From positions 1-43,196 of the forward strand of contig NJEG01000007.1 of NCBI GenBank assembly GCA_002254565.1: a stretch of 43,196 nt of DNA, written 5' to 3'. The notes under the pieces were generated by a model. It was given only the letters and a program-made list of their open reading frames with translations, did no database searches and was not told the DNA's origin. Position numbers and translations under genes: made by a program. This DNA comes from Candidatus Altarchaeales archaeon ex4484_2. GTDB lineage: Archaea; Altiarchaeota; Altiarchaeia; IMC4; QMZM01. Positions 1 to 43,196 of this stretch are shown piece by piece (within the stretch, counting starts at the first letter, position 1; each line of letters starts with the position of its first letter).

Positions 1-351
1 AACATTAAATCCTTTGGCATATCTAAGCATTACCGGCATAAAACAGCCGGGATGTATTCAGCAACAGGACACCAATACGTCCTCAGCCAGCATCTCCCGT
101 CATCTGCATCAACCACCGATGCTAAACTCGTCTGATATATTATCTGGCCTGGGTAAAGAGGCTCCATATCCACATACAAAAATATTTGCTGTGAAATCTG
201 CAGCTAATCTCACTTACATTGACTGTACATTTCCTCAAAGCTCCAAAGTGATCGCCAATCATTGTTTCCTTATCAGTGAAGAGAGATATTTTGAGCTGAT
301 AATCTGACGAAAACTATTGGTTCATTAGCAGCACCCTTGAATTTTAACGTC

Positions 352-1596
352 TTATTCTCCAAAAACAGGAACGTTATCCATAAGATACTGTATCCCAGGA
401 TTACCTATACTTAAATCGTTACCGTTATCAACAACTTTGACGAATGTTCGACTTCCCTGAGGGTATTCATTATTTCCGTTATGCCATGACCAAATATTCA
501 GTCCTTCTGATGAAGGACTTGCTTCTTCCTGCTGGTAAATTGATCTTATTTCTCTAAAGAAGCCGCCGTCAAAACTTGTCGTAACGTATTCTAATCCGAA
601 AGTGCCAGTGTTTTTATAAGGAAGCCCTGGTGTGTCGGGATCATATCTAACCATACTCAACATCCACACCTCTTTTCCGTATTCCACAGCTAAATCCCTT
701 ACAACCTTATTTACCAATCGGTGATGTATATGCCCATATTCACCCCAATTATTATGTGTTATGACTTTTTTAATATTTTCGTCTAGGAAATACGGCCTTA
801 ATTTTGTTTTGATGTTATCATATGTAATCTTTGTTTTTCTAAGCTCCGTATTCAACCAAAAGTTTTTATACTCCTCAATTGATACCTGCCCCCATACAGG
901 CACCCAGTTATTCTTATAATAATCCGGGTGCTGGTTAACAACATTCATGTGTGAGGGTGTTGTGGGGAGGGCTGCCAGTATGAATTTATCGCTTTCCTTC
1001 CAAAAAGGCAGCATCCATAACAGATCATCGTCTTGATGCGCGAAAATTATTATGGTTTCTCCCACCGGCTCAACGCATACCCCGTTTTGGCAAATTTGTT
1101 CTTCTGGACAATTCTGGGGGTCTCCTAACTCCAAACACTTGTCTTCATCATAATTGCCACAGGTTTCAATCTGGTTGCTACCTACACAACGAGTTTGTCC
1201 GCTAGAACATTCATCAGTGCACTCGTCTCCATCACCGCCGCTGACTTCAATACACTCGCTTGTCATTGTATCAACCATACAGCCGCCGGCAATATTTACT
1301 CCACATGGATTCATCGTACAACTCACTCCACCGTAATCCCCACAACCAGAGGGAGGACTACTACTACAACTCACGCAGTTATTGTGTTTATTCACGTAAC
1401 AGATGCCTGGAACACTGCAGATATTATAGATGCAATCCTGATACCCGAAGGACATGGAATAATCGCTGCACTCCGTGATCAGAGAGCAATTAATACATGT
1501 TGGTGTTGTTGTCGGCCCCCCAGGAGAACGGAAAGGGAAATACAGTATATTAACGATATTAACCACCAAAGCCATCAGGAGCAGGACAATAATCAC
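352..1596 (-). CDS. Membrane-anchored Cys-rich protein with C-terminal PIG-L/LmbE-type deacetylase domain
   Basis: Motifs IIIFAHQDDDLL (AHPDDE-like) and GEYGHIHHRLV match the PIG-L/LmbE metal-binding signatures. N-terminal TM and Cys-rich linker. The ORF track starts at 1695, but a GTG at 1596 overlaps the upstream stop (GTGA), so I prefer that start. Confidence 0.75.
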   Translation of the reverse strand: MIIVLLLMALVVNIVNILYFPFRSPGGPTTTPTCINCSLITECSDYSMSFGYQDCIYNICSVPGICYVNKHNNCVSCSSSPPSGCGDYGGVSCTMNPCGVNIAGGCMVDTMTSECIEVSGGDGDECTDECSSGQTRCVGSNQIETCGNYDEDKCLELGDPQNCPEEQICQNGVCVEPVGETIIIFAHQDDDLLWMLPFWKESDKFILAALPTTPSHMNVVNQHPDYYKNNWVPVWGQVSIEEYKNFWLNTELRKTKITYDNIKTKLRPYFLDENIKKVITHNNWGEYGHIHHRLVNKVVRDLAVEYGKEVWMLSMVRYDPDTPGLPYKNTGTFGLEYVTTSFDGGFFREIRSIYQQEEASPSSEGLNIWSWHNGNNEYPQGSRTFVKVVDNGNDLSIGNPGIQYLMDNVPVFGE

Positions 1597-3062
1597 GTAC
1601 TTGATAGACCTCTTCGCCTCAAAACCGCCGCCAGAATAATCAGGATAGTAGAAAAGAGATCCAGTAAACCGCTGACATTCTGATAGCCTCCGCATCCGCT
1701 GACACAGACCGCATTACATTGTTCCCTAGCGCCGTCATCCTCGATTTCAGCACACCAGCCAGAGCAACAGGATTCACAATCCTCCCTGCAGTTCGCATAC
1801 CCCCCGCAGAGCTCGCCCCAGATTTCAAGACAAGCATCGCAGCATTCCTTCTCAGGGTCAAAATCCCCAGAAAGCCACTTACTCTTCGCAGTTGCCTGCG
1901 CAGTAATCTCCCGACCATGGCAGATTCCAGTGCACGAGCACTTATATAGGAGGGTTACATTCAGCGGGGATGTTGTCGTAGTCACGAATTCCTCCACAAC
2001 AACAGTCACAGTATCCGTGTCTTTTTTTTCTACATCAGGGCCTGAGCCGGTGAAAGTCAATGTCACAGTAAAGGTTCCCTCAGCGGTGTATTTGTGGCTG
2101 GTGCTTTCCCCTGAACCAAAGCTGCCGTCCTTGAAATCCCACTTGAAGCCGCCTGTTCCAACAGACTTGCTGGCATCGAAGTAGGCTGTGCCCCCAACAC
2201 CTATAGTAATGGTTTTTTTGTTTACTGTTGTTGAGGTCTCTCCTACGTAGGCTACTGCCTTGAAGTCAACGACCTCAACAGTCACAGTACTCGTGTCTTT
2301 TTTACCTGCATCATCTCCTTCCCCGGTGAAAGTTAAGGTCACAGTAAAGGTTCCCTCAGCGGAGAAGGTATGTGTTGCAGCGGGTGTTGTAGCGTCTACC
2401 GAACCGTCGCCGTCGAAATCCCACCCGAAGCTGCCCTCACCACAAGAGTCGCTGGCATCGAAGTACACCACATCGCCTATGTCAACGGTAACGCTTTTAT
2501 AGTTAACATCTGATGCCGTCTTACCAACCTTGGCCACGGCATTAAACTCCGGCTCAATGGGGCCAACATTTGTAGTATCACAGCCACATCCCCATTTATC
2601 CCCAATGCTGACATGTATATGGTTCCCTTCGTCTAGAAAATACCCCCCTCCACAGTAAGCGAGAGCATCCCGTATTTCAACATCATACATTTCTTTGTTA
2701 AAATCAACTGCATAGGATTGTCCTACACAATTATTGCCGCCGTAGTGGCATGATCCTTCACCGTGGGCACAGGGTGGCCGGCTCCATGAACCGATAACAC
2801 ACCTATCCATCCCCGCTGAATCAGATATCGAGCTTATAGATTTCGCACTCTCAGGGAGGTAGCCCTCCATGCAGATCAGAAGATCCCTCAGTTTATCGGA
2901 CCTGTCACCGCATTGTTCGACTGGGTTTTTTATATCGCTGGTGAGGGTGTACCCATCGCAGACATAACCACCTACTGGGATGGAGAAAACAAAAAGCGAA
3001 ATAATAATTAAACAGCTTATTCCCTTCAGGCCACGCCCAGCTCCCTTAGTTTCTGAATCCAT
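1593..3062 (-). CDS. Secreted/membrane-anchored protein: M15-like (VanY-type) peptidase-like domain, two PKD domains, Cys-rich region, C-terminal TM
   Basis: Signal peptide; SCHYGG..CVGQSYAVDF...NHIHVSIG resembles the M15 SxHxxGxAxD...HxH zinc motif. Two PKD repeats (FGWDFDGDGSVDATTPAATHTFSAEGTFTVTLTF; FKWDFKDGSF...HKYTAEGTFTVTLTF). Terminal hydrophobic helix. Confidence 0.65.
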   Translation of the reverse strand: MDSETKGAGRGLKGISCLIIISLFVFSIPVGGYVCDGYTLTSDIKNPVEQCGDRSDKLRDLLICMEGYLPESAKSISSISDSAGMDRCVIGSWSRPPCAHGEGSCHYGGNNCVGQSYAVDFNKEMYDVEIRDALAYCGGGYFLDEGNHIHVSIGDKWGCGCDTTNVGPIEPEFNAVAKVGKTASDVNYKSVTVDIGDVVYFDASDSCGEGSFGWDFDGDGSVDATTPAATHTFSAEGTFTVTLTFTGEGDDAGKKDTSTVTVEVVDFKAVAYVGETSTTVNKKTITIGVGGTAYFDASKSVGTGGFKWDFKDGSFGSGESTSHKYTAEGTFTVTLTFTGSGPDVEKKDTDTVTVVVEEFVTTTTSPLNVTLLYKCSCTGICHGREITAQATAKSKWLSGDFDPEKECCDACLEIWGELCGGYANCREDCESCCSGWCAEIEDDGAREQCNAVCVSGCGGYQNVSGLLDLFSTILIILAAVLRRRGLSST

Positions 3063-3550
3063 AGTTGAGTATCACCTGGGACTATGAGGACGTCTTTCTC
3101 TTCATTGTTTTCTATGTAGTTAACACGGAGGTATTCCCTGAAAAGCTTGCTCTCTGTTTTCACTTTCTGCACCGAATTGAGTGGTATATCCAGGACCACA
3201 TCAAGCTCCTTGCCGATAATCCTCTTGTTGGTTAAGTACAGGCTCATGTACTTATGGGAGCGTCTCCCCAGCAGGCGACCCCTCTTGGATGGAAACAGGA
3301 CATAACCCTGGTCTATGCTCTCCAGGATTATTGACTCATCCTCATCTGTTCTGGGGGGAATAACCTCCTTCTCAAAAGACATGAAGATGAGATAGCTGCC
3401 GAACACAGCCAACAGCAGGGATAGAAAACCCACTATGAACGGGAAACCAGTCAACAGGTTGTATACCAGAGCCAGAATCAATGCTATAACAAAACCCGCT
3501 ATTACGCCCTTATATCCCAGAGCCCTTAGATCAGATTTATCCAATCTCAT
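3026..3550 (-). CDS. Two-TM membrane protein with bacterial-PH-like domain
   Basis: Two N-terminal TM helices, then ...YMSLYLTNKRIIGKELDVVLDIPLNSVQKVK, typical of bPH/GRAM-like domains. Confidence 0.6.
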   Translation of the reverse strand: MRLDKSDLRALGYKGVIAGFVIALILALVYNLLTGFPFIVGFLSLLLAVFGSYLIFMSFEKEVIPPRTDEDESIILESIDQGYVLFPSKRGRLLGRRSHKYMSLYLTNKRIIGKELDVVLDIPLNSVQKVKTESKLFREYLRVNYIENNEEKDVLIVPGDTQLWIQKLRELGVA

Positions 3551-3593
3551 AATACCACCCTTAATTATTTAGGTTGAGGAGAAATAAAGGATT

Positions 3594-5171
3594 TCACCAC
3601 ACAGGACCCTTTGGGGGACCAACCGGTTTAGGTGGTGTAATCTTCTCTTTCTTGTATTCCTCGAACTCAGCCTCCTCTGCCATGTCAGCAACGCCTGAAA
3701 GCCATGGAACCTCAAGGGCTGAGAAAGCCACTATCATCATAGCCAGCCAGTCCATTAAACCCATAGCAAACAAAGGCCCTATAATAATCAGGAGATAGCA
3801 CGCCAGACCCATACCCACCCTGAATGCCTGCTCCCCAACCAGTTCCGTTGGCATGTGCACAACAGCTAAGGTGATGCCCACAATAATCAACGCCTCAATG
3901 AATTGGGTGGCAATCCACCAACCCGTCTGGTAGAGCATTTCATTACCCAGCCTCCTGGTTAAATGCAGGGAGTTCAGGAATATGGTGAACGGGAATAGTA
4001 TCGCCCACAATATGACCATAAAGTACCTTAACACCAGTATGGTTGCGGCAAAAAGATAGAAGATTATCTGGAAAAAGGCTATATCCACCAAAGTCATCGT
4101 GTAGGCGGATAGTATGTGGGTGAGGTCTAAGAGCAGCTGCATTATGGGTATGGTCAGGATGATAAGTCCAATGGAGAGAATCATCCTCAAAAGTGTTGAT
4201 TTAGCCCGCGCTCTTCCCAGAGGTGAGGCTGACATGAACAATAGATAAAAGACTGTTACAGCAATGCCGAGTATGTAGAATGGTTCGAGGAGGTGTATGA
4301 AGAAATCCAGTGTGTGGACAACAACCGGCTGGGTAAGGTTAGGTTTAAGCAGGATGAAGTAGTCTATGTCATTGCATATGTCTTCCATCTTATCCAGAAC
4401 ACCTATTTTTATGCCAAGGTATCCTACAAGCACCCGCCCTGAAATCTTCTTGAACTCACCCCTGAATGCTTTAACAACGGGGTATTTGTTACCCCACTTA
4501 TCTAGTTTTCCTAGAAAACTATGTAGTAGACCGGGGTGATGCATTCCTGCTGTACTCGCAACGATACTCTGCGCCCAGAACCCTACCTCATCGGTCGTGT
4601 GGCTTGAGGTCATTACACCCTCAATCCATGTATCGGCTGTGGTGGAGCAGTTCTCGATATCCAAGCCCTCCCTCTCACCCTTAACAGAGGCGTAGATGTG
4701 GTGGCCGTTGTTCATGGTGAAATCAAAGTGTGTGGCAGCTATATCAGAGAGGTTGTCGTTGTCTATGACTCCTGGGGTGTCGGTGTCGAATCTACAACCC
4801 CTCCCCTCCACCAGCGGGCTTTCCGTAAGCTCCGTATACCCCACATCCAGACCCTTCTGGACTACAATCATAGCCCTCTCCCCGGTCACAGAGCATACCT
4901 CCTCTACGGTGGCTTTAAGGGCGTCACATGTGCCCCTCTGCATCAGCTCAGCGTTTTCAATGAATCGCACACAGGGACTGTCTATCCTGCATTCTCTTAT
5001 GTATTTCCCGTATTCAGGTGTCCCTGGTAGAAGCCTGCAGGTGCTTTGCTCCACCCCTGCAAGCCCTTCATTTCCAGGAGACGATTCCCCCAACTCTAAG
5101 GCGCTCACGCTAGCTGATAACAATAAGGCGAACAACGCCAGCAACACCATCCCTCTTTTTCCGTAATCCAT
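3594..5171 (-). CDS. Polytopic VirB6/TrbL-like membrane protein (paralog 5) with Cys-containing ectodomain
   Basis: Signal peptide MDYGKRGMVLLALFALLLSASVSA; shared block FFIHLLEPFYILGIAVTVFYLLFMSASPLGRARAKSTLLRM...LRYFMVILWAILFPFTIFLNSLHLTRRLGNEML. The ATG at 5171 follows the upstream stop at 5176; the track start (5246) overlaps the upstream gene. Confidence 0.65.
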   Translation of the reverse strand: MDYGKRGMVLLALFALLLSASVSALELGESSPGNEGLAGVEQSTCRLLPGTPEYGKYIRECRIDSPCVRFIENAELMQRGTCDALKATVEEVCSVTGERAMIVVQKGLDVGYTELTESPLVEGRGCRFDTDTPGVIDNDNLSDIAATHFDFTMNNGHHIYASVKGEREGLDIENCSTTADTWIEGVMTSSHTTDEVGFWAQSIVASTAGMHHPGLLHSFLGKLDKWGNKYPVVKAFRGEFKKISGRVLVGYLGIKIGVLDKMEDICNDIDYFILLKPNLTQPVVVHTLDFFIHLLEPFYILGIAVTVFYLLFMSASPLGRARAKSTLLRMILSIGLIILTIPIMQLLLDLTHILSAYTMTLVDIAFFQIIFYLFAATILVLRYFMVILWAILFPFTIFLNSLHLTRRLGNEMLYQTGWWIATQFIEALIIVGITLAVVHMPTELVGEQAFRVGMGLACYLLIIIGPLFAMGLMDWLAMMIVAFSALEVPWLSGVADMAEEAEFEEYKKEKITPPKPVGPPKGPVW

Positions 5172-5175
5172 TCTC

Positions 5176-6252
5176 TCAGTAATCCTCTGGTGGCTTGATG
5201 ACAACCTCCTCCTCCTCAAAGGGCTCCCTCTCAAGTGTTGTTTCACTCACTAGCACAGAACCGCTGCTTAGTGGAGCAGCCTGAACTATCTCGAACATGA
5301 AAATCGACAGCCCCATCCAGTTCATAACACCCATTATCATGAAGGGAACAGCGAACATAAAGATAAGTGATGTAGCGTATATGAACTCCAGCGGGAGATT
5401 AGGTGATATAGCAGGGAGAGTCGCTACTGCTATGGATATAATGAGTAATCCCACAGCCCAGCCCAGCTGCAAAAAAATCCAGATGATAGTCTGCTCGAAC
5501 ATCATCTTCCCCACGTTTCTGGTTAAACCCCATGAATAAAAGAATATGGTTACCGGCAGGAGAACAGCCATCACCCCCGCCATGACGTATCGTACGAACA
5601 GTATCAGATACAGGGCCATCAATAGCACAGTATCCAGGAGGAACAGCTCTATACCACCATACCTGTGTATGAGGGTTATTTTCACGAAGGTATCGAACAG
5701 ATCCTGAGCAGCCGCCTGGAGCGAGCCCAAGGCTATTGTTATGTCAGCGAGGTTCATAATCTGGGATGTCAGGCTCCCGGAAACATAATAAAGCAAATTG
5801 ACGAGTAAAGGGGATACTGAGATGAGAACCAACCCGATAATCAGCTTACCAAACCATTTCTTAGCCTTCGCCCTGTTCAGCGGAGACTGTGAGACAAAGA
5901 GGATATAGAACCCCGTTAACATTATGGCTGCTATATAAAAGGGCTGCATCAGATTAATGAAGAAACCCATGAAATGCTTTATACCCCACATAGGCGGGTT
6001 GGCTTTTATCAGGGAGGGCATATTATCGAATACCGATAAATAAAAGTAATGAACGAGCCTGGACGAGTATATGATAACCCCCTTCCTGGCAAGTTTCGCT
6101 GATTCACTAGTGAATGTCTGGAAAATTCCCGACACCCATGGATGCTGACCAACGCTTCCCTTCGTTTTAGCAGCGGAGACTGAGGAGACAGAGGCTAACA
6201 CTAGCAGGAGCAATACAATAACCACCACCAAATATCTTGTCCTTGTTTTCAT
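5176..6252 (-). CDS. Polytopic VirB6/TrbL-like membrane protein (paralog 4)
   Basis: Shared block FFINLMQPFYIAAIMLTGFYILFVSQSPLNRAKAKKWFGKLIIGLVLISVSPLL...LLPVTIFFYSWGLTRNVGKMMFEQTIIWIFLQ. Confidence 0.65.
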   Translation of the reverse strand: MKTRTRYLVVVIVLLLLVLASVSSVSAAKTKGSVGQHPWVSGIFQTFTSESAKLARKGVIIYSSRLVHYFYLSVFDNMPSLIKANPPMWGIKHFMGFFINLMQPFYIAAIMLTGFYILFVSQSPLNRAKAKKWFGKLIIGLVLISVSPLLVNLLYYVSGSLTSQIMNLADITIALGSLQAAAQDLFDTFVKITLIHRYGGIELFLLDTVLLMALYLILFVRYVMAGVMAVLLPVTIFFYSWGLTRNVGKMMFEQTIIWIFLQLGWAVGLLIISIAVATLPAISPNLPLEFIYATSLIFMFAVPFMIMGVMNWMGLSIFMFEIVQAAPLSSGSVLVSETTLEREPFEEEEVVIKPPEDY

Positions 6253-7445
6253 GGTAGAAAGTCACGGAGGTGATGTGACCATATCAGGGGGAATATTATC
6301 AGCATTGCATATATTGTAGCCCCAAGCACGAAATCCACGATATTGACTGTTGCAGGCATAGCCTCATAGAAGTGATGGAGCATGATTTCTGTCCCGGCAA
6401 CTCCCACCACAGACCCTATTGCTCCACCGAGGAGTAAACCCCACCAATTAAGAACCTTTCCCGTCTGCAGCCCAATCTCCGCCGTAGATGGACCAATAGC
6501 CAACACACCCATGAGGTCATACATGCCCCTGAGGTTTGTGAACGATATCTCGGCGTTCAAGACAACATGCTCTTCTATTGTGGTGCCGATACCGACGAAT
6601 ACAACAATGATTAAGGCAATGAATACCTGGAGGAATATCCACACAATCAACTGCTCCAGCAGTTTCTTGCCTATGCCCTTAAACCAGGGGAGGGTGTAGA
6701 ACAAAATCCCCAAAGGGAATAATACCATTAAGAGCGTGATAAGTATGTGCCTCAAACCCAGTATTATGTAGGGTATGAAGGACATAGCAAAAAGCAGGGT
6801 GAGATAAGGGAGGCCAAGATCAGTATACGGTACTGCTGTCAATGCATAAACCCAGAACAGGTTTTGGACTGCACCGCCCAGAGCAGCCTTTACCTCCTCC
6901 CCGCTTACCAGACTGAAAACAGACTCAGTCATCTCCTCAGACAGCCCCAGTAGCAGGTTTATTATGGGTATGGATAGGGAGATAACAACCATCGAAACCA
7001 GCAACCTGAGCAGGATATCCTTTGCCTTAGACCTTGATGAGGGCGATACGGGCATGAAGAGCAGATAAAACCCCACAGTTAATATAAGTAGCACATAAAC
7101 TGGTTGCAGTATCCTTATGAAAAATGCTATGAGTTCAAATATTAAGGCGTCGTGTGGTGAGGGGTTGGATATTATCGCCATATGATAGTTGTTAGGAAAT
7201 GACATAGCATACTTGGGCATGAATCCCCCGTGGATTATTTTAACAACAAGAATCATTCTAAGAAAGTATCCCATACCCTCCCCTATGAAACTGCCGGTGC
7301 CTATTAACCCCTGACCTGTCCAAAAGCCTTTTACACTAGACCATACTCCTGATAAAAAGCCCTGTGAGAAAACGTTCGTGGAGAAGACTATGATTAACAA
7401 CAGAACCATTACTACCTTGTAATCCCTTCCCCGTTCAATTTTCAT
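6249..7445 (-). CDS. Polytopic VirB6/TrbL-like membrane protein (paralog 3)
   Basis: Shared block FFIRILQPVYVLLILTVGFYLLFMPVSPSSRSKAKDILLRLLVSMVVISLS...LFPLGILFYTLPWFKGIGKKLLEQLIVWIFLQ; C-terminus LRDFLP. 4-nt overlap with the next gene. Confidence 0.65.
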   Translation of the reverse strand: MKIERGRDYKVVMVLLLIIVFSTNVFSQGFLSGVWSSVKGFWTGQGLIGTGSFIGEGMGYFLRMILVVKIIHGGFMPKYAMSFPNNYHMAIISNPSPHDALIFELIAFFIRILQPVYVLLILTVGFYLLFMPVSPSSRSKAKDILLRLLVSMVVISLSIPIINLLLGLSEEMTESVFSLVSGEEVKAALGGAVQNLFWVYALTAVPYTDLGLPYLTLLFAMSFIPYIILGLRHILITLLMVLFPLGILFYTLPWFKGIGKKLLEQLIVWIFLQVFIALIIVVFVGIGTTIEEHVVLNAEISFTNLRGMYDLMGVLAIGPSTAEIGLQTGKVLNWWGLLLGGAIGSVVGVAGTEIMLHHFYEAMPATVNIVDFVLGATIYAMLIIFPLIWSHHLRDFLP

Positions 7446-7449
7446 TTTT

Positions 7450-8369
7450 TTATGGTAAAAAGTTTCTGAACCATGCGAGCATCAACGCTGGAGTAAGTAC
7501 GAGACTGAACGCACCAACCAACAAAATCAAATCAAATCCGAAATCTAGTATAAATCCAAAATTGCTATTGCAGCAACAGCAACTATCACAGCATTAAATA
7601 TCTGCAGGGAAGACCAGAGTATTGTCTGCTCCAGCATGTTCCTGCCTATGTTCTTGGTGAAACCGAAGGAGTACAGGAATATGGATAATGGGAGGAGTAT
7701 AATCCACAAGAGAACAGCCAGATACCTTAATATAAGCATCAGATACGTCCCCCAGACAAGAAAGAAAAGAGGTAGGAAGGCGTAATACCCTAGCTCTACA
7801 TTAATAAGACAAGACCATATATGCAGCTTTTTTAAACCCTCTATCACCTTATTCAGGGTGTAGGTGTAGTATGCGATATCAGCCTGTCCCAGAACAGATG
7901 AGGTGATGTTCTCTGTTATATAGAGGGTTATGGTCATTATTTGAGGAGCCAGTGATATCAAAACCAGTGAAATAAACAGCTTAACCAGCATGGATTTCGC
8001 TTTATTCCTCCCTGAGGGAGATGATGAAACAAGTATGAGATAAAACCCGGTTATCGATATGGCAAGCACATAGAATGGTTGTAGAAGCGAAACAAAAAAT
8101 CTTATTAAATCCAGCACTATAGGATCCTGGGGTGAGGGATTCATCAAAATAAAATCCCCCAGGTTAGCTGATAGCGCATCAAGCCCCCTGGTAGCATATC
8201 CGGAAGCAGCCAGGTAGTAAACCAATCTCTTTACCACATACACTGTAGTCTTAGCTACGCCTTTGGCAGCTGACTTCCCAGGATAATCTCCTGCACAAAC
8301 AAAAACAACGATAAATGAGAGTATCAATAACGCTGCTATGACCAGGACGTATCTTCTCTCTTTTTTCAT
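7450..8369 (-). CDS. Polytopic VirB6/TrbL-like membrane protein (paralog 2), frame-broken near the 3' end
   Basis: ORF 7545-8369 has the shared block FFVSLLQPFYVLAISITGFYLILVSSSPSGRNKAKSMLVKL...LLPLSIFLYSFGFTKNIGRNMLEQTILW. Past the stop, another frame reads ...ILDFGFDLILLVGAFSLVLTPALMLAWFRNFLP* ending at 7450, matching the paralog C-termini. Confidence 0.6.
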
Positions 8370-8371
8370 GG

Positions 8372-9574
8372 TTACGGGGGTAATAATTTCTGGAAAAAGG
8401 TGAACATTAATAGGGGTCCTAAGAGCAACATGAACATACTAGTCCAGGTGAATATGCTGATGAATAAGGGCTCTCCCGGGATATCTAATGCATCCATAGC
8501 ACTCCCTAGGAGGGGTATATCGCTCTTATGGATGCCTATACCATATGCTTCATACATGCTGGTTGGGACGATTGATATTCCCACAGCGATTACAACAATC
8601 GTGATGCCGTAGAAAACCTGCAGGCTCGCCCATAAAAGAGTCTGTTCCAACATGGTCTTCCCGAATCCCCGGGTGAACTCAAAAGATGAGAGAAAAATAG
8701 TGAACGGCAACAGGAGACCCCACAAAAACACCATAAAGTATCTGATGCTTAACATACCGTGTATTCCTATAAGTATAAGCACCAACAACAACACGAAGGG
8801 TGTGGTCCACACAATCTCAATCTCCACCAGCTCGATTCCATGCAAGGCGTGTCCAAATTCCTCTAGTGTCCCCTTCGGTTTTATAAGTCCACCAAAGAAG
8901 GCTGATAGTAAACCAACGCCACCATAAAAAGCATTGGGAGCGTTCGCCAACACAACCAAGTTCCTTGTGGCACATATCATCGAGGAAAACTCTGATGCTG
9001 CTATCGAAACATAAGCCTTGGGATTTAACTTGTCCCCTATAATCTCGCCGGTGGAGTTCTCCGTCAACGATAAAAGCAACCCCATAAGCTCCGAAGAGAA
9101 TGAAACCAGGACCATGCTTATAACAAGTTTAGACAGCAACGACTTAGCCCTAGCCCGGCCCATGGGAGAACCGGGTATGAATACTATATAAAATCCGGTC
9201 ACTATTATGGCCAGTATATACACGGGATAAAGCAAACCCACGAAATACCTGAGCAAATTAAGAGCCGCCGGGTTCTTGAGGTTGGGATTCAACAGGATGT
9301 ATTTAGCTAGATTATTCTCTATGTCTTCTGAGATATCAGTCATCGAAGACCATACCAAACTCATGTAAGCCACTCTCTGAAACAGATCAACATTTTCACC
9401 TTCAGTAAAAAGTTTGAGAATTGGACCCGTCAGACGGTTGTTCTCTACCTTGCCGATAAATGTGGTGGGGTCTATAGGAGAACTTTTCCCGGAAGAAAAT
9501 ACAGATGGTATGATATTCAGGACCAACACTGAAACAATCAAAACAGCAAGCAGTTTATTACCCCCCAAATCCAT
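8372..9574 (-). CDS. Polytopic VirB6/TrbL-like membrane protein (paralog 1)
   Basis: Shared block YFVGLLYPVYILAIIVTGFYIVFIPGSPMGRARAKSLLSKLVISMVLVSFS...LLPFTIFLSSFEFTRGFGKTMLEQTLLWASLQ; C-terminus FFQKLLPP. Confidence 0.65.
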   Translation of the reverse strand: MDLGGNKLLAVLIVSVLVLNIIPSVFSSGKSSPIDPTTFIGKVENNRLTGPILKLFTEGENVDLFQRVAYMSLVWSSMTDISEDIENNLAKYILLNPNLKNPAALNLLRYFVGLLYPVYILAIIVTGFYIVFIPGSPMGRARAKSLLSKLVISMVLVSFSSELMGLLLSLTENSTGEIIGDKLNPKAYVSIAASEFSSMICATRNLVVLANAPNAFYGGVGLLSAFFGGLIKPKGTLEEFGHALHGIELVEIEIVWTTPFVLLLVLILIGIHGMLSIRYFMVFLWGLLLPFTIFLSSFEFTRGFGKTMLEQTLLWASLQVFYGITIVVIAVGISIVPTSMYEAYGIGIHKSDIPLLGSAMDALDIPGEPLFISIFTWTSMFMLLLGPLLMFTFFQKLLPP

Positions 9575-12500
9575 TTATCTCCTACCTCTCAGATCCTCCA
9601 ACCAGCTTTCAAGCTCCATCCTGCCCACTCCAAGGAATTTATATGAGAACACGGCCACGACCAGAATCGCCAACAACAAAAGAATCTCCGGGGAAAGCAG
9701 CGGCGTGTAAATCTCCACAACATTAAACCTCACAACCTTATCCAGGGAGCGTCCTGTTGGGTCAACATCACCATGGTGTTTCATCTCCAGAGAGAATGTT
9801 TCATGGGCATTTAATGTAAACTCAGCATATCCATCAGCATCCGTAACCACAAAATATTCACCGTCTTCCTCGCTTAAACCATTAGGACTTAGAGTGGATA
9901 TGTCAATATCCTTGCTCCACACATCAACCCTCTTACCTGACTCACCCCTGTTTTTATCAATATTATACAGCCATAACTTAACAGTCACCTCTGTGCCAGG
10001 AGACAACACCACGCCCTCGGGCTCAACCTTGTAGGTTAACTCAACAGCGTCCCGGATTTTGAACTCATCAGCATCGCTGAGATTAATCACCCTGCTCTCG
10101 TAGAGGGTATCTACAACCAGTTTACCGTCCTCAAACTCATCCCTGGGTATTATGTCATAATCCTCCTCCCCGGAATAGAGGTGCCTGTACGGCTCATAGT
10201 CTGTTCTAAAGTAGAGCGTGTAGTAATGACCCCCAGGAAACACAGCATCTGAAACATTATGCTTGAAGTCGACAACAACTAATTTATTAAACCCTCCCAT
10301 GGATTTCGCAGCCTCCAGACCATACCATGTCATATCCTCAATGTTCTTATTGCCGAAGATGACAAAATCATAAGCCTTGCCCACATTCACGTTATCCACA
10401 ATAAGATTACTCTCCAAAGCCTCTATCTCAATACTCCTCATTTGTGGGGAGACATCATAACAGATTTTATTCCATCCAACATCACAATCCTCTGTATGGT
10501 ATTCATATTCATCCCCCTCATCTATGGTAATCCTTATTTTACCAGGGTGGTTGGAGTCCACCCCAAACTCCAGACACAGCTGGTTATCCGGATCAGATGT
10601 AGCACCCAGCGGTATATACTGTATCACAGAAGACCCTTCAGAGAGGAATAAAGCGTAACCGTTCCTCCCCATCCACTTCACGATTGGACTGCCTTTAGTG
10701 GCCTCCCACGGACCCAGCCCGGTATCGAATCCCATCTCGAAGTCTCCGTTGACTATGACGCTACCCTCATCCTCATGGAATGTTCTGTTGGATGTGCACG
10801 GGTTATCGTATCTCTTATCCGGGGCACAGACACAGTCATCTCTCTCAATTAAACGGTCACCGTAGCAGGCCATATATAATGCATCGAATCTGAATTCATC
10901 AAAACAATAGACCCTGTTGTGCTCGAACTCGCACTCAAGGAGACCTATCTCGTTAAGGTATCTGGTGCACAGGTCGTCTATGGCCTGCTTGTTGTCCTGG
11001 ATTGAACCGTCAGTACAAATCCTTTCCACAACAGGATTATCCGAGTAATGGTTACACAGGAGTTCCTCAATGTCATCCCTGTATCTTAGGGGACTCGTGT
11101 TCATACACAGAGGCCGCATTATGTCTTCCGGGTCGCATTCACATACGGGGGGAGGGTCACAAAAAGTCTGGCACTGCTCCGGGAACTCGTATTTCTCGAA
11201 CTCATAACCGTAGCGGCTGCCTAAACCGTAACCACTATTACCTGCAGAGCTTGATTTCTTTTTTATTGTTGAATGCTGGATGGGGGTTATAATCTTATGA
11301 GCGTCTGCATCAGAGTCTCCTACAAGAAGGGTCATCCCCCTGAACAAATCCGGCTGTATGGTGAAGTTGATGAACCCGTAGGTGACTATAAAATCCCCCT
11401 CCTTGTATCTTGTAGCATCCAAGACCAGATGATGGTATATGGGCGAATCCTTCCAGCCGCTTGCGCAGCCGTTGTATATCCAGGGCACCTTCTCCCAGTT
11501 ATACACATGATATTCACTCTCTATTGTGGTTGTATTCTGCTCATGATACCAGGACAGGATCTCCTCCCTCCACTGGTGGAAACAATAATCACAGTAATGT
11601 GGGGGACAGCTTCGGCAACATGGACCATCACATGAACAAGTGCATATTAGCATGATTTTCTCGCTCACTCCACCGCAGACATCCTCCTTATATCCAGTGT
11701 TGCTGTCTGCTAAAATAAACTTGTATGTGGGAACAATACCGCTAGGACAGGGACAGGTGCATAAACATTCCTCACAGTTGCAGTTTAATCTGTCGCAGGC
11801 TGTATAAAACCGGTCCTCTCTGATACCTGTTAGATAATCCTGTTTAGCTATGAACTTTAGCTTCATGTATGAGCTATTCACCACATTGGACCTGAAAACA
11901 TCAGAGTCTATGGTAAACCCAGACCACCTTCCCAGCTTGGACTTATAGTATCTCACCGCCGTAATATCCGAGCAACCATCCGGGTCCTTACATTCATTAA
12001 TTGCTGTATCAGGATCATCAAAATAGGGCTCTGAAGCTATCCAGTAGGCGCAGGTCACCTGGAAGGGCACATTACCGGTATCAATTATCTTGAGTTCACC
12101 GATTACCCCATCACCCTTAGACATCCAGATGTTTTCGCTTATGTTATAGATCTCCATCCGCTGCGGCTCCCCAAAAGGCAACATGCTACCAGAAGATAAC
12201 CCAACCTTGAACTTTGTGGAAGCTTTACCTCCACCCTCCAGTATATACTTGGTGAGACACAACGGCCCAGGAGCCTCCTCCTTCTGCTCTATGATACTGT
12301 ACCCGTATGCCTGCGAACCTCCCAGACAGCTTACACAACCATCCTTCTCGCACCAAGATAACAGCTTCCACTTACATTTTATGTTATCCGAGCCCCAGAT
12401 ACGCTCATACCATGGAACCTCCACCTTCTCAAAGCCTGCTTGCCCATATCCCGAAGCATTGCACTCCTCCGGGGGGCAATCCCTCATAAACTGGTATTGC

Positions 12501-14248
12501 GTGATAACCTCACAGGGTATATTACCGCTAGGCGTCCCCCAGCAGTCGCCATGTGGGGGGATGAGTGCGGGAGTGCATTCAGTCGCCTCTTCCTCATCAG
12601 ACTTGCATTCATCGTCCACGCCACGGTAAAGCTTGCAGGGGCCTGTCTGCAGGGTACCTGGAGGATCATCCTCTGAGTCGAAACCAGAGCATAGATCAAA
12701 GTGCGGGTTCTCATTCGGACAATGATCATATTGTGTGGCATCATCGTCCATGGGATCAAAGGGATCGCATTCCTCTAATAGTTCACAGGGAGTCCCATGC
12801 CGGCAGCTCCAGTCACAGGCATCCTTCCGGTCCTGCCCGGAACCCACGTACCTGTCTGTATCAACCCCCTCCGCATAACCCCACACGCCGCATTTAATTG
12901 GACCAGTCACCGATATCAGAGGAGAGAGCATGAAAAACCTGACCCAGAGACCATGCCATGCCTTCGTTATATCCTCTAGGGGTTTAGGTCCCATAATGGT
13001 TCCAGGTATCACAGTCCCATCAGGCCCCTTAAACGTAATACTATCCTTATCAGGCATCTCGTTGATGTATGCATGGACATCATTCCAGTTCTTCTGGTCC
13101 CGGATGTATAACTCATCAACTGAAAGCAGGTTAGCATTCTCTGTGAAAGAATACATCATATACGGCAGCTCATAGCAGTAGCTGTCATCCCTTAAGCCTG
13201 TTTTATAGCAATAGAGTCTCTCGGATTCATCCATACCCCCAAGAGACCGGATGTAGTGTTTAGCCCATGCCTCAAAAAATGTGGCATAAACCTCATCTGC
13301 TCCAAGGAATGTGTGTATGTTATAGAAGGTCGCCGGTTCATCAGGCAGAGAATCATCGCCTGATAAATCCGCTAAAGAATCCGCCCCGTCCATGCTGTGG
13401 TAGTGCTCAACAAGCGCCTTATACAATAAATCATTAACCAAAGTCCACGTATGGTTTGAGGCACCCCCATACGCCTCCAATATAAAACAACGTTTCTCAG
13501 CGTCCATAAGCCAGTACTTCACCTGATTCTCTGCGGTGAAATCCTCATAAGGCTGGAATTCACAGACCCCAGACTCCTCATCCCACACGCATTTCTCGGT
13601 TTTAGAGCAAGCGTATTCTGTAGCGTACTCACTGCACCTGTAGGATGGCTTAGAGGCTGCGACCAGATACTTGGAGGGGTTTATTACAAGCTCCATCTCC
13701 TGCGTTTCACTTTCACCCCGCCCCAGATCACCTGTCCGGGTGCATCTGGCGATGGGGGTGGAGGAGTAGCCGAATGCATAGGAATCCTCTCGCTCGTATT
13801 GTCTCAGAATCCTGTCCTGGCTGGATATGAAGGCATAGTCTTTTTCATCAACACTGCTGCCTTCATCCAATATCTCACACTTATCTAAATCCAACAACAG
13901 GGTCTTGAAGCAATAATATCTGTTGCTGGCTTCTGTTTTCACATACACCTCAGGTGTTATGGTAATATTCGCCTCCGGGGTTCCGTCGTTTGTTACATTA
14001 ATGCTCCCGTTGTGATACAGGTATGCGTCCGCTATACCAGCGAATCCCAGATTCTCATAATCCGGTGGTTCAGCATCTGACAGAGGCAGGTAGGGCACCT
14101 GATGACAGCTTGTAGGCCCCCAATCACAGTCCTCAGCCTCAGTATACGGCCCATAGCTTATGCCGCAGAGATCCCCCTCTTGGGCAGTTGCAACGCTGAG
14201 GGAAAACAAGAACAATAAGACTACAGCATACAGGGAAGGAGATTTCAT
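9575..14248 (-). CDS. Giant (1557 aa) Cys-rich secreted protein with C-terminal TM; putative carbohydrate-binding and Ig-like modules
   Basis: N-terminal signal peptide; dense Cys clusters (CNCEECLCTCPCPSG; CTCSCDGPCCRSCPPHYCDYC); VNGDFEMGFDTGLGPWEATKG resembles CBM4/9-type jelly-roll openings; C-terminal PLLSPEILLLLAILVVAVFSYKFL. Confidence 0.7.
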   Translation of the reverse strand: MKSPSLYAVVLLFLFSLSVATAQEGDLCGISYGPYTEAEDCDWGPTSCHQVPYLPLSDAEPPDYENLGFAGIADAYLYHNGSINVTNDGTPEANITITPEVYVKTEASNRYYCFKTLLLDLDKCEILDEGSSVDEKDYAFISSQDRILRQYEREDSYAFGYSSTPIARCTRTGDLGRGESETQEMELVINPSKYLVAASKPSYRCSEYATEYACSKTEKCVWDEESGVCEFQPYEDFTAENQVKYWLMDAEKRCFILEAYGGASNHTWTLVNDLLYKALVEHYHSMDGADSLADLSGDDSLPDEPATFYNIHTFLGADEVYATFFEAWAKHYIRSLGGMDESERLYCYKTGLRDDSYCYELPYMMYSFTENANLLSVDELYIRDQKNWNDVHAYINEMPDKDSITFKGPDGTVIPGTIMGPKPLEDITKAWHGLWVRFFMLSPLISVTGPIKCGVWGYAEGVDTDRYVGSGQDRKDACDWSCRHGTPCELLEECDPFDPMDDDATQYDHCPNENPHFDLCSGFDSEDDPPGTLQTGPCKLYRGVDDECKSDEEEATECTPALIPPHGDCWGTPSGNIPCEVITQYQFMRDCPPEECNASGYGQAGFEKVEVPWYERIWGSDNIKCKWKLLSWCEKDGCVSCLGGSQAYGYSIIEQKEEAPGPLCLTKYILEGGGKASTKFKVGLSSGSMLPFGEPQRMEIYNISENIWMSKGDGVIGELKIIDTGNVPFQVTCAYWIASEPYFDDPDTAINECKDPDGCSDITAVRYYKSKLGRWSGFTIDSDVFRSNVVNSSYMKLKFIAKQDYLTGIREDRFYTACDRLNCNCEECLCTCPCPSGIVPTYKFILADSNTGYKEDVCGGVSEKIMLICTCSCDGPCCRSCPPHYCDYCFHQWREEILSWYHEQNTTTIESEYHVYNWEKVPWIYNGCASGWKDSPIYHHLVLDATRYKEGDFIVTYGFINFTIQPDLFRGMTLLVGDSDADAHKIITPIQHSTIKKKSSSAGNSGYGLGSRYGYEFEKYEFPEQCQTFCDPPPVCECDPEDIMRPLCMNTSPLRYRDDIEELLCNHYSDNPVVERICTDGSIQDNKQAIDDLCTRYLNEIGLLECEFEHNRVYCFDEFRFDALYMACYGDRLIERDDCVCAPDKRYDNPCTSNRTFHEDEGSVIVNGDFEMGFDTGLGPWEATKGSPIVKWMGRNGYALFLSEGSSVIQYIPLGATSDPDNQLCLEFGVDSNHPGKIRITIDEGDEYEYHTEDCDVGWNKICYDVSPQMRSIEIEALESNLIVDNVNVGKAYDFVIFGNKNIEDMTWYGLEAAKSMGGFNKLVVVDFKHNVSDAVFPGGHYYTLYFRTDYEPYRHLYSGEEDYDIIPRDEFEDGKLVVDTLYESRVINLSDADEFKIRDAVELTYKVEPEGVVLSPGTEVTVKLWLYNIDKNRGESGKRVDVWSKDIDISTLSPNGLSEEDGEYFVVTDADGYAEFTLNAHETFSLEMKHHGDVDPTGRSLDKVVRFNVVEIYTPLLSPEILLLLAILVVAVFSYKFLGVGRMELESWLEDLRGRR

Positions 14249-14368
14249 TTTCGTTTGTTATATTATTACCTAAACAGTAATATATCCCCCATTTTGGTTA
14301 ATTTGGTGTCGGCTCTGTTATGTGTCAGAGTACTTCCCCACCCCCCCTGTTCCAGTTCCCAAGCGGGA

Positions 14369-14585
14369 GTGGCTCATCCATCACTTAAACATATTGGCTC
14401 TTCTCCCAGTTTAGGGAGGAATCGTGTTATCTATAGGTGATGGATCAAAAATACCAGCTAAAAGTAAGGGAAAACAACTAGATTAGCGGGGTGACTGCTT
14501 ATCTTTTTAGGATGAGCCACATTATTTCTATTCAGATTATCGCCAGCCACAAGATTGGAGTATTTTTCAGCAGGGAGTACTCCAA
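14369..14585. other. Candidate structured element with nested/alternative inverted repeats between divergent operons
   Basis: GTGGCTCATCC (14369-14379) / GGATGAGCCAC (14510-14520); ATCCATCAC (14376-14384) / GTGATGGAT (14437-14445); TTCTCCC (14401-14407) / GGGAGGA (14414-14420); TTGGAGTA (14555-14562) / TACTCCAA (14578-14585). Confidence 0.4.
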
Positions 14586-14798
14586 GTCCTGAAACCCGTA
14601 AGCTCTACGCTTTATGACATTTAAGTTTAAGGGGCTAGGAAATAGTTAGGCACTACACTTCCCTCATCAACCGATGCGGTACACCCTAAATCTTCAACAT
14701 TTCATGGGACAGAACCAAAAAGACATAAAGATATTAATGTTGGGGGATTAATATTTATCGTTGAACTATGGTATTCAACACAGCATAGCATGTAGAGA

Positions 14799-16775
14799 AT
14801 GAAAAGGACTGCCTTACTGTTTATGGTAGGAGTTATAGGGCTTCTGGTGATAGCAAACACCCCATTAACAAGTGCTGATTCAGTACCCTGTTATGAGGGT
14901 CAAACCTGTTATTCGACCAAAGCCGAAGCTGTTGCTGCGGTTCCAGAGCATGTTGAACCAAAAGATTGTTTTGTTTGGGATGATGGGCCTGCAGGTCATC
15001 CCTGGAGACCAATTCCTGGAACCGGATGCGCCCACTGGGTTGCTCACCAACTAAACATTAAACAGGGTACAGCAACATGTTATGCGGGATATCCCCTTAG
15101 AGTCGATGATGTTGTCGAGGGAAGGGAAAAGGTTGATCTAGAAGATTGTAAAATAGGGGATATTTGGACAACAAATCCTCTTTTTTGGTTATGGAATAAA
15201 CATTGTGGAATTGTCCGCCAAGTTGAGACAGATAGGGTATATGTTGAGCATGATAGTTCAGGACAAGGAGGTGTGGTTACGGATTGGTTTAGTTCAGGAA
15301 AATGCTGGACTTTGGAGGAAATAACCCTAAAAGCAGACGCAAGAGTCGGTAAAACAGCAGACGAGAAACAAAAGGAAATCACCGTCAAAGTCGGCGACAC
15401 CATCTACTTCGACGGAGAAACACATTCCACCGGAGCAATAACAAAATATGAATGGGACTTCAACGGAGACGGAACCTACGACTGGAGCTCAACAACAACC
15501 GGAAAAACCACCCAGCAATACACAGAAACAGGAACCTACACAGCCAAACTAAGAATCACCAACGACAAAGGCGAAACAGACACCGACACAGCCATCATCC
15601 ACGTAGTAGAAGAAATCGAACCCTCTTTTCTCTCAGATATCTGCCCCGCCCCGCCGAACGACTACTTGATGAGGATGGTTTGTCTGGTTGTGCCCATCCT
15701 CTGTGTGATAATGAACATCCTGGTACCAATAATGTTTGTCCTGATTGCCTTGGGGGGTCTGATGCAGCTGAGCACCGACGAGGGGATAAAAAACCAGGGC
15801 AAGCAGGTGATACTGAACACCATCCTTGGAGTGATTATTATCTCAGCATTCATAGGTTTATCGGATTTATTGATAGAGGAAATCAACATCATGGAGGTGT
15901 GTTTACTCGGGGAGATTCCGCCACCTCCTTTAACAGCGTCTATTGATGCTAACCCGACCTCCGGACCCCCGCCACTTGTTGTTTCCTTAACTGGGAGCGC
16001 ATCCGGGGGAACCGAGCCCTACACCTACAGCTGGGACTGTGGTGGAGGGACTTTAGAGGTCACAGGCCCAAACACCGCAACATGCACATACACAAGCGAA
16101 GGAACATACACGATAACCCTGACCGTAACAGACGCGGAAGGTGAAACAGCCACAGCCACCCAGACAATAAATGTTGGGGTAGAAGGTGCTTGCGAGGACC
16201 CGTCATGCGACCAGATTTACGGTTACATAGACGGCGCCATCACAGGCTTAGTGGACGACAGTTTGGTGAGGGCTGTGATAAAGACGGAAAGTGATTATCA
16301 TCAGTGTTGCTTTGACCCCTTCATTGGGGTTACATGTGAGGATGGTGAGGTCCTTAACTCATCTGCGGGGGCTTTGGGTCTGATGCAGGTGCGGCTGATA
16401 GCAGCCTCTGATGTGGGGGCGGGTCTTGACGACCTTTTAGATGCACAGAGGAATGTTGAAACAGGGGTGGAATACCTGAACAAGCAGTTAACCGACTTTG
16501 GAACTAGAGAACTGGCTCTAGCCGCCTACAACTGCGGGCCAGGAAATATAAGGGCTCTTCAAGCTGCGTATCCCCCCGGTACGTGGGCTGCCATCGAAGG
16601 GCATCTAGGCGATGAATGTGTTGGTGATGGATCAGTAACACAGTCTTATGTTAATGGCATAATGGGGATTATAGGGACTGATGAGGCAAATTGCAGTAAA
16701 ACAGGAGATGGAGACGTCACAGGAGACTTTGAGATGGAATTTGTATCCTTGAATGAGGGATCGGGTGCCAGCTGA
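14799..16775 (+). CDS. Multidomain protein: Cys/His hydrolase-like (CHAP/NlpC-like) - PKD - VirB2/TrbC-like two-TM - PKD - SLT lytic transglycosylase
   Basis: Signal peptide; GCAHWVAHQL...NKHCGIVRQV (Cys/His pattern); two PKD domains; NILVPIMFVLIALGGLMQLSTDEGIKNQGKQVILNTILGVIIISAFIGLSDLL (TrbC/VirB2-like); VIKTESDY...SSAGALGLMQV...LALAAYNCGPGNI (SLT motifs). Confidence 0.75.
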   Translation: MKRTALLFMVGVIGLLVIANTPLTSADSVPCYEGQTCYSTKAEAVAAVPEHVEPKDCFVWDDGPAGHPWRPIPGTGCAHWVAHQLNIKQGTATCYAGYPLRVDDVVEGREKVDLEDCKIGDIWTTNPLFWLWNKHCGIVRQVETDRVYVEHDSSGQGGVVTDWFSSGKCWTLEEITLKADARVGKTADEKQKEITVKVGDTIYFDGETHSTGAITKYEWDFNGDGTYDWSSTTTGKTTQQYTETGTYTAKLRITNDKGETDTDTAIIHVVEEIEPSFLSDICPAPPNDYLMRMVCLVVPILCVIMNILVPIMFVLIALGGLMQLSTDEGIKNQGKQVILNTILGVIIISAFIGLSDLLIEEINIMEVCLLGEIPPPPLTASIDANPTSGPPPLVVSLTGSASGGTEPYTYSWDCGGGTLEVTGPNTATCTYTSEGTYTITLTVTDAEGETATATQTINVGVEGACEDPSCDQIYGYIDGAITGLVDDSLVRAVIKTESDYHQCCFDPFIGVTCEDGEVLNSSAGALGLMQVRLIAASDVGAGLDDLLDAQRNVETGVEYLNKQLTDFGTRELALAAYNCGPGNIRALQAAYPPGTWAAIEGHLGDECVGDGSVTQSYVNGIMGIIGTDEANCSKTGDGDVTGDFEMEFVSLNEGSGAS

Positions 16776-17343
16776 CAGTGTGATGTGGGATGTGAGTCAT
16801 GTGAGGTTGGAGACCCATGTGAGGGGGAAACCTGCGATGCCACCAGAAACTACTGCTGCGAGATGATAATGAGTAGTTCATTGAAAGCTGGTCCGTGGTG
16901 AAGGGCTTTGATTTCGGTAAATGCAGCGGATTCACCCCTGGTGGAGATGGATACTGTAGCATCTGGACGGCGGTTGCACTGATGTTGGTGTGGGAGGCTC
17001 ATGCGGTGCCGGAACCTGCACTGCCGACACCGGAACCTACTGCTGTGACTCAGAAGGCACACGCACCTGCCAAGAGAGGAGATATGACTGCAGTTGCTGC
17101 GGGGGATTGGATGCGGGTGAGTCATGTATAAGGAAGCTTAGCGGCACATTAACTAATAATGAGGGGTCAGCGAAGACTGTTTATTTACATTTCTGGGTGG
17201 ATGAGAACTGTGGCGGAACACCGGTTGACAGCAGGTTTGTTGAAGTAATCGATAAATGCCATGAATACATTGATGAACTCGGATATGAGATAACAATAGG
17301 TCCGGGGGAGACTAGAGCAGTCAGCTGCACTGGAGGATACTAA
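16776..17343 (+). pseudogene. Cys-rich segment split over several frames; possible C-terminal extension of the SLT protein or degraded ORF
   Basis: In-frame continuation after the TGA reads QCDVGCESCEVGDPCEGETCDATRNYCCE...; another frame has FGKCSGFTPGGDGYC; the 117-aa ORF has VGGSCGAGTCTADTGTYCCDSEGTRTC...GESC, a similar Cys-rich pattern. Confidence 0.4.
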
Positions 17344-17395
17344 CCGCCTGAGTTCACCGACCTTGAACACTGTTGGAAGGTGGAAAAAGATTAGA

Positions 17396-18540
17396 ATGAA
17401 GGAAATAATAAAACAGGGGATGATGGACGGCAAAAAAATATTGTTTATTGGGTTGCTTACCTCAATGATTCTTCTCTTTAGTTTAGGGTCTTCGTATGCA
17501 GTGAAGTTGGATGAGGGAGTCTATGGTGGATCCGGCAGTGGTGATTGGAGCTGCACTCCGGGGGGTCCTATAAAGGACTCGGTATGTGGGGTACACCTTA
17601 ACAGTTTACCTAGCTTCCCTAAACCCCTCTTTGATAAGTTCCAATATACCCATGGCGCAATTGAGATATGTGACCCTGAACCGCCTATCCAGTCCAAGAT
17701 TCATGAATGGATTCTATCTGACCCTGCATTGAAGGCAGAGGTGCTTGCTGGAAGCTATGATAATTCAGTGCGTAAAATATTTGATGAGGCGTTTGAACTA
17801 TATTTCACAAACGGTGTTTCAGACGTATCTTCATGTGATCCAATACCCCCTCATATGTTAATAGACGGAACCAACCCGCATGGTGTGTGTATTCACTGGG
17901 CATCCGCAGTATTTTCGCTTATCAGAACGCTTGGCGTTCCTGCAGATAGAGCGTATATAGTCTCTTTTGGTACATCTTCTAACAGTGGTCACAGCATAGT
18001 AATGTATAAATCTGACGCAGGTGGGTGGTATGCGATTGATGTTACAGCCTGTCAAGCTATGGTTGAGGTCGGGGCCGGAGGCAGCATATGGTTTAATGAA
18101 TGTGGTAGTCTTTGCACCTGTAGTGTTGATAGGGGGATATAACCAATGATTATGGAAGTGGATATTGGTTGGATGGGAGCAGATTCGATGGAGCCTGCAG
18201 CTCGGTTGATTTATTCTACAAAATACCTTTTATTTATTATGTGACACAGTTAGGGGAGAAAATCATAGAATGCTACAACAGCGGCGGATCAAGCCACGTA
18301 TGTGAGTTGATGGATGTCAGCGGTTGGGGTGAGAATGCCGCAGTCTATCTAACTCATGTTCAAATATATCGTAATGATCAAGGAAGAGGTGACGTAAATA
18401 TTGGCTGGCATATAGAGCAGGGAGGTGGCCCAATATACATAGATTATCTCTTGGGGGAACGTGTATGCATCAAATTCAATGACGGTTTGTTAAGTGATAA
18501 AGTGGATATCATGAGGGAAAGCGACCCTGGTTGTGCATGA
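17396..18540 (+). CDS. Secreted transglutaminase-like protein, frame-broken at a G5 run
   Basis: ORF 17363-18142 (likely start MKEIIKQGMMDGKK) has HGVCIHWASAVFSLIRTLGVPADRAYIV...SGHSIVMYKSDAGGWYAIDVT (Cys-His-Asp pattern). A shift at gatagggggatata joins ...DITNDYGSGYWLDGSRFDGACSS to ORF 18169-18540. Confidence 0.55.
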
Positions 18541-18549
18541 AACAATACA

Positions 18550-19584
18550 ATGAAAAAGATAACGTATCTGGTGGCGGTTTTGTTTGTGCTGGCTACCGTG
18601 AACGCAGAGGTTGATGTGGTAAAGAACCTGTCTGAGAGTGATATAGTTGCTGATGATGTGGTTACCGTAAATGTAGTAATAAAAAACGATTGCGGAGAAG
18701 GGATTGAGGGTGTTTTGATTGAAGGCTATCCCCCGTACGCAAGTCCTGAGGGTGATTTCATGTCTGGTGGTGTTGTGGGGGTGTTGAAGAAGAACATCTC
18801 CCTCCAACCCTTCTCTGAGGTCAAGTACACCTATAACCTGACATTTAACGATATCCCAATACCTGTTAGGGAGAAAGAGCATGTGTTTCCTTCAACGGTT
18901 CTTGTATTAGTTAACGGCTCAAGATACTCATCCAACGAAGTTAAGATATTTATTTCTGAGCCGATAGTTGGCCCATGCAACTATGATTTCGTATGTGATC
19001 CAGGAGAGAACCGTGGGAACTGTTTCCAGGACTGTCCCCCAGGAGGAAAAGATGATTACTGTGACGGCCTGGATGATCTATTATGCGACCCTGACTGCGA
19101 GATGGGGGAGGATGTGGACTGTAAGGCTAAATGCGGTGACGGCATCTGCAGTGAGGTGGAAAGCTACCTGTCCTGTAAACTTGATTGCCCGGCAGGGGGG
19201 CGGGACGGATTCTGCGCCTACCTTGATGACGGCGTCTGCGACCCGGACTGTTCCAAAGGAGAGGACCCGGACTGTTCAGAAGTACCGGCCACAACAACCA
19301 CAGTGACCTCAACCACATCAACAACAGAACCCACGGCTGGAGTAGATAATACTTTATCATATATTATTGTGCTGGTAGTTGTTTCCTTGGCTGGATTCCT
19401 CATCTACAGGCGATACAGGAAAGGTAAGGAAATAGAGGATGCCCGGGAGAAAAGAGAGAAACTGTTTGATTGGATAGAAAAAGAGTTGAGGAACGGAGAA
19501 GACCCTGAGAAACTTAAGACCATCGTCAGATCACAGGGATTCGAGGAGGAGCTGGTGGACTACGTCGAGAAAAAACTGATGTAG
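18550..19584 (+). CDS. Secreted Cys-rich repeat protein with Thr-rich linker and C-terminal TM plus cytoplasmic tail
   Basis: Signal peptide; repeats CGDGICSEVESYLSCKLDCPAGGRDGFC and related; TTTTVTSTTSTTEPT linker; TM YIIVLVVVSLAGFLIYRRY. Confidence 0.7.
   Translation: MKKITYLVAVLFVLATVNAEVDVVKNLSESDIVADDVVTVNVVIKNDCGEGIEGVLIEGYPPYASPEGDFMSGGVVGVLKKNISLQPFSEVKYTYNLTFNDIPIPVREKEHVFPSTVLVLVNGSRYSSNEVKIFISEPIVGPCNYDFVCDPGENRGNCFQDCPPGGKDDYCDGLDDLLCDPDCEMGEDVDCKAKCGDGICSEVESYLSCKLDCPAGGRDGFCAYLDDGVCDPDCSKGEDPDCSEVPATTTTVTSTTSTTEPTAGVDNTLSYIIVLVVVSLAGFLIYRRYRKGKEIEDAREKREKLFDWIEKELRNGEDPEKLKTIVRSQGFEEELVDYVEKKLM
19527..19570 (+). repeat. Copy 1 of an about 40-bp imperfect direct repeat (3' end of the 344-aa gene)
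   Basis: cagatcacagggattcgaggaggagctggtggactacgtcgaga. Confidence 0.6.
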
Positions 19585-19625
19585 CAGCAGGAGGTAGCAG
19601 TTAAACGCGATTAACCAGTACATTA

Positions 19626-19664
19626 GTTTCCAAACGGAAACGAAAACTTTAAATATTGGTTTCC
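19626..19664. promoter_or_regulatory. Candidate operator/promoter: inverted GTTTCC repeats around a TATA-like box
   Basis: GTTTCC-AAAC-GGAAAC (19626-19641), CTTTAAATA (about 19647-19655), GGTTTCC (19658-19664), ATG at 19677. Confidence 0.45.
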
Positions 19665-19676
19665 TATATAACTACT

Positions 19677-20930
19677 ATGAAAGAAACAGAAGAAATACTG
19701 GAACTCCTAAACCCCTGGTGGAAAGACAACAACATAAACAAAAAACTAGCCAAACCCTACAAAAGAAAAACCCACAAAAAAATACTCGAACTACACAAAC
19801 ACCGACAGATAACCCTCATATACGGGCTGAGAAGAACAGGGAAAACAACCCTCATCTACCAAAACATCGAACACCTCCTAAAAAAACACAACCCAAAACA
19901 CATCCTCTACTTCACCTTCGATAAAAAAACCAAGGAACTAACCGAAATACTTGAAGCATACAAGGAACTGACAAAAACCAACTGGAAGAAAGAAGAAACC
20001 CACGTCTTCCTAGACGAGATAACAAAACTCGACGACTGGGCGAACAAAATCAAATTAATCTACGACGCCCTCCCAAACATCAAATTCACCATCTCATCAA
20101 GCAGCAGCATCGGGCTCGAAGAAGAAGCCATAAAAAACCTGGCAGGAAGATACTTCCCCATAAACCTAAAGCCGCTGAACTTCACCGAATACCTGGAACT
20201 GAAAGGAAAAAACAAGTATCTGCAAAACACCAACCTCTGGGAAAAAGAAATCAAAAAAGAACTAAACAGCTACCTCCTAAGAAGCTTCCCTGAGACAGTT
20301 GAATGGGAAAACAAGCTGCTGGTAAAAGACTATCTGAGGACAACCATACTAGACAAAATCATCAAAGTCGACCTGCAAGATAAATTCAGGAACGTTAACC
20401 GAGACCTGCTCTCAACACTCATAGAGATATTCTACAGCGAGCCGGGAATGTACCTAGACTACGACAGCATCTCAAAAAAACTGAGGATAAGCAAGAAAAC
20501 ACTAACACAGCACATATACTACCTCGAATACTCATACCTCCTGAAGAGAATAAGAAACTTCAGGATAAACACATTCACCACCTCAAGGAAACTGCAGAAG
20601 ACATACGCGTACTGGTGGACGCTAGCCTACTGCTACACAAACAACCAAGACAGGATGATGGAAAACATAGTCGCCAGCTCCATGGACGCTAAATACTACT
20701 GGAGGAAAAACAACAAAGAAATAGATTTCCTGAAGTTGGACGGAAAAAAGATACAACCAATAGAGGTTAAAAACACGCAGGAAGTAACAAAAAACCAATT
20801 AAGGAATATGAAATATTTCCTGGGGAAATATAACATAAAAGAGGGACAGATAGTATACAAGGGAATAGAAAAAACAGAAGATGAAGGCAAAATAAGACTC
20901 CAGCCCCTGTGGAAGTGGATGCTGGAATAG
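19677..20930 (+). CDS. Archaeal AAA+ ATPase with wHTH and DUF4143/PD-(D/E)XK-like C-terminus
   Basis: Walker A YGLRRTGKTTLIY, Walker B THVFLDEI, C-terminal NNKEIDFLKLDGKKIQPIEVKN. ATG at 19677 fits the upstream TATA-like box better than the track start (19656). Confidence 0.8.
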   Translation: MKETEEILELLNPWWKDNNINKKLAKPYKRKTHKKILELHKHRQITLIYGLRRTGKTTLIYQNIEHLLKKHNPKHILYFTFDKKTKELTEILEAYKELTKTNWKKEETHVFLDEITKLDDWANKIKLIYDALPNIKFTISSSSSIGLEEEAIKNLAGRYFPINLKPLNFTEYLELKGKNKYLQNTNLWEKEIKKELNSYLLRSFPETVEWENKLLVKDYLRTTILDKIIKVDLQDKFRNVNRDLLSTLIEIFYSEPGMYLDYDSISKKLRISKKTLTQHIYYLEYSYLLKRIRNFRINTFTTSRKLQKTYAYWWTLAYCYTNNQDRMMENIVASSMDAKYYWRKNNKEIDFLKLDGKKIQPIEVKNTQEVTKNQLRNMKYFLGKYNIKEGQIVYKGIEKTEDEGKIRLQPLWKWMLE

Positions 20931-20931
20931 C

Positions 20932-20972
20932 CAGATCACAGGGCTTTGATGGGGGCTGGTTGACTACGTCAA
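20932..20972 (+). repeat. Copy 2 of the imperfect direct repeat, directly after the ATPase stop codon
   Basis: cagatcacagggctttgatgggggctggttgactacgtcaag aligns with 19527-19570 and keeps CAGATCACAGGG and GACTACGTC. Confidence 0.6.
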
Positions 20973-20982
20973 GATATGATAG

Positions 20983-21246
20983 CTAAAAAAAATATTTTTT
21001 TGTCATGGAAACAGCCCACCTCCAGTGGAGGGACAAATGCACTATAACAAGAATAACAAGAATCAACCCGGAGAGGTCATGCACCATAATCCAGGCCTGC
21101 TTACTCAACCCCAGAAACTCCTGAAGCCTGCCCTGCCTGATACCATAAGGCAGGAAAAATAAGAGAATAAAACCCGAAGCTGCCGTGAAAATGAGGGATA
21201 AGGCCATCAAAGCATCCGTAACATAATTCAGTCCAGCTTTATCCAT
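20983..21246 (-). CDS. Small membrane protein, DUF4405-like
   Basis: MDKAGLNYVTDALMALSLIFTAASGFILLFFLP...MVHDLSGLILVILVIVHLSLHWRW; His-containing TM helices. Confidence 0.55.
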   Translation of the reverse strand: MDKAGLNYVTDALMALSLIFTAASGFILLFFLPYGIRQGRLQEFLGLSKQAWIMVHDLSGLILVILVIVHLSLHWRWAVSMTKKYFF

Positions 21247-21256
21247 GATAAACAAT

Positions 21257-22207
21257 TTAATTGGACAACGACTTCAGCAACATGATGCGGGCAATCAACG
21301 CCTCCAGCTGGATGCGCTCATTAGCGCCCTCCACCAGGGCATAATTAGCCTCCCCGATTAAATCAATGACGCGAATCTTGAGCTCATCACCCTCATCCAA
21401 CTTCAAGACCTCCCGGCTCATCTGCACAATAACATCCTCACCCGACATCCCGTAATCAATAATCAACCTGTCAACCAGCTTCCTTGCCTCCATGAAACTC
21501 CCCCCAAGTGAAAGCTCCAGCAGCTGCCTGATGTCCTCAGGTCTCGCCCTCGAGGAGATAGCGTAAACATTATCCTCATCCACCTTCCCCAAAGCAGCAG
21601 CCGACTGCAGCAGGTTAACAGCCTGCCTCATATCGCCCTCAGCGAGATAGGTTATCGCCTCCAAACCAGTCCCCTCGAAACCCGCACCCTCTTGCTCCAG
21701 GATAAACTCCAGCCTCCCTCTGATGGCCTCATCAGACAAACCCCGGAAACGGAAAACAGCACACCTGCTCTGTATGGGATTGATAATCTTGCTGCTATAG
21801 TTGCATGATAAAATAAAACGACACGTTGAGGTATAGTTCTCCATCGTCCTCCTCAAGGCGTTCTGGGCGTCGAATGTTAAGGCATCAGCCTCATCCAGGA
21901 AGATAATCTTGAAGTCTCCGGTAATAGAACGGGTCCGGGCGAAATCCTTGATCTTTGTGCGAACAACATCAATACCCCTCTCATCTGAGGCATTCAGCTC
22001 CAAGAAATTACCTCTTACGTCGCCAAACAACTCCCGGGTGATGCACAATGCAGCGGTGGTCTTGCCGGAGCCTGCCGGCCCCGCAAACAAGAGATGCGGC
22101 ATAGACCTGGCCTTAACGTAGGCCCTGAAACGGTCCACGATAGCCTCCTGCCCCGCCATCTCATCAAGCCTCTGGGGCCTGTATTTCTCAGTCCAAGGTT
22201 GCTCCAT
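21257..22207 (-). CDS. rfcS: Replication factor C small subunit
   Basis: EKYRPQRLDEMAGQE, FAGPAGSGKTTAALC, IIFLDEADALT, FILSCNYSSKIINPIQSRCAVFRF. Confidence 0.95.
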   Translation of the reverse strand: MEQPWTEKYRPQRLDEMAGQEAIVDRFRAYVKARSMPHLLFAGPAGSGKTTAALCITRELFGDVRGNFLELNASDERGIDVVRTKIKDFARTRSITGDFKIIFLDEADALTFDAQNALRRTMENYTSTCRFILSCNYSSKIINPIQSRCAVFRFRGLSDEAIRGRLEFILEQEGAGFEGTGLEAITYLAEGDMRQAVNLLQSAAALGKVDEDNVYAISSRARPEDIRQLLELSLGGSFMEARKLVDRLIIDYGMSGEDVIVQMSREVLKLDEGDELKIRVIDLIGEANYALVEGANERIQLEALIARIMLLKSLSN

Positions 22208-22278
22208 TATAACTATTATTTAGACGGAACATTAATTAAGGAATTAAGATTTAATGCCAGACTCTAAGTTATAAGACA

Positions 22279-25200
22279 ATGAGTAAGAGACTTGATCTTC
22301 CCCGGCTGGAGGAGGAGATACAGGAGTACTGGGAAAAGAACAGCATATACCGTGAGGTATGTGAGTCAAGGAAGGGGAAAGAGAGATACTATTTCTGCCA
22401 GGGACCACCGTTCACCTCCGGAACAGCGCATATAGGGCACGCATGGAACCATGCCATAAAGGATGCAATAATCAGATACAAGACCATGCAAGGCCTTGAC
22501 GTCTACAGAAGAGCCGGGTGGGACATGCACGGCCTCCCAATCGAGGTCAAGGTAGAGGAGGAGGTTCTTAGAAGCAGAAGCAAGAAGGAGATAGAGGAAT
22601 ATGGGATAGAGAACTTCATATCAGAGTGCAAGAAGTTCGCCCTCCAGAACATGAACAACATGACCTCCCAGCTCAAAAGGCTGGGGGTGTGGCTGGACTG
22701 GGATGACCCCTACATGAGCATAGACCCGAGATACATGGAGGGCGTCTGGTTTCTCATGAAAAAAACCTATGAGAAGAAACTCCTCTACGAGGACAAGCAG
22801 GTGATACACTGGTGTCCCCGGTGTGAGACTGCGATGGCCGGCTACGAGGTAAGGGATGAATACAGGGATGTGATGGATCACTCAATCTATGTGAAAGCCA
22901 AGCTCGAAGACAATAGCGGTTACATAGTAATCTGGACTACCACCCCATGGACTCTTCCATCTAACACGGGAATAGCAGTGCACCCAAGGTATGAATACGT
23001 GAGGGTTGAATACATGGGAGAAAAATATATACTTGCCAGGGAGCGGCTTGAGGTGATAGCTGAGGAGATATTCCCGGATGGAGACTACAGGGTGATAGAG
23101 GAGTTCAGGGGGGAGAAGCTTGATGGAAAAGGATACGAGCCCATGCTGGACATCGAAATCCAGAAGGGAATTATGAGAAAGATTGTTGTGGAGGAGGAGC
23201 TGGTTAACCTGGAGGAGGGAACCGGCTGCGTTCACCTGGCTCCAGGACACGGGGAGGAAGACTTTAGGATAGGTAAACGATACAATCTAGAGATGCTCTC
23301 CCCTGTAGATGGGGCAGGGCGTTTCACCATAGAACCATACATGGGGGAGTACATAAGGGACAGCAATAACGTTATCATCAAACAGCTGGATGAGGGGGGC
23401 ATCCTCCTTTATGCTGGAAAGAAAATCCACTCATACCCTCACTGCTGGCGGTGCAAGGAGCCTCTTCTGTTGAGAGCGACCAAGCAGTGGTTTCTCTCGG
23501 TTTCAAAGATAAGGGAGAGGCTGCTTGAGAAAAACGGAGAGATAGAATGGGTTCCTGAATGGGTTGGCTCAGGGAGGTTCGAGAACTGGTTGAGGAATGC
23601 GAAAGACTGGTGTATATCCCGGCAGAGGTACTGGAACACCCCCCTGCCCATATGGCGCTGCGACTGCGGGAAATTGGAGGTAATCGGAAGCCTGGAGGAG
23701 TTAAGGGATAAGGCAACAACAAATATTGATGTGGAAAAAATAGACCTGCACAGGCCCTCCATAGACGAAATAAAACTAAAATGCAGTTGCGGTAAAGAGA
23801 TGAGGAGATTGGAGGATGTATTGGATGTGTGGCTTGACTCCGGGTGTGCCTCATGGGCTAACCTTGGATACCCTAACCAGGAGGATGAATTCAGGAAACT
23901 GTTCCCGGCTGATTTTATAACAGAGGGAAGTGACCAGACCAGGGGGTGGTTTTATTCCCTGCTGGTTTCCTCCGTAATAGCATTCGACGAGATACCATAC
24001 AGGAGGGTTCTCTACCATGGTTTTGCATTAGATGATGAGGGTAGGAAGATGAGTAAATCCCAGGGAAACGTTATAGACCCCTTTGAGGTAACAGACAAAT
24101 ATGGAGCAGACGTTCTGAGATACTACATGCTCTGGACCTCGGTGCCTTGGGAGGATCTGAGGTTCTCATATGATGGGTTGGGGATAATCAACAGATTACT
24201 GCACATGCTCTGGAACATATACTCTTTTGCGGAAACCTACATGGAACTGGATGAGTACAGCATAGAAAAGGAATACAAACTCGAATTCCAGCTCGAGGAC
24301 AGGTACATCCTCTCAAGATACAACTCGCTCGTAGACGAGGTCACATCAGACTACGAGAAGCTCTACCTCTTTGACGTTTGCAGAAAGATACAGTCCTTTA
24401 TACTGGAGCTAAGCCGGTTTTATGTGAAGCTGGTCAGGGACCGGGTGTGGATTGAGGGAGAAGACCCAAGGAAAATGTCAGTGTATTACACACTACAGCA
24501 TATATTAACCGGTTTATGTAAACTGATGGCTCCCGTAGCACCCCACATCACGGAGAGGATATACATGAACCTCACAGGGGAGCGAAGCCTGCATCTTTCT
24601 TACTGGCCTCAGGCAGACAAATCCAGCATACAGGAGGAGCTGGAGGAAGACATGAAGGTAGCCCAGCAGATAATAGAGTCAGTGATATCCGCCAGGCAGG
24701 ACTCCGGAATCAAACTGAGATGGCCCATCTCCCGGATTATTGTCGCGCCCAAGGGAGAGTGGAGTCTGCAGAGGCTTGAGGATTTGATTCTTAAGATGTG
24801 CAACGCCAAGGAATTAGAGATTAAGGCTGTGGAAACCGAAATCGTAGCTAAGCTAAACTACTCAAGCCTGGGTCCGAAGCTCAAGGACAAGATGAGGGAA
24901 CTGGAGGAGAATCTGGTTAGGAAGGATGCCGGGAAAATAAAAAAAGAGATGGACAAGCGGGGGGTATACGAACTTAAGGGTTACAATCTTGAGAAAGGAG
25001 ACCTCATATTCGAGACCAGGATAAGCGATAATATAATAGCCAAGGAATACGGCCAGGGCGTTGTGTACATAGACTCCAAGCTCGATGATGTACTGTACTC
25101 TGAGGCCATGGCCCGGGAGGCCATAAGGAGGATACAGGATATGAGGAAGGAACTGGATTTGGAAGAGACAAGAGAGATGATGGTTTCAATAGAATGCGGG

Positions 25201-25356
25201 AAAGACTTCAGAAGGCATCTGGAAAAAAACAAGCGTTTCATCGAGAAAGAAACCAGAAGCAATCTATCCTTCGGCGAAGGAGGAGGCTTTATCAAGGAAT
25301 GGGATATAGAGAAAAACAAGGTAACAGTATACCTGGAGGAGACAGGAAATGAATGA
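22279..25356 (+). CDS. ileS: Isoleucyl-tRNA synthetase
   Basis: GPPFTSGTAHIGHAWNH (HIGH), GRKMSKSQGNVIDP (KMSKS), full-length 1025 aa. Confidence 0.95.
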   Translation: MSKRLDLPRLEEEIQEYWEKNSIYREVCESRKGKERYYFCQGPPFTSGTAHIGHAWNHAIKDAIIRYKTMQGLDVYRRAGWDMHGLPIEVKVEEEVLRSRSKKEIEEYGIENFISECKKFALQNMNNMTSQLKRLGVWLDWDDPYMSIDPRYMEGVWFLMKKTYEKKLLYEDKQVIHWCPRCETAMAGYEVRDEYRDVMDHSIYVKAKLEDNSGYIVIWTTTPWTLPSNTGIAVHPRYEYVRVEYMGEKYILARERLEVIAEEIFPDGDYRVIEEFRGEKLDGKGYEPMLDIEIQKGIMRKIVVEEELVNLEEGTGCVHLAPGHGEEDFRIGKRYNLEMLSPVDGAGRFTIEPYMGEYIRDSNNVIIKQLDEGGILLYAGKKIHSYPHCWRCKEPLLLRATKQWFLSVSKIRERLLEKNGEIEWVPEWVGSGRFENWLRNAKDWCISRQRYWNTPLPIWRCDCGKLEVIGSLEELRDKATTNIDVEKIDLHRPSIDEIKLKCSCGKEMRRLEDVLDVWLDSGCASWANLGYPNQEDEFRKLFPADFITEGSDQTRGWFYSLLVSSVIAFDEIPYRRVLYHGFALDDEGRKMSKSQGNVIDPFEVTDKYGADVLRYYMLWTSVPWEDLRFSYDGLGIINRLLHMLWNIYSFAETYMELDEYSIEKEYKLEFQLEDRYILSRYNSLVDEVTSDYEKLYLFDVCRKIQSFILELSRFYVKLVRDRVWIEGEDPRKMSVYYTLQHILTGLCKLMAPVAPHITERIYMNLTGERSLHLSYWPQADKSSIQEELEEDMKVAQQIIESVISARQDSGIKLRWPISRIIVAPKGEWSLQRLEDLILKMCNAKELEIKAVETEIVAKLNYSSLGPKLKDKMRELEENLVRKDAGKIKKEMDKRGVYELKGYNLEKGDLIFETRISDNIIAKEYGQGVVYIDSKLDDVLYSEAMAREAIRRIQDMRKELDLEETREMMVSIECGKDFRRHLEKNKRFIEKETRSNLSFGEGGGFIKEWDIEKNKVTVYLEETGNE

Positions 25357-26215
25357 GCTGAAGATTAAAAAGGTCAAACCTAAGGTGTGGAATCTGGAGG
25401 TGATTAAGGGATTAGATGCCTGGAAGGAGGTTGTTTATTCAGCGAGGATGAGTGGTGTGCCCCCGCAGGTGAAAGACATGAACTGCTTTGGGATGATGAT
25501 AGAAAACGACTACAGCTCATCCCTGGAACACATAATCATCAAGTTTGATTTAAAGATGTCCAAGGGTAACGCCCCAGAGTTCCTGGAACACCGGATGGTA
25601 AGCCACAGCGGCTACTCCACCAGATACATTGAGGTGAGCAAGGGCATAGATAAGAAAGAAGAGGCCTATGAGGTAATCATTCCAGAGCATCTCCTGGATA
25701 ATGAAGTAAAAACTGAATCAGCTAGTTTATTATCTGAGAACATAGGTGAATCGATTAGGGCATACAGGAACCTTGTGGATAAGAAAGTACCCAGGGAGAT
25801 AGCCAGATACGTGCTGCCCTTCGCCCAGGCCGTGGGCGTATACCACGTCACCATAAACCTCAGGTCTCTTCTTAACATGCTCTCACTACGCCTCTGCGTG
25901 CGTTCCTCCCCTGAATTCAGGTGCATAGCCAGCCAGCTCTACCTTAAACTGATGGAAGAGCTTCCGCAGATGGGGGGCCTTGTCGGATGTCGGGGTTTTA
26001 TGAGAGGATGCTGCCCGGAAAGCGGTGTAACAGGTGTCAGGGCAGGTGAGCAACACAAGCACTACCCCGTATGCCCCTTCAAGTTCCCGGACACAGACAT
26101 CTACATACCCACCATGAAGGAGCTGAGAAAGGGAGGGAAGGTTAAGGAATTCGATAAAGAAAAGGCCCTTAAGGCCATGGAATCGCTCTACAGGAAATGG
26201 ATGACGTGGGAATAA
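25349..26215 (+). CDS. ThyX-like (FAD-dependent thymidylate synthase family) protein with divergent signature
   Basis: SSLEHIIIKFDLKMSKGNAPEFLEHRMVSHSGYSTRYIEV resembles the ThyX RHRxxSxxxxSxRY region; NLRSLLNMLSLRLCVRSSPEFRCIA. Confidence 0.6.
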   Translation: MNELKIKKVKPKVWNLEVIKGLDAWKEVVYSARMSGVPPQVKDMNCFGMMIENDYSSSLEHIIIKFDLKMSKGNAPEFLEHRMVSHSGYSTRYIEVSKGIDKKEEAYEVIIPEHLLDNEVKTESASLLSENIGESIRAYRNLVDKKVPREIARYVLPFAQAVGVYHVTINLRSLLNMLSLRLCVRSSPEFRCIASQLYLKLMEELPQMGGLVGCRGFMRGCCPESGVTGVRAGEQHKHYPVCPFKFPDTDIYIPTMKELRKGGKVKEFDKEKALKAMESLYRKWMTWE

Positions 26216-26216
26216 G

Positions 26217-27191
26217 CTACAGCTCCCCCCTGAGTTCCCTAGCTGCTGCACACATGTTGCTGAGTTTCTGGAAGGAAACCTGAGAGCTTAAAAGCTTTAA
26301 ACCGCAGTCTGGGTCTACATACACCCTTTTGGGCTCTACAATCTCGAAGGCCTTTTTTATGTTTCCCTTAATCTCATCAACCGACTCAATCCGTCTCGTA
26401 TGCACGTCCACGCAACCGAAGCCGATATCCTTGGTGAAATCATGTTCCCTGAATATGCTGATGTCCTGGAAGCTCTTGTTCGCCAGCTCGAAATCCAGTT
26501 GATCCACTGAGAAATCAAGTACCTGGGGATACAGCTTCGAGTAGTCGCCATAGCAGATATGTAAGCCTGTGTAGGCCTTAACCCCTTTGGTTGCTATCTC
26601 CACGGAGTTTCTGGCTATCTCCAGCTCATCCACGTGAGTGGGAATAGCAGGATCATCTATCTGGATAAATGAGGCGCCAGCTGCCACCAGAGCCTTCAGT
26701 TCCTGGTTGATTACCTCAGCCAGGGCATAAACAGCATCCTCTTTAGTCCTGTAGTGCTCGTTGAAGCTCCAGTCCACTATAGTGTAGGGCCCTGTTATGG
26801 GAACCTTGATATCATGCTCGGTTAAACCCCTGAGGTTTCTGTATTCGCTGACAGTCAACTCATCCCTGTAGCTTAATTCATCCACGATAGACGGCTTCCT
26901 GTAGTAGTTGTTGCCCCACACCCTCACCTCGCCGTAGATGGAAAAGCCGTTAATGTGCTCCGCGAAATAGGAGGTCATCTCCTCCCGCCTCATCTCCCCA
27001 TCCCAGAGTATGTCAACACCAGCAAGCTCATGATCCTTTACCACAGCCTTGATGGAATCAGAATAGGCTGACTCCATTACCTCATCCGAGAGACTGCTAT
27101 CAGAGTGCTCCCTGATCAAGTGATTAAGCCATCTCGGCTTCGGGTAGCTTCCAACCACAGTAGTAGGTAATATTTTATCGTTCATCTTCAA
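26217..27191 (-). CDS. Methionine synthase (cobalamin-independent, MetE-core) family protein
   Basis: TTVVGSYPKPRWL, QIDDPAIPTHVDE, LHICYGDYS and DPDCGLKLL (zinc His/Cys/Cys ligands). Confidence 0.8.
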   Translation of the reverse strand: MKMNDKILPTTVVGSYPKPRWLNHLIREHSDSSLSDEVMESAYSDSIKAVVKDHELAGVDILWDGEMRREEMTSYFAEHINGFSIYGEVRVWGNNYYRKPSIVDELSYRDELTVSEYRNLRGLTEHDIKVPITGPYTIVDWSFNEHYRTKEDAVYALAEVINQELKALVAAGASFIQIDDPAIPTHVDELEIARNSVEIATKGVKAYTGLHICYGDYSKLYPQVLDFSVDQLDFELANKSFQDISIFREHDFTKDIGFGCVDVHTRRIESVDEIKGNIKKAFEIVEPKRVYVDPDCGLKLLSSQVSFQKLSNMCAAARELRGEL

Positions 27192-28132
27192 TCAACGGAT
27201 GCACTTAACACCCCCATCTTCTCCGAGGCCTTCACATAAGGCAGATACTCCAGTCCGGTGTTAGGCGAGAGAAACAATTTCTCACCAGATACCAGCTCAG
27301 TTATTGAATCAATCACTTCCTTAACCTCGGAGGGCTTCTCCATCAGGGTGGTTCTCCCGTCCACAACGCCAGCCTGGATAATTTTTTCGGTGGGATGCTC
27401 CTTTATGAGCTTCAGGTTTTCCTTAAGGCCCTCCACAAAATCCAGCCCCAAAACATCAATCGGGTAATCAAGGATCTCGGGATATAGTCCTTTGGCGTCC
27501 CTGAAATAAGTGGCCAGGATAAATGAGGCATTAACACCCTTGGTTAAAACCTCCAAGGCCTCTCCCGCCGCCTCAACACCCTCCTTGTCTGCAAAAAGAA
27601 GCGATGGCTCATCCACCTGTATAATAGAGGCACCTGCACCTGCAAGGGCCTTAGCCTCCTGGTTCATTACCTCAGCCACATCCATCAGGAACTCTTTCTC
27701 ATCTCCATAAAACCTGTTTTGGGATAAATCAACCAAGGAATAGCAGGACAAAACCGGCTTAATGTTTTTCTCTACACTACATGCGGCCCTGTATTCATCC
27801 AGTATTATGGGATTTCCTCTCTCCACTCTACCAACAGCCTCGGGCATCTGGTAATACATGTTGTTGTCGAAGTACCTTATTAAACCAGACAACCTGAAAC
27901 CATCCAGGCTATCGCAAAGATGGCAGAGCATGTTCTGCCAGAGAAGCTGGCCGTCAGTCAACAACCGGATACCTGATTTTTTTTGCTCGCCTAATACCTC
28001 AGCCAAAGCCCTCATGTAGGAGTCATCAATACCTACCCTGGAACCCTTCTGCAGGCCCTCCTGTTTTTTCAGGTAGTCGCTGAACCATTCCGGCCTAGGG
28101 TAACTCCCAACCGTTGATAGAGTATATTCCAT
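27188..28132 (-). CDS. MetE-core paralog lacking zinc ligands
   Basis: STVGSYPRPEWF, IIQVDEPSLLF; the aligned zinc positions read LATYFRDAKG and SPNTGLEYL, without His/Cys/Cys. Confidence 0.75.
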   Translation of the reverse strand: MEYTLSTVGSYPRPEWFSDYLKKQEGLQKGSRVGIDDSYMRALAEVLGEQKKSGIRLLTDGQLLWQNMLCHLCDSLDGFRLSGLIRYFDNNMYYQMPEAVGRVERGNPIILDEYRAACSVEKNIKPVLSCYSLVDLSQNRFYGDEKEFLMDVAEVMNQEAKALAGAGASIIQVDEPSLLFADKEGVEAAGEALEVLTKGVNASFILATYFRDAKGLYPEILDYPIDVLGLDFVEGLKENLKLIKEHPTEKIIQAGVVDGRTTLMEKPSEVKEVIDSITELVSGEKLFLSPNTGLEYLPYVKASEKMGVLSASVD

Positions 28133-28158
28133 ATGAAATCAGTACAAAGTATTGGGTT

Positions 28159-28869
28159 CTAGTCTTTATATTTTCCATCCCTAAGCCTGGAACCGAAGCC
28201 CTTCAGCTCCAAGGCTATCGCCTGGTTTACCGCCCGCTCCAAAGAGATGGTAAATAAGGGAATTAATAAGGCAGCATAACCTGTGATCTTATCCCTGAAG
28301 GAGGCCTCCCTCAGGCTGAAGCCTCTGGCCTTCTGGGCCTCCATTATCTGCTCCAGGTCACTGTAGATCAAAGCCGTTGAGCGGTTCAAGAAAACAATAA
28401 AAAACAAAACACTATCCGGAACCCTTAATCCAAGTAAACCAAATCCGGACACCCTAGAAACCAACTCTAGAGGATTGGTGGATGCAATAAATAGAATGGA
28501 TGTGGAAAGCAGACAGTATATCCTTAAACCAACCTCCAAACCCGCAACAAAACCCTCCAGCGAAAAACTAGGATTGAAGAAGAAGAGAGACATATTACCT
28601 TCACCAGTAAAGGATTGATGGAAGAAAAGCTGGAACAATAAGATAAAAGGGAACATGTAGAGGATAAAGAATCTAGTCTGCTTGCGCAGCCTGTCACCCA
28701 ATCCCGAATAGAAAGCAATAAAGGATATAGATAAGGTAAAGAATAACAGGGGGAGCAGACTGGAATAAAGCACAATAACCCAAAGCAACACCAAAAGAAT
28801 AATCTTGGATAGGGGATCCATCCCGTAAAGGAAACCCGTTCCCTGCCTGTACTCGAAAAAATCCCTCAT
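28159..28869 (-). CDS. ecfT: ECF transporter T component
   Basis: Polytopic; MEAQKARGFSLREA coupling-helix motif; in an operon with the dual ABC ATPase. Confidence 0.85.
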   Translation of the reverse strand: MRDFFEYRQGTGFLYGMDPLSKIILLVLLWVIVLYSSLLPLLFFTLSISFIAFYSGLGDRLRKQTRFFILYMFPFILLFQLFFHQSFTGEGNMSLFFFNPSFSLEGFVAGLEVGLRIYCLLSTSILFIASTNPLELVSRVSGFGLLGLRVPDSVLFFIVFLNRSTALIYSDLEQIMEAQKARGFSLREASFRDKITGYAALLIPLFTISLERAVNQAIALELKGFGSRLRDGKYKD

Positions 28870-30266
28870 TGTTCAACCAACCTCCCGTTATCCAAGAGCA
28901 GGGTCCGGTCCGCCAGAGAACCATAATACCTGGGTTGGTGGGATACCACCACAATAGTCCTGCCCTGTTTTTTCATCTCACTCAGGTAGCCTATAAGCCT
29001 TTTCTTCCCATTGAAGTCCAGATAGGTCATGGGCTCGTCCAGGACCATAATTCGGGGATTCGAAACCAGCGATGAAGCAAGAGCAAGCCTCTGCTTCTCT
29101 CCCGCAGAAAGAGACTGAGGGCTTCTATCTGAAAAACCCTTCAGGTCAAACAGGTCGAGTATTTCCTGAACCCTCTCCTTCCCTTCACCAGCATCCAGTA
29201 TATCCAGGGTATACTCCACCTCTCCAGTAACTGTGTTCCTGAACAACTGATGCTCGGGGTTCTGGAAAAGGAATCCAAGATTCCTGGCGATGTCCCTTCG
29301 AGAATGCTCTCTTAAGGATTTACCATCCATCAAGACCTGGCCCCCATCCGGATCCAGCAACCTGTTAAGGTGTTTTAGCAGGGTTGTTTTACCTGAACCG
29401 TTTCCCCCCAACAAAAGAATGAATTCGCCCTCCATTATTTCCAGATTAACACCATCAAGGATTTCCCTAAAACACAGGTCCTCCACGGAAATCTTTGCCC
29501 TCGCCGCAGCCTTCCTGGCTTCGCTTCCACCCCATTTAAGGTTTAGAGGCTCTACACCGTAGGAAGAAAGTGCTTCATCCTCCAGGAAGAGCGGGTCTTT
29601 GGAATCCTCAACAACACATCCATCAGATAACACAACATATCGGGAGCTGTATTTAGCTGCCAGGGTATCATGCGTTATTAGAATAATAGTCTTGCCCTTC
29701 CGGTTAAGCTGTTGCAGGGTTTCCAGAAGACTCTCTCTTTCCAGTGCGTCAAGCTGGGAGGTGGGCTCGTCAAGCACCAGTATGCTGGGGTCTGTGGAAA
29801 GAATTGATGCAAGCAACGCCTTCTGTTTCTCGCCCTCAGATAAATCAAGAAATTTGCGTTTAAGCAGGTGAGAGATACCTAATTCACTTGAAAGCTCCTT
29901 TATTCTTTCCTCAGAGAGAAGCCCGTAATTATCTAACTGGAAACGGATCTCCTCCTCCACTGTAGAAAAGAAAAACTGGGACTCGTAATCCTGTAACAGA
30001 AACCCCACATCAGATACAATGTCATGAATCTCATGCTCCAGTGTGTTTTTATTATTAACGAACACCTCCCCCCTGAAACTTCCCTGAAGAAGGTGGGGTA
30101 TGATCCCTGCCATAGACAAGGCCAAGGTTGTTTTCCCGGAGCCGTTAGCGCCTAGTATTGAAATAAACTCCCCCCTCCCTATTTCAAGATTCACCTGACC
30201 TAAAACCCTGCTTTCAGAGTCAAGGAAGGAGAATGAATATTTTCTTATCTCTACACATGCTGTCAT
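28866..30266 (-). CDS. ECF transporter ATPase, two ABC domains in one chain
   Basis: Two Walker A (LGANGSGKTT, LGGNGSGKTT), signature (LSEGEKQK, LSAGEKQR) and Walker B sites. ATG at 30266 preferred; the track start (30326) overlaps the upstream gene. Confidence 0.9.
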   Translation of the reverse strand: MTACVEIRKYSFSFLDSESRVLGQVNLEIGRGEFISILGANGSGKTTLALSMAGIIPHLLQGSFRGEVFVNNKNTLEHEIHDIVSDVGFLLQDYESQFFFSTVEEEIRFQLDNYGLLSEERIKELSSELGISHLLKRKFLDLSEGEKQKALLASILSTDPSILVLDEPTSQLDALERESLLETLQQLNRKGKTIILITHDTLAAKYSSRYVVLSDGCVVEDSKDPLFLEDEALSSYGVEPLNLKWGGSEARKAAARAKISVEDLCFREILDGVNLEIMEGEFILLLGGNGSGKTTLLKHLNRLLDPDGGQVLMDGKSLREHSRRDIARNLGFLFQNPEHQLFRNTVTGEVEYTLDILDAGEGKERVQEILDLFDLKGFSDRSPQSLSAGEKQRLALASSLVSNPRIMVLDEPMTYLDFNGKKRLIGYLSEMKKQGRTIVVVSHQPRYYGSLADRTLLLDNGRLVEQ

Positions 30267-30273
30267 TCTGGTC

Positions 30274-31194
30274 TTACTCTCGGTGGATGAGCCACCTAAG
30301 TCTTGGATTAGACTCCAAGGCAACAAGCAATGGGAGAGTGATATATGTAGCGATTAAGGCGGTAATAAGTCTCTCTGCGCCTGCGCCTATCGCAAAGGGT
30401 GTATAGAGGTCAGCAACCTGTTGGGCGGTCATAGCGTAGATACTGTAACCGTAGGCACCGAACAGGATATTACCAACCATGCAGTCTATCTCTAAACCAA
30501 TGAACGAAAGCAGTAGTACAGCCAAAAAAACACCCCTCAGGAGGTATACTGCAGCAGAAAGGTATAACGCCAGAAGAATGGATGAGTAAATCAATGGGAT
30601 CTGGGGGATGAACTCCATCAATCCATTATCCAAACCCAGGGACCTTATCAAGAGGGCTGCTACAATTAATCCAACCACTACTAGGGGCGTTATAATCTGC
30701 AGCCGAGGAAACCCTTTATTTGCATCTCCCCCAATGCCCTTGCTTGTGAAGGACTTCTTTATGAGATAGACTGTTGGGTAAATAAGCAACAGGGCGATGA
30801 ATTTATCCCAGAGAGCCCATAATGGAACATAAACGTTTCCTGGAACCTGGAAAAACAATACCAAGAGCAGTGTTAGTAAAAGAGTTGTGGTTGCTGCTTT
30901 TCTATGCATCAATAATGCAATCGATAAAGCCCCTGATGCCATTGGAAGGAATCCAAGCTGGAGAAACATCTCACTTGGTCTGAAGATGCTGTATATTAAA
31001 GCCCCTGAGGTTACACCAAGTGCACCCAATAGTCCGGTGGAGGCGCCTACTGCCCCTATGACTTCCATAACCGCTGCGATATTCACATATCCTATGGCGG
31101 GCAGTGGAGCAATCAACAATACCATGGTTAATGCCGCTAACACGCTGGCTATGGTGAGTCTCAGGGTTCCTGGAATTCTTTTATTGTTCTCCAT
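30274..31194 (-). CDS. ECF transporter substrate-binding (S) component-like membrane protein
   Basis: 306-aa polytopic protein upstream of the ECF A/A' and T genes; small-residue-rich TM helices. Confidence 0.6.
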   Translation of the reverse strand: MENNKRIPGTLRLTIASVLAALTMVLLIAPLPAIGYVNIAAVMEVIGAVGASTGLLGALGVTSGALIYSIFRPSEMFLQLGFLPMASGALSIALLMHRKAATTTLLLTLLLVLFFQVPGNVYVPLWALWDKFIALLLIYPTVYLIKKSFTSKGIGGDANKGFPRLQIITPLVVVGLIVAALLIRSLGLDNGLMEFIPQIPLIYSSILLALYLSAAVYLLRGVFLAVLLLSFIGLEIDCMVGNILFGAYGYSIYAMTAQQVADLYTPFAIGAGAERLITALIATYITLPLLVALESNPRLRWLIHRE

Positions 31195-31201
31195 TTTTCC
31201 T

Positions 31202-31217
31202 GTGTAGTATACTACAC
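31202..31217. promoter_or_regulatory. Perfect 16-bp palindrome, candidate operator
   Basis: GTGTAGTATACTACAC equals its reverse complement; lies between the divergent S-component and wHTH regulator genes. Confidence 0.6.
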
Positions 31218-31266
31218 TCTGATGTTATATATTACACTTACCCATATATATTCAATCAAACGAAAA

Positions 31267-31701
31267 ATGAAGCAGATACCGTGCATAGTATTCCTGCCCG
31301 AAGACAGGGAGGAGAGAATCAACATGCTCCAGAGCATATTCGGCTCAGAGGTCAAGATGGAGATACTCAAGCAGTTTTGCACGGAGACAGGAGTCAAAAA
31401 GAAAATCTACCAGCATGACCTGATAGAAGATATGAACTACTCCAACAAGACCATAATAACACACGTCAAGGATCTGGTAGGGCTTGGAATCCTCAGGGAG
31501 GGGATGGAGAAAAAAAGGAACTGGAGGAAACACCTTGAGGTAAAGGAGAATATGGAATGGCTTATCCTCCTGTTACATGACCCTGGGAAACTTGAGGAAG
31601 AGAAATTAAGGGATAGCATAGAGAAATTCTCCACACTTTACCTGAAACACCTCAAGTCTCTGGTAAAGCAATACGGCATCGATGAAAGACATCTTTTATA
31701 G
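31267..31701 (+). CDS. Winged-helix transcriptional regulator
   Basis: KMEILKQFCTE...YQHDLIEDMNYSNKTIITHVKDLVGLGILREG; divergent from the ECF operon. Confidence 0.65.
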   Translation: MKQIPCIVFLPEDREERINMLQSIFGSEVKMEILKQFCTETGVKKKIYQHDLIEDMNYSNKTIITHVKDLVGLGILREGMEKKRNWRKHLEVKENMEWLILLLHDPGKLEEEKLRDSIEKFSTLYLKHLKSLVKQYGIDERHLL

Positions 31702-31728
31702 GCTGAATCGTATATATATTCCCTTAAA

Positions 31729-32019
31729 ATGAAAGGCTCTAAAGGCTACCGCCGGAAAACAAGGAACCTGAAGGTTAAACCCAGAAACAGGGGGAAACTC
31801 AAGATAAGAAACTATCTCCAGGAATTCGATGAGGGGGATAAGGTGGTGATAAATATAAATCCCAGCTACCAGAAGATACCACACCCCCGGTTCAACTCAA
31901 AAGTAGGTGCAGTATCAGGCAAACAGGGTAGGGCATACTATGTGCAAATACGTGATGGGAATAAAAACAAAAAAGTGCTGGTAACCCCAGAACACCTCAT
32001 TTCTTTAACCAACAAATAA
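31729..32019 (+). CDS. rpl21e: Ribosomal protein L21e
   Basis: MKGSKGYRRKTRNLKVKPRNRGKL...GDKVVININPSYQKIPHPRF; followed by rpo4. Confidence 0.9.
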   Translation: MKGSKGYRRKTRNLKVKPRNRGKLKIRNYLQEFDEGDKVVININPSYQKIPHPRFNSKVGAVSGKQGRAYYVQIRDGNKNKKVLVTPEHLISLTNK

Positions 32020-32020
32020 A

Positions 32021-32365
32021 ATGAAAATCATAGACGAAAGATACATCCCCCTAGTTGATGTAAGGGATATACTGGGGAAGAAAGAGAAAGACTACCTGGA
32101 GGAGGAAAAGGAGATGCTCTATGAGCAGAGAAGGGCCCTAGATCATGCTAGGAGAGCAACTAAACTTGAGTCCAAGGATGTAAAGGAGATGAAGAAAAAG
32201 TTAGTTGGACTAGAGCTGGGTTTGTCGCAGGAGCAGCTAATCAAGATATGTGATATACTCCCTGAGACCGTTGACGACATACGCGCTGTTTTTGCCAAAG
32301 AGCGGTTCAAATACAGTGAGGAAGAAATAAGGAAAATAATAGACATTCTCGACCAGTACCGCTAG
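32021..32365 (+). CDS. rpo4: RNA polymerase subunit Rpo4 (RpoF)
   Basis: Size, sequence and rpl21e-rpo4-DUF655 gene order typical of archaea. Confidence 0.85.
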   Translation: MKIIDERYIPLVDVRDILGKKEKDYLEEEKEMLYEQRRALDHARRATKLESKDVKEMKKKLVGLELGLSQEQLIKICDILPETVDDIRAVFAKERFKYSEEEIRKIIDILDQYR

Positions 32366-32410
32366 TTTGTGATATTTATTATTCTTGCAATAATTAAACA
32401 CCATGTTAAA

Positions 32411-32974
32411 ATGAAAAAGGATGAATATGTTCGCGTGCTAGACTTCCTGCCCATGGGCAAATCAGAGGTTCCACCCCACAAGAGGAAACCCATCGCCCAG
32501 GTGGTAGGGGAGGAGTATTTTTCGCTGCTGGAGCTTGCTCCCAGAAAAAACACGACGCTGGAGGTAGGCGACCGAATTTATATAGGTGAAGGAACCAGAG
32601 ACAAAGTAGATCACATAGAAAGACGCATCAAGTACGAATGGCTTACACCAACAGCTAAAACAGAACTCAAGATAATCCTGATGGAAATAATAAAAGTCAG
32701 GGAAGAGAAATTCATCGAATTCTTCAACACAGTAGGTATTATAAGCACCAGACTCCATAAACTAGAGACCCTGCCCAGGATAGGTAAAAGACACAGACAG
32801 GATATATTAGCTGAGAGGGATATAGAACCCTTCAAAGACTTCAAGGATTTACAGGCGAGGGTTAAGAACATGCCCGACCCCTGCAAGATACTAGCTGAGA
32901 AGATTATAGACGAACTAAAAAACGAGAGTAAATACTATCTCTTTGTACCCTACATCGAGATGAAAATACCATGA
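32411..32974 (+). CDS. DUF655 family protein (HhH-containing)
   Basis: MKKDEYVRVLDFLPMGKS...LHKLETLPRIGKRHRQDILAERD; conserved neighbour of rpo4. Confidence 0.85.
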   Translation: MKKDEYVRVLDFLPMGKSEVPPHKRKPIAQVVGEEYFSLLELAPRKNTTLEVGDRIYIGEGTRDKVDHIERRIKYEWLTPTAKTELKIILMEIIKVREEKFIEFFNTVGIISTRLHKLETLPRIGKRHRQDILAERDIEPFKDFKDLQARVKNMPDPCKILAEKIIDELKNESKYYLFVPYIEMKIP

Positions 32975-33016
32975 GTTTTTTTAAACATGTAATAAAAAGT
33001 TATACTTGAATTCAAA

Positions 33017-33202
33017 ATGGTGAAAATCGAAATCGACAGAGAGAGATGCATAGGTTGTGGCGCCTGCGTAAACGTCTGCCCAGTGTCACTATACGAGCTT
33101 GTTGACGAGAAATCAAAGGTCACAGGAAACGTAGACACCTGTATTCTATGCCGGGCCTGTGAGACAAGCTGTCCCGTAGGATGTATAAAGATAACTGAAT
33201 AA
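33017..33202 (+). CDS. 2[4Fe-4S] ferredoxin
   Basis: CIGCGACVNVCPV...CILCRACETSCPVGC. Confidence 0.9.
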   Translation: MVKIEIDRERCIGCGACVNVCPVSLYELVDEKSKVTGNVDTCILCRACETSCPVGCIKITE

Positions 33203-33215
33203 TTTTTTTCGAAAA

Positions 33216-33704
33216 ATGAGTTTACCAATATGTAGTATATGCGCCAAGACAAAAGTCTTGTGCAGTAAATGCGAGTCAAAGCTCCAGAAAGGCGAGATAA
33301 GCGAACTGGAGGTGGATATATCCAAGCTACTTTATGAGCTAGGTGACGGGGAGATAGGATTCGAGAGAGCAATCGACACCCAAAACTTCATAATCATATT
33401 AACCGACAAGAAAAACATAGGTAAGATTATAGGTAAAGGTGGGGACAACATAAGGCACTTATCCAACACACTAGGTAAACAAATCAGGGTTATAGGAACC
33501 GGGGATTTAGAGGAAATCCTCTACGATTTCGTTGCCCCAGCCAAGGTGAAAAGCGTTAACAAAGTATACAAGACAGACGGCTCAATAACAAAAAGAGTCA
33601 AGATAGATAAAAGAGATAAGAAAAAGCTGAGAATGGACCTCAATGAGATAGAGAAACTAATAAGATCTCTGACAGACGAGGATATAGAAATAGTCTACAG
33701 CTGA
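33216..33704 (+). CDS. Zn-ribbon/KH-domain RNA-binding protein (archaeal NusA-like)
   Basis: CSICAKTKVLCSKCESK zinc motif; KH GKIIGKGGDNIRHLSNTLGKQIRV. Confidence 0.75.
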   Translation: MSLPICSICAKTKVLCSKCESKLQKGEISELEVDISKLLYELGDGEIGFERAIDTQNFIIILTDKKNIGKIIGKGGDNIRHLSNTLGKQIRVIGTGDLEEILYDFVAPAKVKSVNKVYKTDGSITKRVKIDKRDKKKLRMDLNEIEKLIRSLTDEDIEIVYS

Positions 33705-33713
33705 AAAAGAAAG

Positions 33714-35015
33714 ATGAGATCTCATTACTCCAGCCAAGTAACACATGAACTGGAAGATGAAATAGTTATTCTATGTGGATGGGTTCACGAGAAAAGAGAT
33801 CTGGGAAATCTTAAGTTTCTGGTTCTGAGAGACAGGGAAGGGTTTATCCAGATTACTGCGAAAAAAGGCGTTACAGGAGATGACATACTTGAAGATATTA
33901 ACTCCCTCAGCAAGGAATCTGTTATCCAAGTTAAAGGAAAGGTTAAGTTAAACAATAAAGCACCTAACGGGTTGGAGATTAATCCCTCAAACCTTAAGGT
34001 GATAAATGAATCCAACTCCCCCCTGCCTCTGGACGTCACCCAGAAGGTAGACTCAGACATGGACACCCGCCTGAACAACAGATTCATGGACTTAAGGAAA
34101 CCAGGGGTATCCTCCATATTCCGGCTGAGGAGTGCCATCATCAACAGGAGCAGGGAATATCTCAAAGGGGAAGGTTTCATAGAGATGTGCTCCCCCAAGA
34201 TTATCGCTTCAGCATCAGAGGGCGGAACAGATTTATTTCCCATATCCTACTTCGACAAGGAGGCCTTTCTGGCACAGAGCCCCCAGCTCTATAAGCAGAT
34301 GCTGATGGGGTCAGGACTCGATCGGGTTTTTGAAACCACAACCTATTTCAGGGCTGAGGAACACGATACCAGAAGACACCTGAATGAGGTCTCTGCAATA
34401 GATTTGGAGATGGCCTTCATAGAAAGCGAAGAGGACATAATGCAGATGCTTGAGCGCCTGGTTGTGGAGATGATTAAGACAGCATCCTCCTGCAAAAAGG
34501 AGCTGGAAACCCTTGAGTGGGAGATAAAGGTTCCCCAGCTTCCCCTGAAGAGGTTCACCTACGATGAATGCCTTAATTTACTAGCTAAGGAAGGTAAGGA
34601 GATACCGTGGGGTGAGGACATAGACACCGAGGGAGAGAAGCTTTTGGGTAAACTGTTACAGGAAAAACAAGGTATTGAACTATATTTCATAACAAAATAT
34701 CCCCTTAAGAGCAAGCCATTTTATACCATGCCAGATGGTGAGAAATACTCACGGTCTTTTGATTTATGCTTTAAGGGAGTGGAGGTTTCCTCAGGAGGCC
34801 AGAGAATCCACAGCCACAACCACCTGGTTAAGAGAATCGAACAACACAACCTGGAGCCGGAAAACTTCGAATACTACCTAAAGTGCTTCCAGTACGGTAT
34901 GCCCCCCCATGGAGGCTTCGGGTTAGGCGTTGACAGGATGATGATGCAGTTGCTGGATTTACCAATCAAAGAGGTTGTGATGTTCCCACGAGATAGACAT
35001 CGGCTTACACCATAA
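33714..35015 (+). CDS. aspS: Aspartyl-tRNA synthetase (archaeal type)
   Basis: OB-fold N-terminus VILCGWVHEKRDLG; class II motifs FRAEEHDTRRHLNE and GGFGLGVDRMMM. Confidence 0.93.
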   Translation: MRSHYSSQVTHELEDEIVILCGWVHEKRDLGNLKFLVLRDREGFIQITAKKGVTGDDILEDINSLSKESVIQVKGKVKLNNKAPNGLEINPSNLKVINESNSPLPLDVTQKVDSDMDTRLNNRFMDLRKPGVSSIFRLRSAIINRSREYLKGEGFIEMCSPKIIASASEGGTDLFPISYFDKEAFLAQSPQLYKQMLMGSGLDRVFETTTYFRAEEHDTRRHLNEVSAIDLEMAFIESEEDIMQMLERLVVEMIKTASSCKKELETLEWEIKVPQLPLKRFTYDECLNLLAKEGKEIPWGEDIDTEGEKLLGKLLQEKQGIELYFITKYPLKSKPFYTMPDGEKYSRSFDLCFKGVEVSSGGQRIHSHNHLVKRIEQHNLEPENFEYYLKCFQYGMPPHGGFGLGVDRMMMQLLDLPIKEVVMFPRDRHRLTP

Positions 35016-35067
35016 ATCTCCGCATCTTGTATAAATCCCCGGCAGCCAATAATTTACCTGAAAGGAA

Positions 35068-35796
35068 ATGATTACCGGATACTCTCGTTTTATTCAGCTT
35101 ATACCAGTTTTTTTGCTGGTTTTTTTAACAATAGCCTTAGGGACCACCGGATACATGTGGCTTGAGGATCTCTCGTTGCTGGATGCGTTCTATTTTACTG
35201 TTATAACAATAACGAGCGTTGGTTTCGGAGACCTCCACCCGACCACAGAATCATCAAAGCTTTTCACGATAGCCCTTGTTTTAATTGGAATGTTTTCCTT
35301 ATTTTATTTAATAAGCGAGCTTATCAGCTTCTTCCTCGAAAGCAGAATAGTGGATACAATGTTTCTCAGGAGGATAAAGCGAAGCATAAGAAAAATGAGA
35401 AACCACATAATACTCTGCGGGTACGGAAACGTCGGCTCACTCATAGCCGATTCCCTGGGGGTGCATAATGTTGTTGTAATAGACAAGGATGAGATGAAAA
35501 TTAATGATGCCAGAGATCGGGGATTCAATACCGTCTTCGGGGACTCAATAAACTCAGAGACTTTAAAGAATGCTAACATAGATAAAGCGAAAGCAATTAT
35601 TGTTGCGTTAAACTCAGACCCTGATGCAGTGTATACAATACTTGCTGCAAAGGAACTTAACAGAGACATTGAGGTTTATGCAAGATCCAACGAGAAAGGC
35701 TCCCTGAACAAGATGAAGAGGGCGGGAGCAAATTATGTGATATGTCTCCCGGGTGTTGGGAGCGACGCAATTCTTAAGGCCATGGAAAAGGGATGA
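35068..35796 (+). CDS. Two-TM potassium channel with RCK/TrkA-N domain
   Basis: Pore TVITITSVGFGD; Rossmann HIILCGYGNVGSLIADSL. Confidence 0.9.
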   Translation: MITGYSRFIQLIPVFLLVFLTIALGTTGYMWLEDLSLLDAFYFTVITITSVGFGDLHPTTESSKLFTIALVLIGMFSLFYLISELISFFLESRIVDTMFLRRIKRSIRKMRNHIILCGYGNVGSLIADSLGVHNVVVIDKDEMKINDARDRGFNTVFGDSINSETLKNANIDKAKAIIVALNSDPDAVYTILAAKELNRDIEVYARSNEKGSLNKMKRAGANYVICLPGVGSDAILKAMEKG

Positions 35797-35803
35797 AAGG
35801 AAG

Positions 35804-36382
35804 ATGCTTTTTGAGATAGATTTAAGAATCATAGACGCCCTGTGGTTTATCCTGCCCGCATATTTCGCCAACTCCATACCAGTTAACGTGTCAAAAATAA
35901 AGATGCTGGAGTGGCTTGGGAAACCAATAGATGAGAGTAGAGAATTCCTGGGACACAGGATTTTCGGTGACGGGAAGACCTGGAGGGGTTTATTCTTTGG
36001 GGTGGCAGGTGGCACACTGGCAGGTTTAATCCAGCAAAACATCCACCTGGATGCACAAGTATTCCTCCGTTCGCTTCTGGGGAATAGCTTGTTAACTCTG
36101 CCCCAGATGACGGTGGAACTAGCCTTTATCCTGGCTCTGGGTGCCCTTTTGGGGGACATGGTTGCCAGCTTCATAAAAAGGCAATCAGGTCTAGAAAGGG
36201 GAGACCCTGCGCCCCTACTAGATCAGCTGGATTTCGTGTTCGGGGCTGTTTTTCTTTCATGGCTCCTGATCAGAAGCATAAATTATGAGAGATTCTATGC
36301 CCTCATAATCATAACCCCAGTAATCCATGTAATAGGAAATATCATAGCATGGATGCTGAAACTTAAAAAAAGCCCGTGGTAA
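35804..36382 (+). CDS. carS: CDP-archaeol synthase
   Basis: FGDGKTWRGLFFGV...GDMVASFIKRQSGLERGDPAPLLDQLDFVFGA. ATG at 35804 preferred over the track start. Confidence 0.88.
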   Translation: MLFEIDLRIIDALWFILPAYFANSIPVNVSKIKMLEWLGKPIDESREFLGHRIFGDGKTWRGLFFGVAGGTLAGLIQQNIHLDAQVFLRSLLGNSLLTLPQMTVELAFILALGALLGDMVASFIKRQSGLERGDPAPLLDQLDFVFGAVFLSWLLIRSINYERFYALIIITPVIHVIGNIIAWMLKLKKSPW

Positions 36383-36384
36383 AG

Positions 36385-36582
36385 ATGAAATTTGATTTAG
36401 GGATTATGAGGGATGCCCTGCCTCTTGCAGTAGAGCTTGTTGCAATCACCCTGTTTTTCATCCTCCTCGGCTACTTCATCGGAGGTCTGGTTAATAAGAT
36501 GTTCAGTGTTGTTTGCATGTTTATCGGGGTAACAGTGGGTTTGGGCTTTTTTGTGTGGAGAATAACAAAACGATTTCAGTAG
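36385..36582 (+). CDS. Small two-TM protein, AtpZ/AtpI-like
   Basis: Two TM helices with Gly-rich pattern; next to A-ATPase genes. Confidence 0.35.
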   Translation: MKFDLGIMRDALPLAVELVAITLFFILLGYFIGGLVNKMFSVVCMFIGVTVGLGFFVWRITKRFQ

Positions 36583-37601
36583 ATAAGAAGCTCCTTGATT
36601 CCATCCCTAGGGAGGTTATTGCTTAACCCAACAGCAATCTTTCTGAGATTATCTATCTCATTCTCCTTCAACGCCAGAAACGACAGTTGAGTGCTTATAT
36701 TAAATGTTTTTGTTATAAGCATCATCCTGTTCAGCCTGATGAAATACTTTTTCAATGATTTCTCAAAAGCAAACAATGATTTTGTTTCATTATATTCCTT
36801 AAGGCCCAGGTTAAGTGAATCAGCATAGACTGTTCCAGATAGCTTATCAAGCACATCAGCAACATTCCTTGACTTAATGCAGTCATCTAATAATTCCCTG
36901 CCTATGTGATGGTGATGGGGGAGCATGTATTTCTTCGCACCCTTCATCCCAAGGGTTCTAAGCGAGGTCATAATGTTTATTGTGTCTGCCTCAGCTCCCG
37001 TTATCTCATAGGCCAACCGGCGGTCTGTGTTCTCAAAAGAGTTCATGGTAGTTAATAGTCTGCTGAAATGGTACTTGTCCAGGGATATGATTAACGGAAA
37101 AGTAAGTCCGTCTTTTCTGTAATCCTCCATCGCGCTAGTCAATGTCTGCCCGTATCTGGTATCCTCAAAGAGGCTTATCAGCCTCTCCATATCCTGCGCA
37201 TCCCTTATCTGATTAAACCTGTTCCTTAACTCATCAGTTAATGCAATCTCGAAGGGCGCTCTGTTCCCGGGTTTAGAATTTATCAACCCCTTAATAGCGG
37301 TTATCTCAGGCCTCCTGACCCTCTCGCACATGAAATCCCTGCATCTATCGCAGGATAAACCACATACCACCCTGCGGTTTTCCACAAGATGCCTAAACAG
37401 AATCTGCTCCACAACCCCCTGACTGTGCTCCTTTAAATCAAATAATTCCAGATAACCATTATCCTCGAGAAAACCTACAAAAGCAGACAAGTCATCAAGA
37501 CCACACCCCTTCTCAAACTCTCTTTTATCCAGAAGCCGGCTCTTCATTCCCCTTATTCTGGCATTAGAGTATGCGTAGTCTTTAACGTTAATATCAGCCA
37601 T
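36576..37601 (-). CDS. atpC: A-type ATP synthase subunit C
   Basis: DYAYSNARIRGMKSRLLDKREFE and AC39-like pattern; downstream of atpI and atpK. Start MADINVK at 37601. Confidence 0.85.
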   Translation of the reverse strand: MADINVKDYAYSNARIRGMKSRLLDKREFEKGCGLDDLSAFVGFLEDNGYLELFDLKEHSQGVVEQILFRHLVENRRVVCGLSCDRCRDFMCERVRRPEITAIKGLINSKPGNRAPFEIALTDELRNRFNQIRDAQDMERLISLFEDTRYGQTLTSAMEDYRKDGLTFPLIISLDKYHFSRLLTTMNSFENTDRRLAYEITGAEADTINIMTSLRTLGMKGAKKYMLPHHHHIGRELLDDCIKSRNVADVLDKLSGTVYADSLNLGLKEYNETKSLFAFEKSLKKYFIRLNRMMLITKTFNISTQLSFLALKENEIDNLRKIAVGLSNNLPRDGIKELLIY

Positions 37602-37628
37602 CGTCAGCCTGAGATAGATAAAAAAACA

Positions 37629-37653
37629 CATAGATGCTTAAGTTGCATCTATG
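37629..37653 (-). terminator. Strong hairpin followed by a T-run between atpK and atpC
   Basis: Minus strand: CATAGATGC-aacttaa-GCATCTATG-TGTTTTTTAT; perfect 9-bp stem. Confidence 0.5.
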
Positions 37654-37674
37654 CGTCCTGTGTTTTCCCTGGAC

Positions 37675-37986
37675 TTAAGCTCCGATATTGAACAATATCA
37701 TGAAAGCCACCAGGAGCCCATAAATAGCAAGAGCTTCACCGAATGCTACGAATATAAGAGCCTTACCTAAAAGCTCCGGCTTCTCGGTTATTGAACCAAT
37801 AGCTGCAGCACCAGCCACGCCAACAGCATATCCTGCTCCAAGAGCCGATAAACCAATAGCTATGCCTGCTGCAATATCCTTCATTCCGGACGGTAGCCCC
37901 CCATCCTTATCTTCATCCTGTGCCGCTGTCATTCCCATAAATAAAACCAACACCCCAGACAGTATTAACAAATTCCATAACTTCAT
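37675..37986 (-). CDS. atpK: A-type ATP synthase subunit K (rotor proteolipid) with signal-like N-terminus
   Basis: GIAIGLSALGAGYAVGVAGAAAIGSITEKPELLGKALIFVAFGEALAIYGLLVAFMIL. Confidence 0.92.
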   Translation of the reverse strand: MKLWNLLILSGVLVLFMGMTAAQDEDKDGGLPSGMKDIAAGIAIGLSALGAGYAVGVAGAAAIGSITEKPELLGKALIFVAFGEALAIYGLLVAFMILFNIGA

Positions 37987-38043
37987 TTTTTCACCTCATT
38001 TTAGATAATTAATTTTTTAGATATATTAATGGTAGTATGATGT

Positions 38044-40083
38044 TTAATCTTCGGTTAGAGTATACCTTCTTTGTACGGTAAACGGTGAATATTCTGCACC
38101 ATCCGCATCAAAGAATTTTGTGAACCACTCATAATAGTGAAGCCTGAGCGTGTGTAAAAAGACAATAAAACCCTCAAGCCCCACGATAAGTAAGGTGCCC
38201 ACGAAAATAATCAACAACCAAAATAAACCATTTAATGAAATGATAGCAGAAAACGTGATATGTTCACTATCAATCCCAGTAATTATCCCGGTAACATTAT
38301 AAAGCGCAAGAAACATCCCGGCATGGACCAAAATCAGGGCAAAAATCCTGCTATAGGAGATGGTGTTTGATAGAAACAAAAGCAGTGTATCAAAAACCTC
38401 AAACCCACCCTCGAAAAGAAGCACGGGAAGTTTAGCCTTCTTTTTGTGAAATAGATTCTCGATGACCCCCTCCAGAGCGATTACCAGAAGGGGTAGTAAA
38501 AATAAGGGGACAGCAATCAACAGATTTTTAGACCATTCAGTCACATTCGTACCGTAATCGGAGACACAGACGTAACCGAACGCGATGATGCCATAATAAA
38601 ACCAGATTTTTGGCACAGGCCTCAGGACAGCATGCAGATACTCTTTCTTTCGTATCAATTTAAGCATGTCCATAAACAACCCAACACCGATGTGGGTCAT
38701 CCCAACAATAATCGCAAACATGAGGAATATCTTCGGGCTCTCAACCGGACTAATCCAGATGATTGGAACTATGTGGTGGAGGCCAAAGAAATCCCCGTAC
38801 ATTAAACCAAAAATCGCAGAAAAAACCCCGCACGATAAAGTAACGAAACCAAGATCCCTGAGTGCGTTCCTACCTAAAACAAAAAGAACAAGCCCAAGTA
38901 AGGCAACAATCAAACCATGACCCACATCACCGAACATAAGCCCAAAAATCAAGGGGAAGGTTACAGCAATCAATGGAGTTGGATCAATCTCTTTATAACC
39001 TGGGAAACCGAAGGTGCGAGTGATAACCTCAAACGGCTTAAAGATTCTTGGATTATCCAGGCAGGTTGGGATAACATCATCCCTGCCCGGATCATCTATC
39101 CTAATGAAAACATTCTCGTCAGTTGCTCTTCGTATTCTCCTGAGCAGGTCCTGGATTCTTTTCTCAGGAACCCAGCCCTCCAGAATGTAAACCCTCCTTG
39201 TTCTGCCATAAAAGCTTTCCACATCAGCTATATCCTTCTCTATCGACATCAGCTCCCTAATAACAAGAAGGTCGTCCGTATGCTCCAGCCTGTAGCTTTC
39301 AAGTCGCCGGGTTAACTTCTTCTTTTCATCAACTAACTCCCTGAGCTCCTTATCCAACCCCCTAAGCACATCCTCTGGCCTGCCAGCATAACCGGATAAT
39401 GAAACCCTTGAAAAATCAAGTCTGCTAAGTATATCATCTAGTTTCTCTTTTTGTTCAACAGGTAGTGATAGTGCTATAGGAACCATCCCATCTACCACTA
39501 TCTCATCAGCCTTCAATAATATGTATTCACCACCCACAATACCCTCTAACTCATCCCTCAATAACTCCAGATTCCCAACAGGGATTACTCCAACAGGGGT
39601 ATATAGGAACTGCGACTCAGTCAGGAGATCTGCATCAACTCCAAGCATACCCAGTACCTGAAGGTCCTTTTTATCACTTACAAGTTCTTCCTCCTTCCCA
39701 GATAACTCAAGAAATCTCTCATGGATTGGAAGAATCTTTTTTTCGATGCCTGCAAGACTGTTTTTCACGTCCGACAGCTGCTCGCTGAAGGGTTTCTCCT
39801 TCACAATAATTTTCTCCCTGAAAGCCTTCAGTTCACCGAATGCGTCATATTCCCCAACCACACCCAAGATATCTATCACGTGATTAATCCTCCTGAGATA
39901 ATCAGCACACTGCTCTGAATTACTTCCGTCGTGTCCACCGGTCAGTTCAGCTGATACGTCTTCGCTCTTTGTTATATCAAGTATCTGCACAACACCCAGC
40001 TTGCTCAGTTCCCTGGATACAGCCTCAACATATCTGTCTAGCACACCTAAACGAACTTTCTTCATGGACACTGGTTTGAACAT
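38044..40083 (-). CDS. atpI: A-type ATP synthase subunit I
   Basis: 679 aa; N-terminal coiled-coil domain, C-terminal TM bundle with FPLIFGLMFGDVGHGLI and SYSRIFALILVHAGM. Confidence 0.92.
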   Translation of the reverse strand: MFKPVSMKKVRLGVLDRYVEAVSRELSKLGVVQILDITKSEDVSAELTGGHDGSNSEQCADYLRRINHVIDILGVVGEYDAFGELKAFREKIIVKEKPFSEQLSDVKNSLAGIEKKILPIHERFLELSGKEEELVSDKKDLQVLGMLGVDADLLTESQFLYTPVGVIPVGNLELLRDELEGIVGGEYILLKADEIVVDGMVPIALSLPVEQKEKLDDILSRLDFSRVSLSGYAGRPEDVLRGLDKELRELVDEKKKLTRRLESYRLEHTDDLLVIRELMSIEKDIADVESFYGRTRRVYILEGWVPEKRIQDLLRRIRRATDENVFIRIDDPGRDDVIPTCLDNPRIFKPFEVITRTFGFPGYKEIDPTPLIAVTFPLIFGLMFGDVGHGLIVALLGLVLFVLGRNALRDLGFVTLSCGVFSAIFGLMYGDFFGLHHIVPIIWISPVESPKIFLMFAIIVGMTHIGVGLFMDMLKLIRKKEYLHAVLRPVPKIWFYYGIIAFGYVCVSDYGTNVTEWSKNLLIAVPLFLLPLLVIALEGVIENLFHKKKAKLPVLLFEGGFEVFDTLLLFLSNTISYSRIFALILVHAGMFLALYNVTGIITGIDSEHITFSAIISLNGLFWLLIIFVGTLLIVGLEGFIVFLHTLRLHYYEWFTKFFDADGAEYSPFTVQRRYTLTED

Positions 40084-40166
40084 TTTTGGTTACATTTGAT
40101 TTATAGTGAGGATATCATATTTACATGATTAATCGTTATATTTAACTTTACTGTGGAGTAATAAAA

Positions 40167-41855
40167 ATGAAAACAAAAAAGGAGGACATGATTCCACTAG
40201 TTCTATTATTCATCCTATTAAGTTCTCATACAGCAACAGCAGATGATTCAGGAACGCATGAGGCCATAATAACAGGACATATAACAGACTTAAAAAACCA
40301 GCCAGTTAATGAGGCAGAAATCAGGGTTTATATCAACGGACAGGCCTACGAAACAGATGATGAGGCAAGATCTGCACAAGATGTTGGAGTATATTCCATC
40401 AAAATAGAGGGAGTAACAGAAGAGACTGAAATAACACTTAGGGTGTCTAAACCAAGCTATAAAACAGAGGATATAGAGGTAGATGATTTCGTTTTTAAAG
40501 AGGATACATACTACGCCTTCAAGGATATTGTACTCACCAGAAAAGCGGGGATGGCATTCTATATCTCCGCCCTGGTCCTCATCATAATCTATGTCTTGAT
40601 TTCATTCGAGATTATTCACAGAACCAACGCAGCGCTTTTGGGAGCAGCATCGCTGCTCTTCATCACATACACCCTGGGGACATTCGACGGGGACTACTTC
40701 ATAATATCGTTTGAGGATGCTATCCAAGCAATAGATTTTAACGTGATCTTCCTGCTTATGGGAATGATGATTATTGTTGCAATAATGAAGAGGACAGGGG
40801 TGTTCCAGTGGATGGCCTACAAATCATACCAGTTCGCTAAAGGAGATGTATGGCGCCTGTGCATCATATTAATGATTGTTACCGCAGTCACGTCCGCACT
40901 GCTGGATAATGTAACGACCATGATCCTCTTAACTCCCGTGGTTGTGGAGATTGCCTTGATTCTGGGGATGTCCCCCCTGCCACTTCTGGTACCGCTGGTT
41001 CTGGCATCGAATATCGGGGGGACAGCAACCCTGATCGGAGACCCTCCGAACATAATGATCGGCTCATACGCTCACCTGACCTTCAATGAATTCATAATAA
41101 ACCTGGCCCCTATTGTTGCTTTATCCATAGTAGCTCTCATAATCATGATGCGGTTCCAGTACAAGAAAGAGTATATGAAGGTTAAAGTAGATGACGTTGA
41201 CGGACTGCTTGAGAGACTGAGGGGAGAGTACAGGATAACGGATAAGACCCTGCTCAAGTACAGTCTCGCCATCCTCGGCTTTGTTATCCTCTTGTTTGTA
41301 GTGCACGGGATACTGCATATGGAGCCGAGCATTGCAGCCCTAACCGGCGCATCTGTGCTGCTGCTGCTTAGTCGCGCAGACATTGTTGATATGCTTGAGG
41401 AGGTGGAGTGGCCCACCCTCATATTCTTCATGATGCTCTTTATTATCGTCGGCGCAACGGTTGAGACTGGACTGATCGGGATGCTAGCTGATCTCGTCAG
41501 CGACCTTGCAGGCGGAAGCCTGGTTCTGGCAATAATCCTTATACTATGGGTTTCTGCAATAGCGTCAGCGGTTGTTGATAACATACCCTTCACTGCGACA
41601 ATGCTCCCAATAGTTGCTTACCTGACACAGACCCTGCCTGGCGCCGAAAGTATGGTATTGTGGTGGGCACTGGCTCTGGGGGCGTGTTTCGGCGGAAACG
41701 GCACCCTGATCGGAGCATCCGCGAATGTTGTTACAGCAGGGATATCCGAAAGAGCAGGTCACCCGATACGATTCATCGACTTCCTTAAGGTCGGTGCCCC
41801 GGTTATGTTCGTGAGCGTTTTTATTGCAACAATTTATCTATTAATTGCTTTTTAA
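40167..41855 (+). CDS. ArsB/NhaD-type ion transporter with N-terminal extracellular Ig-like (CarboxypepD_reg-like) domain
   Basis: GHITDLKNQPVNEAEIRVYINGQAYE module after a signal peptide; LLDNVTTMILLTPV, NIGGTATLIGDPPNIMIG, VVDNIPFTATMLPI. Confidence 0.82.
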   Translation: MKTKKEDMIPLVLLFILLSSHTATADDSGTHEAIITGHITDLKNQPVNEAEIRVYINGQAYETDDEARSAQDVGVYSIKIEGVTEETEITLRVSKPSYKTEDIEVDDFVFKEDTYYAFKDIVLTRKAGMAFYISALVLIIIYVLISFEIIHRTNAALLGAASLLFITYTLGTFDGDYFIISFEDAIQAIDFNVIFLLMGMMIIVAIMKRTGVFQWMAYKSYQFAKGDVWRLCIILMIVTAVTSALLDNVTTMILLTPVVVEIALILGMSPLPLLVPLVLASNIGGTATLIGDPPNIMIGSYAHLTFNEFIINLAPIVALSIVALIIMMRFQYKKEYMKVKVDDVDGLLERLRGEYRITDKTLLKYSLAILGFVILLFVVHGILHMEPSIAALTGASVLLLLSRADIVDMLEEVEWPTLIFFMMLFIIVGATVETGLIGMLADLVSDLAGGSLVLAIILILWVSAIASAVVDNIPFTATMLPIVAYLTQTLPGAESMVLWWALALGACFGGNGTLIGASANVVTAGISERAGHPIRFIDFLKVGAPVMFVSVFIATIYLLIAF

Positions 41856-41873
41856 TCATATACTTAAACCAAA

Positions 41874-42323
41874 ATGAGCGAGGAAATCAAAAAAATAGTT
41901 TGTGCAACAATTGGGTCAGAGAGCTGTAAGAGGGCGGAGGATAAGGCGATAGCTTTGGCTCAGGAGTGGGATGCGGAGCTTGTTTTTTTGTATGTTGTGG
42001 ATTCCAGCTTCCTCGGCAGCGTATCCAGAGAGATACACGGGGCTAGGACGTTAAGTAAGGGCCTGCACAACATCGGCGAAATTATCCTAGGGAATGTGAA
42101 AAAGAAGGCGGAGGATAAAAACATACAGGCAGAGACCAGAATAGTGGAGGGCACGGCGCATGAGGAAATAGAGAAGGCAGTTACTGAATACAGTGCCGAC
42201 TTGCTGGTTATCGGCAGCGAGAAGAGGGGGTGGATTAATGAATACCTTATCAAGGGGGGGGTCTATGATTTCGTTGAGGATATGCGCGAGAAAACAGGTG
42301 CTGAGGTAATGGTTGTAGATTAG
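41874..42323 (+). CDS. Universal stress protein (UspA family)
   Basis: KIVCATIGSESCKRAEDKAIALAQEWDAELVFLYVVD...ADLLVIGSEKRGW. Confidence 0.85.
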   Translation: MSEEIKKIVCATIGSESCKRAEDKAIALAQEWDAELVFLYVVDSSFLGSVSREIHGARTLSKGLHNIGEIILGNVKKKAEDKNIQAETRIVEGTAHEEIEKAVTEYSADLLVIGSEKRGWINEYLIKGGVYDFVEDMREKTGAEVMVVD

Positions 42324-42462
42324 AGGCTGCAGGCGTTTCCGTCCTCGGCGGATGCTTCTAAGGTGTTTTCGGGTTTCTTCCAAGAAAGCACCACACCTAA
42401 CACTTGGAGACAAAACCATCCACCCCGCAATAGTTATATAGTCCTTTGTTCTCTATTGTTTA

Positions 42463-43074
42463 TTGAGGTGTTTGTTTATGGAATTTAACATACAAATCGA
42501 GGGAAGACATGCCTATATGATCTTGTTCGTTCTCGTTTTGGGGTTTGCTTCAGTCTTGGTTTTCTCCCAAGGAGGTCCAATACAAGGCCATCCTGCAGAA
42601 GAAATAACCCCTGGCACCTTCAGTGGAGGAGGAGAGTACATATTCCCCGCAGGAAGCAAAGTCGGCATCGGAGGGACAAGTCCACAAGCAGATCTTGATA
42701 TGGGAGCTGGCGGCATCAGGTTAGGCGATGTTACAAAGTATGCCTGGCCGGGCGCTGACCCTGTTGTGACCCGGCGGGGAAGCACGGGATCTGCTAATCC
42801 TAAAGGAACTTGTGATCCTCAATTCGGACAATTTAATGCTGAAGTCAGCTGTAATGACGATGAGATATTACTTCAGTGCGGAAGTTCCGCTAGCGGAGGG
42901 AGACAATGGGCTGATGTGGACCATTTTGATGTAGGAACTTTTCCAAGCACATCAGGAAGATTATACAGAAAAGACAACACTTGCCGTATATGTCTTACAG
43001 GAAGCACAGCTGGATGGTATGAGGATAACAAAGTAACAGTTTATGCTTTTTGCATGAACAGTAATTCCGAATAA
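42463..43074 (+). CDS. Secreted surface/tail-like protein with N-terminal TM
   Basis: Hydrophobic N-terminus; KVGIGGTSPQADLDMGAGGIRLGD resembles repeats in pilus-tip and tail-fibre proteins. Confidence 0.5.
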   Translation: MRCLFMEFNIQIEGRHAYMILFVLVLGFASVLVFSQGGPIQGHPAEEITPGTFSGGGEYIFPAGSKVGIGGTSPQADLDMGAGGIRLGDVTKYAWPGADPVVTRRGSTGSANPKGTCDPQFGQFNAEVSCNDDEILLQCGSSASGGRQWADVDHFDVGTFPSTSGRLYRKDNTCRICLTGSTAGWYEDNKVTVYAFCMNSNSE

Positions 43075-43196
43075 CACTCTCTGAACTGGGAGGAACATCA
43101 TCTTTTGATGATTTTCGATTTGGTTTTTGTGCTGGATTTTACAGCACAATCTCTACTTTATTATCTTAACTTCGCCACTTGACCTAGTTCTCACTG

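Follow-up and report, generated by a model that had tools for sequence, protein, structure and literature searches.

Does an archaeal gene cluster that sets VirB6-like membrane proteins beside candidate wall-active enzymes encode a type IV secretion system (T4SS)-like machine, and what might such a machine act on? The cluster lies in a window of 43,196 nucleotides from a member of the Altiarchaeales, an uncultured archaeal group (contig C18 of genome G000). A sequence-only reading of this DNA had pointed to five VirB6/TrbL-like polytopic paralogs, a VirB2/TrbC-like segment fused to an SLT domain, and a series of other enzyme-like and surface proteins.

The locus and its recurrence in the phylum

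The genes concerned are listed here with the matches that define them.

352-1695, minus: PIG-L/GlcNAc-deacetylase-like domain behind a Cys-rich region (PF02585, 9.8e-4); C-terminal half of a broken gene
1593-3062, minus: M15-like zinc-site motif, two PKD domains (PKD_4, 1.7e-18) and first hairpin helix; N-terminal half of the broken gene
3026-3550, minus: two-TM bacterial-PH-like protein (bPH_3, 0.013); follows VirB6-5 in type I arrays
3594-5246, minus: VirB6-5, with a long Cys-containing N-terminal extension; paralog alignment; position-5 clade, SH-aLRT 92
5176-6252, minus: VirB6-4 (PF18895, 1.1e-5); position-4 clade, SH-aLRT 100
6249-7445, minus: VirB6-3; position-3 clade, SH-aLRT 96
7545-8369, minus: VirB6-2 (PF18895, 0.0019); position-2 clade, SH-aLRT 99
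8372-9574, minus: VirB6-1, by AF2 model and fold search; position-1 clade, SH-aLRT 99
9575-14248, minus: giant Cys-rich surface protein, 1557 aa, 69 Cys, anchored by a TM segment at its C terminus; immediately upstream of VirB6-1
14799-16775, plus: CHAP-like region, PKD, VirB2-like hairpin, PKD, SLT (SLT, PF01464, 1.3e-14; PKD_4, 1.4e-22)
16990-17343, plus: small Cys-rich protein; 1e-6 to part of a Cys-rich protein beside a second SLT-hairpin gene (contig C38)
17363-18142, plus: secreted transglutaminase-like protein (PF01841, 3e-5); VirB2-hairpin fusion in G002
18169-18540, plus: small conserved domain after the transglutaminase (1e-26); fused behind it in G002
18550-19584, plus: Cys-rich stalk, Thr-rich linker, C-terminal TM anchor; related proteins adjoin VirB6 arrays in G006, G007 and G008

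The first two entries had been read as separate genes, but they are one. In G001, the PKD and PIG-L parts form a single ORF via a VirB2-like hairpin (98% identical over 423 aa), and the reading frame of the window is broken within that hairpin. The PIG-L part carries the HxDD and distal His motifs expected of a deacetylase (AHQDDD...GHIHH), but its PF02585 match remains below the cut-off, and the label is putative. Similarly, the M15-like region retains zinc-ligand-like residues (H106, D120 and HxH, conserved in two to three orthologs), but the usual Glu is not conserved in orthologs and the region matches neither Pfam nor the PDB. The CHAP/NlpC-like region has a motif recognised by eye (GCAHWV...HCGIV...VEHD), but no profile match and no homolog at the relatives' loci compared; an AF2 model of the full protein, built on a two-row alignment, was discarded at pLDDT 34.8. 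The CHAP and M15 labels are therefore motif-based only, and we treat both domains as putative. The SLT domain is firmer: the catalytic Glu (ES) and the GLMQ and AAYN motifs of the GH23/SLT type are intact and are conserved in 4/4 hairpin-fused SLT domains. SLT is present in only 6 of the 29 genomes of the phylum, so SLT wall-cutting is not a universal part of the system.

The fusion of SLT to a VirB2-like hairpin was read correctly. On its own this hairpin is below the Pfam cut-off, but it matches the real VirB2 of the genome at 1e-4 and is conserved in G001 and G002. Across these genomes, VirB2-like hairpins are joined to SLT, PIG-L-like and, in G002, transglutaminase domains. The transglutaminase-like, giant Cys-rich adhesin-like and Thr-linked stalk proteins are likewise present as described, the last with its C-terminal TM segment. 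A Pfam scan of the giant protein gave no domain; its homologs occupy the equivalent place in G002, G003, G008, G012 and G015. Orthologs of the bacterial-PH-like protein adjoin arrays in G001, G002, G003, G007 and G008. VWA and beta-helix proteins also occur within or near arrays.

The cluster is found again in 23 of the 29 phylum genomes examined and is therefore no chance occurrence. Archaeal replication factor C and a homolog of the archaeal V-ATPase subunit I are also encoded in the window. Most members of the SLT, PrgI and VirB4 families come from bacteria, and the locus could in principle be bacterial or mobile-element DNA mis-binned with an archaeal genome. We regard this as highly improbable, given the two archaeal genes in the same window and a VirB6 tree that follows the lineage; we reject it because arrays recur in 23 related genomes, one of them a single contig. 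Our literature search found no description of a T4SS in Altiarchaeota.

VirB6 sets and their partner genes

The five paralogs (3594-9574, minus strand) are homologous to each other, with mutual identities of 24-35% and 25 invariant alignment columns. The Pfam family T4SS_pilin (PF18895) weakly matches three of the five (1.1e-5, 0.0019 and 0.0049). A VirB6 sequence profile gave no significant match to PDB chains, and the link to R388 VirB6 was made by fold search only. When the AF2 model of VirB6-1 (pLDDT 76.7, pTM 0.68) was compared with 350,542 PDB chains using Foldseek, the best four were R388 TrwI/VirB6 (probability 0.99-1.00), at modest E values of 0.02-0.1 and TM-scores to the query of 0.30-0.35. 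VirB6 is thus the best fold match for this polytopic protein. No Pfam domain could be recognised within the long extensions that VirB6 carries in other genera.

The system extends beyond the window. VirB2, PrgI/VirB3 and VirB4 are adjacent genes on contig C9 of the same genome. VirB2 matches PF18895 (1.1e-14) and PF04956 (6.3e-10), PrgI matches PF12666 (1.8e-7), and VirB4 matches P-loop_TraG (PF19044; 8.3e-22), CD1110-family VirB4 (NF045971; 4.7e-82) and PDB 4ag5 (4e-31). The VirB4-type ATPase that the sequence-only reading advised seeking elsewhere in the genome is therefore there, and in relatives too: of the 23 genomes in the phylum that carry VirB6, 20 also have VirB4, whereas the six without VirB6 lack it, and T4SS_pilin is distributed across exactly the 23 VirB6-bearing genomes. 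VirB4 and VirB6 are on different contigs in the window's genome (C9 versus C18) and lie at most about 15 kb apart in G003, G008, G016, G018, G019 and G020. A restriction-endonuclease-like Mrr/PAP2 gene is found near VirB4. With the VirB6 fold match and with VirB4, PrgI and VirB2 in this genome and its relatives, a T4SS-like machine is well supported.

Certain parts of classical systems were looked for. VirB10 (PF03743), one of the VirB8/9/10-like proteins whose presence had been queried, was found in 0/23 genomes, as was a relaxase of PF03432, the sole relaxase family searched. Hits to PF02534 (VirD4) are mostly P-loop matches of about 40 residues in proteins of about 510 aa; one such protein, scanned with Pfam, is HerA, and none of the hits is a convincing VirD4 coupling protein. 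Because neither a PF03432 relaxase nor a convincing coupling protein was found, we disfavour classical conjugation as the route of the DNA transfer that had been suggested.

The count of five VirB6 genes is itself conserved and position-specific, which the earlier reading had not noticed. Twelve tandem arrays have five genes and one, the intact array of G011, has four; VirB4 is undetected in both genomes of that genus (G004 and G011). Fives survive duplication of the whole set (three sets in G008, two in G015) and scattering, as in G016, in G018 (2+2+1, total five), and in the single-contig genome G015, which has one set of five and one of 4+1, where the single detached gene groups as sister to position 1 (SH-aLRT 100). 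In VirB6 trees, grouping follows array position and not genome. This sorting is perfect: it takes 4 changes, the minimum, whereas 200 within-array shuffles needed no fewer than 12 and no fewer than 8.

R388 VirB6 assembles as a homopentamer, and each layer of the F pilus contains five VirB2 (PMC9259494). From the R388 homopentamer and the sets of five genes, we propose that VirB6-1 to VirB6-5 likely form an obligate hetero-pentamer. Alternatively, every paralog could build its own homopentamer for different pilins or cargo, with five a frozen historical accident. Paralogs this ancient and diverged could be functionally specialised, the five RvhB6 proteins of Rickettsia have unknown roles (PMC2653234), and four VirB6 genes suffice for the persistence of G011. 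Independent machines, however, would not need fives to be kept through set duplication and scattering, and the symmetry of R388 VirB6 is exactly fivefold; we consider separate homopentamers rather unlikely.

Fives also appear among the pilins. Certain single chains hold exactly 5 or 10 hairpins; the poly-pilins of G007 have 7, 4 and 7. A poorly resolved hairpin tree (71 columns), used for this point only, suggests that two genera amplified their five-hairpin chains independently.

A proposed machine and other readings

We think it fairly probable that these genes encode a reduced T4SS-like machine, with a VirB6 hetero-pentamer as base and hairpin-held wall-active enzymes, for contact with bacterial neighbours. 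A cytoplasmic VirB4, with PrgI/VirB3, would power this chromosomally encoded machine, and the window locus would supply the membrane base and surface-exposed enzymes. The base would be a ring of five VirB6 subunits, one from each gene, onto which VirB2-type hairpins, including the 5- or 10-hairpin chains, would stack. Some hairpins would bear extracellular heads (SLT with CHAP-like, PIG-L-like, transglutaminase) and would thereby hold wall-active enzymes at the outer face, beside the giant Cys-rich adhesin-like proteins. Such a machine would most probably make contact with bacterial neighbours and open their murein locally, then deliver or take up material. We infer the assembly of the mixed ring, the topology, the target and the direction of transport; attack on bacterial neighbours is plausible. 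A murein-like wall of the archaeon itself, also put forward as a target, is disfavoured because each genome has only 0-1 Mur-ligase-like gene and no murein pathway is evident. Against our preferred explanation stand the failure to find VirB10, although Altiarchaeum has two membranes, as well as the four-gene array of G011 and the undetected VirB4 of its genus, the hairpin numbers of G007, the restriction of SLT to 6 of 29 genomes, and the weak Foldseek E values and TM-scores for VirB6. We are more tentative about an extended version, in which the base is again an obligate hetero-pentamer, the pilus consists partly of covalent pentameric rings (5- and 10-hairpin chains), and hairpin-tethered enzymes that open bacterial murein make the whole an anti-bacterial or bacterium-feeding device; this is possible but doubtful.

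The machine could instead import DNA between kin, as the archaeal Ced and Ted systems do, with no relaxase or VirD4 and with hydrolase heads that are incidental or clear matrix. Ced and Ted share VirB2, VirB4 and VirB6 homologs and VirB6-pilin homology with the Altiarchaeales system, and the available text on them describes the same minimal set, free of classical transfer genes (PMC9905601). The absence here of a relaxase and a convincing VirD4, and the proximity of the Mrr/PAP2 gene to VirB4, fit such a role. Yet that text describes one VirB6 (CedA/TedA) per system and reports neither pilin-fused wall enzymes nor giant Cys-rich surface proteins nor five VirB6; the match of the C9 VirB4 to ICE-type VirB4 (4.7e-82) is far stronger than that to CedB (4e-12), and the neighbourhood of the locus yielded no partner genes for DNA uptake. 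Kin DNA exchange thus seems somewhat unlikely to us. Unlikely, too, is a role in attachment and in the assembly of surface appendages such as hami-like hooks or short pili, with enzymes that would remodel the cell's own envelope or biofilm matrix. Altiarchaeum lives in biofilms and its hami span both membranes (PMC4460559); single- and multi-hairpin pilins are many, and the adhesin-like giant, VWA and beta-helix proteins would suit attachment. Hami, however, are S-layer-like proteins for which Sec export has been proposed (PMC4460559), and the SLT, PIG-L-like and M15-like heads are better suited to murein, of which the archaeon has none in evidence.

Relation to known systems

Besides Ced and Ted, the Altiarchaeales system is a further kind of archaeal T4SS-like machine, and the described member of its group has two membranes. 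It would also tie archaeal enzymes of murein-cutting kinds to a dedicated surface apparatus. With the R388 VirB/Trw T4SS it shares VirB2, VirB4 and VirB6 homologs, the VirB6 fold and, as proposed here, a VirB6 pentamer as stalk base. Unlike R388, it has five different VirB6 genes, PrgI in place of VirB3 and SLT fused to a pilin hairpin, and we found no VirB10, relaxase (PF03432) or convincing VirD4. The PrgI-VirB4 pair and the best NCBIfam match of VirB4 are shared with MPF_FATA systems of monoderm bacteria (CD1110-type ICE VirB4, PrgI), and VirB1 in some monoderms is described, in the available text, as combining SLT and CHAP (PMC12102498). The Altiarchaeales system differs in being archaeal, chromosomal and rich in pilin hairpins, with no transfer genes found.

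A parallel to the VirB6 sets is the rvh T4SS of Rickettsiales, for which the available text describes five paralogs, RvhB6a-e, with long extensions (PMC2653234); that system is bacterial and has VirB8/9/10/11/D4. The text searched in PMC2653234 contains no hetero-pentamer proposal. The number of VirB6 genes becomes a testable statement on ring symmetry. If the ring is hetero-pentameric, its subunits could be labelled or mutated singly by position, which is impossible in homomeric T4SSs.

Shared with the T4SS of Patescibacteria are VirB6, PrgI, VirB4 and PF18895 pilins, the pilins being encoded in multi-gene arrays. The available text of these studies reports neither five-VirB6 sets nor single-chain poly-pilins there, and describes that T4SS as one that Ca. 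S. epibionticum needs to grow as an epibiont (PMC12102498, PMC12857230).

Window genes and the fold of the polytopic proteins

Most of the gene list proposed in the sequence-only reading holds. A tandem run of five polytopic paralogs occupies 3594-9574, and the transglycosylase fusion (14799-16775) comprises a CHAP-like region, PKD, a VirB2-like (T4SS_pilin) two-helix hairpin, a further PKD and the SLT domain. Two listed ORFs, 352-1695 and 1593-3062, read as one broken gene: their PKD and PIG-L-like parts form a single gene in the close relative G001, and the frame break (1593-1695), either real or an assembly artefact, falls inside the VirB2-like hairpin that links them. Catalytic SLT residues, which had been put forward as a check, are intact in all four hairpin-fused SLT proteins, from three genomes. 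The M15 and CHAP labels come from motifs only, and the M15 glutamate is unconserved.

A structure prediction supports the proposed VirB6 likeness. Against 350,542 PDB chains, the four best matches of the AF2 model of VirB6-1, the first paralog (pLDDT 76.7, pTM 0.68), all come from R388 VirB6 (TrwI), at a probability of 0.99-1.00 but with E-values of 0.02-0.1 and target-normalised TM-scores of 0.41-0.47; the next-ranked non-VirB6 chains have probability <0.4. Our VirB6 sequence profile matched no PDB chain, and the link is by fold only. This one method supports reading the polytopic paralogs as VirB6-like. In other genera, VirB6 proteins (L072, L073, L102, L103, L084, L082) carry very long extensions, to a total length of up to 2015 aa, with no Pfam domain recognised apart from the VirB6/pilin region. 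Rickettsia RvhB6 is likewise extended.

Host genome and components outside the window

The source bin, in which the window makes up contig C18, is archaeal, 1.4 Mb and 83% complete, and the right half of the window holds ordinary archaeal genes (replication factor C, a V-ATPase subunit I homolog, aminoacyl-tRNA synthetases). A tandem pair of Meth_synt_2-like (MetE-like) genes at 26217-28132 lies outside the system, and an AAA_14/DUF4143 ATPase immediately after the stalk gene (19656-20930) is probably unrelated. VirB6 relatives occur in Candidatus Altiarchaeales ex4484_96, Altiarchaeota S014_51, Altiarchaeales IMC4 and archaeon GMC4, which places the source organism in Altiarchaeales. Candidatus Altiarchaeum hamiconexum, also of the Altiarchaeales, has two membranes and a periplasm of ~32 nm (PMC4460559).

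The remaining machine parts are encoded on other contigs of the same genome. The VirB4-type ATPase whose search had been recommended is on contig C9, adjacent to VirB2 and PrgI/VirB3; its match to CedB (4e-12) is much poorer than that to ICE-type VirB4 of the CD1110 family (4.7e-82). Linkage is direct in G003 (gene order VirB2, Cys-rich giant, five VirB6, PH-like, pilin fusion, PrgI, VirB4) and in G008, where PrgI-VirB4 adjoins five VirB6 genes. An SPFH/band-7 protein and a Mrr-endonuclease/PAP2 fusion adjoin PrgI-VirB4 at L002:11043-14357, and also lie beside VirB4 in G008. The components co-occur: among 29 phylum genomes, T4SS pilin is found in exactly the 23 that have VirB6, and VirB4 in 20 of these and none of the other six. 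Beyond the phylum, the VirB6 profile matched only 4 of 368 archaea, with 1-3 copies each. Neither VirB10 nor relaxase PF03432 was found in the 23 genomes, and no convincing VirD4 candidate was found; the one VirD4-like protein put through a Pfam scan is HerA.

VirB6 and pilin hairpins in fives

Five-gene VirB6 tandem arrays number 12 in ten genomes, three of them in G008. G015, a single contig, has two sets: one is an intact array of five, and the other consists of a tandem four and a lone gene 0.5 Mb off. In the tree this second set pairs one-to-one with the first, the lone gene being sister to position 1 (support 100). The genes are split 2+2+1 in G018, and G016 has five, provided two contig-end fragments are one gene. 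The exceptions come from a single genus: G011 has four genes, and G004 has three in an array that runs into a contig end; VirB4 was detected in neither genome.

Orthology is position-specific. The VirB6 tree groups by array position in both array types (SH-aLRT 99, 99, 96, 100 and 92 for type I positions 1-5; 99-100 throughout type II), requiring in each the minimum of four label changes, compared with no fewer than 12 and 8 in 200 within-array shuffles per type. In R388 a VirB6 pentamer forms the stalk, and each layer of the F pilus contains five VirB2 (PMC9259494). Five RvhB6 proteins are known from Rickettsia (PMC2653234). The conserved fives and position sorting, together with the R388 pentamer and the Rickettsia five, lead us to infer that the paralogs form an obligate hetero-pentamer.

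Hairpins are also strung together in single chains.

Single-chain pilins by genome
G000 (the window's genome), contig C8, L115:1899-5042 and 5137-6999, (-) strand: adjacent genes with 10 and 5 T4SS_pilin hairpins
G002: 5 and 10 hairpins, a pair as in G000
G001, G006, G012: 5 hairpins
G007, contig C13, L116:2007-9371: 7, 4 and 7 hairpins, outside the 5/10 pattern
G015: 2 hairpins

The chains of 5 and 10 suggest fivefold rings of linked hairpins. In a weak tree, amplification to five hairpins seems to have taken place independently in two genera.

Putative wall-active heads

Enzyme domains, or heads, are joined to hairpins repeatedly: SLT in the window, on contig C38 of the same genome, in G001 and in G007, a PIG-L-like domain in G001 and transglutaminase in G002. 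At C38 (L069:7006-12789, (+) strand), a second head locus distinct from that of the window, an SLT-hairpin fusion gene (52 Cys) precedes a Cys-rich protein of 957 aa and a paralog of the stalk protein. Both ends of a VirB2 hairpin probably lie outside, so the fused heads would be exposed at the cell surface.

A murein wall of the archaeon's own is unlikely because each genome yielded just 0-1 Mur-ligase-like gene. Bacteria-killing murein hydrolases are known from archaea (PMC12352652), and predation on bacteria has been suggested for Woesearchaeota with GH23 enzymes (PMC9723730). A bacterial target would fit the best reading, a reduced T4SS that may hold wall-active heads where the archaeon contacts bacteria. 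SLT occurs in only 6 of the 29 genomes; the heads thus vary, resembling exchangeable tools on a fixed base.
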